From NCBI RefSeq assembly GCF_015476115.1, contig NZ_CP064295.1, positions 3,280,001-3,344,000 on the forward strand: a stretch of DNA of 64,000 nt, in the 5' to 3' direction. This document shows, piece by piece, positions 1-64,000 of the stretch. The notes under the pieces are model-generated. The model was given only the letters and a program-made list of their open reading frames with translations, made no database searches and was not told the DNA's origin. Numbering within the stretch: position 1 is the stretch's first letter; each line of letters begins with the position of its first letter. The DNA is from Aegicerativicinus sediminis. Its GTDB lineage: Bacteria; Bacteroidota; Bacteroidia; Flavobacteriales; Flavobacteriaceae. The translations under genes and the position numbers were made by a program.

Positions 1-2743
1 CCCAACCAAGATTGGAGTAGACCGGGAAGTAAACTTCAAAATAGTCGGCAACTAAATTTAATCTGATGCCCGAATCGTAAACAAATCTAGCGCTGGAATC
101 TTTATTTTTCAAAAATCCTACGTCTCCATAGGCCTCAATAATGTTCCAGATTGTATAACCTAAATTGACGGTTGTCATCCATTGATTGGCAAAGCTTTCC
201 TCCAAGACAGATTTAAATCCTCCTTCCGCAATAATCAATTGCTGGCTAAAAATCCCAGAAGATTCAGACCGACCTAAATAATTATAATCGAATAGATAAT
301 CTGTAGGTCTATCCAGGGCAAAACTGAAATAATTCGATTCTGGATTAGTTTTATTATATAAGAATAATCCAGCAAAGGTTCTAAAACTGAAAAGCCTATT
401 GGTTTGGGATAAATGACGGAACTCGTAATTAAATGAAAGCTTACCAAACTTTGGTCCGAATTGCAGGTCCGAAAACCAACTCTTATACTTAATAAGTCCC
501 TTGTTAGAATTTATGTACCGAAGATTGAATACGGAATAATTTGGCTCAGTTAGAGTAATTTGTGCGTTATCGCCTAAATGTCTATCGATACTTAAGTATC
601 TGAAGTTTAAATATTTAGATTCGTTTGACCGAAAATCATCTTCATTCCTGAAAAGAAAGGAAACACTTGGTGTTAGGACTCTAACGAAAGCATCTCTACC
701 ATAGGATCGGTAAGAACCACCAAAACCATAGGTTATATTATATAGGTCTCTATCCTCGATATTATGTGTAAACGAAACCGAACCTCCACCTGTAAGTATT
801 TTTGATTTTGTGCCGAATTGCGGAGCGAACTTATAATTAAACTTTTTCCTTAGTATTGTTTTATTGTAAAATTTTGCCCCAATAGTAATTCCGTCATAAA
901 TATTCCGAAATTCCAACATTGGCATCAAAAACACTTGATTGTAATTAGGATCTTCAAAATCCTTGAATAATCTGATTTGCAAAGGACGGTGGTTAAAAAA
1001 GAAGCCTTTTTTGGATTTCCAATTGTCCCTGAGATTGAACTCTGGTATTGTCTGATCATAATTTAAGGCAAACTTGTCACCATTTTCCTTTGGTATAGTT
1101 ATAGTCTTTTCCTTACCGACATCCTCTATCCACCTTTTGGCAATGACATTATCATTTTGAAGGGTAAATAAGGAAATAGGCATATTGCTTTTCCTTTTAT
1201 TGCGAATGGTTATGGCAATTGAGTCCTCTAGTGTCTCTAAACTTTTTATCTTATAATCAATCTTTTTACGGGAGTTGATATAGTCTCCAAAAAACCAATT
1301 TACATCCTTTTCTGTGCTCTCTTGAATGATCTCCTCAAACTTTTCTGATTTGGTAAGTTCTAACCGATTTTCATCCATCAATTTGCGAATAGACTTTTCT
1401 ACTACATCTGAATTTACAAAATCGTCTAGGTATCTAAGTCCGACTCCAGCCTTATATTTATTGGCAATTCTTGCATTGAATTTAAGTAATGAATCCTTTG
1501 CCGTAGTTAAAGGTTGATCGCGATTGGTCCTTGCCATTTGCATAAAAAACAGATTGAATTGCTCATTAAACAAGAGATCTGCAGCATGAAAGGCCTTAAT
1601 GCCCCAAAAATCTGCCCATTTCCCAATTAGTTTTAAGTCCGGATAATAGGTTTCCATATATTTCATCATATAAAATATTTGAATTCCATCCGAAAGCCAA
1701 TTATCTTCCCTAGGATTAAAAAGAAGCGAATTTTCAACGTATCGTTTTAAGGCTGTTTTGAGGAGTTTTAATTCGAACTCAAATCCATCTGAAAATGGAC
1801 TTAAAAAATTGGGTAATTGGTTTAACCCATATAAAGGTTCATGCTTATAATCAATGCTCGTTAAAAGCATCTGTTCATGAGGATAAGTACCCAGGTTATT
1901 CGTCAGAAAAGAAGTAATACGGTCAGTAATGAGAGCCGTTTGCATTGGCATTACCTTCTTGTCTGAGATATCCGTTAGAACTGTAAAATTATCTGTTTGT
2001 ATAAACTTGAAATTGGCTTGCCTCTGTAAATACAGGTCTGTGTTTATTCGATCCTTACCTGAGAAGGTCATTTTTTGTCCACGTGTAGTTAATTCTGTAC
2101 CAACCAAGTTTAATTCTGAAATGGCAATATAATTTCTTGGGAATTCTAATTTTAGAACGATGTCTGCCTTTGGTGTGTAGAGGTCGTATATATTTTTATT
2201 ACTGAAATAATGCCAAGTACCATTAAAAACAGCAGGCACTATATACCAATATTTTAGTTTGAAATTACTATCCTCCGTAAAACCAAAGCTTGTGAATTCA
2301 TCGTTTGGGATAATTAAGTCGTATGAAAGATTTAAGGTGTAATATTCTCCTGGATTAATTATTTCTGCAAGAAATACTTTTATAATATCAGGATGGTCAG
2401 GAAGGTATTCAAAATTAAGACTCTCTAAGCTTGCATTTGTAATAATTTCAATATTTGTATATCCTCTTTCTCCTTTTCTGGCAAAATGAAATTTGCTGTC
2501 AAATTCTTCTGTGAATCGCTTTGCTAATGGAGTATTTTTTGTGGAGTAACTATTGTTCCAATCTTGTAGATAAATAACTTGTAATGGCTGATTGCCCTCA
2601 TTTTTGTACTGTAATTGTTGCTCTACTTTTATAGTTTTTGTATTTACTTCAAAATAGGCATTTACCTCCATTTTGTTTTGACCGTAAACCAAAATGGAAA
2701 AAAGTAAAAAATTAAGACATAAAACTTTTGTCAGCCAATTCAT
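1..2743 (-). CDS. M1-peptidase-like protein with C-terminal outer-membrane barrel, 3' end cut by window edge
   Basis: The frame is open from ATG at 2743 to the window edge, 914 codons with no stop. It starts with a signal peptide (hydrophobic stretch ending VYGQ). Residues about 20-430 read like an M1 (gluzincin) aminopeptidase, with a YGLNQLP stretch where GGMEN-type motifs sit and DNWLSDG (residues 347-353) where the WLxEG zinc-ligand motif sits. The zinc motif HExxH is absent: the equivalent stretch reads KTALKRYVEN, and the WLxEG Glu is Asp. From about residue 500 on, alternating aromatic strands resemble a BamA/surface-antigen type beta-barrel, ending at the edge in YFPVYSNLGW. Probably only a few tens of residues are missing. 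Likely an exported, barrel-anchored pseudo-peptidase; the role is unknown. Confidence 0.75.
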   Translation of the reverse strand, partial: MNWLTKVLCLNFLLFSILVYGQNKMEVNAYFEVNTKTIKVEQQLQYKNEGNQPLQVIYLQDWNNSYSTKNTPLAKRFTEEFDSKFHFARKGERGYTNIEIITNASLESLNFEYLPDHPDIIKVFLAEIINPGEYYTLNLSYDLIIPNDEFTSFGFTEDSNFKLKYWYIVPAVFNGTWHYFSNKNIYDLYTPKADIVLKLEFPRNYIAISELNLVGTELTTRGQKMTFSGKDRINTDLYLQRQANFKFIQTDNFTVLTDISDKKVMPMQTALITDRITSFLTNNLGTYPHEQMLLTSIDYKHEPLYGLNQLPNFLSPFSDGFEFELKLLKTALKRYVENSLLFNPREDNWLSDGIQIFYMMKYMETYYPDLKLIGKWADFWGIKAFHAADLLFNEQFNLFFMQMARTNRDQPLTTAKDSLLKFNARIANKYKAGVGLRYLDDFVNSDVVEKSIRKLMDENRLELTKSEKFEEIIQESTEKDVNWFFGDYINSRKKIDYKIKSLETLEDSIAITIRNKRKSNMPISLFTLQNDNVIAKRWIEDVGKEKTITIPKENGDKFALNYDQTIPEFNLRDNWKSKKGFFFNHRPLQIRLFKDFEDPNYNQVFLMPMLEFRNIYDGITIGAKFYNKTILRKKFNYKFAPQFGTKSKILTGGGSVSFTHNIEDRDLYNITYGFGGSYRSYGRDAFVRVLTPSVSFLFRNEDDFRSNESKYLNFRYLSIDRHLGDNAQITLTEPNYSVFNLRYINSNKGLIKYKSWFSDLQFGPKFGKLSFNYEFRHLSQTNRLFSFRTFAGLFLYNKTNPESNYFSFALDRPTDYLFDYNYLGRSESSGIFSQQLIIAEGGFKSVLEESFANQWMTTVNLGYTIWNIIEAYGDVGFLKNKDSSARFVYDSGIRLNLVADYFEVYFPVYSNLGW

Positions 2744-2855
2744 CTTACGAGCAAAGTAAAATGGTTATAACAAAATTATTGGCACCAAAAGTCGAAGTCA
2801 ATTTAATGATTGACCAAAGTATCCTTTTCTTTATCATAGCAATGCCAAAAGGCAA

Positions 2856-3545
2856 TTAAAAATTAGGACTTAATCTAAACTCTTTATAGAAATCATCCAA
2901 AATTTGAATTACTTCATCAGCTGAATCAACAATATGAACCAATTCTAAATCGGTTTCACTTATATTATTGTTGGCTGTTAGTAACACATTTTTAACCCAA
3001 TCTAACAATCCGCTCCAAAATTCGGTACCGACTAATATTATTGGAAAACGTTCAATTTTCTTTGTTTGTATTAAAGTAAGAGCCTCAAAAAACTCGTCTA
3101 GAGTACCGAACCCTCCAGGCATAACCACAAATCCTTGGGAATATTTTACAAACATTACTTTTCTAACGAAAAAATAATCAAAATCTAGGCTTTTGTCAGT
3201 ATCTATGTAAGGATTATCGTGTTGCTCAAAGGGTAATTCTATGTTGAGACCAACAGAAGTTCCACCTGCTATATGGGCACCTTTATTGCCAGCTTCCATA
3301 ATACCTGGTCCTCCTCCAGTAATGATACCATATCCATGATCAACTATACGCTCGGCAATCTCTTCTGCTAATTTGTAATATTTATGATCGGGTTTTGTTC
3401 TGGCAGAACCAAAAATTGATACGCAGGGGCCAATTCGACTTAATTTCTCATAGCCATTAACGAATTCCCCCATTATCTTAAAAATTGCCCAAGAATCATT
3501 GGATTTTATTTCATTCCAGTTCTTAGGTCTTCTTTCTTTTCTCAT
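2856..3545 (-). CDS. LOG-family nucleotide phosphoribohydrolase-like protein
   Basis: A 229-residue Rossmann-fold protein of the LOG / TIGR00730 family. The diagnostic nucleotide-binding motif PGGFGTLDE lies near residue 143, preceded by GGGPGIMEAGNKGA near residue 77. Characterised members cleave the N-glycosidic bond of nucleoside 5'-monophosphates (cytokinin riboside monophosphates, or AMP and similar), releasing the base. There is no signal peptide, so it is cytoplasmic. It is a single gene followed by a 112-bp gap to the M1-like gene on the same strand. The exact bacterial substrate cannot be read from sequence. Confidence 0.85.
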   Translation of the reverse strand: MRKERRPKNWNEIKSNDSWAIFKIMGEFVNGYEKLSRIGPCVSIFGSARTKPDHKYYKLAEEIAERIVDHGYGIITGGGPGIMEAGNKGAHIAGGTSVGLNIELPFEQHDNPYIDTDKSLDFDYFFVRKVMFVKYSQGFVVMPGGFGTLDEFFEALTLIQTKKIERFPIILVGTEFWSGLLDWVKNVLLTANNNISETDLELVHIVDSADEVIQILDDFYKEFRLSPNF

Positions 3546-3660
3546 AGAATCATTTTAAATCTCGCAACTACTCAATTATTGTCAAGGATAAATTAAATTA
3601 TCATAACAGACAAATTTAGATGAATTTGAAGGAAACTTGGAATAAATAGATGTAAAAGGA

Positions 3661-3687
3661 AAAGGGCAAACTTTACGTTTGCCCTTT
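3661..3687 (-). terminator. Intrinsic terminator between the small membrane protein and the LOG gene
   Basis: A perfect 11-bp inverted repeat (AAAGGGCAAAC / GTTTGCCCTTT) with a 5-nt loop. It lies 64 bp downstream of the stop of the minus-strand 55-residue gene. Both flanks are T-rich, so it could work in either direction, but the gene order implies the minus strand. Confidence 0.75.
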
Positions 3688-3750
3688 AATTTTATCTTTT
3701 TCAGTTCATCTTCAATCTAATAAAGGATTGAAAATTTTCTTTAAACGGTC

Positions 3751-3936
<186 letters not shown>

Positions 3937-4040
3937 TTATTAGTTAAAGTTACGCTTTTTCCAATATAAATGTTAATATTTTATTGATAGAGCAAAAGAT
4001 TACATCATATTGACTATTTATTAAAACTGAAAGCCAAATA

Positions 4041-6893
4041 TTAAGCCTTTTCTGAAATTGTGCGAGCTAATTCCTCTTTTAAAAATTTTGCTGTGTAAGA
4101 TTTCTTGTCAATCGCAACTTCTTCAGGGGTGCCTACAGCAACCACCTTTCCACCGCCTTTGCCACCTTCATACCCTATATCGATAATGTAATCGACGGTT
4201 TTTATAACATCGAGGTTGTGCTCAATAATTAAAACGGTATTGCCTTTATTAACCAATTTGTGAAGGACTTTTAATAGCACATTGATGTCTTCAAAATGTA
4301 ATCCTGTGGTAGGTTCATCTAAGATATAAAACGTGTTCCCGGTATCTCGTTTACTTAACTCTGTTGCCAATTTAATACGTTGTGCCTCACCTCCCGATAG
4401 GGTGGTGCTTTGTTGACCCAAAGTAATGTACCCTAAACCTACTTCCTGTATGGTTTTGAGTTTTTTATAAATTTTCGGAATATGTTCAAAAAAGTCTACT
4501 CCTTCATCAATTGTCATATCCAGGACATCAGCTATAGATTTGCCTTTATACCTAATTTCTAGGGTCTCGCGATTAAATCTCTTGCCTTGGCAGGTTTCAC
4601 ATTCTACATATACATCTGGCAGAAAGTTCATTTCAATTACACGTAAACCACCACCTTTACAGGTTTCGCATCGACCACCTGCGACATTAAAGCTAAATCT
4701 TCCAGGCTTATATCCTCTTATCATCGCTTCTGGAATTTTAGCAAATAAAGAACGTATTTCACTAAAAACACCAGTGTAAGTGGCAGGATTAGATCTTGGT
4801 GTCCGTCCGATTGGAGATTGATTTATATCAATCACTTTATCTATATGTTCAAGACCTTTTATAGACTTATATGGTAAAGGCTTCTTAACCGCGTTATAAA
4901 AATGTGCGTTTAGAATAGGGTAGAGGGTTTCGTTTATAAGAGTAGATTTTCCACTACCAGATACTCCTGTAACCCCAATCATGGTACCCAAAGGAAGTTT
5001 TACCGAAACATTTTTTAGGTTATGCCCTGTTGCACCTTTAAGTTCAAGAAAGTTCCCATTGCCTTTTCTTCTCTTTTTAGGAACCATAATTTCTTTTGTT
5101 CCATTTAGATAATCCGCTGTAAGGGTTTGATGCTGCTTTAATTCTAAGGGAGTTCCTATACTGATAATTTCTCCACCATGTTTTCCCGCTTCTGGACCAA
5201 TATCAATAACATAATCAGCACGTTCAATCATATCCTTATCATGTTCCACTACAATTACAGAATTGCCAATATTTCTTAAACTTTCTAGTGAATTAATTAG
5301 TTTTTCATTGTCTCTTTGATGTAGACCAATACTGGGTTCGTCTAAAATATATAGTACACCAACCAATTGAGACCCTATTTGTGTTGCCAAGCGGATACGT
5401 TGGGCTTCACCACCGGAAAGAGATTTTGACCCACGATTTAAAGACAGGTAGTTTAAACCAACATCTAAAAGGAATTCTATTCTTGTAACAATCTCCTTAA
5501 TGACTTCTTCTGCAATTTTCCTTTGAGTTTCTGATAACTTAGGGGTCAAGGTTTGGAACCAATCATAAAGATCAGACAAATCCATCATTGCCAAATCGGC
5601 GATGTTTTTATTCTGAATTTTGAAGTGGAGTGATTCTTGACGCAAACGTGTTCCATTGCATAAATCACAGTCAATTTTATCCATATAATCCTTTGCCCAT
5701 CGCTTGATGGATTTAGAATCGGTATTTTCAAATTGACTTTCAATGAAATTAGCTACACCTTCAAAATCTATTTTATAATCTCTAGTAACACCAAGTGTTT
5801 TACTTTCCACAGAAAATTTATCGGTACCACCATACATTATCATTTGCTTGGCTTCCTCAGGAATGTCCTTATAAGCATCGGTTAATAAAAAATTAAATCG
5901 AGTAGCAATAATCTCTAGCTGTTTAAAAATCCAGCTGTTCTTTTGTGGACCGTGAGGTGCTAAGGCACCATTTTTAATGGATAAATTTTTATCAGGAATA
6001 ATCTTATCAAGATTTACCTTATAAACCTTACCGATACCATTACATTGCGGACAAGCTCCTTTGGGTGAATTAAATGAAAATGAATTTGGTTCTGGGCTTG
6101 GATATGAAATCCCAGAGGTAGGACACATTAAATTTCTACTAAAGTATCTGGTGTCCCCACTGTCTTGGTCTAAAACCAACATTATACCATCTCCATGATA
6201 CATGGCAGTTTGGATGGATTCTGCAAGTCGCTTTTCAATTTCTGGGTTATGGTCGACTTTTATTCTGTCGATTACTATTTCAATATCATGGGTCTTGTAG
6301 CGATCTAATTTTAGTCCCTTAACAATATCTCTAATTTCTCCATCCGTTCTAACCTTCACAAAACCTTGCTTGGCAATTTGTTCAAACAATTCTCGGTAAT
6401 GTCCCTTTCTGGAGCGAATTACAGGCGATAATATATTGATTCGCTTCCCGTTGAAAGATTCAATTATTAATGATTTAATCTGCTCATCACTATAGGCGAC
6501 CATTTTTTCGCCTGTCTGCATACTATAGGCGTCACTTGCTCTAGCAAACAATAGCCTAAGAAAGTCATAAATTTCTGTTATTGTTCCTACCGTAGACCTT
6601 GGGGATTTACTAGTAGTTTTTTGTTCTATAGCTATAACCGGTGAAAGACCATCAATTTTGTCTACATCCGGACGTTCCAGATTGCCTAGGAATTGCCTGG
6701 CATATGCAGAAAATGTTTCAATGTATCGTCGCTGTCCTTCTGCATAAATGGTATCAAAAGCTAAAGAAGATTTGCCGCTACCAGATAGGCCGGTAATGAC
6801 CACCAATTTATCGCGTGGTATTTCAACATCTATATTTTTCAGGTTATGAACGCGAGCACCCTTAACCTCAATAAATTCTTCAAATCGACTCAT
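4041..6893 (-). CDS. uvrA: Excinuclease ABC subunit A
   Basis: A 950-residue UvrA, the damage-sensing ATPase of nucleotide excision repair that loads UvrB. It has two ABC ATPase halves. The first Walker A is [12 protein letters not shown] (about residue 34) and the second is [10 protein letters not shown] (about residue 642). Each half has an LSGGEAQRI signature, followed by YILDEP Walker B motifs. Zinc-binding CxxC pairs are visible as CPQCNG / CDLCNG in the first half and CETCKG / CETCQG in the second. Length is normal for the family. It appears monocistronic, with a candidate promoter just upstream. Confidence 0.97.
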
Positions 6894-6931
6894 AAAAAGA
6901 TATGCATTTTACCCTAAAGTGCGGAAAAGTG

Positions 6932-6939
6932 CAAAGTTA
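6932..6939 (-). promoter_or_regulatory. Candidate -7 promoter element of uvrA
   Basis: Read on the minus strand the bases are TAACTTTG, a match to the Bacteroidota -7 consensus TAnnTTTG, 38 bp before the uvrA ATG. The best upstream TTG has a longer than usual spacing, so only the -7 box is supported. Short AT-rich motifs of this kind occur by chance. Confidence 0.4.
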
Positions 6940-7053
6940 CAATTTTTAGATGTTAATTTACTCCCAAGGTTGTGTGCTATCCGAATGGATTTGTATGCAA
7001 AAATTAGTATACTTACATTTCAATTAAAACCAAATCAAATTAATAATTCAATC

Positions 7054-7578
7054 ATGAAAATTTTAGGTATTAGCTCCCGAATAGATCATCCAGAATATGG
7101 AAAAGGTGTAATTACCAATGTTACTTCACAACATTACTGGGTAACCTTTATTGAAAATGGTTTAGAAACTATCGATATAGATTCTGAGTTTGAGGTAATA
7201 GAGGCAGCTGAGGACGATGTCGATACCGTGAGCTTCTATGAGGTTGAAAAATCCTTAAAAAGTATTCTAAAAAAATGGAGTGATGTTTCTGAAATAGTGC
7301 CAATCGGTGATCGCTGGAAAGGTGGCACAATGGTCCTACAACCAGCAGATAGTGGACTACAAAGTAAAGAGGTTCCTATTGACCAGTTTTTTCATAAAAT
7401 TACAATGGTGAGGGATCGTCTTAGAGTTATGGAACAAAAAATAAATAGCAGCAATTTAGATGAACAGGAGAAGATAGATTTGCAACAATATATAACGCGT
7501 GTTTATGGTAGCCTAACGACCTTTAATGTGTTATTTAAACATAAAGGACACCAATTTGTTGGACAGAAAAGCTCCTAA
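7054..7578 (+). CDS. Conserved-type hypothetical protein with SH3-like N-terminus
   Basis: I do not recognise this 174-residue cytoplasmic protein. The frame is open from 6919, but the earlier codons run through AT-rich leader sequence. The ATG at 7054 (MKILGISSRIDHPEYG) gives a sensible start. Residues 1-45 (HPEYGKGVITNV...YWVTFIENG) look like a small SH3-like beta-barrel of the kind seen in CarD and UvrD-tail domains. The rest is charged and helical. Its stop overlaps the stop of the convergent ATP-grasp gene by 4 bp. No function can be assigned. Confidence 0.6.
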   Translation: MKILGISSRIDHPEYGKGVITNVTSQHYWVTFIENGLETIDIDSEFEVIEAAEDDVDTVSFYEVEKSLKSILKKWSDVSEIVPIGDRWKGGTMVLQPADSGLQSKEVPIDQFFHKITMVRDRLRVMEQKINSSNLDEQEKIDLQQYITRVYGSLTTFNVLFKHKGHQFVGQKSS

Positions 7579-8477
7579 AGATTTAGATGAAATTTTATCC
7601 CTGAAGCTAGTTCTGTTGCGGCTTCAGGGTGATACCTAAACCATAATTCTGGTTCCACTAATTCCAATTCAGATACGGCAAGTTTTCCACTATTATCTTC
7701 AATAACGTCAACTCTGGCATAAAGAGGAAGTTCTGGACATGCACCAACTGCATTTTCTGCAAATTTTATTTCATTTGCATTTGCTTCGTATGGGTGAACG
7801 CTACCCCCAAAATCATCCTGAACCCTAAAATCTCCTTCTTTTGCTATTTTTAAAATGGCATGTGTAAAACGGCTATTCATTACCATAAAACTTACTTCAC
7901 CTTTCGTTTTAATGGAATTCTGAAAAGGCTGAAGCAACATAGATTCTTCGTTTATCAATTTTGAAAATATTGCTTCGTGAGATTTTAAATTATCTTGGTT
8001 TATTTCATAAGTATGTCGTGCGGCACCACCAACACAGGGTTTAAGCACTGTATGGGACCAGCCCAACTCTTCATGTAATTGTCGTAGACTTTTCGATGTT
8101 TTCCTTTCAATGAACTTAGTTTCCGGTATATGGATACCGTTAACACTTAAATTCGAAAGGTAGTGCTTGTCTAAATTCCAATTGATGATATTGGCGCTAT
8201 TAATGAGAGTAGTTTGTCTTTTTACTTTTTCTAGCCAAAGTGAAAATTCATTAAACCGATCAAAATAATCCCAAGTAGACCTAAAAAGAATTGATTTTGT
8301 ATCACCCCAATTAAAATAAGGATCGTCCCAAGCTAACCGTTTTGTCCTTAAACCTAATTGCGCTAATTGTTCTCTTAGAATGAAATCCTCATAATACACA
8401 TTATGTTTGTAGGTATCGTTATCAGAATCCTTTAAATACCGCGAATCTGTGAGGATAATTACATCGTATTGCTTCAT
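7575..8477 (-). CDS. ATP-grasp (RimK / glutathione-synthetase-like) enzyme
   Basis: A 300-residue protein whose layout matches short ATP-grasp ligases that join a carboxylate to an amine through an acyl phosphate. It has an N-terminal pre-ATP domain (MKQYDVIILTDSRY... FRSTWDYFDR), then HTVLKPCVGGAARHT (about residue 141) as the ATP-binding Lys and Gly loop, LLQPFQNSIKTKGEVSFMV as the grasp strand, and ELELVEPELWF (about residue 270) as metal-binding acidic residues. The acceptor substrate is unknown. It lies 32 bp downstream of the ACP-phosphodiesterase-like gene, so the two may be co-transcribed. Confidence 0.75.
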   Translation of the reverse strand: MKQYDVIILTDSRYLKDSDNDTYKHNVYYEDFILREQLAQLGLRTKRLAWDDPYFNWGDTKSILFRSTWDYFDRFNEFSLWLEKVKRQTTLINSANIINWNLDKHYLSNLSVNGIHIPETKFIERKTSKSLRQLHEELGWSHTVLKPCVGGAARHTYEINQDNLKSHEAIFSKLINEESMLLQPFQNSIKTKGEVSFMVMNSRFTHAILKIAKEGDFRVQDDFGGSVHPYEANANEIKFAENAVGACPELPLYARVDVIEDNSGKLAVSELELVEPELWFRYHPEAATELASGIKFHLNL

Positions 8478-8509
8478 TATTGGTATAAGTTAATCAAATT
8501 GAATGAAGG

Positions 8510-9115
8510 TTACAGACCGTGTTTTTCTTTCACAAGTTGGTTTAATTTTTTAGAAGAAAAGTCAATCAATTCATTGAAAAACAAAGTGAATTCCATTTCA
8601 AATTCGGTGTAATATTGTTCAAGTTCTACAGTTGCAAGATTCATTTGAGATCGGTTTTGGGTTCTAGAATTCATGCCATTAAGAACCTTTTGTATTCCCT
8701 CAATATGTGAATAACTCAAAAGCCAATTATCACTAATCATATAAGGCACGAATCGTTTTACTCGCGTTGGCAACAAATCGAATTTACGCCTAAGAATTTC
8801 ATAAAAATTCTGAATGTATACATCCAATGTAACTGTAGAATAATTCATCCAATTTTTCGCTAAAAAATGGTCGTATAATATGTCTACAATAACACCGCTA
8901 TAATGGCTATAATTATTATGAAGACGTTTTGTGCTCTGTTTAACTATCGGGTGAGAATCTGTGAAGGTATCTATTTCTCGATGTAACAAAATTCCTATTT
9001 GAACATCTATCGGATAGTTTTCATATTTTCTTCCTTTAATACCGTCTGCCATAAAATTTCCGATAATGGTATCTTCATTTTCACCAGATAAGTAAATATG
9101 GGCAAGAAAATTCAT
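8510..9115 (-). CDS. Acyl carrier protein phosphodiesterase-like protein (AcpH / DUF479)
   Basis: A 201-residue protein with the typical opening MNFLAHIYLSGENEDTIIGN followed by FMADGIKG and a GILLHREIDTFTDSHP motif (about residue 42). This is an HD-phosphodiesterase-related metal site that in E. coli AcpH removes 4'-phosphopantetheine from ACP. VDILYDHFLA follows near residue 78. Start, length and motifs agree with the family. The activity of flavobacterial members is inferred only from the family. Confidence 0.85.
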   Translation of the reverse strand: MNFLAHIYLSGENEDTIIGNFMADGIKGRKYENYPIDVQIGILLHREIDTFTDSHPIVKQSTKRLHNNYSHYSGVIVDILYDHFLAKNWMNYSTVTLDVYIQNFYEILRRKFDLLPTRVKRFVPYMISDNWLLSYSHIEGIQKVLNGMNSRTQNRSQMNLATVELEQYYTEFEMEFTLFFNELIDFSSKKLNQLVKEKHGL

Positions 9116-9160
9116 TGCCCTAAATTAAGGAAAACATAACTTCGAAGAATACTTAAAGCC

Positions 9161-9168
9161 TATCTTTG
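9161..9168 (+). promoter_or_regulatory. Candidate -7 promoter element of glmM
   Basis: TATCTTTG matches the Bacteroidota TAnnTTTG -7 box. It sits 19 bp before the glmM ATG, giving a leader of roughly 15 nt. It lies in the divergent gap between glmM and the ACP-phosphodiesterase-like gene. No convincing -33 TTTG is seen at standard spacing. Confidence 0.45.
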
Positions 9169-9187
9169 CAAAAAGATTTCAATTTGT

Positions 9188-10579
9188 ATGACATTAATTA
9201 AATCAATTTCTGGAATAAGAGGTACTATAGGTGGAAGTGTTGGTGAGAATTTAACCCCTATCGACGCGGTTAAGTTTGCAGCTGCTTATGGAGTGTGGAT
9301 TAAACAACAACGTAATAAGGAAAATTACCGAGTTGTGGTAGGAAGGGATGCCCGTATTTCAGGTGAAATGATTCAGAATTTGGTGATGCAAACTTTGGTT
9401 GGCATGGGAATAACCGTAGTTGACCTTGGTTTATCAACAACTCCTACGGTTGAGATGGCAGTACCTATGGAACATGCTGATGGAGGAATTATTTTAACCG
9501 CTAGTCATAATCCAAAACAATGGAATGCTCTCAAACTTCTTAATTCTAAAGGTGAATTTCTCGATGCTGAAAACGGGAAGATTATTCTAGACATTGTTGA
9601 AAAGGAGAATATCGATTTTGCCGATGTTGATTCTCTTGGAAAAATTGTTAAGAATCAGGCCTTTATAGATTTGCATATAGATGAAATTATGGACATGAAA
9701 TTGGTAAACAAAAAAGCAATTGAAAATGCCAATTTTAAAATAGTTGTAGACGGTGTAAATTCTACTGGTGGAATTGCAGTGCCACTTTTATTAGATCGAC
9801 TGGGAGTTCATACTGTTAAGTTATACTGTGATCCAACAGGTCATTTTCCCCATAATCCTGAACCGTTAAAGGAGCATTTAGGAGATCTTTCAAAAGCAGT
9901 TAAAAAGGAACATGCAGATATGGGTATTGTGGTAGATCCGGATGTAGATAGGCTTGCGTTTATGGATGAGATGGGCGAGATGTTTGGTGAAGAATATACA
10001 CTTGTTGCCTGTGCCGATTATGTTCTAGGTAAAACGCCGGGTAATACGGTAAGTAATCTAAGTTCGACCCGAGCTTTGAGAGATGTTACCATGAAGCATG
10101 GAGGGGAATACTTTGCTGCTGCAGTTGGAGAGGTAAATGTAGTTACGATGATGAAAGAGGTGAATGCAGTAATTGGTGGTGAAGGCAACGGAGGAATTAT
10201 ATTTCCAGAATTACATTACGGTCGTGATGCTTTGGTTGGAATAGCATTATTTTTAAGTTTACTCGCAGAACGAAAAATGAGGGTTAGTGAATTGAAAGCG
10301 ACGTATCCCCAATATTTTATGAGTAAACAGAAAATTGAATTGCAACCTTCGATGAATGTAGATGCTATTTTGAATGGTGTTGCGGGTAAATATTCCAATG
10401 AGGATGTTTCAACTGTTGATGGAGTAAAAATTGATTTTGATGATTCTTGGGTACATTTACGAAAAAGCAATACCGAGCCAATCATAAGAATTTATACCGA
10501 AGCCAAATCACAGGATTCAGCAACTTTGTTGGCTGACAGATTTGTTGATGAATTAAATAGTATAGCAATTACTGCATAA
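9188..10579 (+). CDS. glmM: Phosphoglucosamine mutase
   Basis: A 463-residue alpha-D-phosphohexomutase. GlmM converts glucosamine-6-phosphate to glucosamine-1-phosphate for UDP-GlcNAc, and so for peptidoglycan and lipid A. Visible are the phosphoserine loop TASHNPKQWNALK (about residue 101), the Mg-binding DPDVDRLAF (about residue 254), the sugar-binding GGEGNGG and the C-terminal phosphate loop RKSNTEPIIRIY. The KQWNALKLLN variant after the serine loop is usual for the Bacteroidota-type enzyme. The family also includes phosphomannomutases, but motif choice and length favour GlmM. The class V aminotransferase starts 12 bp downstream. Confidence 0.88.
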   Translation: MTLIKSISGIRGTIGGSVGENLTPIDAVKFAAAYGVWIKQQRNKENYRVVVGRDARISGEMIQNLVMQTLVGMGITVVDLGLSTTPTVEMAVPMEHADGGIILTASHNPKQWNALKLLNSKGEFLDAENGKIILDIVEKENIDFADVDSLGKIVKNQAFIDLHIDEIMDMKLVNKKAIENANFKIVVDGVNSTGGIAVPLLLDRLGVHTVKLYCDPTGHFPHNPEPLKEHLGDLSKAVKKEHADMGIVVDPDVDRLAFMDEMGEMFGEEYTLVACADYVLGKTPGNTVSNLSSTRALRDVTMKHGGEYFAAAVGEVNVVTMMKEVNAVIGGEGNGGIIFPELHYGRDALVGIALFLSLLAERKMRVSELKATYPQYFMSKQKIELQPSMNVDAILNGVAGKYSNEDVSTVDGVKIDFDDSWVHLRKSNTEPIIRIYTEAKSQDSATLLADRFVDELNSIAITA

Positions 10580-10591
10580 AAATTGTGAATC

Positions 10592-12094
10592 ATGTTAAAG
10601 ACTAAAGAGCCCAAATTATCATTGAACTCAAAACTAGAAGCATATTTCAAGCCATTTAGGGATAACATTATTGGGTATGAACAAGATTTCCAATCTCCAT
10701 ATGGCCAAAAGAAAATAATCTATACAGATTGGACTGCCTCAGGAAGGTTATATGGCCCCATTGAGGATAAATTAAAGAATGAATTCGGTCCGTTTGTAGC
10801 CAATACACATACTGAAACAACGGTCTCTGGCACTGCAATGACAAAAGCTTACCATAAAGCTAGACAAATCATTAAAGAACATGTAAACAGTAATGAGGAT
10901 GATGTCCTTATTGTCGCAGGAAATGGAATGACTGGCGTTATCAATAAATTCCAAAGAATTTTGGGCCTTAAAATACCTGAACGTCTTCAAAAATTCACAA
11001 ACATACCTGAGGAAGCCAAACCAATTGTTTTCATTACTCATATGGAACATCATAGTAACCAAACAAGTTGGTTGGAAACTATTGCCAAAGTAGAGGTTAT
11101 TCCTCCTGGAGAAGAAGGTTTGTTTAGTTTGGACAACCTTAAGCAGTTATTGGAACAATATAAAGAACATCCATTTAAAATTGCATCTGTGGTTGCTTGT
11201 AGTAATGTTACAGGTATAAAAACTCCGTACCACGATATTGCCGGATTAATGCACGATTACGGCGGATTATGCTTTGTGGATTTTGCCTGCTGCGCACCCT
11301 ATGTTGATATGGATATGCACCCAAAAGACCCTAACCAATCGTTAGATGCAATTTTCTTTAGCCCACATAAATTTTTAGGTGGGCCCGGTACCTCTGGTGT
11401 ATTAGTCTTTAATAAAAAGTTATATCAAAATGTTACTCCAGATTGTCCCGGTGGAGGTACTGTTAGCTGGACCAATCCTTGGGGAGAACATCAATTTATC
11501 GATGATATAGAAGTTAGGGAAGATGGTGGTACACCAGGTTTTCTTCAAACAATAAGAACAGCTCTAGCCATACGATTGAAAGAACAGATGGGCACATCTC
11601 AAATTTTAGAGCGTGAACATGAAATAAATGACTATATTTTTAACCGGTTATCCGAAATACCTAATCTTAATATGCTCGCTGGTCAACATCGGGATAGGTT
11701 AGGGGTATTCTCATTTTATATTGACGATTTACATTACAATTTAGGTGTAAAACTGCTAAACGATCGCTTTGGTGTTCAGACTAGAGGTGGTTGTAGTTGT
11801 GCAGGTACCTATGGACATTATTTGCTTCATGTTGATTATGACACTTCACATGAACTAACCCAAGAAATTTCAATTGGCGAATTGGTTAGGAAACCTGGTT
11901 GGATTAGAATGTCGATCCATCCCACAATGACCAATGAGGAAATAATTTATGTTTGCGATTCTATCGAAGAATTGGCAAAAAACCATGAAAATTGGGCTAA
12001 AGAGTATTCTTATGACAAAGTGAGTAATGAATTTCTGTGTGAAAATCCAGAATTAGATTTGAATACTAAATTAGAAGGCTGGTTCTCTATTTAG
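10592..12094 (+). CDS. Class V (cysteine-desulfurase-like) PLP-dependent aminotransferase
   Basis: A 500-residue fold-type I PLP enzyme. The PLP lysine is in FFSPHKFLGGPGTSG (about residue 259), the His of the stacking motif in THMEHHSNQTSW, and a Cys-bearing loop GGCSCAGTYGHY (about residue 406) resembles the active-site loop of SufS/NifS-type desulfurases. It is longer than SufS (about 400), with extra C-terminal sequence. It starts 12 bp after glmM and its stop overlaps the convergent acyltransferase stop by 8 bp. It could act on cysteine, isopenicillin-like or other amino acids; the substrate is not readable. Confidence 0.8.
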   Translation: MLKTKEPKLSLNSKLEAYFKPFRDNIIGYEQDFQSPYGQKKIIYTDWTASGRLYGPIEDKLKNEFGPFVANTHTETTVSGTAMTKAYHKARQIIKEHVNSNEDDVLIVAGNGMTGVINKFQRILGLKIPERLQKFTNIPEEAKPIVFITHMEHHSNQTSWLETIAKVEVIPPGEEGLFSLDNLKQLLEQYKEHPFKIASVVACSNVTGIKTPYHDIAGLMHDYGGLCFVDFACCAPYVDMDMHPKDPNQSLDAIFFSPHKFLGGPGTSGVLVFNKKLYQNVTPDCPGGGTVSWTNPWGEHQFIDDIEVREDGGTPGFLQTIRTALAIRLKEQMGTSQILEREHEINDYIFNRLSEIPNLNMLAGQHRDRLGVFSFYIDDLHYNLGVKLLNDRFGVQTRGGCSCAGTYGHYLLHVDYDTSHELTQEISIGELVRKPGWIRMSIHPTMTNEEIIYVCDSIEELAKNHENWAKEYSYDKVSNEFLCENPELDLNTKLEGWFSI

Positions 12095-12983
12095 TCATTT
12101 TAGTAGGTATACGGTCTTTATGTTTCCAACGTTTGTGGGTCCATAAATAATATTGGGGGTCTTCTTTAATCTGGTTTTCAACCAATTCCATGAATTTATC
12201 AGTTATTTGATAATTTGGAAAAGTACTAGGTTCATTGGTAATTAATTGAAAATGTGTAGAATAATAGCCACGTTTGATTTTTTTTACCCCACAGAAAACG
12301 ACAGCAAGATTAAATTTTTTAGATAGCATTTCTGCACCAGTATACATCGGTACATTAATACCCATAAACGAATTCCAATGATAGGCCTTATTAGCCTTTG
12401 GGGACTGGTCTGCCGCAAAACCTCCAATGATATGTTCTCCTTTTGTTTTAGCCTGACTTATAGTTGGAACGGCTTCTTTTGTGGTGATTAGATAACTATC
12501 ATATTTAGCTCGTATCCGTTTTACCAACCTATCAAAATAAGGATTTGCCAAACGTTTGTAAATAACATACCCCTTATGATTGGTAAAATGTTCTTGCATT
12601 ATCATTAACCACTCCCAAGATCCATAATGCCCGCACATTAAAGCTATACTTTGACCCTCCTCAGCAATTGTTTGCATCACTTCAATATTTTCAAATCTCA
12701 TTCGCTTCCGCATCTCATTTTTGGATATCGTCATAGATTTTATGGTTTCCAAAATCATGTCGCATAAATGATGGTAAAATCCTTTCATTATGGATTTAAT
12801 TTCTGCTTCAGACTTTTCAGGGAAAACTAACTTTAGATTTGATTTTACGACTTTTTTGCGATAACCTATCAGGCCATAAACAATAAAATAAAGAAGATCC
12901 GAGAAAAAATAGAGAATTGGGAATGGTAAGATAGAAATCAACCATAAAAATGGATATACCAATATATAAGCCAAAAATTGCAC
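12087..12983 (-). CDS. Lysophospholipid / lipid A acyltransferase (LpxL/HtrB-like)
   Basis: An inner-membrane acyltransferase of the LpxL/HtrB family. It has an N-terminal hydrophobic helix, the catalytic HxxxxE-type motif in MCGHYGSWEWL (about residue 120), and the conserved GGFAADQSPK, AYHWNSFMG and YLWTHKRWK motifs. It probably adds a secondary acyl chain to lipid A or a related lipid. The frame is open back to ATG 13067, but that overlaps the divergent rhomboid gene and crosses a candidate promoter. GTG at 12983 (protein begins MQFLAYILVYPFLW, 298 residues) fits family starts better and is chosen here. Confidence 0.85.
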   Translation of the reverse strand: MQFLAYILVYPFLWLISILPFPILYFFSDLLYFIVYGLIGYRKKVVKSNLKLVFPEKSEAEIKSIMKGFYHHLCDMILETIKSMTISKNEMRKRMRFENIEVMQTIAEEGQSIALMCGHYGSWEWLMIMQEHFTNHKGYVIYKRLANPYFDRLVKRIRAKYDSYLITTKEAVPTISQAKTKGEHIIGGFAADQSPKANKAYHWNSFMGINVPMYTGAEMLSKKFNLAVVFCGVKKIKRGYYSTHFQLITNEPSTFPNYQITDKFMELVENQIKEDPQYYLWTHKRWKHKDRIPTKMTK

Positions 12984-13006
12984 TATAAATCTTAGTTTTG
13001 TGGCTG

Positions 13007-13014
13007 CAAATATA
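13007..13014 (-). promoter_or_regulatory. Candidate -7 promoter element of the acyltransferase
   Basis: The minus strand reads TATATTTG, a match to TAnnTTTG, with TTTTG 16-17 bp upstream as a possible -33 box. It lies 24 bp before the GTG start at 12983. If real it excludes the longer ATG start at 13067. Confidence 0.45.
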
Positions 13015-13041
13015 CTTTTAATCTCATTAACAAAAGTTGGA

Positions 13042-13692
13042 ATGTATAACCTAAGTTTGGTAACCATTGTATTGATTGCCGCTAATGCATTAATTAGCTA
13101 TAAAGGATTTAATGACTTTTCCTTTTTCGAAAAGTATAAGTTTAATATTGGCGCAATTCGTAGGGGAGAACAAATTAGAATGTTTTCCTCTGGGTTTTTA
13201 CATGCAGATTTTACTCATCTGTTTGTCAACATGTTTACTCTTTATTTTTTTGCGGATGTTGTTGTGTCTGGTCTTGGTAATTTGAATTTTATTATCATTT
13301 ATGTAGCTAGTCTTATCCTCGGGAATCTATTATCCCTGTATTTCCATAAAGATGAATATTATTATAGTGCTGTGGGTGCGAGTGGGGCAGTAACCGGAAT
13401 TTTGTATTCAGCTATTCTTTTACAACCAGGAATGAGCCTGTATATGTTTTTTATACCAATCCCTATTCCGGCTTACATTTTCGGTATAGGGTATTTGTTA
13501 TACTCCATTTATGGCATGAAAAAAAGAATTGGCAATATAGGCCATGATGCCCATTTCGGTGGTGCTATAGGAGGCTATTTGGTAACTTTGATATTAGCTC
13601 CATATTTATTACAAACCAATATTGAAATGGTTTTGCTATTGGCATTACCTATAATTCTGTTATTTGTATTACATAAAATGGGCAAACTTTAA
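13042..13692 (+). CDS. Rhomboid-family intramembrane serine protease
   Basis: A 216-residue protein with about six membrane helices. The catalytic Ser lies in GASGAVTG (near residue 114) and the catalytic His in IGHDAHFGGAIGG (near residue 165). FLHADFTHLFVNMF supplies the conserved His/Asn-rich stretch that helps form the oxyanion hole. Together these make an intact rhomboid Ser-His dyad. The frame is open from 13000, but MYNLSLVTIVLI at 13042 is the natural start and leaves room for the divergent promoter of the acyltransferase. Substrates are unknown. Confidence 0.88.
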   Translation: MYNLSLVTIVLIAANALISYKGFNDFSFFEKYKFNIGAIRRGEQIRMFSSGFLHADFTHLFVNMFTLYFFADVVVSGLGNLNFIIIYVASLILGNLLSLYFHKDEYYYSAVGASGAVTGILYSAILLQPGMSLYMFFIPIPIPAYIFGIGYLLYSIYGMKKRIGNIGHDAHFGGAIGGYLVTLILAPYLLQTNIEMVLLLALPIILLFVLHKMGKL

Positions 13693-13697
13693 CCTCC

Positions 13698-14864
13698 CTA
13701 TTCTCCCAATAGTTCGGCTACTTTTGCTTCTAAGGCATCGCCCCTTAAACGTTTTGCGGCAATCTTGCCATCAGAGTCTAAAATGAAAGTAGCGGGAATA
13801 GAATTTATATTATATAGCTGCGCAACAGGATCATTAAAATATTGAAGGTTAGAAACTTGACTCCAATCTAATTTGTCATTTTTGATGGCCTCAACCCATG
13901 CTGTTTTTGGGTCTTTTTGATTTCGGTTACCATCAAGTGAAACTCCAATTATCTCCAATCCTTTTGAATGGTACTTATTATAAATCCTTACTAAATTTGG
14001 ATTTTCACGTCTACAAGGTCCACACCAAGCAGCCCAAAAATCTATAATGGTAACTTTACCCTTTACATCATTAAGGGACAATTGCGTTCCCTCTGGGGTG
14101 GGAGCTGAAAAATTTGGAGCAACTTTTCCAATTTCTATTGCAGCAATGCGTTCAGCCTCAATTTTACGTTGGTCTACTAGAGGTTTTAATGATTGGCCTT
14201 TTGAGGAGTTTTTCACTTTGGGATCCAAACCTTCATAGGCATCAACTACCAATTTTGCATCCATTCGTTTATTACTCAAAGTACTTTCTAACAAGGTTAG
14301 GGAGAAATAGTTTGAAGGGTTTTCTTTAATAAATTCTATTGGATAGTTATTGGCCTTTTCATTGATAGCATTTAGTTCGTCAGCCAAAGCTTTTACCCCA
14401 GTAGTGTCATTTTCCTTAAGTTTATTTCTATAGGTATTGCTAATCCGCATGCGGTCTTGGGTAAGGTTGTTAAGTCCATTGGTATAATCTAGCATAACTT
14501 GGTTAGATTCAGTGCCTAAAATAGTTGACTTAAGAATGTCCTTACTGTCGATAGTTATTTTAATATCAGCATTTTCAATCATTACAGGTAATTGACCCTT
14601 TACACTGTTTACATGTAGTGTAAACATTTCCGGAGTTTCTACGGAACCTTCAAATTGAAAGGATTCATTCATAACTATTGAAGTATCCACTTCAATAAAA
14701 CGCCCTCGTCCATCTGGCTTTTTTAGGTACACCCTGATGCCATTAAAAATACCGGGAGCAGACCCTTCAATTACATAAGAGCCTTTAGTGGCTTCAGTTT
14801 TAGATTCTTCCTTACAAGAGACAAAAATTAGGGATATTAATAGTAAGAGGTTAAGATGTTTCAT
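13698..14864 (-). CDS. TlpA-family thiol:disulfide lipoprotein with DUF4369
   Basis: A 388-residue lipoprotein. The start MKHLNLLLLISLIFVSC gives a signal-peptidase II site with Cys17. The first part resembles DUF4369 (beta-sandwich, YVIEGSAPGIFNGIRVYLKK). The C-terminal thioredoxin domain carries IIDFWAAWCGPCRRENP with an intact CxxC, then the cis-Pro motif NSIPATFILD. Such proteins are periplasmic or membrane-anchored reductases involved in cytochrome c maturation or general thiol repair. A longer ATG four codons upstream is possible but would put extra residues before the signal. It converges on the rhomboid gene with a 5-bp gap. Confidence 0.88.
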   Translation of the reverse strand: MKHLNLLLLISLIFVSCKEESKTEATKGSYVIEGSAPGIFNGIRVYLKKPDGRGRFIEVDTSIVMNESFQFEGSVETPEMFTLHVNSVKGQLPVMIENADIKITIDSKDILKSTILGTESNQVMLDYTNGLNNLTQDRMRISNTYRNKLKENDTTGVKALADELNAINEKANNYPIEFIKENPSNYFSLTLLESTLSNKRMDAKLVVDAYEGLDPKVKNSSKGQSLKPLVDQRKIEAERIAAIEIGKVAPNFSAPTPEGTQLSLNDVKGKVTIIDFWAAWCGPCRRENPNLVRIYNKYHSKGLEIIGVSLDGNRNQKDPKTAWVEAIKNDKLDWSQVSNLQYFNDPVAQLYNINSIPATFILDSDGKIAAKRLRGDALEAKVAELLGE

Positions 14865-14934
14865 GGTAATAATCATTATTAAGGCAAATATAAGAAGTAA
14901 TTAATTTTTGAAGAGTTCAAGCTAATTGATGCAA

Positions 14935-14963
14935 TAAAAAAGCCGAGAATTACTCGGCTTTTT
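14935..14963 (-). terminator. Intrinsic terminator after the 213-residue secreted protein gene
   Basis: The 7-bp stem AGCCGAG / CTCGGCT with a 5-nt loop is flanked by A-run and T-run tails on the two sides (about 14935-14963). It sits 20 bp past the stop of the minus-strand gene at 14983. Confidence 0.8.
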
Positions 14964-14982
14964 GTACTTGTTTATCATTGCA

Positions 14983-15624
14983 TTATTGATTGCAATGTGT
15001 AGAATTTTGTATAGATGAAATTCGTTTATTTTGACTCAAAGTTTTAATGCATTGGTGTGTTCGGTAATTATAGAAAACGCGGTATGTTTTACCTCCATCT
15101 TGATGTTTTTTCTGTTCTTGGAATCCTCGGTGTCTTAATTCTGTATAAGACCACTCGGCACCTCTACCTACTAAATCACTTACACGGACCTCATTGTCAT
15201 GGTATCGGTAGTTTCTATCATGATGATCATCATTGTCGTGTCTATATCGATTATCTCTTTCGTTGTGGTAGTATCTATCTGAATTAGTATCATACCTGTG
15301 GTTTTCATGAGCTACCATGCCACGGCTATCCCTATTGCAATCCATGTTTGGAACATATACAACAGATGCTACACGGCCATCATTTGTTCTAGCTGTTACA
15401 CATTTTTTTGTTCTATTGTTCCACCAATTACTATAACTGCTACCGCCACTTTTACTAGTACTCACATGGGTATAACCATTATACTGCATTGCATTGTCGA
15501 GGGCAGATGCTCTTGCATCTACAAGATCTCTTAATTCCCTTGGAGTTGAAAATTGGGCATAAGTAAACCCGAAACTAAAGAAGGCTAACACAGCCAACAC
15601 ACTTGATCTTTTTAAAAACTTCAT
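14983..15624 (-). CDS. Secreted protein with two copies of an unrecognised two-Cys module (paralogue 1)
   Basis: I do not recognise a named family. The 213-residue protein has a clear signal peptide ending FTYAQ. Module A (about residues 27-98) has the pattern NGYTHV...NWWN..TKKCV...DGRV...DC with Cys75 and Cys96. Module B (about 146-212) has RHRGF...YRVFYNYRTHQCI...HC with Cys192 and Cys211. Between them, residues 100-145 form a linker very rich in His, Asn, Asp, Arg and Tyr. Each module could close one disulfide. It is closely related to the upstream gene at 15825, so the two arose by duplication. The role is unknown; the polar linker might bind metal or a surface polymer. Confidence 0.75.
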   Translation of the reverse strand: MKFLKRSSVLAVLAFFSFGFTYAQFSTPRELRDLVDARASALDNAMQYNGYTHVSTSKSGGSSYSNWWNNRTKKCVTARTNDGRVASVVYVPNMDCNRDSRGMVAHENHRYDTNSDRYYHNERDNRYRHDNDDHHDRNYRYHDNEVRVSDLVGRGAEWSYTELRHRGFQEQKKHQDGGKTYRVFYNYRTHQCIKTLSQNKRISSIQNSTHCNQ

Positions 15625-15770
15625 TTTATTTAATTATTGATTAATAACTGCGCCTTAAAGTTAATTAATAACCTCATTTAAGGCAAAGTATTTTAAAACA
15701 AAAAAAAATTGATTAAAGGATTAGGTAATCTTATAATTTTTTTGATTTGAAAATGTTGTGGTGATAAAAG

Positions 15771-15803
15771 AAAAAAACCGCTTGAAAGTTAAAGCGGTTT
15801 TTT
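15771..15803 (-). terminator. Intrinsic terminator after the 298-residue secreted protein gene
   Basis: Inverted repeat AAAAAACCGCTT / AAGCGGTTTTTT with a loop of about 7 nt, 20 bp past the minus-strand stop at 15825. It has T-runs on both sides. It separates the two paralogues, so each probably has its own transcript. Confidence 0.8.
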
Positions 15804-15824
15804 AATATCCAAAATCACTAAGTG

Positions 15825-16721
15825 TTATAAATTACAATGGGTTGAATTTTGAATAGATTGTATTCTTTTAGAAACACTTAATGTCTTAATACATTGATTG
15901 GTTCTGTAGTTATAGAAAACCCTATAAGTTTTTCCTCCTTCTTGATGCTTCTTAACTTCATCAAATCCCCTATGTCTTAATTCGGAATAAGACCATTCTG
16001 CATCCCTACCAACTATATCGCTTACACGGACTTCATCATTCTCATACCTATAATTTCTATCGTGATAGGCATCATTATTATGTCTCCAACGGTTTGTGCG
16101 ATCATTATGGTAATTTCTCTCAGTATTGGTGTCATACCTTTGGTTTTCGTGATGTAAATTCCCCCATCGGTCTCTATTACAGTCAGAATTAGGTACTGGA
16201 TGGATGTCTTGAACCCTACCATTAGAAGATCTAACCACAACACATTTTTTCTGGCTTGGGTTCCAATAATTTACGTAAATATTTCCACCAGATCTACTGG
16301 AGCTTACATCGGTGTAACCGTTTCGTTCCATTGCGTTACCTGAACTAGAGGTTTCCATTCCCATTACATCCCAAAGGTCTCGAGGAACGGCAGCATTGCT
16401 TGAACGGGAAGAATTTGATCTGCCTTGGTTCTGGTTACAATCTCCATCAGAAGCTGTATAAACACCTTGAACTGTGCCATTAATTATTCTCATAGACACA
16501 CATCGATTTACTTCTGGTTGCCAATATTTCATGTCAATCGCATTTCCCGATTTGTCAGTATGAATAAATTTGTAACCCGCATTTTCTATTTCACTTGCTG
16601 CGATATTCGCCCTCATTCCTTCCAAATAGGACAAACCCATAAAACGTTCTTGTGCTATTCCCGGACCAATGAATAAAAGAACTAAAAGGACAGTTGTAAT
16701 AATTTTAAAGTTTGTTTTCAT
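15825..16721 (-). CDS. Secreted protein with three copies of the same two-Cys module (paralogue 2)
   Basis: A 298-residue exported protein (signal peptide ending GIAQ). It holds three modules: about residues 29-97 (Cys74, Cys95), 112-182 (Cys160, Cys181) and 231-297 (Cys277, Cys296). The cysteine spacing of 21, 21 and 19 matches that of paralogue 1. The His/Asn/Arg/Tyr-rich linker (about 183-229) sits before the last module in both. Compared with paralogue 1 it has one extra N-terminal module and a Ser-rich hinge (residues 98-111). It has its own terminator. Function unknown. Confidence 0.75.
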   Translation of the reverse strand: MKTNFKIITTVLLVLLFIGPGIAQERFMGLSYLEGMRANIAASEIENAGYKFIHTDKSGNAIDMKYWQPEVNRCVSMRIINGTVQGVYTASDGDCNQNQGRSNSSRSSNAAVPRDLWDVMGMETSSSGNAMERNGYTDVSSSRSGGNIYVNYWNPSQKKCVVVRSSNGRVQDIHPVPNSDCNRDRWGNLHHENQRYDTNTERNYHNDRTNRWRHNNDAYHDRNYRYENDEVRVSDIVGRDAEWSYSELRHRGFDEVKKHQEGGKTYRVFYNYRTNQCIKTLSVSKRIQSIQNSTHCNL

Positions 16722-16850
16722 AATACTTTTTGATTTAAAGCATTTGGTAAATTATTAATTAACACTCTGGTAAAACATGACATAAGTTAGAAAATTTTAA
16801 TTATTTCTTTGGTTTTAACTTATTGCATTTTTCTTGTTTATTTTTGACCT

Positions 16851-18257
16851 ATGATTTCATCAGATACGATAATAGCCTTGGCAACACCTAGTGGGATGGG
16901 GTCAATTTCGGTATTAAGGCTTTCAGGTTTAGAGGCGTTTCCTATTTGTTCTAAAGTTTTTAAATCCATTCATGGTAAGGATATTTTAAAACAGAAATCT
17001 CATACCATTCATTTAGGCCATATAATGGATGGCAATAGAGTGGTGGATGAAGTATTGGTTTCAATTTTTAAGAATCCGCACTCTTATACAGGGGAAGACG
17101 TTATTGAAATTTCGTGCCATGGTAGCCGTTATATTCAGCAAGAAATTTTACAGCTGTTAATCCGAACTGGTTGTAGAATGGCTAATCCTGGTGAGTTTAC
17201 GCTTAGAGCCTTTCTCAATGGCAAATTAGATTTGTCCCAAGCCGAAGCCGTGGCCGATTTAATTTCCAGTGATAATGAGGCTTCCCATAAAATTGCCATG
17301 CAGCAAATGCGTGGAGGATTTTCTTCAGAAATTGCCCAGTTAAGGCAAGAACTACTGAATTTTGCCAGTTTAATTGAACTTGAATTAGATTTTTCTGAAG
17401 AGGATGTGGAGTTTGCAGATCGAACTGCATTCAAAGAATTGGTGGCGAAAATTATTAGGGTTTTAAAACGATTAATAGATTCGTTTGCCTTGGGGAATGT
17501 CATAAAAAAGGGTATTCCAATAGCAATAGTTGGTGAACCAAACGTAGGAAAATCTACTCTTTTAAATGCTTTGCTGAATGAGGACAAGGCTATAGTTTCA
17601 GATATAGCAGGTACCACAAGAGATGCTATAGAAGACGAAATTTCTATTGGAGGCATTGGATTTAGATTTATAGATACTGCAGGTATACGCGAAACGGAGG
17701 ATGTTGTTGAGGGTATTGGAATTCAGCGGACGTTCGATAAAATAAAACAGTCTGAAATTATCCTTTATATCATCGATCCAACGAGGAGCACTCAGTTCGA
17801 AAGCCCTTTAGAATATGTGGTGAATATACAAACCGAAATAGGAAAGGTAAAGAACAAATTCCCACAAAAACATTTGCTTATTATTGCGAATAAAGAAGAT
17901 GTTGTTTCCGATGAGTTAAAGGAGTTGCTTAATTCTCACCTAGATGGGATTTTATGGATATCTGCAAAAAACAACCAGGGTATAGAATCCATAAATGAAC
18001 AACTCCTAAGTTTTGTTAATACGGGCTTGCTGAGACAAAGTGATAACATTGTAACGAATTCAAGGCATTACGATGCCTTATTGAAAGCATTGGAAGAAAT
18101 GGATAGGGTAGATGCTGGATTGACGGAAGGACTCTCAGGGGATCTTTTGGCTATAGATATTCGTCAAGCACTTTTCCATTTGGGAGAAATTACCGGTGAG
18201 ATTTCCAACGAAGACCTACTTGGAAATATATTTGCAAACTTTTGCATCGGAAAGTAA
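16851..18257 (+). CDS. mnmE: tRNA uridine-5-carboxymethylaminomethyl modification GTPase
   Basis: A 468-residue MnmE (TrmE), the GTPase that with MnmG installs the wobble-uridine cmnm5 group on tRNAs. The start MISSDTIIALATPSGMG is typical and leads the folate-binding domain. The G domain has GEPNVGKSTLLNAL (G1, about residue 226), GTTRDAIEDE (G2), DTAGIRET (G3) and NKED (G4). The C-terminal CIGK motif, which carries the active-site Cys, is intact at the stop. It appears to be a single gene divergent from the secreted-protein genes. Confidence 0.97.
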   Translation: MISSDTIIALATPSGMGSISVLRLSGLEAFPICSKVFKSIHGKDILKQKSHTIHLGHIMDGNRVVDEVLVSIFKNPHSYTGEDVIEISCHGSRYIQQEILQLLIRTGCRMANPGEFTLRAFLNGKLDLSQAEAVADLISSDNEASHKIAMQQMRGGFSSEIAQLRQELLNFASLIELELDFSEEDVEFADRTAFKELVAKIIRVLKRLIDSFALGNVIKKGIPIAIVGEPNVGKSTLLNALLNEDKAIVSDIAGTTRDAIEDEISIGGIGFRFIDTAGIRETEDVVEGIGIQRTFDKIKQSEIILYIIDPTRSTQFESPLEYVVNIQTEIGKVKNKFPQKHLLIIANKEDVVSDELKELLNSHLDGILWISAKNNQGIESINEQLLSFVNTGLLRQSDNIVTNSRHYDALLKALEEMDRVDAGLTEGLSGDLLAIDIRQALFHLGEITGEISNEDLLGNIFANFCIGK

Positions 18258-18334
18258 TTTCATTATTACTTTAAAATTAACATTAGCACTAATTGTTCTT
18301 CGTACTTTTAAATGAAATGTAATTTTTAATTAGC

Positions 18335-19276
18335 ATGCCCATTAAAAGATATCTAAGTATTTCTGCTCTTTTTCTTTGTACTATATTTTTGAACGCACAG
18401 GTACAATCTACACTTGAAATCTATGATCTAAAATCAAATACCCGTTCTGTTGTTCTTAGTGAACCAAATCATTTTGAAGCGCCAAACTGGAGTAAGGATG
18501 GGTCTTACCTTATCATTAATGGGGAGGGTAAGCTCTATAAAATTGATTTAGAAACTAAGAAAAAAATTCAAATCCCTACAGGTTCAATAGGCTTAGTAAA
18601 TAACGATCATGGTATTTCTCCAGATGGCAAAACCCTCGCCATAAGTGGATTTGATAATTCCAAAATAGACATCGGATTCCCCATGAATGAACAATGGAAA
18701 AGATCACAAATATTTGTTTTACCTATAGATGGTGGAGAACCTACCTTAATAACAAAAAATAAAACCTCTTTTTGGCATGGATGGTCACCAGATGGAACAA
18801 AAATGGTCTATACTGCCAAAAGGCATTCTGAAGAATTTGATATTTATGAAATTGAGATAGAAAGTAAAAAGGAAACCCAATTGACTCACAAAAATGGCCA
18901 TGATGATGGACCAGAATTTAGCAATGATGGAAAATATATTTATTATAATTCCATGGAAACTGGATCAATGGAGATTTGGAAAATGGAAAGTGATGGAACT
19001 AATAAGAAACAATTAACCAATGATAATCATTCCAATTGGTTTCCCCATCCCTCTCCAAAAAGGGACGTTTTGGTGTATTTGGCATTCATAGAAGATCTAG
19101 GAGAGAACCATCCTCCGATGAAGGAGGTTGCCCTTAAATTATTGGATTTACATTCAGGTACCATCACTACTTTGTTCACATTCACTGGTGGGCAGGGTAC
19201 AATTAATGTGCCTAGTTGGTCTCCCACAGGAGACAAATTTGCATTTGTTTCGTATAAACAACTTTCTAAAAATTAA
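18335..19276 (+). CDS. Exported PD40 (TolB-like) beta-propeller protein
   Basis: A 313-residue protein with a signal peptide ending FLNAQ. It has about six WD40-like PD40 repeats, seen as APNWSKDGSYLII, HGISPDGKTLAIS, HGWSPDGTKMVYT, PEFSNDGKYIYYNS, NWFPHPSPKRDVLVY and PSWSPTGDKFAFVS. These make a single propeller like the C-terminal part of TolB or the propeller of prolyl oligopeptidases, but with no peptidase domain attached. It is probably a periplasmic binding or scaffold protein. It begins 77 bp after mnmE; whether it shares that transcript is unclear. Confidence 0.8.
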   Translation: MPIKRYLSISALFLCTIFLNAQVQSTLEIYDLKSNTRSVVLSEPNHFEAPNWSKDGSYLIINGEGKLYKIDLETKKKIQIPTGSIGLVNNDHGISPDGKTLAISGFDNSKIDIGFPMNEQWKRSQIFVLPIDGGEPTLITKNKTSFWHGWSPDGTKMVYTAKRHSEEFDIYEIEIESKKETQLTHKNGHDDGPEFSNDGKYIYYNSMETGSMEIWKMESDGTNKKQLTNDNHSNWFPHPSPKRDVLVYLAFIEDLGENHPPMKEVALKLLDLHSGTITTLFTFTGGQGTINVPSWSPTGDKFAFVSYKQLSKN

Positions 19277-19320
19277 ACTTGCCCTTGAATTTTTATATCT
19301 ATAAGTTTATTTGAGGTTGA

Positions 19321-19998
19321 TTATTTGGTAGTAATTAAAATAACCCCATTTGCACCTCTCGACCCATAGGCTGCGGTTGCCGAGCCATCTTTTAACACAT
19401 CAATAGTTTTTAGGTCCCTTGGATTTAAATTCTTTAGAGGGGCGTTGTATGGTGAACCATTTAGTAGAATTAACGGATCGTTACTAGCCATTAAGCTACG
19501 GTTGCCTCTAATTTGAATTTTAATATCTCCATTATTTTCAATCACATTAACACCAGGGACAGTTTTCAGAAAGGAGGCAATGTCTAAGGTCTTTTCATTC
19601 TCTATTAAATTCTCATCGACTGAACTGCTAGAAATAGTACTTTCAGACCTTTTAATTTTCCCATAACCAGTATTAACATACTGTTCTTTATTTGTGTTAT
19701 GAAGATCATATTCCAAGACCAAGCTAAGGCTATCATTGCCCTTAATGGCTACTTTTTGGGTCTTATAAAGAGATTTGAAAAAAATGAGCTTCCCTTTATT
19801 AGGAACTTCAATATTAAATTAGCCAAGAGAATCAGTGTAAACTGCAATTTGCTCTTTTGAATATTTTACCTCAACACCTACCAGCGGTTTATTGAAAACA
19901 TTATTAACTACTCCTTTAATCACCGTTTGTCCTGTCAAATTTTGAATAGGAATAAAACAGAAAGCAAATAGTAAGTTATAACAAAGTTTCACCTTCAT
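19321..19998 (-). pseudogene. Plug-domain protein (barrel-less TonB-receptor relative) broken by one in-frame TAA
   Basis: Reading from ATG 19998 gives a signal peptide (ending LTGQ), then the start of a CarboxypepD_reg-like domain (TVIKGVVNNVFNKPLVGVEV...YTDSLG), then TAA at about 19819-19821. The same frame continues without shift as FNIEVPNKGKLIFF... into a TonB-receptor plug domain (LDIASFLKTVPGVNVIENNG, PLILLNGSP, GSRGANGVILITTK) and stops at 19321. Read through, it would be about 225 residues with no beta-barrel, a size seen for regulatory plug-only proteins in this phylum. One base change (for example AAA to TAA) explains the break. A sequencing error or stop readthrough is possible. 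A longer ATG exists at 20031. Confidence 0.75.
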
Positions 19999-20076
19999 CT
20001 GTTTATAATAATTGGAGAAGTAATGAAGCAAAGTAATTCTTAAACAAAGCGTGTTAATCCAGAATTTTTAGCCAAT

Positions 20077-20322
20077 TTAATATGCTTCAATCCAAGATCT
20101 TATGTCATAAGAAATTAATTGGCGCTTTTGCTTTTTTTGATGGATATGTTCTAATAACCTATTAATTTCTTTTCGCTCATTTGTCAATAAAGTCAAATCA
20201 CCTTCTGAAGATGTGGTGAATTCTTTCTTACATTTTATGCAAATGTATTCCTTTACAGAGTTTGTTATCTCTTTTGTGACTTTATAATCATGACCGTTCA
20301 CCGAACAGAGTAAATTATTCAT
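20077..20322 (-). CDS. Small protein with zinc-ribbon-like Cys pattern
   Basis: An 81-residue cytoplasmic protein. Residues 1-40 have MNNLLCSVNGHDYK followed by YICIKCKKEF, that is C-x5-H then CxxC, compatible with a single zinc-ribbon knuckle. The second half is basic and helical (NERKEINRLLEHIHQKKQKR). No family is recognised, although Cys6/His11 with a later CxxC is common in small flavobacterial proteins of unknown role. It lies upstream of the broken plug gene on the same strand. Confidence 0.55.
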   Translation of the reverse strand: MNNLLCSVNGHDYKVTKEITNSVKEYICIKCKKEFTTSSEGDLTLLTNERKEINRLLEHIHQKKQKRQLISYDIRSWIEAY

Positions 20323-20624
20323 TTTTTGCTATTAAGGTTATTCTAAAGGGATGCCGAAAAGCTACAAATAAATCTTGAATTCATTAAACAAAATGAGAAA
20401 AATTATCAGAAATCACTTTATTTAATTATCGAATTTAGGATTAGTAAATAATCCCATTTTTTTAATCTCTGTTATTAGGAGATTTATCGCTGCAATAAAG
20501 TTAGTTAATAACCTTGATTTTTATTACACATACACCGTTTAAATTCCTTCTTATTTGTAATATTAATATTGCTAATAACCTAAAATTCAGTTAACTTAGA
20601 AGACAACTAGAGAATTTTAGAGTA
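20323..20624. other. AT-rich intergenic region between divergent genes
   Basis: About 300 bases between the divergent small Cys-rich gene and the CotH-like gene. It must hold both promoters, but I see no clean TAnnTTTG plus TTTG pair, no hairpin and no further convincing open frame. Confidence 0.5.
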
Positions 20625-21830
20625 ATGCTGATTTTTATACGAATTATTCATCTCTCCTTCTCAATGCTTTTTGTTTTTCAACTTTTTGGACAATCGACTA
20701 CCAAAACAAATCTTGAATTAATAGACAAGGGCAAAAAAATAGATAATGTCATTGAATTTTCTATTTCAACTAACAACTATGCCCAAATGAAAAATACAGA
20801 TGGCAACAGTATTTCCCTGAATTCGAAAATCTTGAAAATAAACAATGATTTTATTGTTCCAAAGGATATTCATACTAGAGGTCAAACCACACAATATTAT
20901 AGGAGAAAAAGTTTAAGTTTTTCACTAGACTCAAAAGCTAAGATCATTCAAGGAGATGACACTCTAGGTATGAAAAAATTTGAGGCCATAAGTCTATCCA
21001 TGGATAATTTCTATTATAGAAACCGTTTGGCTTTCGGGCTTCTAAAAAAATTGAATCTGTTTAATCTTTTTTATGCTTATGGAGATATTAAAATTAATGA
21101 TGAACATGCTGGTGTCTATTTACTATTGCAGAGACCCCAAGATTGGGCCTTTAATATGAAAGATTCACCTATTTTAATTCGCCGAGGATATGACCATAAA
21201 ATTGAAAAAATTAAAACTGATAAGAAAGTGGATAAAAGTGAAATAAAGGCATATAGAAAGACTTTTTCTGAAATTTATAAACTTCTAAATGACTTTGACG
21301 GTGAGAGGCTTTACCAAGAGCTATCCAAACTATTGGATATTGAAATGTACATGAAATGGTTAGCGTTTAATTATTTCTTTAAAAATGGTGATTATACAGA
21401 TGAAGTTTTTTTCTATATAGACCCTACTGATGAAAAATTCAGGATTATTCCTTGGGATTATGACGATATTTTTTCTAATACTCCCCATGAAGGTAGAAAA
21501 GAAAAATATGATAAAATAGGGGACAAGTTTTTGTTTTCATCAGAAGATGAATTAGATCGGAAAATAGCGAATGACAATTTCTTATATGAACATTATCTGA
21601 AACAACTAAAAACCGTTGCGCTCCAACTTGATGAAAGTGTTTTAAAAGAGGTTTTTGAAAATACTTATGCAGAATTATACCCTTATTATTCCAATCCAGA
21701 TATTATTTCCATGGCGCAGTACGATTCCCATCCAACAGTCTCTATTCCTCTCCTAAAAAAGTCTTTAGAAGAATCATATGCTTATTTGTTGATGTCGAGA
21801 ACTGTAATATTGAATCAATTAAAAAATTAA
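20625..21830 (+). CDS. CotH-kinase-family exported protein
   Basis: A 401-residue protein with a signal peptide (ending QLFGQ). The core looks like the CotH protein-kinase-like fold, with MKKFEAISLSMDNFYYRNRLAF, then GDIKINDEHAGVYLLLQRPQDW, then ILIRRGYDHKIEKIK and finally KFRIIPWDYDDIF, which carries the acidic residues that bind metal in CotH (a DxD-type site). Family members phosphorylate secreted proteins or act on surface structures. The target here is unknown. It is monocistronic, with an inverted repeat in the gap to mlaE. Confidence 0.72.
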   Translation: MLIFIRIIHLSFSMLFVFQLFGQSTTKTNLELIDKGKKIDNVIEFSISTNNYAQMKNTDGNSISLNSKILKINNDFIVPKDIHTRGQTTQYYRRKSLSFSLDSKAKIIQGDDTLGMKKFEAISLSMDNFYYRNRLAFGLLKKLNLFNLFYAYGDIKINDEHAGVYLLLQRPQDWAFNMKDSPILIRRGYDHKIEKIKTDKKVDKSEIKAYRKTFSEIYKLLNDFDGERLYQELSKLLDIEMYMKWLAFNYFFKNGDYTDEVFFYIDPTDEKFRIIPWDYDDIFSNTPHEGRKEKYDKIGDKFLFSSEDELDRKIANDNFLYEHYLKQLKTVALQLDESVLKEVFENTYAELYPYYSNPDIISMAQYDSHPTVSIPLLKKSLEESYAYLLMSRTVILNQLKN

Positions 21831-21906
21831 AAAAATTCAATAGTCCAGACTAATTGACCCATTTTTCCAATTAATCACCTCTTTTTCAATTAGTTTATTA
21901 AAGACG

Positions 21907-21930
21907 TTCTTATGATTTTAATCATAAGAA
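21907..21930. repeat. Perfect 10-bp inverted repeat before the MCE operon
   Basis: TTCTTATGAT / ATCATAAGAA with a 4-nt loop, 76 bp after the CotH-like stop and 45 bp before the mlaE-like start. No T-run follows, so it is either a weak terminator of the upstream gene or an operator/leader hairpin of the MCE operon. Confidence 0.5.
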
Positions 21931-21975
21931 TTAGGAATTTATTGAGGTAATTTTAAATATTACAGATACAATGTT

Positions 21976-22758
21976 ATGCCTATTTCAGATAAGATATTAG
22001 GCAGTCCAAAAGCCTTTTTGATTGAGATTGGAGAATTATCCCATTTCATCGGAAGGTTCTTTATTGAATTACCCAAAAGACCATTTGAGTTTAAAGAATT
22101 TTTGAGGCAGTGTTTCAACATAGGGAACAAGTCAGTTTTGTTGGTGGGTATTACCGGTTTTATTATTGGTTTGGTATTAACCCTTCAAACTAGACCAACC
22201 CTCTTAGAATTTGGTGCAGTTTCTTGGATGCCATCCATGGTTGGGATTTCAATTGTAAGAGAAATTGGCCCTATGATCATAGCCTTGGTGTGTGCAGGTA
22301 AAATAGGTTCGGGTATTGGTGCAGAGTTATGCTCGATGCGGGTAACTGAACAAATAGACGCAATGGAAGTTTCTGGTACAAATCCATTTAAATACTTAGT
22401 GGTTACTAGAGTTATGGCAACAACTTTAATGATTCCATTATTAGTAATATTCGGAGATGCGGTTGCTTTGTATGGATCATTTCTTGTTGAAAATCTAAAA
22501 GGCAATGTTTCATTTTATCTATTCTTTAACCAAGTATTTGGAGGTTTAGAATTTGGCGACTTAATACCTGCAACCATAAAGACTTTTTTCTTTGGATTTG
22601 CTATTGGAATAGTTGGAAGTTTTAAGGGATATTTTTGCAGTAAAGGAACTGCCGGAGTAGGTATAGCCGCTAATTCCGCAGTTGTATTTACGTCACTTCT
22701 CTTGTTTATAATAGATTTTATAGCAGTATTTGTTACGGATATATTCTATGATTTATGA
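21976..22758 (+). CDS. mlaE: MlaE-family lipid ABC transporter permease
   Basis: A 260-residue inner-membrane permease. It shows five or so hydrophobic helices and the family hallmark GPMIIALVCAGKIGSGIGAELCSMRVTEQ (residues about 96-124) with EQIDAMEVSGTNP, where the coupling helix touches the ATPase. It moves phospholipids between the inner membrane and the MCE protein that follows. It overlaps the ATPase gene by 4 bp (ATGA), a sign of translational coupling. Confidence 0.92.
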   Translation: MPISDKILGSPKAFLIEIGELSHFIGRFFIELPKRPFEFKEFLRQCFNIGNKSVLLVGITGFIIGLVLTLQTRPTLLEFGAVSWMPSMVGISIVREIGPMIIALVCAGKIGSGIGAELCSMRVTEQIDAMEVSGTNPFKYLVVTRVMATTLMIPLLVIFGDAVALYGSFLVENLKGNVSFYLFFNQVFGGLEFGDLIPATIKTFFFGFAIGIVGSFKGYFCSKGTAGVGIAANSAVVFTSLLLFIIDFIAVFVTDIFYDL

Positions 22759-23540
22759 AAACCCAAACGAACATAGGAGAAAAGAGATCAGATGACCAAT
22801 CCAATCGAGAAGTAGTTCTTGAAATTAAAAATCTATATAAAAGCTTTGGAGATAACAAGGTACTTAATGGTTTCAATATGAAATTGTTTAAAGGAGAAAA
22901 CCTTGTTATTATGGGAAAATCTGGATCCGGAAAATCTGTAATGATTAAATGCTTAATTGGGTTAATGCAGGCCGATAGCGGAGACATTTTTCTAATGGAA
23001 AAAAATTTGTCCAAAATGGGTCAAAACGAATTGAATACCATAAGAGCAGATATAGGATTTTTGTTTCAAGGAAGTGCTCTTTATGATTCAATGACCGTCA
23101 GGGAAAATTTAGAATTTCCTTTGAGGAGACATAGAAATCGTTTTGCAGAGAACGAGGATACTGAACAATTAGTAATTGATGCTTTGGAAGATGTTGGTTT
23201 GGCACATACGTTAGATTTAATGCCAGCAGAATTGTCGGGTGGAATGAAAAGACGGGTGGCTTTAGCAAGGACACTCATTTTGAAGCCAAAAATAATTCTT
23301 TACGACGAACCTACAACAGGTTTAGACCCTATTACAGCAAAAGAAATAATCCTGCTTATTGAAAAATTGCAGAAAAAATTTAATACTTCCTCACTAATAA
23401 TTACGCACGATGTGGATTGCGCTAGGGTCATTTCTGATCGGATGATATTGCTAATTGATGGGCTAAATTATGTGGAAGGAACTTTTGATGAACTTGTAGC
23501 TAATAATGATCCTAAGGTGAAAGCATTTTTTAAACAGTAA
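22755..23540 (+). CDS. mlaF: MlaF-type ABC transporter ATP-binding protein
   Basis: A 261-residue ABC ATPase that powers the MlaE permease. Walker A is GKSGSGKSVMIK (about residue 54), the signature is LSGGMKRRVALAR (about residue 160), and Walker B is IILYDEPTTGLDP. The His switch is in ITHDVD. The GGMKRR variant is typical of MCE-linked ATPases. An N-terminal extension of about 20 charged residues precedes the core. The MCE gene starts 10 bp downstream. Confidence 0.93.
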   Translation: MKTQTNIGEKRSDDQSNREVVLEIKNLYKSFGDNKVLNGFNMKLFKGENLVIMGKSGSGKSVMIKCLIGLMQADSGDIFLMEKNLSKMGQNELNTIRADIGFLFQGSALYDSMTVRENLEFPLRRHRNRFAENEDTEQLVIDALEDVGLAHTLDLMPAELSGGMKRRVALARTLILKPKIILYDEPTTGLDPITAKEIILLIEKLQKKFNTSSLIITHDVDCARVISDRMILLIDGLNYVEGTFDELVANNDPKVKAFFKQ

Positions 23541-23550
23541 AAGAAGGGTA

Positions 23551-24543
23551 ATGAAAAAATCTAAATCACATGATCTCAAATTGGGATTTTTCGTAATACT
23601 AAGTACGGCCTTATTCGTAGTGGCGGTTTATTTAGTTGGTCAAAATAGAAATTTATTCACCAAAAGCTTCACTGTTAGTGCTTACTTCCAAAATATTAAT
23701 GGCCTACAAAGAGGTAATAATGTAAGGTATTCCGGTATAGATATAGGTATGGTTCAAGGAATTGAAATGGTAAATGACTCAGTGATAAAAGTTACCATGA
23801 AAATTGATGAAAAAGTTGTCGAACACATCCATAAAAATGCTGTAGCTACAATTGGTTCAGATGGATTGGTAGGTAATGTCATTGTTAATATTATTCCAGG
23901 GGAAGGCTATGCCGAACAGATTGAAAATGGGGATGAAATTGAGTCATATAGTCGAATAGGTCCTGATGATATTTTGAATACATTAAATGCTACCAGTGAT
24001 AACTTAGCCTTACTTATTTCTGGACTCAGAAAAATAACAGATAAGTTAAACTATGGTGAGGGCACGCTAGGTGTATTATTAAATGATACAACCATGGCAT
24101 ATGATTTAAAGGCTACAAGCAAAAATTTAAAACTAGCTAGTCATAGAGCAAATGATGCAATTTTAGAGCTAAATCAATTAATAGCATCATTGAAATCAAA
24201 TACAGAAACCACTGTTGGGGTATTATTAAATGATACAATTTCTGGTAGAAATCTTAAATCTGCGTTTAGCAATTTAAATGATACAAGCGATAGATTGGAA
24301 CAAATGTCCCTTTCCCTAAATAACTATCTAGATGAAATTGAATCGGCTAATGGCGCATTAAATTATATAACCAAGGATTCAAGCTTAGTTAATGAAATTA
24401 AATCGACTATTGAAAATGTAAATAGTGGCACCTCAAAATTTAACGAGAATATGGAGGCCTTAAAACATAATTTTTTGTTTAGGGGGTATTTTAAAAAGCT
24501 AGAAAAGAAAGAGAAGAAGCAAAAAGAGGAACAATTTAATTGA
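23551..24543 (+). CDS. mlaD: MCE-domain (MlaD-type) lipid-binding protein
   Basis: A 330-residue protein with one N-terminal membrane anchor (LGFFVILSTALFVVAVYLVG, residues 11-30). A single MCE domain follows (VSAYFQNINGLQRGNNVRYSGIDIG... GLVGNVIVNIIPG). The long C-terminal part is helical with Asn/Leu repeats (GTLGVLLND twice-like, at about 172 and 223), ending in a Lys/Glu tail. MCE proteins form hexameric channels that carry lipids across the periplasm. It is the third gene of the operon; its stop overlaps the TTG start of the next gene. Confidence 0.92.
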   Translation: MKKSKSHDLKLGFFVILSTALFVVAVYLVGQNRNLFTKSFTVSAYFQNINGLQRGNNVRYSGIDIGMVQGIEMVNDSVIKVTMKIDEKVVEHIHKNAVATIGSDGLVGNVIVNIIPGEGYAEQIENGDEIESYSRIGPDDILNTLNATSDNLALLISGLRKITDKLNYGEGTLGVLLNDTTMAYDLKATSKNLKLASHRANDAILELNQLIASLKSNTETTVGVLLNDTISGRNLKSAFSNLNDTSDRLEQMSLSLNNYLDEIESANGALNYITKDSSLVNEIKSTIENVNSGTSKFNENMEALKHNFLFRGYFKKLEKKEKKQKEEQFN

Positions 24544-25112
24544 AGCAAATTTTATTCATATTAATCCTAATGATAGCTTATGGAGGTTTTTCCCAAAATT
24601 CTCCTAGGAATAGGAAACTGTTTCATTTTGATAATCGAGGAATAAAACCTGATTCTGTTGTGGTTCATATTGATTCTTTAACTACACAGCAACTGTTAAA
24701 TAAAATGACTGTATGGGCTAAAACATCAAAAATAAAGGGCTGCAAAATTGAGGTGTTTTCTTCATTTATTGGAGAGGACATTACAATAAAAGGTAAGTGT
24801 AGGAATTTGATAAGATCCAAAAATAACTCAGGAATTAATCCCATAAAAACAGGAAAATTTACAATTGAGCTGAAAGTTGATTTTTGCTGTTATACATTTC
24901 AGCCACAATCTTTTAAATATAGTAATGGTCTGGGAGTGTTTAATAACATGAGTATAAAGGAAAACTCTATTTCCATCTTTAAGAATAATGGTGAAATTAG
25001 GGAAGGGTTCCAGTTATTTCCTAGCGCAATTCAAAATTTATTCAATATGGTTGAAGCTAGCCTTTATTATTATTTGAAAACAGGTGAACAGCTCGTTTTT
25101 AAATATTATTGA
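24540..25112 (+). CDS. Exported hypothetical protein of the MCE operon (DUF4468-like)
   Basis: A 190-residue protein starting at TTG 24540, overlapping the mlaD stop by 4 bp. It has a signal peptide (KQILFILILMIAYGGFSQ). The body (DSLTTQQLLNKMTVWAKTSKIK... TFQPQSFKYSNGLG) loosely resembles DUF4468, a small alpha/beta domain of exported Bacteroidota proteins, but the match is by eye only. The overlap says it is translated with the MCE operon, so it may be an accessory periplasmic part of the lipid transporter. Confidence 0.65.
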   Translation: MKQILFILILMIAYGGFSQNSPRNRKLFHFDNRGIKPDSVVVHIDSLTTQQLLNKMTVWAKTSKIKGCKIEVFSSFIGEDITIKGKCRNLIRSKNNSGINPIKTGKFTIELKVDFCCYTFQPQSFKYSNGLGVFNNMSIKENSISIFKNNGEIREGFQLFPSAIQNLFNMVEASLYYYLKTGEQLVFKYY

Positions 25113-25148
25113 TGTTCCAAAAATGGAAAAACTAATTTAATATATAAC

Positions 25149-25787
25149 ATGAAAACAATTATTAACCTTTTGATTCTTATTGCACTAGGAATTTTTTTAG
25201 ATTCTTGTGCGACCGCTAAGATTTATGAAAGTCCAGACGCTCGTGATCTTGCAAGAAATGAAAACTTGATTGCCATTCTTCCTCCAATTGTAACAATTGA
25301 GGCAAAGAAAAATGTTGAGGCAGAAGCCATTAAAGAACAACAAATTAAGGAATCTTTGAATTTTCAAAAAGAAATGTATTCTTGGATTTTACAAAGGAAG
25401 ATGGAAGGTAAAGTAGTTCAAGAAATAATGGATATTGAAACTACTAATGCAATTTTGAATAATGCTGGGTATCCTGAAAAAGTACTTCAACCTTATGAAA
25501 TGTGTCAGTTATTAGGAGTAGATGCGACCTTAGGGTCTAATTACTCAATTACCAAACCTATGAGTACCGGTGCAGCAGTGGCCTTGGCAGTTGTTGGAGT
25601 TTTTGGTCCAACTAACCGAGTTTCTGCTTCATTAAATATTAAGGATTGTATGGCTAATAAAGAAATTTGGCATTACGAACATGAATTTTCTGGTTCATTA
25701 GGATCTAGTTCTCGATTATTGGTCGATGCCTTGATGCGTAACGCAAGCAAGAAAATGCCTTATGTTATTGAAGAGAAAGTTAAATAG
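25149..25787 (+). CDS. Lipoprotein of the MCE operon (GNA1162/DUF799-like)
   Basis: A 212-residue lipoprotein with signal LLILIALGIFLDSC (Cys20). The mature part has NLIAILPPIVTIEAKKN, then helical segments, then ATLGSNYSITKPMSTGAAVALAV and a strand-rich end (ASLNIKDC...EIWHYEHEFSGS). The arrangement recalls DUF799/GNA1162-type outer-membrane lipoproteins that assist envelope complexes. It starts 36 bp after the preceding gene and ends just before a strong terminator, so it is the last gene of the operon. Confidence 0.65.
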   Translation: MKTIINLLILIALGIFLDSCATAKIYESPDARDLARNENLIAILPPIVTIEAKKNVEAEAIKEQQIKESLNFQKEMYSWILQRKMEGKVVQEIMDIETTNAILNNAGYPEKVLQPYEMCQLLGVDATLGSNYSITKPMSTGAAVALAVVGVFGPTNRVSASLNIKDCMANKEIWHYEHEFSGSLGSSSRLLVDALMRNASKKMPYVIEEKVK

Positions 25788-25809
25788 AGCTTCCTAATAT
25801 CTAATAAAA

Positions 25810-25852
25810 AACACTAGGAGAATTAATGCTTGTCATTAATTCTCCTAGTGTT
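25810..25852 (+). terminator. Strong hairpin terminator closing the MCE operon
   Basis: A perfect 19-bp inverted repeat (arms 25810-25828 and 25834-25852, core CACTAGGAGAATTAATG) around a 5-nt loop, 22 bp after the lipoprotein stop. A short, T-poor tail follows (AAAATTCATTTT). The stem is unusually long for an intrinsic terminator and may also protect the 3' end. Confidence 0.8.
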
Positions 25853-25999
25853 AAAATTCATTTTAATGAGCGTCTAAATAAGACTAAACAATGATTTTGT
25901 TTCATGTTTAAAATAAATTCAAAATAGATTCAGTGTTTAGGAAATCGCAATTTCGTAAGATTGTATATAAATTAGAATTTCATTCAAAAAGATGCGTAC

Positions 26000-28900
26000 A
26001 TGATTGATCGGATCATACAATACAGTATCCGCCACAAATTAATTATTATCCTTTTTTCATTAGCAATTATAGCGTCCGGAATATATTCTCTGTTTAATAT
26101 TCCAATTGGTGCTGTACCAGATATTACAAATAATCAAGTTCAAATAATTACCACTTCTAGGAATTTGGCTACTGAGGATGTAGAAAAATTTCTTACATAT
26201 CCAGTTGAATTGGAAATGGCAAATCTTCCTGAAGTAAAGGAAATAAGATCTGTTTCAAAATTTGGTCTTTCGGTAGTTACTGTTGTATTTAACGACCGCA
26301 TCGGTACATATTTACCAAGGCAACTTATTGCTGAAAAAATTAAATCCGCCCAAGAAAAAATACCCTCTGGTTTTGGTATACCCTTTATGGGGCCAATTTC
26401 AACAGGTTTAGGAGAAATTTATCAATATGTTATTGAGGTAGATTCAACAAGTAGAGATAAATATACTCTTACAGATATAAGAACGATACAGGATTGGTTG
26501 GTTAAAAGGCAATTATCGGGTATTCCTGGAGTGGTTGAAGTAAATACATGGGGTGGTTATCTTAAACAATATGAGGTGGCCGTAAATCCAGAAAAACTAA
26601 AAAGTCTTAATCTATCATTATCAGAAACTTTTGTTGCTTTAGAAAAAAACAACAGTGTTGCTGGTGGTGGATATATAGAAAAAACCAATCAAACTTATTT
26701 CATAAGGGGTGAAGGTCTAATTGGATCTAAGGAAGACATTGAAAATATTGTAATTGAAAGTAGGAACGGAATTCCTATCTATGTTAGAGATATTGCAACA
26801 GTAAGGTTTGGTCATGCTACCAGATTTGGGGCTATAACTGGAAATGGTGAAGGTGAAAAGGTTCTTGGCCAGGTAATGATGCTAAAGGATGCAAATTCCA
26901 AAGAAGTTATTGAAGCCGTTAAAGAAAGGGTTGAACAAATTCAAACCACATTACCAAAGGGAATTAGCATCAATGGATTTTTAGAACGAAGTGAGCTAAT
27001 AGGCAAAACAACTGCAACAATTGCAGAAAATCTTATTCTCGGCTGTCTTATAGTAATCTTTGTTGTGATTCTTTTATTGGGGAATTTTAGATCTGGGATG
27101 GTTGTTGCTTCGGTTATACCATTGTGTCTTTTATTCGCACTTACATTAATGTACATTTTTGGCGTAGACGCCAACCTAATGAGTTTAGGTGCCATCGATT
27201 TCGGGATAATTATTGATGGTGCCGTCATTATTGTGGAGTTTATCGCTTTTAAGATTACTTCCGAACGAGAGAAAATTATAAGCCTCCCTAAATCTGACAA
27301 ACAAAATTTAATTGATTCAATTACAAACTCTGGAGCGTCTAAAATGATGCACTCTGCCATTTTCGGTCAATTGATAATAATTATTGTGTTTATTCCAATA
27401 TTGTCATTAGTTGGGGTAGAAGGTAAGATGTTTAAACCCATGGCATTGGTTTTTTGCTTCGCTCTTTTAGGTGCCATAGTTCTTTGTTTTACGTATGTCC
27501 CCGTAATGGCTTCTCTATTTATAAAGCCTACAGACCCTAATAAGAATACAATTTCCTCAAGATTAATTAAGTTTCTTGAAGATAAATACAAACCAACCAT
27601 GGCCTGGGCTCTTAAAAGGAAAAGACTTGTTTTAGGTCTTGGATTCTCAATGCTACTATTATCAATTTTTCTTTTCAGCAGGATGGGAGGTGAATTTGTT
27701 CCAACTTTGGATGAGGGTGATTTTGTAATTCAACCCGTCTTCAAAACAGGAACATCGTTGAGTAAAACAGTGGAAAACATCACAAAAATTGAAAAGATTC
27801 TTAAAGAGTTCCCTGAAGTTGAACAAGTTGTAAGTAGAATAGGAGCGGCTGAAGTACCTACAGACCCAATGTCTATGGAGGAAAGTGATGTTATAATCAA
27901 ATTAAAGCCAAAAAAGGAATGGAAAACAGCAAATGATAAAGATGAGTTAGCAGATCAATTTAAGAAAGCTTTATCCATTTTACCTGGGATAGATTATGAA
28001 TTTACCCAACCTATTGAAATGCGATTTAATGAATTGATTACAGGAGTTAGGGCTGATTTGGCAATTAAAATTTTTGGTGAGAATTTGGATGTTCTCTATA
28101 AAAAGGCTGTTGAAATTGAAAAGGCCATCCAAAATATTGATGGTGCCTCTGATATAGTTGTAGAAAAAACAGTAGGATTACCCCAAATGTCTGTTACTTA
28201 CAATAGGCAAAAAATAGCAAAACATGGATTAAATGTTCAAGATCTTAATGATATCATTTCCATGGGATTCGCAGGTAAAACTGCAGGGACTATTTTTGAA
28301 GGGGAAAAGCAATTCGATTTGGTGATTCGATATGATAAGGACCATCATAAGGACATACAAGATATAGAATGGGCATCAGTAAAACTGCCTAATGGAAGCC
28401 ACATGCCCCTGAAAGAATTTGCAACAATCGAATATAATAGAGGGCCTGCCAAAATCTCAAGGGACAATACTAAGAGAAGAATTGTGGTAGGTGTTAATGT
28501 TAGAAATCGAGATTTGGAATCGGTCGTTAATGATGTTCAAAAAACAATTGAATCAAAAATTACGCTTCCTCCGGGCTATATTGTCGAATATGGCGGTCAA
28601 TTTGAAAATTTGCGTACCGCAAAAAATCGATTAATGATTGCTGTTCCTGTAGCATTAATCCTAATTTTTATTTTACTCTACTTTGCATTTGATTCTATTA
28701 AAGATGCCCTAATTATATATAGCGCCATACCGATGGCCGCTGTGGGTGGAATTTTCTTGTTGTATTTGCGTGGAATGCCATTCAGTATTTCTGCTGGAGT
28801 TGGGTTTATAGCGTTGTTTGGGATTGCTGTATTAAATGGGATTGTACTAATCGAAGAATTTAAAGAACTTAAGTCCCATGGTATAAGGGACATTCATGAT

Positions 28901-30325
28901 CGAATATTAATTGGTACAAAAAATAGACTTAGACCAGTTTTACTAACAGCTTCGGCAGCTGCATTAGGATTTTTGCCCATGGCTATATCCACCTCCGCAG
29001 GAGCAGAAGTACAAAAACCACTTGCTACAGTTGTAATTGGTGGACTAATTTCTGCAACTGCCTTAACCTTGATAGTTTTGCCGGTTCTTTATTCTCTTTT
29101 CGATAGAAAAGGGAAAAGGTCTGGATTTAAGTTTGCAAATAAGGGCCTAATTCTAACTCTGTTCCTAATATTGCCTATTATTTCACAAGCTCAACAACCA
29201 ATTAATTTGGATCAGGCTATTGATATTGCTTTAGGAAATAACCGATCATTGAAAGCATCAAAAAAGAGATTGCTTCAAAGTGAGGAATTGATTAGTGGAT
29301 ATTTGGATATAAATAAAACTAATTTTTATTACTCAAAGGATCAAAACAATTTAGGTCCGAATCAAGAACCTTTAAACGTATGGGGTATTAATCAGTCCCT
29401 TGAATTTCCGACAGTTTATTCCAAAAAAAGAAAAATTCTTAAAACTAAAAGTGAAATTGTACTGCAGCAATATCGCTTAGACAGCCTCAATCTTAGAAAG
29501 AACGTTTCAGATGTTTATTTTGAAATGATTTATTGGCAACAGGTATATCATTCGTATAGTGAATTGGATAGTCTCTATAAACATTTTGCATATGGTGCCA
29601 AAAGGAAATTTGAAGAAGGTGAATCCAATTATTTGGAGCAACTTACAGCCGAAGCTAAATCTCAAGAGATTTTAATTCAACTTAAACAAGCAAGGGAAAA
29701 TATCAGCAAGTTCAATCTAAAACTCAAAGAATTATTGCAAAGCGATTCAATCTTTGTTATTTCAGAGAACATATTACCAAAGCTGCAAGTTAAATTCTTG
29801 GAAACCGAAAGTCACCCCTTAATTAATTTTTATAAAGATCGAATTGATTTGGCAAACCACGAGCTATCTCTAAATAGGCAAGGATTTTTGCCAGATTTGA
29901 ATTTTTCAGTTTTTCAGGGTGGAAATAATGGTTTAGGAAGTGATAAATTTTCGGGATTCGAAGTTGGAATTTCCCTGCCGATTTTTTTCTGGTCCCAAAA
30001 ATCCAAAATTAATGCTGCTAGTATAGAAGCTGATGCTAGGAATTATGAAGCAGATAATTATGAAATTGCTCTTGAAACTAAATACGATGCACTATTAATG
30101 GACATTAAGCAAAAGGAGAAGGAATTAGCTTATTTTGAAAATAAGGGTGAAGACTTGTCAAAGAAATTACGGCTTCACGCCCAAGAAGCCTTTCGCAATG
30201 GAGAAATAGATTATTTGCAATACACCATGTTATTGGAAAATTCAACTTCTATAAAATTAAATTATTTAAAAGCTTTGTTAGGTTATAATCTAACCGTTTT
30301 AGAGGCAAATTATATTACTTATTAA
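26000..30325 (+). CDS. CusA/CzcA-type heavy-metal RND pump fused to a TolC-like outer-membrane factor
   Basis: A 1441-residue fusion. Residues 1 to about 1040 are an RND proton-antiporter of the heavy-metal subclass: start MIDRIIQYSIRHKLI, FGIIIDGAVIIVEF with the proton-relay Asp in helix 4, and periplasmic GAAEVPTDPMSMEESD typical of the CusA/CzcA group. After a short linker comes a hydrophobic LILTLFLILPIISQAQ (about 1048-1063) that looks like a signal peptide. A TolC/CusC-type outer-membrane factor domain then runs to the end (INLDQAIDIALGNNRSL ... ISLPIFFWSQK). It probably exports Cu, Ag, Zn, Co or Cd; the metal is not readable. The adaptor gene follows by 1 bp. Confidence 0.9.
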   Translation: MIDRIIQYSIRHKLIIILFSLAIIASGIYSLFNIPIGAVPDITNNQVQIITTSRNLATEDVEKFLTYPVELEMANLPEVKEIRSVSKFGLSVVTVVFNDRIGTYLPRQLIAEKIKSAQEKIPSGFGIPFMGPISTGLGEIYQYVIEVDSTSRDKYTLTDIRTIQDWLVKRQLSGIPGVVEVNTWGGYLKQYEVAVNPEKLKSLNLSLSETFVALEKNNSVAGGGYIEKTNQTYFIRGEGLIGSKEDIENIVIESRNGIPIYVRDIATVRFGHATRFGAITGNGEGEKVLGQVMMLKDANSKEVIEAVKERVEQIQTTLPKGISINGFLERSELIGKTTATIAENLILGCLIVIFVVILLLGNFRSGMVVASVIPLCLLFALTLMYIFGVDANLMSLGAIDFGIIIDGAVIIVEFIAFKITSEREKIISLPKSDKQNLIDSITNSGASKMMHSAIFGQLIIIIVFIPILSLVGVEGKMFKPMALVFCFALLGAIVLCFTYVPVMASLFIKPTDPNKNTISSRLIKFLEDKYKPTMAWALKRKRLVLGLGFSMLLLSIFLFSRMGGEFVPTLDEGDFVIQPVFKTGTSLSKTVENITKIEKILKEFPEVEQVVSRIGAAEVPTDPMSMEESDVIIKLKPKKEWKTANDKDELADQFKKALSILPGIDYEFTQPIEMRFNELITGVRADLAIKIFGENLDVLYKKAVEIEKAIQNIDGASDIVVEKTVGLPQMSVTYNRQKIAKHGLNVQDLNDIISMGFAGKTAGTIFEGEKQFDLVIRYDKDHHKDIQDIEWASVKLPNGSHMPLKEFATIEYNRGPAKISRDNTKRRIVVGVNVRNRDLESVVNDVQKTIESKITLPPGYIVEYGGQFENLRTAKNRLMIAVPVALILIFILLYFAFDSIKDALIIYSAIPMAAVGGIFLLYLRGMPFSISAGVGFIALFGIAVLNGIVLIEEFKELKSHGIRDIHDRILIGTKNRLRPVLLTASAAALGFLPMAISTSAGAEVQKPLATVVIGGLISATALTLIVLPVLYSLFDRKGKRSGFKFANKGLILTLFLILPIISQAQQPINLDQAIDIALGNNRSLKASKKRLLQSEELISGYLDINKTNFYYSKDQNNLGPNQEPLNVWGINQSLEFPTVYSKKRKILKTKSEIVLQQYRLDSLNLRKNVSDVYFEMIYWQQVYHSYSELDSLYKHFAYGAKRKFEEGESNYLEQLTAEAKSQEILIQLKQARENISKFNLKLKELLQSDSIFVISENILPKLQVKFLETESHPLINFYKDRIDLANHELSLNRQGFLPDLNFSVFQGGNNGLGSDKFSGFEVGISLPIFFWSQKSKINAASIEADARNYEADNYEIALETKYDALLMDIKQKEKELAYFENKGEDLSKKLRLHAQEAFRNGEIDYLQYTMLLENSTSIKLNYLKALLGYNLTVLEANYITY

Positions 30326-30326
30326 G

Positions 30327-31496
30327 ATGAGAAAATTGAGTTTTAAGACACCATATTTATTTAAAATATGTCTTCTTTTATTTGTTACTAATATTTATTT
30401 AAGTTCATGTAAAAATGCTTCTGAAGAAAATCTAGAATCTGAAATAAGTACTAATAATGACCTTAATACTTCTTATGAAATAACCACAGAACAATTCGAA
30501 GCTTCAGAAATGAAATTAGCAAAGCTGGAAATGCATGAATTTCACGAAGGTGTAAAAACTACCGGAATGTTTGATGTTCCTCCTCAAAATAAAGTATCAG
30601 TAAGTGTTTATTTTGGCGGCTATGTAAAGGATATTTTGCTTTTGCCGGGCGACAAGATAAGAAAAGGACAAAAGTTGTTTTCTCTTGAAAATCCTGATTA
30701 TGTTGAAGTTCAACGTGAATTTTTGGAAGCTAGGGATCAACTTTCGTATTTAAAATCGGATTATGAACGACAAAAAAATCTTTCAGAAGAAAATGTAACT
30801 TCCCAAAAGAAGTTTTTGAAATCTGAAGCAGACTACAAGGTTACATTAGCTCATTTTGAATCTTTAAAAAAGAAACTTAACCTAATGAATATTAATCCAA
30901 ATAACCTTACGGCAAGCAACATTTCTACCACTATTAATTTGTATGCACCCATGGATGGCTTTGTAACTGAAATATTTATTAGCAAGGGTAGTTATGTTCA
31001 GCCTTCTATTCCGGCTATGTCTATTGTTAATTTGGATCATATGCATTTAGAACTTAACATTTTTGAAAAAGATGTTGCTAAAGTTAAAGAGGAACAACTT
31101 ATTGAATTTAATGTCCAAAATGATCCTAATAAAACCTATAGGGCAAAAGTTCATTTAGTCAACAAAGCTATTGATCCTACTAATAGAACGGTAAAGGTTC
31201 ATGGACATTTGGAAGATGAGAAACATTTAGAAAAGTTTGCTCCAGGAATGTATATTGAGGCATCTATTTTTACTGATTCGGAGGAGAAATGGTCAATACC
31301 TCAAGAAGCGGTTGTTGAGTTAGAAGGAGATTATTTTGTTTTAGTCAGAGAACAGGTAAATGATATGTACATTTTTGAAAAAAGAAAAGTTCAGGTTGGT
31401 AAAACTAGCGGGGAATTCGTTGAAATAATTAATAGTTCTGATTTCAGAGGTAAGGAATTCTTAGTTAAAGGCGCATATGATATCTTGGTTGAGTAA
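30327..31496 (+). CDS. RND efflux periplasmic adaptor (CusB/HlyD type) lipoprotein
   Basis: A 389-residue membrane-fusion lipoprotein (LLFVTNIYLSSC, lipid Cys near residue 29). It shows the barrel-sandwich halves (VSVYFGGYVKDILLLPGDKIRKGQKL and NLYAPMDGFVTEIFISKGSYV) flanking a helical hairpin, then beta-barrel and membrane-proximal domains. It links the RND pump to the outer-membrane factor. There is no Cys/Met/His-rich N-terminus of the CusB metal-binding kind. It lies 1 bp after the pump gene, so the two form an operon. Confidence 0.88.
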   Translation: MRKLSFKTPYLFKICLLLFVTNIYLSSCKNASEENLESEISTNNDLNTSYEITTEQFEASEMKLAKLEMHEFHEGVKTTGMFDVPPQNKVSVSVYFGGYVKDILLLPGDKIRKGQKLFSLENPDYVEVQREFLEARDQLSYLKSDYERQKNLSEENVTSQKKFLKSEADYKVTLAHFESLKKKLNLMNINPNNLTASNISTTINLYAPMDGFVTEIFISKGSYVQPSIPAMSIVNLDHMHLELNIFEKDVAKVKEEQLIEFNVQNDPNKTYRAKVHLVNKAIDPTNRTVKVHGHLEDEKHLEKFAPGMYIEASIFTDSEEKWSIPQEAVVELEGDYFVLVREQVNDMYIFEKRKVQVGKTSGEFVEIINSSDFRGKEFLVKGAYDILVE

Positions 31497-31505
31497 TCTT
31501 ATGAA

Positions 31506-32399
31506 TTAGTGCATTTCTGGCTCAACATGAATTGTAATGTGAGATATTTCAGGTATTTCTTCCTGAATTTTATCTTGTAGCTTATGTGCTAAAAAATGAC
31601 CCTCATCAACCGTTATAGTGCCATCAACCATTGCATGTAGTTCCACTAAATATTTCATCCCCGCTTTTCTAACGAAACATTTTTCCGTTCCTAAAATACC
31701 TTCAACCTCAGTGGCGACTTTACGTATATCTTCTACCAAATCATCGTGCAGGTGTTCATCCATAATTTCTCCAAGAGCTGGCCTAAAAATTAGATAGGAG
31801 TTATAAAGAATAAAGCCAGAGGCAAATAAGGCAGCCCAATCATCTGCATTCTCAAATCCTTCACCAAATACAACTGCAATAGAAATTCCAATGAATGCAG
31901 TTACTGAAGTAATAGCATCACTACGATGGTGCCATGCATCAGCTCTTAGTGATGAACTATTAATCTGCTTGCTTTTATGAATGACATATCTATAGGAAGC
32001 TTCCTTCCAAAGTATGATAACAGCAAGAACTATTAAAGTCCATGATTCAGGAGATTTATGTGGTGTTCTTATGTGGACAACACTTTCATAAGCTATAATT
32101 GTTGCTGACGTTACTAGAAATGCAACAACAAGAAACGTAACCAAGGGTTCAATCCTTGTATGACCAAAGGGATGGTTTTCATCTGGAGGCTTTTGGGCAT
32201 ATTTAAAACCGAGTAGCACAAAAAATGATGAGAAGATGTCAGTCATAGACTCAATTCCATCTGCAATTAACGCATAAGAATTTCCTATGAACCCTGAAAC
32301 CAATTTAATCCCAGCCAATAGTGTATTACCTATTATGCTAAAATAGGTCGCTTTTATGGCTGATTTCTCATTCTCTATTAAGCTATCGCGAATTTTCAC
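31506..32399 (-). CDS. Cation diffusion facilitator (CDF) metal exporter
   Basis: A roughly 297-residue CDF protein with six membrane helices. Metal-site residues appear in ALIADGIESMTD (helix 2) and in DAWHHRSDA (helix 5, HxxxD), and a C-terminal cytoplasmic domain (VEGILGTEKCFVRKAGMKYLVELH) follows. It exports Zn, Fe, Mn or similar by proton antiport. The frame is open to ATG 32444, but GTG 32399 (VKIRDSLIENEKSAIKATY) gives a start like other family members. It converges on the RND adaptor with a 9-bp gap, making a metal-export neighbourhood. Confidence 0.85.
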   Translation of the reverse strand: MKIRDSLIENEKSAIKATYFSIIGNTLLAGIKLVSGFIGNSYALIADGIESMTDIFSSFFVLLGFKYAQKPPDENHPFGHTRIEPLVTFLVVAFLVTSATIIAYESVVHIRTPHKSPESWTLIVLAVIILWKEASYRYVIHKSKQINSSSLRADAWHHRSDAITSVTAFIGISIAVVFGEGFENADDWAALFASGFILYNSYLIFRPALGEIMDEHLHDDLVEDIRKVATEVEGILGTEKCFVRKAGMKYLVELHAMVDGTITVDEGHFLAHKLQDKIQEEIPEISHITIHVEPEMH

Positions 32400-32565
32400 T
32401 CGATAAAATATAAATTGGAAGTTAATTCGGCTTTTCTGGACCAAATTCCACTACAGCTAACAAAAGTCTGTATTTTCATGAAATTAACATAGGTATATGT
32501 ATTCAAATTGTAAATACTTAAGTGAAGACAAATTATAAGGTTAATTAAATAAAATAATTCCATAA

Positions 32566-32600
32566 AAAAAGCCTCTGTTAATTCTCCCTTAAACAGAGGC
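32566..32600 (-). terminator. Hairpin with T-run on the minus strand, upstream of the CDF gene
   Basis: Stem GCCTCTGTT / AACAGAGGC (9 bp, loop 12 nt). On the minus strand it is followed by seven T, the classic intrinsic-terminator form. It lies upstream of the minus-strand CDF gene and of the plus-strand regulator, so no annotated gene ends here. Confidence 0.6.
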
Positions 32601-32810
32601 ACCTAGTAGGATTTTTTGCTTGATAATTAATAACTAACCAAATAAGATTAAAATAATCTATGAATTTGATAAATCGAATTTAGCTAACTTATTGCTAATC
32701 AATTAACACTACTGAAATTATTTGTAACAATTTTCAATCTTTATTAAATTTTATAAGATTGAATAGCAATTTCTATATTTTTAGAACCTAGAGTATTTTA
32801 GAATCTACTA

Positions 32811-35600
32811 ATGATTAAACGGGTATTATATATTCTGTGTCTTCTTCTTATTCATATTTCGGTATATGGTCAATTTACCCCATATTTTAAGAATTATGAA
32901 TTATCAGACTATAATGGAGCTAACCAAAATTGGGACGTTTGCATCGCAGAGGATGGTATGGTCTATGTCGCTAATCATAGGGGGCTACTAACCTATGATG
33001 GCTTAGTTTGGAAGTTGCACGAATTACCTAATAAAACAATTATTCGCTCTGTTTTCTCAATAGGTCCACGGATTTATACCGGCTCCTTTGAGGAGTTTGG
33101 TTTTTGGGAAAAAGATGAATATGGCGACTTAAAATACACCTCCTTGAAAGATCGGTTTGAGCAAAATATTCCCAATAATGAGGAGTTTTGGCAAATCTTA
33201 AGTTTTGGTGATAAAATTGTTTTTAAATCCTATTCCAATCTTTACATATATAATGGGGACAGTATAAAAAGGTTCGTTCCAAGCTCATCCGTTATGTATA
33301 TAACCATTATTGATAATGAAATTCTTGTTGCGACACTAAATGCTGGTATTTACAAATTTGATGGTCTTGGGTTCTCTAGATACTTCAATCACCCAAGTCT
33401 TGTTGATACTAGGGTAATGGGAATAACAGAATCAAAGGACGGTGTAATTATTTCCACAGCACTGAAGGGTTCATTTAAAATTAGCGGAAAGAACTTAATC
33501 GCTTTAAACCGGCCTATTGACAAGCTAATCAAGGAACACCAATTAAATAGACTTACTCAATTAAATGATGGGAGACAAGTTTATGGAACAATTAAAAATG
33601 GATGTTTTATTACAGATCAAGATGGAACTGTTATTAGCCATCTAAGTAAGTCTGAAGGGTTGGTAAATAATACTGTTCTAGGATTAAGTACGAATGATGA
33701 AAATCTGTGGCTCGCCCTTGACAATGGCTTAGCCAAAGTTAGTTTAGATGAAAACTATCAATTTTATAATGATATATCAGGAAAACTTGGGGCCGTTTAT
33801 GACGTAATTTTTTATAATGGCACTTATTACATAGGTAGCAATACTGGACTATTTTATTTAAATAAAAACAGGGAATTAGAATTTGTTGAAGGAACAAATG
33901 GCCAAATTTGGGATTTGAGGATTATCGATGGTCAATTATTTTGCGGTCATAATGTTGGGACATTTATAGTTGAAAATGAAGCCATTGAGTGGATTTCTAG
34001 TTATACTGGAGGTTGGACATTAAAGAAAATTCCCGAAAAACCAGATTCTTATATACAGGGAACCTATGCTGGTGTAGTAAGGTTTTCTAATTTGGAGAAT
34101 AGCAACTGGAATGTGAAGCATTTAGGTAGGACCTATATGCCTATAAAATATTTGGAGTTTGAAAATCAGCATACCCTTTGGGCGGCAAATGCCTATAAGG
34201 GGCTTTATAAATTCAATATTTCTGATAATTTAGATACTATCACTAATATTGAAAGTTACGACAATAAGGGACTTTATTCTCAGTATAATGTAAGGATATA
34301 TAAAATAAAAGGTGAAGTATGTTTTAAAACCAATGAAGGTTGGCAACAATATGGTGCATTACAAGACTCCATAATTCCTTTCCCGTTGCTTGACAAAAAA
34401 ATAGGAAAGGACGCTTACATTATTTCAGAATTTGATGAGGACGAACTGGTTATAAAATCTGAAGATAAAAGCATTAAGTTTATTTCTTTCGAAAATTCTT
34501 CTTCACCGGTAACCATATCTAGCACTTTTTTTGAGAATCGATTAATTGATGGAGATGAGAAGGTTGTGAAAATTAAGGATTCAATTTATGCATTAAATCT
34601 TAACAATGGATTTGTACTTATCGATCGATCTAAACCAATTGCCATAGGTGATGTTTCCAAACCCATATTAAATACCATATCAATTAATTATGAACCGGTT
34701 AAATTAGATGATTGGAGTGACAATTTTTTGAATATTGATTATGGAAATGATGTAGTTATAACAGCCTCCGCTTCAAAAAATGATAATTATAGCTTAGAAT
34801 ACTCGATAACAGATGGTACTGATAAATGGGTTATTGTACCATCGAATACCATCGAATTAAAAAATCTCAAATCTGGTAAATACAATCTAATCTTAAGAAC
34901 AAGGAATGAATTTGGGGAGGCCTCGGACTCTTCCGTTATTAAAATAAATGTATCTCCACCATGGTATAATGACACGCCTGGTTACGTTCTGTTCTTTTCT
35001 CTAATGGTTGTTATGATTTTGATTTTTTATTGGATGCACAAGCGAAAAATTGCAAAAGAACAGAGTTTGCTCCAAGCAAAAATGATGAAAGAGCAAGAGG
35101 AATTATTAAGGGAAAAGGCAATTGAAAATGAAAAACAAATTGTACTTGTTAAAAATCAATCGCTTAAGAACGAACTAAAATTAAAAACCAAACAGTTAGC
35201 TAATAGTGCAATGGCTTTAGCTAAGAAGAATGAGACTTTAATTGGGTTAAAAAAAGATTTAGTGCAGAGTAAAGAGCAATTCAACAATTATTATTCCTTT
35301 AAAAATATTATAAAGAAAGTTGACCATTCTATTACCCATAGAGATGAATGGGAATTGTTTGAAGAAAATTTTAACCAGGTGCATGAAGAGTTTTTCACCA
35401 ATTTAAAAGAGAAACATCCCAATTTAAACCCAAAAGATTTAAGAATGTGCGCCTACATCAAAATGGGGTTAAGCACCAAAAAAATTGCACCTTTATTAAA
35501 TATTTCCGTAAGAGGTGTTGAAACACATCGTTACAGATTGAAGAAGAAGCTAAACCTAGATAATGGCAAAAAAATAGGAGGATATTTGCGATCTCTCTAA
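32811..35600 (+). CDS. PUL regulator: periplasmic propeller and Y_Y_Y sensor, one membrane helix, LuxR-type HTH
   Basis: A 929-residue transmembrane transcription regulator. It has a signal peptide (ending VYGQ), a long Reg_prop-type double propeller (residues about 25-620, repeats such as GLLTYDGLVWK, GLVNNTVLGLS, NLWLALDNGLAKV), a Y_Y_Y Ig-like domain (about 630-715, ending NVSPPWYNDTPG), one membrane helix (about 724-745), a Glu/Lys coiled coil (about 750-835) and a LuxR-like HTH (LNPKDLRMCAYIKMGLSTKKIA...RGVETHRYRLKKKL). No histidine kinase or receiver domain is present, so it is not a classic hybrid two-component system. It precedes susC and probably senses a breakdown oligosaccharide. 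Confidence 0.9.
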   Translation: MIKRVLYILCLLLIHISVYGQFTPYFKNYELSDYNGANQNWDVCIAEDGMVYVANHRGLLTYDGLVWKLHELPNKTIIRSVFSIGPRIYTGSFEEFGFWEKDEYGDLKYTSLKDRFEQNIPNNEEFWQILSFGDKIVFKSYSNLYIYNGDSIKRFVPSSSVMYITIIDNEILVATLNAGIYKFDGLGFSRYFNHPSLVDTRVMGITESKDGVIISTALKGSFKISGKNLIALNRPIDKLIKEHQLNRLTQLNDGRQVYGTIKNGCFITDQDGTVISHLSKSEGLVNNTVLGLSTNDENLWLALDNGLAKVSLDENYQFYNDISGKLGAVYDVIFYNGTYYIGSNTGLFYLNKNRELEFVEGTNGQIWDLRIIDGQLFCGHNVGTFIVENEAIEWISSYTGGWTLKKIPEKPDSYIQGTYAGVVRFSNLENSNWNVKHLGRTYMPIKYLEFENQHTLWAANAYKGLYKFNISDNLDTITNIESYDNKGLYSQYNVRIYKIKGEVCFKTNEGWQQYGALQDSIIPFPLLDKKIGKDAYIISEFDEDELVIKSEDKSIKFISFENSSSPVTISSTFFENRLIDGDEKVVKIKDSIYALNLNNGFVLIDRSKPIAIGDVSKPILNTISINYEPVKLDDWSDNFLNIDYGNDVVITASASKNDNYSLEYSITDGTDKWVIVPSNTIELKNLKSGKYNLILRTRNEFGEASDSSVIKINVSPPWYNDTPGYVLFFSLMVVMILIFYWMHKRKIAKEQSLLQAKMMKEQEELLREKAIENEKQIVLVKNQSLKNELKLKTKQLANSAMALAKKNETLIGLKKDLVQSKEQFNNYYSFKNIIKKVDHSITHRDEWELFEENFNQVHEEFFTNLKEKHPNLNPKDLRMCAYIKMGLSTKKIAPLLNISVRGVETHRYRLKKKLNLDNGKKIGGYLRSL

Positions 35601-35650
35601 AAATTGAAGTATAATAATCGTTTTTTCTTAAATGAAGACTACTTCAAAAC

Positions 35651-35743
35651 TACGTCAATTGCAATCTTAACATTTTAATTTCTTAATTTTTTCTAAATTT
35701 AAAGTACGTCATACTTGATTTTTTAACTCATTTTTAAGTATGA
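35651..35743 (+). promoter_or_regulatory. Candidate operator region of the PUL, upstream of susC
   Basis: Between the regulator stop (35600) and the susC start (35827) lie a direct repeat TACGTCA (35651-35657 and 35705-35711) and an inverted repeat TCATACTT / AAGTATGA (35709-35716 and 35736-35743, centres 27 bp apart). Spacing of two to three helical turns suits a dimeric LuxR-type regulator. No clear TAnnTTTG box was found. Confidence 0.35.
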
Positions 35744-35826
35744 AGTAATCAAAGCGTATCCCGATTTTTATTCTCGACTCGGATAGAGATTAATTTAGAC
35801 GAAACTAACAATTCAATTTTTTAGGC

Positions 35827-38800
35827 ATGAATGTCAAGAAGTACTTATTACTGGTATTCCTACTTCTCGGAATTACCGGATTTTCTCAAGAACGAACAAT
35901 AACAGGAACAGTAACAGGGGCAGACGATGGGATGCCTTTGCCTGGGGTGAATGTATTAATTCAAGGTTCCACTAGAGGTACAACTACAGATTTTGATGGA
36001 AATTATTCCATTGAAGTATCCACTGGTGAAATTCTTGAGTTTAGTTATGTGGGGTTTATAACTCAAAACATTACAATTACAAGTCAGAATCAACTTGATG
36101 TTGTACTACAAACGGATGTACAAAGTTTAGATGAGGTAGTGGTAATTGGTTATGGTACCGCACAGAAACGTGATTTAACTGGTTCAATTGTAAAAGTTGA
36201 TGGTGATGTGGTGGCAGATAAGCCTGCAACCAATCCAGTTGCTTCACTTCAAGGTAGAGTATCCGGACTATCAGTTGTTAACTCTGGTAGGTTAGGCCAA
36301 GAACCTGATATAAGAATTAGAGGTACAAGCAGTAGGTATAATACCAAGCCGTTGTTTGTAGTAGACGGAATTTTCGCAGATGATATAAGTTTTGTAAATC
36401 CAAACGATATAGAATCTATAGAGGTTTTAAAGGATGCATCATCATTAGCGATTTTTGGTGTTAAAGGTGCGAATGGGGTAATTATCGTAACTACAAAACA
36501 GGCCAAAGCGGGCAAATTAACAGTTAATTTAAACACCTCCATTGGTATAAAAAATATAGTTGGGGAACCAGATATGGCAGATGCAGCTTTATTTACCGAA
36601 TTATATAATGAACGTTTAAGTAATGAAGGTTTATCCCCATTTGGATATTATGATTTGTTTACTGGAGATACTGATTGGGTTGATACAATAAGCAACGAAT
36701 CTGCTATTATACAGATTAACAACGTTAGTATCCAAAGTGCGACAGAGAAAAACAAAATATCCTTCGGGATGGGGTATAGATTTGAAGAAGGCTTAATTAA
36801 GAATGAGAATTTTAGAAGGTTCACGGTTAACATCAATGATGAATTCAAAATTAATGACAATATAAAGGTTGGCGTAACATTTAAAGGGCTAAAAGATAAA
36901 TTACCAAATCAAGGAAGTTTCTCCTCATCTCTTAATGCTACTCCCATAGTAGATCCAATTCATAGGGATTCACGTGAAGAGTACGATGGGTTATATAACC
37001 AGTTACCACTTGAAATAGGAGGTGCCCAAATAGGCAATCCATTATTAGTAGCTAATGTTACTAAAAACAAGGCAATTTCAGAACGGTACCAATTTGTAGG
37101 TAGCATGTTTGCAGAAATTAATTTTTGGAAGAACTTTACTTTCAGAGCTAATTTCTATGGAGATTATGCATCTGGCAAATCCAGAAACTATACTCCAATT
37201 GTACCGATTTATGTGTCTGAAACGGATGAAATAGATAATTTTAATGGAACTCAGTTAACAAGGGTATCACAATCCACTTATAACAACATTAATTTCCAAC
37301 AGGAATATTTACTGTCATATAAGCGTGATTTCGATTTACATGGTGTTACAGCAACTTTAGGTTATACTACAACAGAAAATAAAGTAGAGTCTATTTCTGG
37401 AAGTGTTCAACACGATCCAAGTGTAGGTCGCATACCAGATGATCCTAGATTTTGGTATGTTGGAGTATTTCCATACGGAGATCCAACCTCTAGAACCTCT
37501 AGTTCTGGGCAATTTGATAGAGCTACCACCTCTATTTTGGGTAGGGTTTTATATAATTATGATGGCAAGTATTTAATAAATGCTTCCTATCGTAATGATG
37601 CAACTTCTCAATTAGCACCAGATAACCGTAACCAAGATTTTTGGTCGGTAGGTGCCGGCTGGGTTATGTCTAGAGAATCCTTTTTGGAAGATGTTGAATC
37701 CTTAAACCTACTAAAATTGAAAGGTTCTATAGGTCAATTAGGAAATCAATATGTTCCTGTTAATTACCCATTTTATCCTGGTGTAAATGAAGGTGCAACG
37801 GCAGTTTTCGGCGAAAATGTTATACCTGGGTATGTACAAAGATTTGAAGAGAATCCGGATTTGCAATGGGAAACTGTAAGACTTTGGGAAGCAGGTTTTG
37901 AATCTCAATGGTTCAATAACCGTCTTACATTCAACGCTAATTACTATAATAGACTTACAGAAAACTTATTGGTTTTTGTGGATATAGGAACAGCACAGTT
38001 TTTTGATAACTCAGGAGAAATTGAAAATAATGGATTTGAGTTGGAGCTGGATTGGTCTAATACAAGTGAATCGGGTGATTTTAACTATTCAATTGGTGGA
38101 AATTTAACCACAATTAACAATGAAGTTTTATCAACTCGGGAGGATGCAGCAATCTTCGCAGGAGCTGCCTCAAGAACAATTACTGGACAACCTATTGGTC
38201 ATTTTTATGGATATATTGTTGAAGGATTATACCAATCTAATGCCCATATAGCTGAGTCGCCGGTTAGTACCTTGGGTAATTATGGGCCTGGTGATTTCAG
38301 ATATAAGGACGTAAACGGAGATAACCAGATAACTCCAGCGGATAGGACCGTTATTGGAAATCCAACTCCTGATTTTACTTATGGTTTTTATACAAACTTT
38401 GAATACAAAAGATTCTTTTTGAATGTTGATTTTCAAGGTGTATATGGCAATGAAATTTATAGGAACTGGGGTAACGGAAATTCCTTCGCACAGTTTAACT
38501 ATAGAGCAGACAGAGCAAATAGATGGACGCAATCAGGGAGTTCAAATTGGGAACCTCGTCTATACGATGCGTCAGAATATAATAGGTTGCCATCAACTTA
38601 CATGATTGAAGATGGAAGCTACATTAGAATTCGAAACCTTCAATTTGGTTACAATTTTAATCCTGATAAATTCAGTGTTTTGGGTATACAACAGATGAAG
38701 TTGTTTGCTAATATTCAGAATTTATATACATGGAAACATAATTCAGGATTTTCGCCAGAGGCAGGTGGATCACCAATCGCATTCGGAATTGATGGAGGTG

Positions 38801-38850
38801 GTTATCCTGTACCTGTGATTTCATCATTAGGCTTTGTCGTAACCTTTTAA
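35827..38850 (+). CDS. SusC/RagA-family TonB-dependent glycan importer
   Basis: A 1007-residue outer-membrane transporter. It has a signal peptide (ending ITGFSQ), a carboxypeptidase-D-like N-terminal domain (RTITGTVTGADDGMPLPGVNV, residues about 21-105), a plug domain (EVVVIGYGTAQKRDLTGS, then PLFVVDGIF and VLKDASSLAIFGVKGANGV) and a 22-strand barrel ending in an aromatic residue (SSLGFVVTF). It pairs with the SusD lipoprotein that starts 10 bp downstream. Together they bind and import oligosaccharides released at the cell surface. Length is normal for the family. Confidence 0.96.
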   Translation: MNVKKYLLLVFLLLGITGFSQERTITGTVTGADDGMPLPGVNVLIQGSTRGTTTDFDGNYSIEVSTGEILEFSYVGFITQNITITSQNQLDVVLQTDVQSLDEVVVIGYGTAQKRDLTGSIVKVDGDVVADKPATNPVASLQGRVSGLSVVNSGRLGQEPDIRIRGTSSRYNTKPLFVVDGIFADDISFVNPNDIESIEVLKDASSLAIFGVKGANGVIIVTTKQAKAGKLTVNLNTSIGIKNIVGEPDMADAALFTELYNERLSNEGLSPFGYYDLFTGDTDWVDTISNESAIIQINNVSIQSATEKNKISFGMGYRFEEGLIKNENFRRFTVNINDEFKINDNIKVGVTFKGLKDKLPNQGSFSSSLNATPIVDPIHRDSREEYDGLYNQLPLEIGGAQIGNPLLVANVTKNKAISERYQFVGSMFAEINFWKNFTFRANFYGDYASGKSRNYTPIVPIYVSETDEIDNFNGTQLTRVSQSTYNNINFQQEYLLSYKRDFDLHGVTATLGYTTTENKVESISGSVQHDPSVGRIPDDPRFWYVGVFPYGDPTSRTSSSGQFDRATTSILGRVLYNYDGKYLINASYRNDATSQLAPDNRNQDFWSVGAGWVMSRESFLEDVESLNLLKLKGSIGQLGNQYVPVNYPFYPGVNEGATAVFGENVIPGYVQRFEENPDLQWETVRLWEAGFESQWFNNRLTFNANYYNRLTENLLVFVDIGTAQFFDNSGEIENNGFELELDWSNTSESGDFNYSIGGNLTTINNEVLSTREDAAIFAGAASRTITGQPIGHFYGYIVEGLYQSNAHIAESPVSTLGNYGPGDFRYKDVNGDNQITPADRTVIGNPTPDFTYGFYTNFEYKRFFLNVDFQGVYGNEIYRNWGNGNSFAQFNYRADRANRWTQSGSSNWEPRLYDASEYNRLPSTYMIEDGSYIRIRNLQFGYNFNPDKFSVLGIQQMKLFANIQNLYTWKHNSGFSPEAGGSPIAFGIDGGGYPVPVISSLGFVVTF

Positions 38851-38860
38851 AAAAATAGAG

Positions 38861-40327
38861 ATGAACAAGATAAATTTTAACAAAATAGTTTTAATAACTC
38901 TCTTTGGGCTCTTTCCTTTTATATCGTGCAACGACGACTTTTTGGACAGATTGCCATTAGGTGAGGTAGCCAACCCAGAAGAATTGGGAGTTGGTGGACA
39001 AGAAACTGCCGTATTCGGTATTTATTCATTGATGAGATCAACGGGGGTAGGCCAATGGCAACGTTATTGGTTTGGAAGTATTCGTTCCGATGATGCGGCA
39101 AAGGGTAGTACTTCAGGGGATTCTGCTGCGAATGGTACAGCTTTTAATGACTTTGATTATGTTGCTACAAATGGTTTAAGCACCAGTTGGTGGAACGGAC
39201 ATTATACCATCATTTTTGCATGTAATGAAGTTATTAATACATTAAATGAAACTGGTGCAACTGATCCTGGAAGCTTAATTAATGAATCTGAGGCCAAGGT
39301 CATTAGAGCCTGGATGTATTTTGAATTGAGAAGAGACTATGGTGAAGTTCCAATTATTACTGCGACCATTGATAATCCGGAAGATGCTATTGCCGCCAAG
39401 TCTCCGGTCACTGCAATTGACCAATTGATAGAAGAGGATTTAAAATTTGCTGCTCAATATCTTCCTTTAGTATGGGAGGCATTTCCTGGAAGAGCCACTT
39501 CTGGATTTGCAAATTCTTTGTTGGCCAAATTATACTTATACCAAGGACAATGGCAAAAGGCGTATGACAAAGCAGTGGAGGTTATAGATACAGGTGTTTA
39601 CCAACTAGATCCAGATTTAGTGAATTTGTTTGAAATAGGAGGTGACAACGGTGTTGAATCAATTTTTGAAATTCAACAATTGGTTACTGACAACCAAAAT
39701 TATGCAGACAATTATTATGTTTCCCAAGGAGTTAGGGGAACTGGTGTTTGGAATTTAGGTTGGGGATTTAATGTTCCTACTCAGGATTTGGTTGATACGT
39801 TTGAAAATGGTGATAGAAGAAAAGCAAATACAATTTTAGAATCAGGTGAAGATGATGGTGGATTCGGTAGTGGAACCTTGCCCGAATCGCCACCGTTGGC
39901 ACAACCCTATTGGAATAAAAAGGCATATACTAAACTTGCAGTTAGAACCCAGTTTAGCATGAACGGAAATCGCTGGGAGAATATAAAAATTGTGAGATAT
40001 GCCGACGTTATTCTAATGGCAGCTGAGGCGGCCAATGAATTAGGGATGATGAGTGAAGCCGCATTTTATCTTAATCAGATACGGACAAGGGCAGGTTTAG
40101 GAAACACTTCAGCGGCGGATCAATCTGAGATGAGAGTTGCTATCAAACATGAAAGACGTGTGGAATTTGCTTTGGAAGAGTATAGATTTTACGATTTAGT
40201 AAGATGGGGGGATGCTAGTACAGTATTAGCACCCTTAGGTTACGAGCCAAGAAATGCCCTTTTTCCTATTCCTCAAGAGGCTATAGATCAATCGGGTGGT
40301 GTATTAGTACAGAATCCAGATTATTAA
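38861..40327 (+). CDS. SusD/RagB-family glycan-binding lipoprotein
   Basis: A 488-residue surface lipoprotein with signal GLFPFISC and mature start CNDDFLDRLPLGEV, the family hallmark. TPR-like helices and the C-terminal SusD motifs follow (YADVILMAAEAANELGM, YLNQIRTRAGL, IKHERRVEFALEEYRFYDLVRW). It forms the lid over the SusC barrel and contacts the glycan. Its short spacing after susC shows co-transcription. Confidence 0.96.
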   Translation: MNKINFNKIVLITLFGLFPFISCNDDFLDRLPLGEVANPEELGVGGQETAVFGIYSLMRSTGVGQWQRYWFGSIRSDDAAKGSTSGDSAANGTAFNDFDYVATNGLSTSWWNGHYTIIFACNEVINTLNETGATDPGSLINESEAKVIRAWMYFELRRDYGEVPIITATIDNPEDAIAAKSPVTAIDQLIEEDLKFAAQYLPLVWEAFPGRATSGFANSLLAKLYLYQGQWQKAYDKAVEVIDTGVYQLDPDLVNLFEIGGDNGVESIFEIQQLVTDNQNYADNYYVSQGVRGTGVWNLGWGFNVPTQDLVDTFENGDRRKANTILESGEDDGGFGSGTLPESPPLAQPYWNKKAYTKLAVRTQFSMNGNRWENIKIVRYADVILMAAEAANELGMMSEAAFYLNQIRTRAGLGNTSAADQSEMRVAIKHERRVEFALEEYRFYDLVRWGDASTVLAPLGYEPRNALFPIPQEAIDQSGGVLVQNPDY

Positions 40328-40346
40328 AATTTAAAATCAAATTCCA

Positions 40347-42083
40347 ATGAGAATGAAAAATATAAATTTGTTTCAATATACAACCGCATTAGTCTTCACA
40401 ATTTTCTTTGTTGTGACGGGTTGTCAAAATTTCGATGAACCACCTTTTGGAGATTTTCCATTAGATGGCCCCGAAATCACTCTAACATTTCCGAATCCGA
40501 ATGGTTCAACTATTATAAGGTCGGTGGAACCTATTACCTCAATAATTATGGATTTTTCAGTATCAGATGATATTGCTATATCGAATATCATTGTACAGTT
40601 TGACGGAACTGAAATAGCAAATATGAGTGAATTTACTGATCCAAAAATGGTGGACATAGATGATTTGTTATATGACAATGTAAATACTGGAAGCCATACA
40701 GTTACAATAACAGCGATAGATTCAGACGGGAATGAGGACATTGTAACAACAACCTTTATAAAGGAAGATACTCCTCCTTATAATCCACTATTTGGAGAGA
40801 TCTTCTATATGAGTTTTGAGGATACTTATACCGACTTAGTTTCCAATACGGACGCTACATCGGTAGGTTCACCTACTTTTGGAGAGGGTAAAATTGGCCA
40901 GGCCTATGATGGTGCTGCTGATTCTAGATTAGAATTCCCTTCTGAAGGATTAGCTCAAGGCACAAGTTTCAGTACAACTTTTTGGCTAAAAATTGATCCA
41001 TCTGATGGTAGGTCTGGTATAATAAATATATCAACACCAACCCCTGCTGGACCAGCAGATAAATCGAGTGGATTTGGTTTAATAAGAGAAGGGGGAGCTG
41101 ATTCTCAAAGATTTATTCTATTGGCAGGCAATGGTTCAGGTACGACTTGGGTTAACCCTGGAGCTCCTGCCACAATAGATCCTACCTTAAATCAATGGGT
41201 ACATTTTGGGATTACCTTCTCAGATAGTAAAGCATCTTTGTATATGGATGGTAAATTGGTGGGTCAAAGTGATTTTACTGGTATTGATTGGACTGGAGTT
41301 GGAGATTTGGTAATTATGTCTGGTGATCCAAACTTTAATGGATGGAATCACAAAACCGAGAAAGGTCTTATGGATGAATTGAGAATTTATGATAGAACAC
41401 TTTCTGAAAGTGACATCCAAACTATAATGGTTAAAGAGCAAGCCGCCTTTTATATGAATTTTGATGATACTTATATGGACCTTGTTTCTAATACTGATGC
41501 TACTATAGTTGGTTCCCCGTCTTTTGATGATGGTGTTTTTGGTAAAGCATATAAAGGTGCTGCTGATTCACGATTGGAATTTCCTTCAGAAGGACTGGCA
41601 CAAGGAACTAGCTTTAGTACAACCTTCTGGTTAAAAATTGATCCATCTGATGGTAGGTCTGGTATAATAAATATATCAACACCAACCCCTGCTGGACCAG
41701 CAGATAAATCGAGTGGATTTGGTTTAATAAGAGAAGGGGGGGCTGATTCTCAGAGATTTATTCTATTGGCAGGCAATGGTTCAGGTACAACTTGGGTTAA
41801 CCCTGGAGCTCCAGCCACAATAGATCCAACCCTAAATCAATGGGTACATTTTGGTATTACATTCTCAGATAGTAAAGCCACTTTATATATGGATGGTGAA
41901 TTGGTAGGTCAGAGTGATTTTACTGGTATAGATTGGACAGGCGTTGGTGATTTGGTCATTATGTCTGGCGATCCAAACTTTAATGGATGGAATCACAAAA
42001 CCGAGAAAGGTCTTATGGATGACTTGTATATTTTCCATAAAACTTTAACCCAAGAAGAAATCCGGTCCATGGTTAATGATTAA
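40347..42083 (+). CDS. Surface glycan-binding-type lipoprotein with Ig-like and two LamG-like domains
   Basis: A 578-residue lipoprotein (signal ending VVTGC). An Ig-like domain (residues about 38-140, GPEITLTFPNPNG...HTVTITAIDSDGNED) is followed by two concanavalin A/LamG-like domains (about 153-365 and 368-578) that are nearly identical to each other. Motifs such as FSTTFWLKIDPSDGRSGI, QWVHFGITFSDSKA and LYMDG mark LamG-like jelly rolls. Directly after susCD, this is the position of SGBP proteins that capture polysaccharide at the surface. No catalytic residues are evident. Confidence 0.8.
   Translation: MRMKNINLFQYTTALVFTIFFVVTGCQNFDEPPFGDFPLDGPEITLTFPNPNGSTIIRSVEPITSIIMDFSVSDDIAISNIIVQFDGTEIANMSEFTDPKMVDIDDLLYDNVNTGSHTVTITAIDSDGNEDIVTTTFIKEDTPPYNPLFGEIFYMSFEDTYTDLVSNTDATSVGSPTFGEGKIGQAYDGAADSRLEFPSEGLAQGTSFSTTFWLKIDPSDGRSGIINISTPTPAGPADKSSGFGLIREGGADSQRFILLAGNGSGTTWVNPGAPATIDPTLNQWVHFGITFSDSKASLYMDGKLVGQSDFTGIDWTGVGDLVIMSGDPNFNGWNHKTEKGLMDELRIYDRTLSESDIQTIMVKEQAAFYMNFDDTYMDLVSNTDATIVGSPSFDDGVFGKAYKGAADSRLEFPSEGLAQGTSFSTTFWLKIDPSDGRSGIINISTPTPAGPADKSSGFGLIREGGADSQRFILLAGNGSGTTWVNPGAPATIDPTLNQWVHFGITFSDSKATLYMDGELVGQSDFTGIDWTGVGDLVIMSGDPNFNGWNHKTEKGLMDDLYIFHKTLTQEEIRSMVND
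40805..42080 (+). repeat. Tandem 645-bp duplication encoding the two LamG-like domains
   Basis: Unit 1 is about 40805-41449 and unit 2 about 41450-42080. Matching blocks sit exactly 645 bp apart (for example ATGTCTGG at 41316 and 41961). A central stretch of about 100 bp, from roughly 40988 and 41633, is identical, while the unit ends differ. This suggests recent gene conversion or a recent duplication. Confidence 0.85.
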
Positions 42084-42137
42084 GGATAAAGTTAAAGACG
42101 CATACTAAATAATAGTTTGGTATTATTCAAAAAATAG

Positions 42138-42169
42138 CCTTCTCACTAAATTTTTGTTTGGTGAGAAGG
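42138..42169 (+). terminator. Hairpin between the binding-protein genes and the GH genes
   Basis: Stem CCTTCTCAC / GTGAGAAGG (9 bp) with a 14-nt loop, followed by TTCTTAAAAAT. It lies in the 119-bp gap between the LamG gene and the first GH144 gene. The T-run is poor, so it is probably a partial terminator or an mRNA-stabilising hairpin that lets susCD outnumber the enzymes. Confidence 0.5.
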
Positions 42170-42202
42170 TTCTTAAAAATCCATTTTAATAAAATAATTA
42201 TC

Positions 42203-43579
42203 ATGCGCAGTTTAAGATTTTTATATACTGCAGTCTATCTTTTACTCCTAATTTTTGTAGCCTGTAAGAATGAAAAGAACGATCTTTCAACAGATCAGGT
42301 AGAGGTTCAAAATGATTACCGACAATTATCTGATGAATCTTTGTTGGATACCATCCAGTTCCAAACCTTCAATTATTTTTGGGAGGGTGCTGAACCCAAC
42401 TCTGGTATGGCTAGAGAGCGTCTTCATATGGATAATGTATATCCGACATCCCCAAAAAATACAGTGACGATTGGTGGTTCTGGATTCGGAGTTATGGCAA
42501 TTATTGTTGGTATTGATAGAGGATTTATAACAAGGGAAGAAGGTTTAAATAGATTATTAAAAATAGCCGAATTTTTAGAAGAAGCTGATCGTTTCCATGG
42601 TGCCTGGCCACATTGGCTTAATGGAGAAACTGGTAAAGTGGTTCCTTTTAGTAAAAAGGATACTGGTGGAGACTTGGTTGAAACTGCATTTTTAATTGAA
42701 GGTTTGCTTGCCGTTTCAGAATACTTTAAAAATGGCAATGAAAAAGAACAAGAATTAGTTTCTAAAATAGAGAAACTATGGAAGGATGTCGAATGGAATT
42801 GGTATACAAAGGGTGGTGAAAATGTACTTTATTGGCATTGGTCTCCTACAGATAATTGGGATATGAATTTTCCGGTTGGTGGATATAATGAATGTCTCAT
42901 AATGTATATTTTGGCGGCTTCTTCACCAACCCATCCTATAAAAAAGGAAGTCTATGAAAAAGGTTGGGCCTTGGGTGGAAATATTGTTTCCAAGGATTCA
43001 ATGTATAATATGCCATTGGTATTAAATTATTATGAGCATAATGATAGTCCCATTGGTCCACTTTTTTGGGCTCATTACTCTTACGTCGGCCTAGACCCCA
43101 ACGGATTGAAGGATGAGTATGCCGATTATGAAGTATTAACTAGAAACCATGCAAAAATTCATCATGCATACGCTGTAGAAAACCCTAAAAATTTTGAGGG
43201 ATATGGTGATAGTCTTTGGGGACTTACCTCATCTTATTCTATAAATGGTTATGCTGGCCATAGGCCAGGCAATGATTTAGGTGTTATTGCACCTACAGCC
43301 GCTTTATCCTCATTTCCATATACACCAAATGAAAGTATGAAAATGCTAAAACATCTATATGCCAAGCATGATTCATTAATTGGAAAGTATGGCCCTTATG
43401 ATGCTTTTAGTTTACAGGATGATTGGTATTTGCCAAGATATTTGGCAATTGATCAAGGGCCTATCCCTGTTATGATTGAAAATTATCGATCTGGTCTATT
43501 ATGGAAATTATTTATGCAGAATAAAGATGTACAGAATGGTCTTAAAAAGTTAAAGTTTTCCTCTCCCCATATAGATTAA
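42203..43579 (+). CDS. GH144-type (endo-beta-1,2-glucanase family) lipoprotein, copy 1
   Basis: A 458-residue lipoprotein; start ATG 42203 gives MRSLRFLYTAVYLLLLIFVAC as a signal-peptidase II signal. An upstream in-frame start at 42158 would spoil it. The body is an (alpha/alpha)6 glycoamylase-like domain (PF10091 type) with LLDTIQFQTFNYFWEGAEP, ADRFHGAWPHWLNGETG, DTGGDLVETAFLIEGLL, YWHWSPTDNWDMNF, WAHYSYVGLDPNG and IENYRSGLLWKLF. GH144 enzymes cleave beta-1,2-glucan internally. Members with exo activity releasing sophorose are also known. It lies 3 bp before copy 2, from which it differs throughout. Confidence 0.82.
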   Translation: MRSLRFLYTAVYLLLLIFVACKNEKNDLSTDQVEVQNDYRQLSDESLLDTIQFQTFNYFWEGAEPNSGMARERLHMDNVYPTSPKNTVTIGGSGFGVMAIIVGIDRGFITREEGLNRLLKIAEFLEEADRFHGAWPHWLNGETGKVVPFSKKDTGGDLVETAFLIEGLLAVSEYFKNGNEKEQELVSKIEKLWKDVEWNWYTKGGENVLYWHWSPTDNWDMNFPVGGYNECLIMYILAASSPTHPIKKEVYEKGWALGGNIVSKDSMYNMPLVLNYYEHNDSPIGPLFWAHYSYVGLDPNGLKDEYADYEVLTRNHAKIHHAYAVENPKNFEGYGDSLWGLTSSYSINGYAGHRPGNDLGVIAPTAALSSFPYTPNESMKMLKHLYAKHDSLIGKYGPYDAFSLQDDWYLPRYLAIDQGPIPVMIENYRSGLLWKLFMQNKDVQNGLKKLKFSSPHID

Positions 43580-43582
43580 CCT

Positions 43583-44977
43583 ATGTTATCCAAACCTTTT
43601 ACATTTTTAATTTTTTTATGTCTATTAATAGCTTCAATTTCCTGCAGTAGTAGCGACAGTCCTGAAAAGGAACCCCCTATAGTAGAAAATCCAGGTGGGG
43701 GTGGTGATGGAGGCAATACCATTGACCCATTAACTGATGAAGAGATGATGGATTTGGTACAGTCAGAAACGTTTAAATATTTTTGGGATTTTGCTCAATC
43801 TAGTTCTGGGGCCGCCAGAGAACGTTACCATCCTACAAATCCAACTTTAAACCAAGAGGTTGTTACAATTGGAGGTACTGGATTTGGGTTAATGGCCATT
43901 TTGGTTGGCATTGAGCGCGGATATATTTCAAGGTCAGAAGCTGTTACAAGACTTCAAAAGATTACCGACTTTTTAGAAACCTCTGATCGCTTTCATGGGG
44001 CTTGGCCGCATTGGCTTAATGGTAATAGCGGAAATGTACTTCCGTTTAGTGAAAAAGATAATGGCGGTGATTTGGTTGAAACTGCATTTTTGGTTCAAGG
44101 TTTAATATGTGTTTATGAATATTTTAAAGAGGGTAGCGATCAAGAAAAAGTATTGGCTAATAAAGCTGATAATTTATGGAAAGGTGTTGAATGGAGCTGG
44201 TATACCAATAATGAAGAGGTTTTGCATTGGCATTGGAGTCCAAATTATAATTTTGATATAAATTTTGAACTTAGAGGGTATAATGAAGTTTTAATAACTT
44301 ACATACTTGCCGCTGCATCTCCAAATTATTCAATTACATCAGATGTTTACTTCAAAGGTTGGGCAAGAGGAGGAAATATTATTTCTAGCAATACCCAATA
44401 TGGGTACCCTTTGATTTTGAAGCATAATGGATCAGAGACTTATGGGGGACCTTTATTTTGGGCTCATTATTCATATTTGGGGTTAGATCCTAGAAACTTG
44501 AAAGATCAATTTGCCAATTTTTGGAATGTAAATTCCTACCACACAAATATTAATTATCAATACTGTGTTGCAAATCCAGGCAATTTTGAAGATTATGGAC
44601 CCGATTGTTGGGGTTTAACAGCAAGCTATAGTAGAAACACTGATGGTTCTTTTGGTTATCATGCGCATAGGCCAGGAGATGACAAAGGTGTAATTTCCCC
44701 AACTGCTGCAATTAGCTCTATTCCGTACACTCCTCAAAAATCATTGGCCGCAATGCACTATTTTTATCAAAACAAAGATAAATTATTGGGACCTGCTGGA
44801 TTTTTTGATGCTTTTAGTCCTGAAAATAATTATTGGGTTGCTAACGCTTATTTGGCTATAGATCAAGGCCCCCAAATTATTATGATTGAAAATCATAGAA
44901 CCGCATTGTTATGGAATTTATTTATGCAGAATGAGGATGTGAAAAAAGGATTAGACAAACTTGGTTTTACCTATTAA
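43583..44977 (+). CDS. GH144-type (endo-beta-1,2-glucanase family) lipoprotein, copy 2
   Basis: A 464-residue lipoprotein (LCLLIASISC) with a Gly/Asp/Asn-rich linker (residues 30-50) typical of surface-exposed Bacteroidota lipoproteins. The catalytic domain repeats the motifs of copy 1 (SETFKYFWDFAQ, SDRFHGAWPHWLNGNSG, DNGGDLVETAFLVQGLI, HWHWSPNYNFDINF, WAHYSYLGLDPR, IENHRTALLWNLF). The linker suggests this copy faces outward, while copy 1 has a shorter tether. The two copies may split endo and exo roles. Confidence 0.82.
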   Translation: MLSKPFTFLIFLCLLIASISCSSSDSPEKEPPIVENPGGGGDGGNTIDPLTDEEMMDLVQSETFKYFWDFAQSSSGAARERYHPTNPTLNQEVVTIGGTGFGLMAILVGIERGYISRSEAVTRLQKITDFLETSDRFHGAWPHWLNGNSGNVLPFSEKDNGGDLVETAFLVQGLICVYEYFKEGSDQEKVLANKADNLWKGVEWSWYTNNEEVLHWHWSPNYNFDINFELRGYNEVLITYILAAASPNYSITSDVYFKGWARGGNIISSNTQYGYPLILKHNGSETYGGPLFWAHYSYLGLDPRNLKDQFANFWNVNSYHTNINYQYCVANPGNFEDYGPDCWGLTASYSRNTDGSFGYHAHRPGDDKGVISPTAAISSIPYTPQKSLAAMHYFYQNKDKLLGPAGFFDAFSPENNYWVANAYLAIDQGPQIIMIENHRTALLWNLFMQNEDVKKGLDKLGFTY

Positions 44978-44979
44978 AT

Positions 44980-45774
44980 ATGAATGACTTACATAAAATA
45001 TTAAAGGGAATACTAATAACCGTTTTTTTTGCTTCACAGTTTATCTGTGGTCAAAATACGGAACTGTTTTTGAAGGAACAATTTATTCAGGGTAATGACA
45101 CTTTAAACTATCGAATACTTTTTCCAAAGAATTTTGATCAATCCAAAAAATATCCAATGATGTTGTTTTTACACGGTGCGGGCGAGCGTGGTTCAAATAA
45201 TGAATCTCAGTTGGTACATGGAAGTAAGATATTCCTAGATGAGCAAAACAGGAATTCCTTTCCAGCAATTGTCGTATTTCCTCAATGCCCAAAAATGGAT
45301 TATTGGGCCCAAGTTGATGTAAATAGGGATGTCCAACCATTTACTTTCGATTACAATTTAGATAAAGGACCTACTAGGAGCTTAAAACTTGTTATGGATT
45401 TGGTAAACAGTTTTGCAAGTAAAGCTTTTGTAGATACTTCTAAAATGTTTGTTGGTGGTTTATCTATGGGGGGGATGGGAACTTATGAAATCCTTTTCCG
45501 CATGCCTGAAACCTTTGCCGCAGCATTTGCAATTTGTGGGGGAGGAGACCCAATAGGTGCGGAAAAATATGCCAATAAAACAAATTTATGGATCTTTCAC
45601 GGTTCAATTGATGATATAGTAGCCCCCCAATTATCTTTAAATATGGCTAAATCCATTTTGGATAACGGAGGAAATCCTAATATTACCTTTTACGCTAAGG
45701 ATAATCATAATAGTTGGGATTCAGCTTTCGCAGAACCTAATTTAATTCCTTGGCTTTTTTCAAATTCAAAATAA
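44980..45774 (+). CDS. Alpha/beta-hydrolase esterase of the PUL (CE1/dienelactone-hydrolase-like)
   Basis: A 264-residue secreted enzyme with a signal peptide (ending FICGQ). It shows an LFLHGAGERG oxyanion segment (about residue 62), nucleophile Ser162 in GGLSMGGMG, an Asp in HGSIDDIVAP (211 or 212) and His243 in DNHNSWD, a complete triad. This family includes polysaccharide deacylases (acetyl or feruloyl) and polyhydroxybutyrate-depolymerase-like esterases. Set between GH144 and GH3, 2 bp from each, it probably removes an acyl group from the glycan. Confidence 0.82.
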   Translation: MNDLHKILKGILITVFFASQFICGQNTELFLKEQFIQGNDTLNYRILFPKNFDQSKKYPMMLFLHGAGERGSNNESQLVHGSKIFLDEQNRNSFPAIVVFPQCPKMDYWAQVDVNRDVQPFTFDYNLDKGPTRSLKLVMDLVNSFASKAFVDTSKMFVGGLSMGGMGTYEILFRMPETFAAAFAICGGGDPIGAEKYANKTNLWIFHGSIDDIVAPQLSLNMAKSILDNGGNPNITFYAKDNHNSWDSAFAEPNLIPWLFSNSK

Positions 45775-45775
45775 C

Positions 45776-48085
45776 ATGAAATTCAACAGTTTTCGATTAT
45801 TTATTGCTTTAGTAATTGTTTCATTTTTAGTTACAAATTGTGAGTCTAAACAATCTTTGGATAATGGTGATAATGCCAATTTAGCCATAGACCAAAAGGT
45901 TGACTCTATTATAAATTTAATGACCTTACAAGAAAAATTGGGACAATTAAATTTACCTTCTTCTGGTGATATTACAACAGGTCAGGCAAAAAGTTCAAAT
46001 ATTGCTAAGAATATTGAACAGGGCAAAGTTGGTGGTCTCTTCAATATAAAAGGTGTCGAAAAAATTCGTGAGGTTCAACGTATAGCAGTTGAAAACAGTC
46101 GTTTAAAAATTCCACTACTTTTTGGTATGGATGTCATTCATGGGTATGAAACTACATTTCCCATACCATTGGGTTTAGCCGCAAGTTGGGATACCGAAAT
46201 GATTAAAAAAACGGCACAAATGGCAGCAAAGGAAGCTAGTGCGGATGGAATAAATTGGACGTACTCTCCTATGGTTGATATTTCTAGAGATCCAAGATGG
46301 GGAAGAATTTCAGAAGGTTCAGGAGAAGATGTTTACTTAGGAAGTGCAATAGCAAAGGCAATGGTGGAAGGTTATCAAGGAACCGATTTAACTCACCCGG
46401 AAACCATCTTGGCATGTGTAAAGCATTTTGCCCTATACGGTGCGGCAGAGGCTGGTAGAGATTATAATACGGTCGATATGAGTCGTATTCGTATGTTTAA
46501 TGAGTATTTACCACCTTATAAAGCTGCTGTTGATGCAGGTGTGGCATCTGTAATGGCATCATTTAACGAAATTGATGGTGTTCCTGCAACTGGTAATAGA
46601 TGGTTGTTAACAGAGCTTCTGAGGGATCAATGGGGTTTTAATGGTTTTGTTGTTTCAGATTATACAGGAATAAATGAAATGATAGCTCATGGAATGGGCG
46701 ATTTACAAGCAGTATCAGCTCTAGCTTTACATGCCGGGACAGATATGGATATGGTAGGTGAAGGTTTTTTAACTACCCTAGAAAAATCGCTAAATGAAGG
46801 TAAAATTTCTATTGATGAAATTAACCTGGCCGTTAAAAGAATTTTGAAAGCCAAATACCAATTAGGTCTATTTGAAGACCCTTATAAATATTGTAATCTA
46901 CAAAGAGCCGAAAATGATGTTTTTACCTATGAGAATAGAGTTTTTTCTAGGCAGGTAGGTGCAGAATCTATGGTTTTATTAAAAAATGAGAATAATTTAT
47001 TGCCACTAAAAAAGCAAGGTACAATAGCTCTTATCGGCCCATTATCAAATACACCGGTAAATATGGCCGGAACATGGAGTGTTGCTACTAACCAAGGGCA
47101 ATCTATTTCATTTCTAGATGGTTTGAAAACTGTTGTAGGAAATAATGCCAACATTTTACATGCACAGGGAAGTAACGTTGATTATGATTCACAATATCAG
47201 GCACATGTTACTATGTTCGGCAAAGAGATCGCAAGAACTAAATCTGATAAAGAATTGTTGGCGGAAGCCATCGAAGTAGCAAAAAAGGCTGATGTTATTA
47301 TCGCCGCTATTGGGGAAACCGCGGAACTAAGTGGTGAAAGTAGCAGTGTAACGAACCTTCAAATTCCACAAACCCAAAAAGATCTATTAAAGGAATTGCT
47401 GAAAACCGGAAAACCTGTCGTGTTAACTTTATTTACTGGCCGTCCATTGGCAATAACATTTGAAAATGAAAATGTACCCGCCATATTAAATGTTTGGTTT
47501 CCTGGAAGTATGGCCGGTTTATCTATTAGTGATGTGTTGTTTGGAGATGTTAACCCTAGTGGTAAGTTACCAGCCACCTTCCCAATGAATGTTGGACAAG
47601 TTCCAATATTCTATAACCATAAAAATACAGGAAGGCCTATAAGCAATAAAGAGGGTAAATTTGAAAAATTCAGATCTAATTACTTAGATGTGCGTAACGA
47701 ACCTTTATACCCTTTCGGTTATGGGCTAAGTTATACAACTTTTAATTATTCAAAAGTAAAGTTAAGTTCAAATGAAATGCCAAATAATGGCAGTATAACC
47801 GTATCAGTTGATGTTACTAACACTGGTAATTTTGATGGAAAGGAAGTTGTTCAACTTTACATTCGGGATGTGGTAGGATCCGTTACACGACCAGTTAAAG
47901 AACTGAAAGGTTTTAAGAAAGTTTTGATTAAGAAAGGAGAAACAACGACTGTAACATTTAATCTAACTTATGAGGATCTAAAGTTTTATGATTATAATTT
48001 AGACTTTGTAGCTGAACCAGGGGATTTTCAAGTGTTTGTTGGCACAGATTCGTCAACCGAAAATATGGCCGAATTCAAATTATAA
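45776..48085 (+). CDS. bglX: GH3-family beta-glucosidase
   Basis: A 769-residue lipoprotein (signal ending LVTNC). It has the GH3 N-terminal barrel with the sugar-binding KHF in CVKHFALYGAAEAGRDYN, nucleophile Asp295 in GFVVSDYTGI, and a C-terminal alpha/beta sandwich with the likely acid/base Glu in ELSGESSSVTNL. A fibronectin-III-like end follows (VQLYIRDVVGSVTRPVKELKGF). It trims gluco-oligosaccharides to glucose from the non-reducing end. GH3 members of GH144 loci prefer beta-1,2 linked sophoro-oligosaccharides, so that is the favoured substrate. Length fits BglX. Confidence 0.92.
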   Translation: MKFNSFRLFIALVIVSFLVTNCESKQSLDNGDNANLAIDQKVDSIINLMTLQEKLGQLNLPSSGDITTGQAKSSNIAKNIEQGKVGGLFNIKGVEKIREVQRIAVENSRLKIPLLFGMDVIHGYETTFPIPLGLAASWDTEMIKKTAQMAAKEASADGINWTYSPMVDISRDPRWGRISEGSGEDVYLGSAIAKAMVEGYQGTDLTHPETILACVKHFALYGAAEAGRDYNTVDMSRIRMFNEYLPPYKAAVDAGVASVMASFNEIDGVPATGNRWLLTELLRDQWGFNGFVVSDYTGINEMIAHGMGDLQAVSALALHAGTDMDMVGEGFLTTLEKSLNEGKISIDEINLAVKRILKAKYQLGLFEDPYKYCNLQRAENDVFTYENRVFSRQVGAESMVLLKNENNLLPLKKQGTIALIGPLSNTPVNMAGTWSVATNQGQSISFLDGLKTVVGNNANILHAQGSNVDYDSQYQAHVTMFGKEIARTKSDKELLAEAIEVAKKADVIIAAIGETAELSGESSSVTNLQIPQTQKDLLKELLKTGKPVVLTLFTGRPLAITFENENVPAILNVWFPGSMAGLSISDVLFGDVNPSGKLPATFPMNVGQVPIFYNHKNTGRPISNKEGKFEKFRSNYLDVRNEPLYPFGYGLSYTTFNYSKVKLSSNEMPNNGSITVSVDVTNTGNFDGKEVVQLYIRDVVGSVTRPVKELKGFKKVLIKKGETTTVTFNLTYEDLKFYDYNLDFVAEPGDFQVFVGTDSSTENMAEFKL

Positions 48086-48137
48086 ATTGTTATTTTATCA
48101 AAATGTTTCTGATAAACTTAATTGAAATTTGATCATA

Positions 48138-49025
48138 GTGAAAAAAATATTGCCCCTTATTTTTCTATGCTTCTCCACCTTACTTTTTGCCCAAGTAAAA
48201 ACGACTCATACTTATGCAATTAAGGGAGGTGATACCTTAAAGTTAGATTTATATGTTCCAGAGAATTTTAATGGTGAGGGCAAGTTGCCTTTACTATTAT
48301 GGATGCATGGTGGAGGTTTTTCAGGGGGTCAGAGAGATAATGAAAATGAAGTCCAATTATTTAAATATACTGCAGAGAATGGGATTATTGCCGCCTCAAT
48401 TTCTTACCGCCTAACTAGAAAAGGTAAGAAAACTGGGTTTGGCTGTAATTGCAATAAAAAAGAAAAAATAGAAACTTTTAGGCAGGCCGCCATAGATTAT
48501 TTAGATGCAGCCAATTATTTAGTTTCAAAATCAGATGAACTTCCAATTAATCCCTCGAAAATAATTGCTGGAGGGAGTAGTGCAGGTGCAGAGGCAGTTT
48601 TAAGTGCCGTGTTTATGCGTAAATTTTATATAAAAGATCTTGATAAATACAATAAGGTATCATTTGTAGGGGTATGGTCTTTGGCGGGTGCACTTGTAAA
48701 TGCAGATTATATAACAAAAGCGAATGCCGTGCCAACAATACTTTTTCATGGCACAAAAGATAATGCTGTTCCATTTTCGACGGATTCCCATCATTTCTGC
48801 AATAAAAATTCACCGGGGTATCTCATATTGAATGGTTCAAAACCAATAGCGGATAAATTAAAATCCTTAAACACTTCATTTTACTTAAACATAGTTCAGG
48901 ACGGTGGGCATGAGGTTTCAGGCATACCGTTTCAGGATTTAGAAAACGTTTTTGAATTTATAAATACAGCTATCTTAAGTGATGAAAAAGTTCAGACTAC
49001 AATAACAAAAGAATCATCAAATTGA
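48138..49025 (+). CDS. Alpha/beta-hydrolase esterase, HGGG type
   Basis: A 295-residue secreted esterase. The GTG start at 48138 yields a clean signal peptide (ILPLIFLCFSTLLFAQ). An earlier TTG at 48129 is less likely. Oxyanion motif HGGGFSGG (residues about 58-65), nucleophile Ser in GGSSAGAE, Asp in HGTKDNAVPF and His in GGHEV complete the triad of the hormone-sensitive-lipase / BD-FAE-like group. Such enzymes remove acetyl or other acyl groups from polysaccharides. Its stop overlaps the sulfatase TTG start by 4 bp, so the two are coupled. Confidence 0.8.
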   Translation: MKKILPLIFLCFSTLLFAQVKTTHTYAIKGGDTLKLDLYVPENFNGEGKLPLLLWMHGGGFSGGQRDNENEVQLFKYTAENGIIAASISYRLTRKGKKTGFGCNCNKKEKIETFRQAAIDYLDAANYLVSKSDELPINPSKIIAGGSSAGAEAVLSAVFMRKFYIKDLDKYNKVSFVGVWSLAGALVNADYITKANAVPTILFHGTKDNAVPFSTDSHHFCNKNSPGYLILNGSKPIADKLKSLNTSFYLNIVQDGGHEVSGIPFQDLENVFEFINTAILSDEKVQTTITKESSN

Positions 49026-50710
49026 AAAGGTTAATTTCGCTTATAGGTTTATTCATATTATTTTCTTCATGTAAAGAAAAAGAGCAACAATTACCAAAAA
49101 AGGATACGAAAAGGCCTAACATTATTTATATCATGGCCGATGACCATGCTGAGCAGGCTATTAGCGCATATGCACACTCTATTGGAGAATTGGCTCCAAC
49201 TCCAAACATAGATAGAATTGCCAAAGAAGGTGCTCTCTTTAGAAATAATTTCTGTACCAATTCAATTTGTGGGCCAAGTAGGGCAGTGGTTTTAACAGGT
49301 AAGTTTAGCCATGTAAATGGGTTTAGAATGAATGGGGATCGATTTAATGGTGACCAACAAACTTTTCCCAAACTCCTTCAAAAGGCTGGTTACAAAACTG
49401 GTTTAGTTGGAAAATGGCATCTGTATGGCCTTCCTCAAGGTTTTGATTATTGGAAAATAATTGATGACCAAGGGCATTACTATAATCCAACCTTCATATT
49501 TCAAGGAGGAAATGGGAAACAGGCGGATACCTTAGATATTGAAGGATATGCAACCGATATTATTACAAGCCAAGCGCTTGAATTTCTAGAAAAAAATCAA
49601 GATAAAGATGAGCCATTTATGCTTATGGTCCATCACAAAGCTCCCCACCGTAATTGGATGCCTGCGTTACGCCATGTAAACAAATATGATTCCATTAAAT
49701 TTCCTATTCCTGAAACGTATTTTACTGATCATGCTGGCTCATTAGGTTCACAAGAGCAGTTACAGACCATTTATAAAGATATGTATGAAGGACATGATTT
49801 AAAAATGACAAAAACCAAAGGTGATCCAGAATTGGCATGGAATCCTTGGACAAATGATTTCGACCGTATGTCGGATTCACAACGTCGCACATGGGATTCG
49901 TTATATGCTCATAAAAACGATGCCTACCATGAGGCTAATCTTTCTGGAAAAGCTTTAGCGGAATGGAAATATCAGCGTTATATGCAAGAATATTTATCAA
50001 CTATTGCTGCAGTTGATGAAGGGGTTGGCAAAATATTAGATTATTTAAAAAACAATAATCTTGATGAAAATACAATTGTAATTTATACGACTGATCAAGG
50101 ATTCTATTTAGGTGAAAAAGGTTGGTTTGATAAACGATATATGTATGAGCAGTCCTTAGCTATGCCATTATTGGTTAAATATCCTGGTCATATTGAATCA
50201 GGTTCTGAAATTGATGCATTGACCCAAAACATAGACTTTGCAGAAACTTTTCTAGATTTTGCAAATGTTCCTATGCCCAACGATATGCAAGGGAAGTCGT
50301 TGAGGCCATTACTTGAAGGTAAAGTGAGTGAATCCGATTTTCGGGATGCTATCTATTATCATTATTACGATTATCCTGCTTTTCATATGGTTAAAAAGCA
50401 TTATGGTGTAAGAACATATCGGTATAAACTGATGCATTTCTATGACGACATCGATACTTGGGAATTATATGACTTGGAAAAGGATCCAATGGAAATCAAC
50501 AATCTTATAGATAACTCTGAATATGATGAAATAGAAGCTGATTTAAGGGATAAATTGTCGGAACTTCAAGAGAAATATAATGTCACCGATAAAGAATTTG
50601 AACAAGCTCCAAAAGAACAAGTCGAACGGGCTTATAAACAGTTCGAGAAATTAAGAGGTAATACCGGGACAGCTTATGATCCTCAGTTGGATAAAGACAT
50701 TAGGCTTTAA
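49022..50710 (+). CDS. S1-family sulfatase (formylglycine type)
   Basis: A 562-residue lipoprotein (GLFILFSSC) starting at TTG 49022. The sulfatase core starts with RPNIIYIMADDHAEQA, which supplies metal-binding Asp residues. The fGly motif is CGPSR at Cys83, with VVLTGKFSH downstream. VGKWHLYG and YTTDQGFYLGEKGWFDKRYMYE are further hallmarks. A C-terminal subdomain carries WELYDLEKDPMEINNL. The active Cys must be oxidised by a sulfatase-maturating enzyme encoded elsewhere. Family members hydrolyse sulfate esters of sugars; phosphonate or phosphodiester activity also occurs in this superfamily. Confidence 0.9.
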   Translation: MKRLISLIGLFILFSSCKEKEQQLPKKDTKRPNIIYIMADDHAEQAISAYAHSIGELAPTPNIDRIAKEGALFRNNFCTNSICGPSRAVVLTGKFSHVNGFRMNGDRFNGDQQTFPKLLQKAGYKTGLVGKWHLYGLPQGFDYWKIIDDQGHYYNPTFIFQGGNGKQADTLDIEGYATDIITSQALEFLEKNQDKDEPFMLMVHHKAPHRNWMPALRHVNKYDSIKFPIPETYFTDHAGSLGSQEQLQTIYKDMYEGHDLKMTKTKGDPELAWNPWTNDFDRMSDSQRRTWDSLYAHKNDAYHEANLSGKALAEWKYQRYMQEYLSTIAAVDEGVGKILDYLKNNNLDENTIVIYTTDQGFYLGEKGWFDKRYMYEQSLAMPLLVKYPGHIESGSEIDALTQNIDFAETFLDFANVPMPNDMQGKSLRPLLEGKVSESDFRDAIYYHYYDYPAFHMVKKHYGVRTYRYKLMHFYDDIDTWELYDLEKDPMEINNLIDNSEYDEIEADLRDKLSELQEKYNVTDKEFEQAPKEQVERAYKQFEKLRGNTGTAYDPQLDKDIRL

Positions 50711-50844
50711 AATTTACTTAGGTTTTGTTTGTTGAGTCTTTTAAAATGCAACTAGAATTTTTCAAACCAAAATTCAAAGTTTTTTAAAATGATAACTGAT
50801 GGATTTTGAGTAATTTATTAACCAATTGAATTAAATTACATATA

Positions 50845-52686
50845 ATGAGAACGGTCATTTTAGTTATGCTTATAATAATGTTCATTTCTTGTGAAAGGAC
50901 TAACAGCGCCGATGATCAAACTGAATTGACAACTGAATTAGCTCAAAGTACAAATAGCGATACTTACTGCAATCCTTTAGATATAGATTACACCTATATG
51001 GTATACAATTCAAGCAGAAATATTTCGTATCGTTCTGGTGCAGATCCAGCAGTAATTGAATTTCGTGGAGAATATTATATGTTCGTAACCAGATCATTTG
51101 GTTATTGGCATTCTACCGATTTGGTGAATTGGAAATTCATTAAACCCCTTCAATGGTATTTTGAGGGTTCAAATGCACCAACCGCTTTTAATTGTAAGGA
51201 TTCACTTGTATACTTTGCAGGAGATCCTGCCGGTTACGGGAGTATAATTTATACAGATGACCCTAAAAGTGGCAAGTGGACACCAACGCCATCTATTTCA
51301 AATAATATTCAGGATTCTGAATTATTCATTGATGATGACGGACAAACATATTTGTACTGGGGATCATCAAATGTTTATCCAATAAGGGTTAAAATGCTTA
51401 ATAAGGATGACCGTTTTTTAGAAATTGGTGTAAAGGAAGATTTAATTAACCTTAATGAGGAGAAACATGGATGGGAACGTTTCGGTGAGAACAATTTTCA
51501 TCCAACATTGAAGGAGGGCTATATGGAGGGCGCATCCATGACTAAGCACAACGGAAAGTACTATTTACAGTATGCTGCTCCCGGCACCCAGTTTAATGTC
51601 TATGCGGATGGTGCCTATATTGGTGACACGCCTCTTGGGCCATTTAATTACATGAAAAATAATCCTATGAGTTTTAAACCTGGAGGATTTACAAATGGAG
51701 CCGGTCATGGAATTACGGTTAAACAGACGAATGGCCAATATTGGCATTTTGCCACAATGGCTCTTGCATCCAACTCTCAATGGGAACGTCGTTTGTGCAT
51801 GTTTCCTGTTTATTTTGATGATGAAGGTTTAATGTATAGCAATACCGATTATGGAGATTATCCTCGTTTTGGACCCGCTCATCCCAATAGGGCTGGTCAG
51901 CATAATGGTTGGATGCTTCTGTCATATAAAGGAAATGTGACCGTCTCTTCTTCTTTAACTCAGGTTATGAAATTTACCTCAAATACTGAGGAAGTTACCG
52001 AAACGGAAATACCATTAGAAAAAAATGCCTATGGTGAAATTATATCTAAAGTTTTAACCGATGAAAATCCCAAAACCTACTGGGTTGCTCAGGCCAATAA
52101 TGACAACGAATGGGTGAACATTGAGATGTTGAAACCAGGTAAGATTCATGCAATTCAATTAAACTTCCATGATCATGAGTCTGGTATTTATACTAGAACA
52201 GAAGGATTAAAACATCAATTCACAATTGATGTTTCCGCGGATGGAACTAATTGGCAAACAGTGGTTGATCGTAGTGATGCCCAAATTGATGCTCCCAATG
52301 CCTATATTGTTTTAGAAGAACCCGTCGTTGCTAAATATGTTCGATACAATAATATTAAAGTACCTGGTGCAAATTTTGCAATGTCTGAAATCAGGGTTTT
52401 TGGTGTCGGTCAAGGAGAAAAGCCAGAAACCGTGAATGGATTTTTAGTCCAACGTCAAAATGATAAGAGAGATGCTTCTTTTAGTTGGGATCCAGTGGCT
52501 GATGCCCAAGGTTATAACATTCGCTGGGGAATTGCTCCAGATAAACTTTACCAATCATGGCTAGTTTATGACAAAAATGAACTTTTTATCCGTTGTTTAG
52601 ACCGTGATACACCCTATTATTTTAGCATTGAATCCTTTAATGAAAATGGAAAATCAGAAAAAAGTGAAATTATTTATGTTGAGTAG
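50845..52686 (+). CDS. GH43-like glycosidase with discoidin-type and FN3-like C-terminal domains
   Basis: A 613-residue lipoprotein (MLIIMFISC). A five-bladed propeller (residues about 40-350) shows the GH43/clan-F triad: Asp67 in SGADPAVIEF, Asp157 in NIQDSELFID and Glu228 in YMEGASMTKH. It is followed by an F5/8-C (CBM32-like) domain (about 385-525, ENPKTYWVAQANNDNEWVNIEML...EIRVFGVG) and an FN3-like module at the end. GH43 enzymes remove arabinofuranose, xylose or galactose; the specificity here is unclear. It has a 134-bp leader, so it may have its own promoter. Confidence 0.82.
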   Translation: MRTVILVMLIIMFISCERTNSADDQTELTTELAQSTNSDTYCNPLDIDYTYMVYNSSRNISYRSGADPAVIEFRGEYYMFVTRSFGYWHSTDLVNWKFIKPLQWYFEGSNAPTAFNCKDSLVYFAGDPAGYGSIIYTDDPKSGKWTPTPSISNNIQDSELFIDDDGQTYLYWGSSNVYPIRVKMLNKDDRFLEIGVKEDLINLNEEKHGWERFGENNFHPTLKEGYMEGASMTKHNGKYYLQYAAPGTQFNVYADGAYIGDTPLGPFNYMKNNPMSFKPGGFTNGAGHGITVKQTNGQYWHFATMALASNSQWERRLCMFPVYFDDEGLMYSNTDYGDYPRFGPAHPNRAGQHNGWMLLSYKGNVTVSSSLTQVMKFTSNTEEVTETEIPLEKNAYGEIISKVLTDENPKTYWVAQANNDNEWVNIEMLKPGKIHAIQLNFHDHESGIYTRTEGLKHQFTIDVSADGTNWQTVVDRSDAQIDAPNAYIVLEEPVVAKYVRYNNIKVPGANFAMSEIRVFGVGQGEKPETVNGFLVQRQNDKRDASFSWDPVADAQGYNIRWGIAPDKLYQSWLVYDKNELFIRCLDRDTPYYFSIESFNENGKSEKSEIIYVE

Positions 52687-53515
52687 GTTTAAACCTGTTT
52701 TGTTAACCTGCATGATTTTGTTTCCTCTTATTACAACTTCCCAAGATTTAAAAGTCATGACATACAACATTCGTTATGATTCAAAAGACAAAGTAGGATG
52801 GGAGGTAAGAAAGTCTTTTTTAATAGCTCAGTTAAACTTTTTTGAACCTGATATTATAGGAACACAGGAAGGTTTAATTCACCAACTTAATGATATTGAA
52901 AATGGTCTTTCTAATTATTCATTTTTCGGAAAAGGACGCGATCATGGTGATAAAAGGGGTGAACATTCAGCCATATTTTACAACAATCAGAACCTAAAAT
53001 TATTGAAAAGTGAAACCTTTTGGCTATCTGAAACTCCCGATAAACCATCCAAGGGCTGGGATGCCGCTATAAAAAGAGTTTGTACTTCTGGATTTTTCGA
53101 GAAACTACATAACAAAAAGAAGTTTTACGTATTCAATCTTCACTTAGATCATGTTGGCGAGCAAGCTAGGATCAACAGTGTAAAATTAGTTTTACAGAAA
53201 ATAATCGCTTTGACCAAAGAAAATCATCCTGTAGTTTTGATGGGAGATTTTAATTTAGAACCCGCCCATTCAGCAATAAATTCTATAAAAAGTGCCTTAA
53301 GAGATACATATGAATTGGCTGGAGAAAATGTGTTTGGTCCCGAAGGAACTTTTAATGGTTTCAAAATTGATTATGGGGAGGAGAGACGAATCGATTATAT
53401 TTTTGTTTCTGAAGATTTTAAGGTTCAAAAATTGGCGATTTTAAGTGAGGTTACCAATGCGCAATTTCCATCTGACCATTTTCCGGTATTGGCATTGTTG
53501 CAATTTGAACAATGA
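52676..53515 (+). CDS. Exported endonuclease/exonuclease/phosphatase (EEP)-family hydrolase
   Basis: A 279-residue protein starting at ATG 52676, overlapping the GH43 stop by 11 bp. The longer open frame to 52604 is probably not used, because MLSRFKPVLLTCMILFPLITTSQ is a proper signal peptide. EEP motifs are intact: MTYNIRYDS, GTQEG (metal Glu), LMGDFNLEP and SDHFPVLA. EEP proteins cleave phosphodiesters in nucleic acids, sphingomyelin or inositol phosphates. An exported one inside a glycan locus suggests removal of a phosphodiester-linked substituent. Confidence 0.85.
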   Translation: MLSRFKPVLLTCMILFPLITTSQDLKVMTYNIRYDSKDKVGWEVRKSFLIAQLNFFEPDIIGTQEGLIHQLNDIENGLSNYSFFGKGRDHGDKRGEHSAIFYNNQNLKLLKSETFWLSETPDKPSKGWDAAIKRVCTSGFFEKLHNKKKFYVFNLHLDHVGEQARINSVKLVLQKIIALTKENHPVVLMGDFNLEPAHSAINSIKSALRDTYELAGENVFGPEGTFNGFKIDYGEERRIDYIFVSEDFKVQKLAILSEVTNAQFPSDHFPVLALLQFEQ

Positions 53516-53632
53516 TTTTTAGTTTGCCATATTGGTCTAAAAATCGACAAAAATCTCTTTATGATGTTCAATCAATAATTAAAGCATAACATATTTACTA
53601 TTTTAGCGCAACACTAATCAATACTAACTAAA

Positions 53633-55282
53633 ATGATTGAAATTCTCTCCTTTATTGGCTTCACCCTTTTGGTGGCTGTTATTTCCTATTTCGCAACACG
53701 CAAGACTGATGAATCTACCTCCGATGGATATTTTCTTGGAGGAAGGAGTCTAACAGCTGGTGTAATTGCTGGTTCTTTATTATTGACCAACCTGTCTACG
53801 GAGCAAATAGTCGGATTAAATGGCCAGGCCTACACAGAAGGTATTTTAGTAATGGCATGGGAAACTTTGGCGGCAATTGCTATGGTGGTTACCGCTATAT
53901 TTTTATTGCCTCGCTATTTAAAGGAGGGGCTTACCACAGTACCCCAATTTTTGGCAACACGATTTGATGTTTCTACCAAAACCATCACTTCTGCTTTATT
54001 TTTAACTGGTTATGTCGTGGTCCTTTTACCCATTATATTGTATTCGGGTTCCGTAGCAGTGAGTGGAATGTTTAATATCCCTGAATTGTTGAATGTCTCA
54101 GATACGACTGCTTTATGGATATGTGTTTGGTTTATTGGAGTTGTTGGGTCTATATATGCTGTATTTGGAGGATTAAAGGCTGTTGCGGTTTCAGATACAA
54201 TCAATGCGATCGGTTTATTAATTGGAGGTTTAATGATCCCTGTTTTTGGATTGATGATTATTGGTGATGGGAATTTTTTTGATGGAATATCAACTCTAGT
54301 TAAAGACAATCCTGAAAAATTCGATTCTATTGGTACTGTTACTAATTCTGTTCCTTTTTCAACCATTTTCACCGGAATGATGTTAGTTCAGTTATTTTAT
54401 TGGGGAACTAACCAGCAAATCATTCAACGGGCACTGGCAGCAAAAAATTTAAAAGAAGGTCAGAAAGGATTGTTGTTGGCTTCTTTCATCAAGATTTTAG
54501 GACCTCTAATTGTAGTTCTCCCAGGGATTATCGCTTGGCATATTTTTGAAGGAAATTTAGATGTTGCAGATCAAGCATATCCAAGATTGGTGAACCGAGT
54601 TTTACCAGCTTCATTATTAGGGTTTTTCGCAGCAGTTTTATTTGGTGCTATTCTCAGTTCCTTCAATAGTGTATTAAATAGTTCTGTTACTTTATTCGGT
54701 ATAGATATTTACAAACAGCACATTAATAAAAGTGCTGACGAACGTACTGTCGTAAAATATGGTAAAATGTTTGGAGTGTTCTTGGCATTGGCGGCAATGT
54801 TTATCGCTCCTTTTATTGCAAATGCTGGTAGTTTATTTGCCTATCTTCAAGAAGTAAATGGTATCTATAGTATCCCTATTCTTACAATTATCGTTGTAGG
54901 TTATTTAACGAAACGTGTTCCTGCTATCGCTGCGAAAATTGGACTTATATCTGGCTCTCTACTTTATATAATTAGTCAATTTTTTATGAAGCCTTATTTC
55001 GTGGACAAGGCTTTGGCTGAAGCTGAGGCATCTGGGGTAAGCGATGCTGCTACATTAGCTTTGGTGGAGGCTGAGGCATATCCACATTTTTTACATGTTA
55101 TGGCCATTCTCTTCATCACCAATATTTTAATAATGTTAGCCATAGGTAAAATGAAACCGAGAGAAACCCCATATATCCAAGAATATACAAGGAAGGTAGA
55201 TATTACACCATGGCGTTTAGTTAAACCAGTCGGTCTTGGAATCTGTATTGTTGTAATTATAATCTATATTTATTTTTCATAG
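53633..55282 (+). CDS. Sodium:solute symporter (SSS/SGLT family)
   Basis: A 549-residue inner-membrane carrier with about 13-14 helices. SSS hallmarks include GGRSLTAGVIAGSLLLTNLSTEQIVGLNG near the N-terminus, AVFGGLKAVAVSDTINAIGLL, and FYWGTNQQIIQRALAAKNLKEGQKG. These match sugar and sugar-acid symporters of PULs. It is the last gene of the locus and closes with a terminator. It probably imports the final monosaccharide (glucose or a released sugar) with sodium. Confidence 0.92.
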   Translation: MIEILSFIGFTLLVAVISYFATRKTDESTSDGYFLGGRSLTAGVIAGSLLLTNLSTEQIVGLNGQAYTEGILVMAWETLAAIAMVVTAIFLLPRYLKEGLTTVPQFLATRFDVSTKTITSALFLTGYVVVLLPIILYSGSVAVSGMFNIPELLNVSDTTALWICVWFIGVVGSIYAVFGGLKAVAVSDTINAIGLLIGGLMIPVFGLMIIGDGNFFDGISTLVKDNPEKFDSIGTVTNSVPFSTIFTGMMLVQLFYWGTNQQIIQRALAAKNLKEGQKGLLLASFIKILGPLIVVLPGIIAWHIFEGNLDVADQAYPRLVNRVLPASLLGFFAAVLFGAILSSFNSVLNSSVTLFGIDIYKQHINKSADERTVVKYGKMFGVFLALAAMFIAPFIANAGSLFAYLQEVNGIYSIPILTIIVVGYLTKRVPAIAAKIGLISGSLLYIISQFFMKPYFVDKALAEAEASGVSDAATLALVEAEAYPHFLHVMAILFITNILIMLAIGKMKPRETPYIQEYTRKVDITPWRLVKPVGLGICIVVIIIYIYFS

Positions 55283-55296
55283 GTTATATGCAGTTT

Positions 55297-55326
55297 AAAA
55301 AAAGGGTGTTATAACACCCTTTTTTT
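55297..55326 (+). terminator. Intrinsic terminator at the end of the PUL
   Basis: GGGTGT / ACACCC stem with a 4-nt loop, seven A before and seven T after, 15 bp past the symporter stop. It works in both directions in principle; here it ends the plus-strand PUL. Confidence 0.88.
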
Positions 55327-55408
55327 GTGATTAGGAATAAGATTTTTATTCTTTAACCATAATTGAAATGAACCGATTTCATACATTCGTACAAGAGGAT
55401 TCAATTGA

Positions 55409-57433
55409 ATGAATGAGCCCGTCTACATAGTTGTATCAGGAATAGCTGATTATTTCAGTCTGAGTGTTAGGGATGAAGATTTAGCCAAATCTATGGAATC
55501 TACCTATCAGAGATTGGTTAAAGAATCGTACAAATCTTTTGAAGTTGACAATCTGGTATTTGATAGTGGCTATTCCTACGCTCAATTTTCGAATATTAAA
55601 GAATGCTTGGACGCTGTTCTATTACTAGAAAGAAAGCTAGCTGAGTTTAGTTTTATTCCGCAGATCTGTATTATACATGCATTAGAAAAGAATAAGGTTG
55701 CGAAATGGAAAAAAAGCCGTTGGGCGAAATTATCCAATTCACTTTTGAAAATAGGGGTAGAGGATAGCGTCATAATTACCTCGCCCGTGCATGAAGAACT
55801 CGTGAAATTGGAAGGCTATGGTTCTGAATTTGTTGAAAATTATGAAGTCGAGGGGTTGGACGAGGTTGTTTCGGTTTATGCTTTAGAGGATGATTTTTTG
55901 GTTACCCCAGATGTTGAAGCTATCCATGCTAAAGTTGCGAAGGAAAGTCCCTCTAAAGAAAAAAGAAAAGCCTCTTTTACACATATACTAATAGCGCTTT
56001 CTACATTAATAGGAATGTCCGCTGTTTTTGCTTATCTAAACGTGCTAAATTCTGACCCTATAATAAATGATTATTCTATTGCTGTATTGCCATTTCGCGA
56101 TATAACCACCGAAACAGACTCAACAGAAATAAAAATGAGTTATGGTATAAGTGATGCGGTAATAGATCATTTGGTTAAGTTGGAGGACTTAGTGGTGATA
56201 TCTCATTATTCATCCCGCAATGTTTTAAATTATTCAAACAAAATTTCAGAAATCTCCAGTTTACTTGGGGTGGCCTATGTCTTGGAAGGTAATGTTACCT
56301 ATGATGACGATAGTTTAACTATCGATGCCCAAGTAATAGATGTTCAGTCCTCCCAAGCTATTTGGGAAAATTCATATTATAGATCGATTGAAGATTTATT
56401 GGTTGTAGAATCAGAAATTGCAAAAGAGATTGTTGATTTATTAAAAATTAATTTATCCTTTGATGATATGAAGGCTGTTGTAGGCCTACCAACAGATAAT
56501 ATAGATTCGTATGAAAATTATGTACTTGGCCAGCAAGAGAATTTGAAGAAGTCGGTAACTGCTAATCGTAAAAGTATTGACTATTATGGAAAGGCAATAA
56601 GGTTAGACACAACCTTCGCAAATGCATATGCTGAAATCGCCTCCTCAACCTTGGAAAGAATTATTTACAAAGATGCAACACCAAGGGAGGTAATTAGACT
56701 TGCCAAAATCTATCTAGATAAGGCTGAGGAATTGAATGATCAGTTGGCGACTATTTATTCGTGCAGGGGGCTAATTAGTATTTATGAGGAGAATTATCAG
56801 GAAGCTTTTTTCAACTACGAAAAGGCCATTCGTATGGCGCCTAATGATCCTGATATTCGTTTAGGATTTGCGAGGTATTTTAATACGGTTAATGAATATG
56901 AAAAGCAAATTGAACAGAACCGTTTGGCGTATAAATTAGATCCACTATCTTTTGATACTGCCCAAAAATTTGCTCAAGCATTATTGGTTAATAAAAAGTA
57001 TAAGGAAGTTGAAATTCTGTTAGAAGATTTCAGAACAAAATTTGGAAATAAGTATACCAATCAAATTAATAGACTTTATATACAAAATGCCATTGGAACT
57101 CAAAATTTTGATCAAGCCATTTCCGATCTCAAGGCATTGGCTTGGACGGATAGTTTGCAGTTGGGTGCTTTAGGCTATAGCTACGGTAGAAAAAATGACA
57201 CGGTTATGGCAAAAACTGTTATAGACAGTATAAAAATTTTGGAAGATTTCCCTATGAAAAATTATGAAATTGCTACAGTCTTCGCTGGGCTTGGAAATCG
57301 GGATAGTGTTCTTTACTACCTTGATAGTACACGAATCAACCCTACCATTTTAATTTCAAAAGATATGGATTATCCTCAAATTTTAACTGATGTAAATATT
57401 TTCAATAAATTGATTCTCAATTATTACAAGTAG
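55409..57433 (+). CDS. Cyclase-like / TolB-like / TPR membrane protein
   Basis: A 674-residue protein. Residues 1-165 resemble a class III nucleotidyl-cyclase domain: its start (VYIVVSGIADYF) is where cyclases carry the metal-binding Asp motif, and its end (ENYEVEGLDEVVSVYAL) matches the usual closing strand. The two metal Asp residues are not evident, so it is probably inactive. One membrane helix follows (about residues 190-210), then a TolB-like domain (SIAVLPFRDITTETD... LGVAYVLEGNVTYDDD...WENSYYRS) and TPR repeats (YYGKAIRLDTTFANAYAEIA, YEKAIRMAPNDPDIRLG). A signalling or scaffold role is likely. Confidence 0.75.
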   Translation: MNEPVYIVVSGIADYFSLSVRDEDLAKSMESTYQRLVKESYKSFEVDNLVFDSGYSYAQFSNIKECLDAVLLLERKLAEFSFIPQICIIHALEKNKVAKWKKSRWAKLSNSLLKIGVEDSVIITSPVHEELVKLEGYGSEFVENYEVEGLDEVVSVYALEDDFLVTPDVEAIHAKVAKESPSKEKRKASFTHILIALSTLIGMSAVFAYLNVLNSDPIINDYSIAVLPFRDITTETDSTEIKMSYGISDAVIDHLVKLEDLVVISHYSSRNVLNYSNKISEISSLLGVAYVLEGNVTYDDDSLTIDAQVIDVQSSQAIWENSYYRSIEDLLVVESEIAKEIVDLLKINLSFDDMKAVVGLPTDNIDSYENYVLGQQENLKKSVTANRKSIDYYGKAIRLDTTFANAYAEIASSTLERIIYKDATPREVIRLAKIYLDKAEELNDQLATIYSCRGLISIYEENYQEAFFNYEKAIRMAPNDPDIRLGFARYFNTVNEYEKQIEQNRLAYKLDPLSFDTAQKFAQALLVNKKYKEVEILLEDFRTKFGNKYTNQINRLYIQNAIGTQNFDQAISDLKALAWTDSLQLGALGYSYGRKNDTVMAKTVIDSIKILEDFPMKNYEIATVFAGLGNRDSVLYYLDSTRINPTILISKDMDYPQILTDVNIFNKLILNYYK

Positions 57434-57440
57434 GAGGCTC

Positions 57441-57464
57441 AGTGCTTAAAAGGCACTCTTTTTA
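57441..57464 (+). terminator. Short hairpin between convergent genes
   Basis: AGTGC / GCACT stem (5 bp, 7-nt loop) followed by CTTTTT, just after the TPR gene stop and just before the minus-strand protease stop at 57462. The stem is short, so it is a weak candidate. Confidence 0.4.
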
Positions 57465-58751
57465 TTTGAAAAATATTGATCCGTATTTAAAACTGATAAT
57501 CATTTCATCAAATTGCTGAATAAAATCTTGACCAAGATTTCCATAAAAGTTGTTGATGTCCACTTTGAAGTCCGACTTGTGTAGTTGCATATTATTTAAG
57601 CTAGCCATAGAATTTCCAATGGTAAATTGAATACTATCAATAACAAAACCTTCAAAATCAACTGTTCCACCGGCACTGCCAGAAGTTATTGTCTGTGGTT
57701 TGTATTTGTCTTCAATGCTTTTGGTATATTTTCGATAAAAAGGTGCATAGAGAGAAGTGCTTTTCGCCCCTGTATCTAACCCAAAGCTTAAAGTATCTTT
57801 ATTGTATTGAACTGCTACAATGGGCGTAAGTCCATCTATAGCAAAATTGTTTAAACTATAAACAGATGGAGTTAATGGTGTAGAAATAATATTGTTTTTC
57901 GAAATTCGAATTTCCTCCATTGCCTCAATTACCGGAAAACCAATAATTCCATTGATATAGTAATCAAATTGAGGAAATGAAATATCTTCATCATTCAAAA
58001 CCAAAAAAACTACATTCTTAAAAGTTATTCCTCCGATACTTAGTTCTTCTGCAATAGCTAATTGACTATCTACTTTTTTACCGGTAAATGCAGTAACATA
58101 AAAATCAGATTCAATAGGTTTTAATCCTAAATCGTTAACGAGGGATTTTTTAATTACAGAAATATTCGCACCAGTATCAAATATGTAATTATTGGTAATA
58201 CCGTTTATGGTAACATCTATATTTAAAAGAGTGGCCTTATCTATTGTTAAGGGAATATCAGTGTCTTTAGATTTTATTATTTCCTGTGGACGGATATTCT
58301 CTAATGACTTCCAAATATTAAATTCATTTTCTATAGTTTCAATTTTTGAAGAATCATTTAAATACCGATACCTTTTCAGTATGGACTCGGAGACTTCTGC
58401 TGCTTTTTTATACTCATATAGATTGATATGATTTAACAGTTTTGTGTGGTATATTTTATTTAATAGAGTGTCGTTTAGATTTGAATTTTCAAAGCTTAAC
58501 AGCTTTTCAATTTGATCGTTTGACCTAGCCAAATTATTAAATCGGTTAAGTAAAATAGCCTCATAATAGAGGCTATTTTCTTCGGGCAGAAGATTTTTAT
58601 TGGTTAGAAAATATTTTTTTAATTTAAAATAGTCCTGAACTTCAATCAAACTATCCAATTGATTGGTAATGAAAGTAGTGTTTATAGGTTTTTTTATCGA
58701 CCTGGCACATGAAAAAATGATTGATAGTAATAATAGATATAGGAACCTCAT
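57462..58751 (-). CDS. Lipoprotein with two retropepsin-like aspartic protease domains
   Basis: A 429-residue lipoprotein; start ATG 58751 gives MRFLYLLLLSIIFSC as signal. The longer frame to 58793 would add 14 residues and overlap the upstream gene. Residues about 30-160 are helical. Two DTG motifs follow: YIFDTGANISVI (Asp192) and FGLDTGAKSTSLY (Asp326), each with a downstream hydrophobic Gly strand (GIIGFPVIEAM and FYGNLGQDFI). Both lobes in one chain could form a pepsin-like active site. The role may be envelope protein turnover. It sits after the head-GIN gene. Confidence 0.8.
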   Translation of the reverse strand: MRFLYLLLLSIIFSCARSIKKPINTTFITNQLDSLIEVQDYFKLKKYFLTNKNLLPEENSLYYEAILLNRFNNLARSNDQIEKLLSFENSNLNDTLLNKIYHTKLLNHINLYEYKKAAEVSESILKRYRYLNDSSKIETIENEFNIWKSLENIRPQEIIKSKDTDIPLTIDKATLLNIDVTINGITNNYIFDTGANISVIKKSLVNDLGLKPIESDFYVTAFTGKKVDSQLAIAEELSIGGITFKNVVFLVLNDEDISFPQFDYYINGIIGFPVIEAMEEIRISKNNIISTPLTPSVYSLNNFAIDGLTPIVAVQYNKDTLSFGLDTGAKSTSLYAPFYRKYTKSIEDKYKPQTITSGSAGGTVDFEGFVIDSIQFTIGNSMASLNNMQLHKSDFKVDINNFYGNLGQDFIQQFDEMIISFKYGSIFFK

Positions 58752-58773
58752 TGGACATAAAATAAAGTAAAAC

Positions 58774-59427
58774 TTAGTTGGCACTTTTAACATTGCCAGA
58801 TCCAGTAATGCTAGAGTTGATTATTGGTTCTCCAATATAAAAAAGATCTCCGCTACCTTCAATTTTTACATTCAAATATTCATTGCAAAAAACTTCACAA
58901 TCGCCACTTCCGTCAATCTTAATATCACAATTGTCTGCCACAAAATCAAACGCATGGACTACGCCAGAACCTTCATTAATCAAAGCTAAACCATCAGCAG
59001 CACCATCCAATGTAATGTCTCCAGATCCAATGTTTTCAACCTTAAAATTATCGGTTTGTAAAATATCTATGGCAGTAATATTACCACTTCCGGAATTTTT
59101 AATTTCATTTATATTTTCGACATAAATTGTTGCCTTTACATTGATATTCCTGTAATTGTTATCATCATCTAATTTCAATATCAGCATATTATTATGCACA
59201 CTGGTTCTTACCAAATGAAGAATGTTATTGTCGGCCGTAATTTCAACCGATTGAAAATCGCTTTGGATAATGGTTATGTCAAATACACCTTCACTTTCAA
59301 CTTTATTAAAAGTAGGGACATCTCTAATTTGGGTGGATTCAACACCAGATCCCTCAATAGTATCCACAGAGCAGGAACAAATTATTAGCATGGCCAAGGC
59401 CATTAAAAAAAAGAATTGATTTTTCAT
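58774..59427 (-). CDS. Head-GIN-domain (DUF2807) lipoprotein
   Basis: A 217-residue lipoprotein (LAMLIICSC). The mature part consists of DUF2807 right-handed beta repeats with SGSG/GSGD turns: IKNSGSGNITAIDIL, VENIGSGDITLDGAADG, IKIDGSGDCEVFC, IEGSGDLFYIG and ITGSGNVKSAN. The family is widespread in Bacteroidota, with no firm function (autotransporter-adhesin-like fold). It lies 22 bp upstream of the aspartic protease, so the two may be co-transcribed. Confidence 0.9.
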   Translation of the reverse strand: MKNQFFFLMALAMLIICSCSVDTIEGSGVESTQIRDVPTFNKVESEGVFDITIIQSDFQSVEITADNNILHLVRTSVHNNMLILKLDDDNNYRNINVKATIYVENINEIKNSGSGNITAIDILQTDNFKVENIGSGDITLDGAADGLALINEGSGVVHAFDFVADNCDIKIDGSGDCEVFCNEYLNVKIEGSGDLFYIGEPIINSSITGSGNVKSAN

Positions 59428-59493
59428 GGTTTTACGTTTTATGATTGATTGAACAAAATTAAACAGGGTAGATTAGTAATCCATTGATCTAAA

Positions 59494-60036
59494 TCAAGAA
59501 ATCAACTGTCTAAGCTTTGCTCTTTCTCGAGATAAGGTTTCGGGTGTCATGTCTAAATAAGAAGCGATGATGTGGTGTGGTATTCGATTAAATAAAGAAA
59601 TATGTGTACTATTAAACTCTTTAAGCCGATCCGTTGCATTTTTGGTGAGGCGAGAAATTTCCTTTTTATGTTTTTCAATAGCAAAACTTTTAAGTTTTCC
59701 ACATTCAAAAGCAATAAACCCAGGGTGTGTCTTACTCAAATTTTCTAAGGTTTCCTTTGTCCAGAAAAGCAATTTTGAGGGGAATAAGACTTGGCAATTT
59801 ATATAGGAAGATTCACCAGTCCAATAACTAATATTGGAGGAGTAAAAGAAATCATTTTCTTTGGAGATTCTAATAGTCTTTTCATTTCCATCGAGATCTA
59901 TGACAAAATGCCTCACCACCCCTTCTTGGACGAAAAACACTTTATCCGAAATTTCTCCTTGCCTTAAAATATATTCATTTTTAGAATACTCAATTGGGCA
60001 TCCAGACTGAAAGAAGAATTCTATTGAAAAAGCCAT
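59494..60036 (-). CDS. Crp/Fnr-family transcription regulator
   Basis: A 180-residue regulator. The N-terminal cyclic-nucleotide-binding fold is seen in LRQGEISDKVFFVQEGVVRHFV. A dimer helix follows, then a C-terminal HTH in IPHHIIASYLDMTPETLSRERAKL. No Cys cluster of the FNR type is present, and the cAMP phosphate-binding Arg/Ser pair is not clear, so the ligand may be something else or none. It lies between the head-GIN gene and the PFOR-like gene on the same strand, so it may control either. Confidence 0.85.
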   Translation of the reverse strand: MAFSIEFFFQSGCPIEYSKNEYILRQGEISDKVFFVQEGVVRHFVIDLDGNEKTIRISKENDFFYSSNISYWTGESSYINCQVLFPSKLLFWTKETLENLSKTHPGFIAFECGKLKSFAIEKHKKEISRLTKNATDRLKEFNSTHISLFNRIPHHIIASYLDMTPETLSRERAKLRQLIS

Positions 60037-60162
60037 TTAACTTTGTTATAATTAAAAGACGGATAAGATGGGCTCTTGTTACATTAGAGTTAAGTGGCCT
60101 AATTGTTTAGGTTAATTAGAAATTGTTTTGAGGTGGCATTGACTTTTAAAGGTTATCGCGAT

Positions 60163-63100
60163 TTAATGATTATTAGACGCTAACATTTGATGAGCATTTT
60201 CATTATAAACTTTTACGTTAGTTTTTTTGCGATCTATACAATCAGCCAATATTATTGTAGGGCCATTATGATTTGAGGCCATTACCAAAGCCTCTAAACA
60301 TTTTGAAGGGTTCTCAAAAAGAGAAACATTCAATATTTGTGTGTTGGGATAGGTAGCAAGCATTGCACCTAAATCTTTTTTCGGTTGTGTTTTTCCTGAA
60401 TAAGCAAATTTCACTCTTTTTCCTTCAGGGGTTGCTTTGGATGCCTGGCCACCGGTATTTGAATAGCCTTCATTATCCAGGATAAGGATATTTACATTTT
60501 CACCAGAAGCAACAACATGGTCTATTCCACCAAATCCTATATCGTAAGCCCAACCATCACCACCAACAATCCAAATTTCTTTATTGATAAATTCATCTGC
60601 AAGGGAAATTAAGGCTTTTGCTTTGTAGGAATTTAATTTACCCAGAATTGATTTTAATTCCCGCACAGCCAACTTAACCTTTTGTTTATCCAATTCGCTA
60701 TTTTGTTCGGTTAATAGTAGGGTAGCTACCAATCCATCCGGCAAAAAATCCATCATTTCAAGCAATAGTCGTTTTGCTTTATTTAGTTGGAATTTTTGGG
60801 TAAGATGGAATCCAAAACCGAATTCAGCATTATCTTCAAATAAACTGTTAGCCCAAGCTGGGCCTTCACCATTTGAGTTTGTATAAAAAGGTAAAGATGT
60901 TATGGACCCTCCAAAAATTGAACTGGATCCAGTAGCATTAGCAATTAACAGTCTATCTCCAAAAAGCTGAGTTAAAAGTTTAATATATTGTGATTCAGTA
61001 CAGCGCTTTTCGCTTTGTGGTGACCTAAATAATGGTTCCATAAACTGTTGTTGAAATAAGTTCAAATTATTTAACAGGGATCTATTAGCTTCAGGAAGTC
61101 CTTTAAATAGTTTCCAATTTTGATTAGCCCGATTGTACACCAAATCCGTATTAACTGCCTCCAAGGCCTCTGTTGGACATTGCTCCACACAAAAATTGCA
61201 TGAGGTGCATTGGTCCGGGTTAACTTGAATACTAAAATGGGCAGTTGATTTTGATAGTTCAGAATCCTCCAATTTTTTTAAAGGAAAAAAACTAGGCAAC
61301 TCCGAGACATTTTCTTCTGGGACCAATTTCATCCTCAATGCCCCTTGTGGGCACACCAAACTACAGAGACCACATTCAACACAATTCAAAGTATTCCATT
61401 GAGGTATAAACTCTGCTGTTTTGGCTTTCAAAGCTCTATCAGAAAAGGTTTCAAAAGTTCCGTCAATTGGTAAACCACTTACCTTGATACTAGCATTTTT
61501 ATCAAAAATGTTTGTGTTCATGGACTTTATTTTACTTGGTTTAAAGGTGATTCTTCTATAATTCTGATCAATAAAATTTGGGATGTTTCGATGGTTAGAT
61601 TGAAGTTCAATAAACAACTCTTTCAAAATCCTTTCGCCATTTTCTTCACTATTTATATAGTATACCTCAATATTATTGTCTACAATATATTGTAGAGTGG
61701 AGAAGTTCATATTTATGTTTTCGCATAATTCAGAGAATACTAATATTATCCCACCAGATTTAATAGTTTCCAATGATGATTTTGATTGTAATGACGAAAT
61801 AGAATCAAAAATGGTAACGTCCGCCTTTGAAATTAGAAATGGTGATCTAATGGCTGAATTGGAAAACCTTATATGAGTTTGGTTAATAACCTTGTCCTTA
61901 TTGTAGGAACATCCAGTATACGATTGGATATGTTTTTTTATCCTGCTATTAAGTAAAACTGCTTGGATGTTCTTTGTCAGCTTTTTATCGGTATCCTCAA
62001 TGATTATTTCTAACAAATTATCATTTTTTTTCGTGTCGATGTGCTTATACCCTAAGCTCAGATTTGAAATATTGTCGGTTATTCCAATAGTGAATTTATT
62101 TTTAGGGGACATTGATCGAGCATTCTCAATAATTGCTAATACCATTTCTGGGGTAAATTCTTTTGAAGATAATCCATATCTGCCACCAAACACCTTAATG
62201 TCTTTATTAAAGAAGTTATCTTTAACTGATTGAAAAACATCTAAATACAAGGGTTCGCCTGTTGATCCATTTTCTTTAGTTCTATCTAAAACTGTAATAG
62301 TCTTACAAGTTTTTGGTAACTCCTTAATTAATAGTTCTGTTGCAAAAGGCCTGTATAATCTAACCTTTATAAGACCGGTATCTTTGGTTCTATTAAATTG
62401 ATCCAGCGTACATTCAATTGTATCGCAGGCACTTCCCATTGCAATTATTACATGCTTGGGATTGTCTGGACCTATATATTGAAAAGGTTTATAAATTCTA
62501 CCAGTTAATTTTTCAAATTGTTCCATTACAGAAGCCATAATAGATGGTCCATTGTTAAATACTGAATTGGATCTTTCGCTAGATTCAAAAAATGTTTCTG
62601 GTCCTTGGGCCGTACCTCTAATAGAGGGATTATGCGGACTAAGTCTACGATCGAAATTCTGATATATCAAATCTTCAGGCATTAACTTTTTTATGATTGA
62701 ATCATCTATAATCTCAACTATGTTAAGTTCATGAGAGGTTCTAAAACCATCAAAGAAATGTATAAATGGAATTCTGCTTCTTAAACTTGCCACTTGAGAC
62801 AACAATGCAAAATCATAGGCTTCCTGTGGATTATTTCCACCTAAAATTGCATAGCCACATTGTCTAACAGCCATAATATCACTATGATCTCCAAATACAG
62901 ATAAAGAATGTGTAGCTATACTTCTAGTCGCAACGTGTATAACATTTGGTAACAGTTGACCGGCAATTTTATACAAGTTAGGTAGCATTAATAATAGTCC
63001 TTGAGAAGCAGTAAAGGTAGTGGTAAGCGATCCTGTTTGAAGCGCACCATGCATGGCTCCGGCAACTCCACCTTCACCCTGCATTTGAAATGCTACAGGA

Positions 63101-63264
63101 ACATCTCCAAAAAGATTTTCTACACCTTCGCTAGACCATTGTTCCGTAAGTTCGGCCATTTCGGAAGCAGGTGTTATAGGATAAATCAATGCAATCTCGT
63201 TTAATCGGTATGCCATCCGAGCGGTGGCTTGATTGGCATTAACTAATATTTTTGAAGGTGTCAT
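60163..63264 (-). CDS. Degenerate pyruvate:ferredoxin oxidoreductase (NifJ)-like protein
   Basis: A 1033-residue NifJ homologue (usual length about 1170-1200). Intact parts are the N-terminal domain (YPITPASEMAE, MQGEGGVAGAMHGAL, FGDHSDIMAVRQ), the domain II strands, a two-[4Fe-4S] ferredoxin domain (Cys628/631/634/638 and Cys686/689/692/696) and the TPP motif GDGWAYDIGFGG...NEGYSNTGGQ (902-940). Missing are the CoA-domain motif YGLGxDGTVGANK (here NNLLEIIIED-like sequence near 416), the first Cys of CxxC in cluster A (Glu752 beside Cys755) and the NATGCSS Cys (Ser780). Cys1009 survives. The C-terminus stops about 24 residues later, short of the usual tail. TPP binding looks possible; CoA-dependent catalysis is doubtful. 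Confidence 0.85.
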   Translation of the reverse strand: MTPSKILVNANQATARMAYRLNEIALIYPITPASEMAELTEQWSSEGVENLFGDVPVAFQMQGEGGVAGAMHGALQTGSLTTTFTASQGLLLMLPNLYKIAGQLLPNVIHVATRSIATHSLSVFGDHSDIMAVRQCGYAILGGNNPQEAYDFALLSQVASLRSRIPFIHFFDGFRTSHELNIVEIIDDSIIKKLMPEDLIYQNFDRRLSPHNPSIRGTAQGPETFFESSERSNSVFNNGPSIMASVMEQFEKLTGRIYKPFQYIGPDNPKHVIIAMGSACDTIECTLDQFNRTKDTGLIKVRLYRPFATELLIKELPKTCKTITVLDRTKENGSTGEPLYLDVFQSVKDNFFNKDIKVFGGRYGLSSKEFTPEMVLAIIENARSMSPKNKFTIGITDNISNLSLGYKHIDTKKNDNLLEIIIEDTDKKLTKNIQAVLLNSRIKKHIQSYTGCSYNKDKVINQTHIRFSNSAIRSPFLISKADVTIFDSISSLQSKSSLETIKSGGIILVFSELCENINMNFSTLQYIVDNNIEVYYINSEENGERILKELFIELQSNHRNIPNFIDQNYRRITFKPSKIKSMNTNIFDKNASIKVSGLPIDGTFETFSDRALKAKTAEFIPQWNTLNCVECGLCSLVCPQGALRMKLVPEENVSELPSFFPLKKLEDSELSKSTAHFSIQVNPDQCTSCNFCVEQCPTEALEAVNTDLVYNRANQNWKLFKGLPEANRSLLNNLNLFQQQFMEPLFRSPQSEKRCTESQYIKLLTQLFGDRLLIANATGSSSIFGGSITSLPFYTNSNGEGPAWANSLFEDNAEFGFGFHLTQKFQLNKAKRLLLEMMDFLPDGLVATLLLTEQNSELDKQKVKLAVRELKSILGKLNSYKAKALISLADEFINKEIWIVGGDGWAYDIGFGGIDHVVASGENVNILILDNEGYSNTGGQASKATPEGKRVKFAYSGKTQPKKDLGAMLATYPNTQILNVSLFENPSKCLEALVMASNHNGPTIILADCIDRKKTNVKVYNENAHQMLASNNH

Positions 63265-63285
63265 TTTGGTTGAGGTTTAGATACA

Positions 63286-63318
63286 ATTAAGGCTATCCCT
63301 GTTCGAAATAGCCTTAAT
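63286..63318 (-). terminator. Hairpin between osmC-like and PFOR-like genes
   Basis: An 11-bp inverted repeat ATTAAGGCTAT / ATAGCCTTAAT with an 11-nt loop. It lies 17 bp after the OsmC stop on the minus strand and 22 bp before the PFOR-like ATG. The T-run is weak on this strand, so it may be a partial terminator. Confidence 0.5.
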
Positions 63319-63334
63319 TTTAATAATTGATTAA

Positions 63335-63892
63335 TTATCTTTCGAACTCTATTTTTACTGGAGTTGGGTTTGATATGATGTCAAAAACAGGAGAGAATTG
63401 AGATAATGCTTTTAACTGTTCATCAGTTGCATCAGATTTCACTTTAAATTTCACAGTGATCCCGCTAAAACCTTTTCTAACTTCAGGATCTATACCTAAA
63501 AATCCTTGTAAATTTACATCGCCTTCCAATTTAGATTCCATACTTTCTATATCGATTCCTTGAGCTGCAGCATGATAAGCCATCGCTCCAATTAAACAAG
63601 AACCTAAAGCATGTAATACAGTTTCGGCAGGGTTAGCAGCAACATCATTTCCCAATAAAACAGGAGCGTGGTCGCATTCCATTGTAAAGGTTTCTGTTCT
63701 AGTTTCGTCTTCTTGTCCTGCACCGTAAAAACTTTTTACGCTTGTTACACAATGTCCACCATCAATCCAATTAGTTTTTCCTCTGAATTGGAAATCGCCC
63801 ATGGATGGATCTGATTGAACTAATTTTACGGTTTCTACTAATTGGTCAACGTTTACTCCGTTTTTAACATTTGGTTGTTCTGTTGTGATCAT
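63335..63892 (-). CDS. OsmC-family (peroxide/thiol stress) protein
   Basis: A 185-residue OsmC-fold protein. The first peroxidatic-type Cys is in LHALGSCLIGAMAYHAAAQGI (about residue 98). The second Cys of classic OsmC/Ohr proteins is replaced by Ser in QFSPVFDIISNP, as in many non-peroxidase family members. The conserved GDVNLQGFLG strand is present. It may reduce organic hydroperoxides weakly or act on other small thiol substrates. It lies upstream of the PFOR-like gene with a hairpin between; the promoter would be near the window end. Confidence 0.85.
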   Translation of the reverse strand: MITTEQPNVKNGVNVDQLVETVKLVQSDPSMGDFQFRGKTNWIDGGHCVTSVKSFYGAGQEDETRTETFTMECDHAPVLLGNDVAANPAETVLHALGSCLIGAMAYHAAAQGIDIESMESKLEGDVNLQGFLGIDPEVRKGFSGITVKFKVKSDATDEQLKALSQFSPVFDIISNPTPVKIEFER

Positions 63893-64000
63893 TTTTTTGA
63901 GTTTTAAATTGTTAAGATTATTATTGATTGTTCACGCTTCTTATATGGCATATGGCGTGCCAAAACAATTAAAACATTGAAAAACAGATTGTTGTGGTAT

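Follow-up and report, generated by a model that had tools for sequence, protein, structure and literature searches.

The window, a 64,000-nucleotide stretch of DNA, carries on its + strand a single co-directional PUL of 13 genes at 32811-55282, as delineated by ORF and profile analysis. The host, a Flavobacteriaceae bacterium, is probably marine; the named loci nearest to the window's GH144B come mostly from marine genera. The locus begins with an exported sensor-regulator bearing a C-terminal LuxR-type HTH (32811..35600; PF00196 at 873-918), a relative of which, at 28-54% identity, is present in the fetched stretch of at least 75 of the 80 named loci from other genomes. There follow a SusC/RagA TonB-linked outer membrane transporter (35827..38850; TIGR04056, 816 bits against a cut-off of 368), a SusD-family surface glycan-binding lipoprotein (38861..40327; PF07980, 127.9 bits; PF14322, 63.7 bits) and a LamG lipoprotein (40347..42083; PF13385, two stretches). 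The latter is likely a surface glycan-binding protein, and its two LamG domains are near-identical repeats (169 of 194 aa identical). With SusC and SusD adjacent, and CAZymes and a regulator in the same direction, the locus is a SusCD PUL.

The next two genes encode endo-beta-1,2-glucanase-like lipoproteins in tandem, GH144A (42203..43579; PF10091, 263 bits; CpSGL 5gzh, 589 bits) and GH144B (43583..44977; PF10091, 259 bits; 5gzh, 533.7 bits). A GH3 beta-glucosidase of the BglX type (45776..48085; NF011678, 912.5 bits against a cut-off of 666; 5xxl, 1044.5 bits) is flanked by two proposed deacylases, esterase 1, an alpha/beta hydrolase with a GLSMGG motif (44980..45774; PF00326, PF02230), and the BD-FAE-like esterase 2 (48129..49025; PF20434, 63.4 bits). 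An S1_11-like S1 sulfatase follows, a lipoprotein with a C-x-P-S-R nucleophile (49022..50710; PF00884/PF16347; 9s03, 932 bits; 5g2v, 557.8 bits). The last three genes encode a GH43-family enzyme with an F5/8-type-C (CBM32-like) domain and weak fn3 matches (50845..52686; PF04616, 95.6 bits; PF00754, 49.7 bits), an exported EEP-family phosphatase or phosphodiesterase (52676..53515; PF03372, 62.5 bits; 4c1r, 192.2 bits) and a sodium:solute (SSS) symporter, proposed to carry sugar (53633..55282; NF007790, 787 bits against a cut-off of 401). Profile matches thus recover the tandem GH144 genes, GH3, both esterases, S1 sulfatase, GH43-like enzyme and exported EEP where the earlier note had described them. 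Its span of 32811-55326 had the correct locus; the end moves to the symporter's stop at 55282, and two starts are better placed, that of GH144A at 42203 and that of the EEP at ATG 52676, just ahead of the signal peptide, rather than at GTG 52604.

Intergenic gaps are mostly 1-43 bp or short overlaps, and larger gaps occur after the regulator (226 bp) and before GH144A (119 bp), the GH43 gene (134 bp) and the symporter (117 bp). Scanning 32400-36000 returned 22 promoter-like sites where shuffled sequence averaged 17.0 (sd 3.4), and 2 terminators where shuffles gave 1.5. The symporter is counted as a PUL member by position only, because it lies near GH144 in just a few of the 80 named loci (at least 2). 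A 674 aa TPR protein at 55409 is probably outside the PUL.

Both GH144 proteins are nearest to CpSGL, as compared with 127 and 158.6 bits against 8xul, which we take to be XcSGL, a divergent GH144; GH144B alone also matches 8wy1, at 24.8 bits. The GH3 enzyme is close to 5xxl, presumably BT3567, active on beta-1,2-glucooligosaccharides. In alignments to 5gzh, whose chain positions we take as CpSGL numbers, E211, F268, Y330, D135, D139 and E142 carry the same letters in GH144A and GH144B. In CpSGL, a characterised beta-1,2-glucanase, the first three residues are clan-defining and mutation of the other three sharply cuts activity, according to excerpts of PMC12102758, which also place 8wy1 in GH189. 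We predict from these similarities that GH144A and GH144B are endo-beta-1,2-glucanases, and the conserved residues together with the GH3 relationship support the beta-1,2-glucan backbone that had been proposed for the substrate.

When gene content was compared with that of other GH144 loci, as the earlier note had suggested, much of the set was found to recur around GH144 in similar order in the 80 named loci, so its grouping is not a matter of chance. Relatives of GH144A and SusC are each present in at least 77 loci, GH3 in at least 76, esterase 1 in at least 62 and the sulfatase in at least 51, these counts being lower bounds because loci on short contigs (e.g. L100, L127) were kept. No such sulfatase lies within about 10 kb in 29 of the 80, some of which are on short contigs.

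Linkage was quantified in a family sample of 199 genomes, 54 of them with GH144, or 52 once fragmentary matches in G169 and G182 are removed. Neighbourhoods were fetched for 49 of the 52, plus the window's own (G146 and G161 were left out), and we chose 25 kb as the distance that defines proximity to GH144. Sulfatases at least 60% identical to the window's give 32 matches in 31 of the 199 genomes; all 31 genomes are GH144-positive, and 30 of the 32 copies have GH144 no more than 25 kb away, as opposed to 2 of 90 distant sulfatases (at most 54% identity). Among the GH144-bearing genomes, 31 of 52 have this sulfatase and 21 lack it. The phylum sample of 395 genomes, which overlaps the family sample, contains the sulfatase at E<=1e-180 in 11 genomes (8 of them at 60% identity or more); all 11 are among its 106 genomes with GH144, and in 7 the two are close on one contig. 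Fisher values assume independent genomes, whereas the sampled genomes include relatives. A tree built by a quick method separates a 67-row clade, which includes 9s03, from 20 other rows (SH-aLRT 99); the outside rows are 18 of the 90 distant matches and two rows of one G094 gene. In this tree L016 and L045 represent a single gene, and certain genomes are present in both the named and the unnamed sets. Because the sulfatase at this identity is almost restricted to GH144 loci, it is not an incidental gene, and on the linkage and the tree together we reject an accidental neighbour.

Relatives of the GH43 enzyme and of esterase 2 are tied to GH144 about as tightly as the sulfatase: in the family sample, 20 of 22 GH43 matches at 44% identity or more, and 17 of 20 esterase 2 matches at 50% or more, lie within 25 kb of it. 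The partner searches scored at most 7, 6 and 11 candidates per genome at E cut-offs of 1e-100, 1e-60 and 1e-30, with 1e-30 also applied in a fourth search, and their counts may consequently miss weaker or extra copies. The EEP is tied less strictly: matches near GH144 drop from 10 of 13 at 51% identity or more to 9 of 35 in the 46-50% range and none of 40 at lower identity. An EEP tree of 38 near-GH144 and 20 far sequences (20 of 69 matches that are not near), rooted at its midpoint, needs 5 changes of the near/far label, compared with a shuffled mean of 16.8, and its starred branches force at least 3. All 18 sequences of one clade (100/98) are near GH144, and the window's EEP falls in another group (99/93) made up of 18 near and 2 far sequences. 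A single dedicated EEP clade is thus unsupported by the 5 changes; the simplest reading is that EEPs were repeatedly recruited or replaced, and a single gain followed by losses may be an alternative. The esterases, the sulfatase and, less strictly, the EEP are therefore recurrent GH144 neighbours that support a substituted substrate, as had been claimed for this locus.

Residues D67, D157 and E228 of the GH43 enzyme, which we take to be its catalytic triad, are invariant in 26 of 26 aligned sequences, and its AlphaFold model (mean pLDDT 73.1) has the five-bladed beta-propeller of the GH43 fold, aligning to 7k1r with Z 25.6 and an rmsd of 2.9 over 274 residues. In structural and profile comparison xylosidases, arabinanases and other enzymes reach almost equal Z, which does not distinguish the substrate of the GH43 enzyme. 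The EEP carries the motifs TYNIR, TQE, GDFN and SDH, and its nearest chain is 4c1r, named a mannosyl-6-phosphatase. Membership of the EEP family, as first described, holds; the preference for a phosphodiesterase does not, since the match to 4c1r makes a 6-phosphomonoesterase appear as likely.

The sulfatase's best matches among solved chains are 9s03 and then 5g2v and 7p24, named carbohydrate sulfatases that we take to be BT4656 and BT3177, respectively. D370 and R372 (D-x-R) and H455, which we take as the S1_11 recognition triad, do not vary across the 67 clade rows; outside the clade Arg and His are kept in 20 of 20 rows and Asp in 18 of 20, so the triad is no marker of the clade. Residue 460, beside the triad, is H, Q or M in 33, 17 and 17 of the 67 clade rows and His in 20 of 20 outside, so sugar recognition may differ. 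Excerpts of PMC10154612 place BT4656 and BT3177 in S1_11, whose characterised enzymes remove 6-O-sulfate and recognise the sugar by an Asp/Arg (O4) and His (O3) triad. None of the substrates described there is glucose-6S: the enzymes act on GlcNAc-6S/GlcNS-6S or on L-galactose. About half of the subfamily, above all its aquatic members, lacks the N-acetyl pocket (PMC10154612). By its closest solved relatives the window's enzyme appears S1_11-like, and by analogy we predict 6-O-desulfation, with the sulfate probably at O6.

We consider it somewhat probable (about 0.58) that the PUL targets a decorated beta-1,2-glucan with O-acyl groups and, probably at O6, sulfate on its glucose units, and perhaps a phosphoester as well. 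In the cellular placement and order of steps that we infer, the LamG protein and SusD would bind the glycan at the surface, the GH144 lipoproteins would cut the backbone to oligosaccharides and SusC would import them. Periplasmic processing would follow: the two esterases would strip acyl groups, the sulfatase would take the 6-sulfate off the non-reducing-end glucose, the GH43 enzyme would take off a side residue and the EEP would strip a phosphate or phosphodiester group; GH3 would then free glucose for uptake by the Na+ symporter. It counts against this explanation that a pure glucan offers a GH43 enzyme no evident task. Because the sulfatase is among the strictest GH144 partners, the most parsimonious substrate is a beta-1,2-glucan that carries sulfate, and the osmoregulated glucan and the sulfated glycan, set out in the earlier note as alternatives, probably merge into one. 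Searches of the open PMC literature found no sulfated beta-1,2-glucan, which counts against this reading. In Sinorhizobium meliloti, glycerophosphoryl and succinyl groups sit at C6 of the cyclic beta-1,2-glucan (PMC7569799), and the substituents here are possibly also at C6.

The alternative that survives best, though we think it unlikely, is that the locus acts on a sulfated heteropolysaccharide from algae or other eukaryotes with short beta-1,2-glucosyl stretches, or that GH144 specificity has shifted, with GH43 (and GH2 or GH97 in relatives) cutting other residues. The faithful GH43 partnership fits it, as do ORF clusters whose scanned members have GH2 with malectin (17 of 80 loci) or GH97 (8 of 80). 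The window's genome also has 18 sulfatase-family matches, most of them clustered at other sites, which makes it probable that the organism feeds on sulfated algal glycans as well. However, the six GH144 residues are unchanged, a GH3 relative is kept in nearly all named loci, and no more than five ORF clusters outside the query set recur in at least 4 of 80 loci (three of the five scanned). So few additional clusters leave no widespread second backbone-cutting family; GH2 and GH43 could act on other linkages.

Less probable still is that the food is an ordinary beta-1,2-glucan of the osmoregulated periplasmic or the cyclic kind, substituted with succinyl, acetyl and phosphoglycerol, and that the sulfatase has an incidental job. 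The C6 substituents of the S. meliloti glucan and the EEPs of many GH144 loci are consistent with it. Searching plasmids with OpgG of E. coli K-12 gave 76 records, and six marine neighbourhoods were inspected (two Sulfitobacter, Roseibium, Tateyamaria, Pseudoalteromonas and Paracoccaceae); an opgG-opgH-OpgC set is present in two of the six, both marine Sulfitobacter. No annotated sulfotransferase lies within 7 kb of the opg genes in any of the six, as read from an incomplete plasmid gene table, which counts against the sulfated glucan. The near-exclusive linkage of the sulfatase to GH144 would nevertheless be unexpected for an incidental gene. We give very little weight to the idea that the sulfatase-family protein removes another group, such as a phosphonate or phosphodiester, and makes a sulfated glucan unnecessary: the alkaline phosphatase superfamily does include such hydrolases, and chains so named give weaker matches, but carbohydrate sulfatases head the matches after 9s03, the C-x-P-S-R Cys is conserved in all but one of the 67 clade rows (9s03, a construct with Ser), and the further motif Asp, His and Gln residues that were checked are invariant.

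A further and doubtful reading is that marine bacteria make an osmoregulated-type beta-1,2-glucan in which 6-O-sulfate replaces or joins the phosphoglycerol and succinyl of soil bacteria. It would be common enough for flavobacterial GH144 loci to keep an S1 sulfatase clade and a GH43 type dedicated to stripping it, along with EEP phosphatases recruited for this purpose. The frequency of GH144 in the family sample (52 of 199 genomes), and of the sulfatase among these (31 of 52), suggests that the substrate is probably common in the habitat. A sulfatase type with a solved structure makes the idea of a 6-sulfated beta-1,2-glucan cheaply testable. Should 6-sulfated beta-1,2-glucooligosaccharides be cleaved, sulfated glucan would be a natural substrate and its makers would be easier to find; should the glucan be bacterial in origin, part of the marine sulfated carbohydrate would be bacterial, not algal.

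The beta-1,2-glucan locus of Bacteroides thetaiotaomicron shares SusCD, GH144 and a BglX-like GH3 (BT3567) with the window, but is not known to contain a sulfatase, GH43 or EEP. The solved chain 9s03, a putative sulfatase in the same clade as the window's and with Ser for the nucleophile Cys, was traced to Mariniflexile fucanivorans, whose GH144 locus L085 encodes it (identical at 558 of 559 residues); our literature search found no paper naming this PDB entry. A Maribacter dokdonensis 62-1 cluster has similar genes (one GH3, two GH144, susCD and sulfatase genes), and the GH144 pair is reported for all Maribacter and Zobellia; in the excerpts of PMC8072126 that describe them, the cluster is interpreted only as glucosidase/endoglucanase activity. 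The central idea of a sulfated marine GH144 substrate was already published by Lapebie et al. in 2019, who described marine Bacteroidota PULs with GH144 and a sulfatase, the gene combination also found in the window, and inferred a sulfated marine polysaccharide not yet known (excerpts of PMC6499787). The literature surveyed gave no identification of the natural substrate of sulfatase-bearing GH144 loci. The treatment by Lapebie et al. spans a few sentences in those excerpts, without the sulfatase-clade linkage, the S1_11 relation or the GH43, EEP and esterase 2 partners (PMC6499787). New here are the near-exclusive linkage of the sulfatase to GH144, the O6 prediction, the partner genes and the origin of 9s03.

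Every gene at window positions 32811-55282 runs in the same direction, within a host genome of one 4.09-Mb contig, of which the window occupies 3,280,001-3,344,000. The order is a LuxR-type exported regulator, SusC, SusD, a double-LamG lipoprotein, the tandem endo-beta-1,2-glucanase-like proteins GH144A and GH144B, esterase 1, GH3, esterase 2, an S1 sulfatase, a GH43 protein with an F5/8-type-C domain, an EEP and a Na+:solute symporter. Read by eye from the sequence, the N-termini of the enzymes carry signal peptides or lipoboxes. PF10091 is matched in the host genome by GH144A and GH144B only; PF00884 has 18 matches, the locus sulfatase among them. The lipoprotein (40347-42083, forward strand) has two LamG domains identical at 169 of 194 residues and 497 of 582 DNA bases, with different codons at 40 of the 169 identical residues.

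Elsewhere in the window, a single 1441-aa ORF (26000-30325, forward) encodes an AcrB/CusA-type pump and an outer membrane efflux (OEP) domain in one chain, and a 1033-aa pyruvate:ferredoxin oxidoreductase-like fusion protein carrying 4Fe-4S domains (60163-63264, reverse) is encoded in a presumably aerobic host. Two adjoining secreted proteins (14983-15624 and 15825-16721, reverse) are visibly alike and have no Pfam match at E 0.001, and a 133-aa ORF (19321-19722, reverse) is hardly more than a TonB-receptor Plug domain.

The backbone enzymes closely resemble characterised proteins. CpSGL (PDB chain 5gzh), a characterised endo-beta-1,2-glucanase, aligns with 589 bits to GH144A and 533.7 bits to GH144B. 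Its residues E211, F268 and Y330 are described as clan-defining, and mutation of D135, D139 or E142 is reported to reduce activity drastically (PMC12102758). In our alignment, both locus proteins have the same letters at all of these positions. The GH3 protein scores above the BglX cut-off and lies near 5xxl, which we take to be BT3567, belonging to the B. thetaiotaomicron locus for beta-1,2-glucan.

The close relatives of the sulfatase are tied to GH144. In the sample of 199 Flavobacteriaceae genomes it has 122 matches in 88 genomes (E<=1e-100), whose identities leave an empty interval between 60% and 54%. At or above 60%, 32/32 matches are in GH144-positive genomes and 30/32 have GH144 no more than 25 kb away; of the remaining two, one is in a fragmented assembly (G015), on a different contig from GH144, and the other is an additional copy in G143. 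At or below 54%, 2/90 are near GH144. Genome co-occurrence gives a Fisher value of 1e-22, uncorrected for the relatedness of genomes. A quick-method tree of 87 rows separates a clade of 67, including PDB chain 9s03, from 20 others (SH-aLRT 99), the latter being 18 of the 90 distant matches and two rows of one gene from genome G094. Among 395 genomes sampled across the phylum, GH144 occurs in 106 and the sulfatase (E<=1e-180) in 11, all within the 106; eight of these sulfatases have at least 60% identity and three have 52-58%, and seven share a contig with GH144 and lie close to it, while in three genomes the two genes are on different contigs and in one they are about 280 kb apart. Most GH144 genomes of this sample are without the sulfatase, since its share is 6/8 in the window's family outside the large genus g128 (the window's own genome counted), 1/19 in g128 and 4/79 elsewhere.

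Beyond 9s03, the nearest solved enzymes are 5g2v and 7p24, presumably the S1_11 enzymes BT4656 and BT3177. Residues D370, R372 and H455 of the locus sulfatase, which we take to be the S1_11 recognition triad, are invariant in 67/67 clade rows and nearly so outside the clade. Gut-bacterial S1_11 enzymes are reported to take 6-O-sulfate off GlcNAc, with O3 and O4 read by a His and an Asp/Arg pair, and the N-acetyl region is missing in about half of S1_11, especially in aquatic, L-galactose-recognising members (PMC10154612). Given the S1_11 kinship and the conserved putative triad, 6-sulfated glucose at a non-reducing end is a reasonable but unproven target. Residue 460 (window 50399-50401) is His, Gln or Met in 33, 17 and 17 of the 67 clade rows and His in 20/20 rows outside, and may mark sub-specificities within the GH144-linked clade.

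Over 559 aligned residues, chain 9s03 differs from a Mariniflexile fucanivorans DSM 18792 sulfatase only in having Ser for the nucleophile Cys (558 identical), and the matching gene sits in that organism's own GH144 locus (L085). The Ser form of BT4656 is reported to be inactive and still to bind substrate (PMC7897442); by this analogy, an inactive form of the M. fucanivorans sulfatase seems to be already in another group's hands. A search of the open-access PMC literature by entry code found no paper on 9s03.

GH43 and esterase 2 follow GH144 as well. For GH43, 20/22 matches at or above 44% identity lie within 25 kb of GH144 and 22/22 are in GH144-positive genomes (6/10 are near GH144 below 44%); for esterase 2 at or above 50%, the counts are 17/20 and 18/20. 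GH43 residues D67, D157 and E228 are retained in 26/26 aligned relatives and its predicted model has a GH43 fold (Z 25.6, rmsd 2.9 over 274 residues to 7k1r), and structure-sequence and profile searches found no close solved relative. The tie of the EEP to GH144 is looser, with 10/13 near GH144 at or above 51% identity, 9/35 at 46-50% and 0/40 lower.

GH144B has matches in 54/199 family genomes, or 52 after two fragments are left out, and 23 of the 49 GH144 neighbourhoods fetched hold the sulfatase at or above 59% identity inside a 20-kb stretch. From at least 589 relatives in other genomes we also compared the best 80, counting about 10 kb around each; as several loci end early, the counts are lower bounds: GH144A 77, SusC 77, GH3 76, regulator 75, LamG 73, esterase 1 62, SusD 52, sulfatase (at least 55%) 51, GH43 42, esterase 2 33, and EEP 23 and symporter 2, whose positions fall near or past the edge of the stretches. 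Their genera include the marine Mariniflexile, Allomuricauda, Maribacter, Winogradskyella, Lutibacter, Kordia and Zobellia.

The S1_11-like sulfatase, the 6-phosphatase-like EEP (nearest chain 4c1r, named mannosyl-6-phosphatase) and two esterases beside GH144 would fit a beta-1,2-glucan with sulfate, phosphate and acyl groups at C6. The cyclic beta-1,2-glucan of S. meliloti is reported to carry glycerophosphoryl and succinyl groups at C6 (PMC7569799). Marine Sulfitobacter plasmids hold opgG-opgH-OpgC, which makes acylated osmoregulated-type glucans plausible in the sea; no annotated sulfotransferase lies beside opgG in six plasmid neighbourhoods. On a Paracoccaceae plasmid (CP031593.1 2534-17976, L187), opgG lies near bglX and near genes for an 'oligosaccharide amylase' and for an alpha/beta hydrolase, possibly a glucan turnover set.

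A sulfated heteropolysaccharide is a less likely alternative target, and two results shift slight weight towards it. First, the EEP tree (38 rows near GH144 and 20 far) is ambiguous. Eighteen near-GH144 EEPs form an exclusive clade (100/98), which includes the type found in a genome of the window's own genus (G154), and a second group of 18 near and 2 far (99/93) includes the window's EEP. Repeated recruitment or replacement is the simplest reading, and would argue that a phosphoester recurs in the food; the tree holds no proof of repeated gain, and one gain followed by losses could also produce the pattern. Second, related loci hold further glycosidases, partly examined: ORF clusters represented by a GH2-malectin protein (L140:14533-17133) in 17/80 and by a GH97 protein (L093:18883-20976) in 8/80, which hints that some targets carry side chains or further kinds of linkage. 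We still favour a PUL for decorated beta-1,2-glucan, with a probability of roughly 0.58.

Searches of the open-access PMC literature, with subscription papers and supplements outside their scope, found no report identifying the polysaccharide. This kind of locus is already known: Lapebie et al. 2019 described GH144 PULs with an added sulfatase in marine organisms and suggested that the target is a sulfated marine polysaccharide, ubiquitous but unknown (PMC6499787), and Maribacter dokdonensis is reported to have a cluster of the same kind (PMC8072126). The present analysis adds that the sulfatase clade is linked almost exclusively to GH144 and is related to S1_11, and that GH43 and esterase 2 are linked to GH144 too; it also adds the distribution of the EEPs and the source organism of 9s03.
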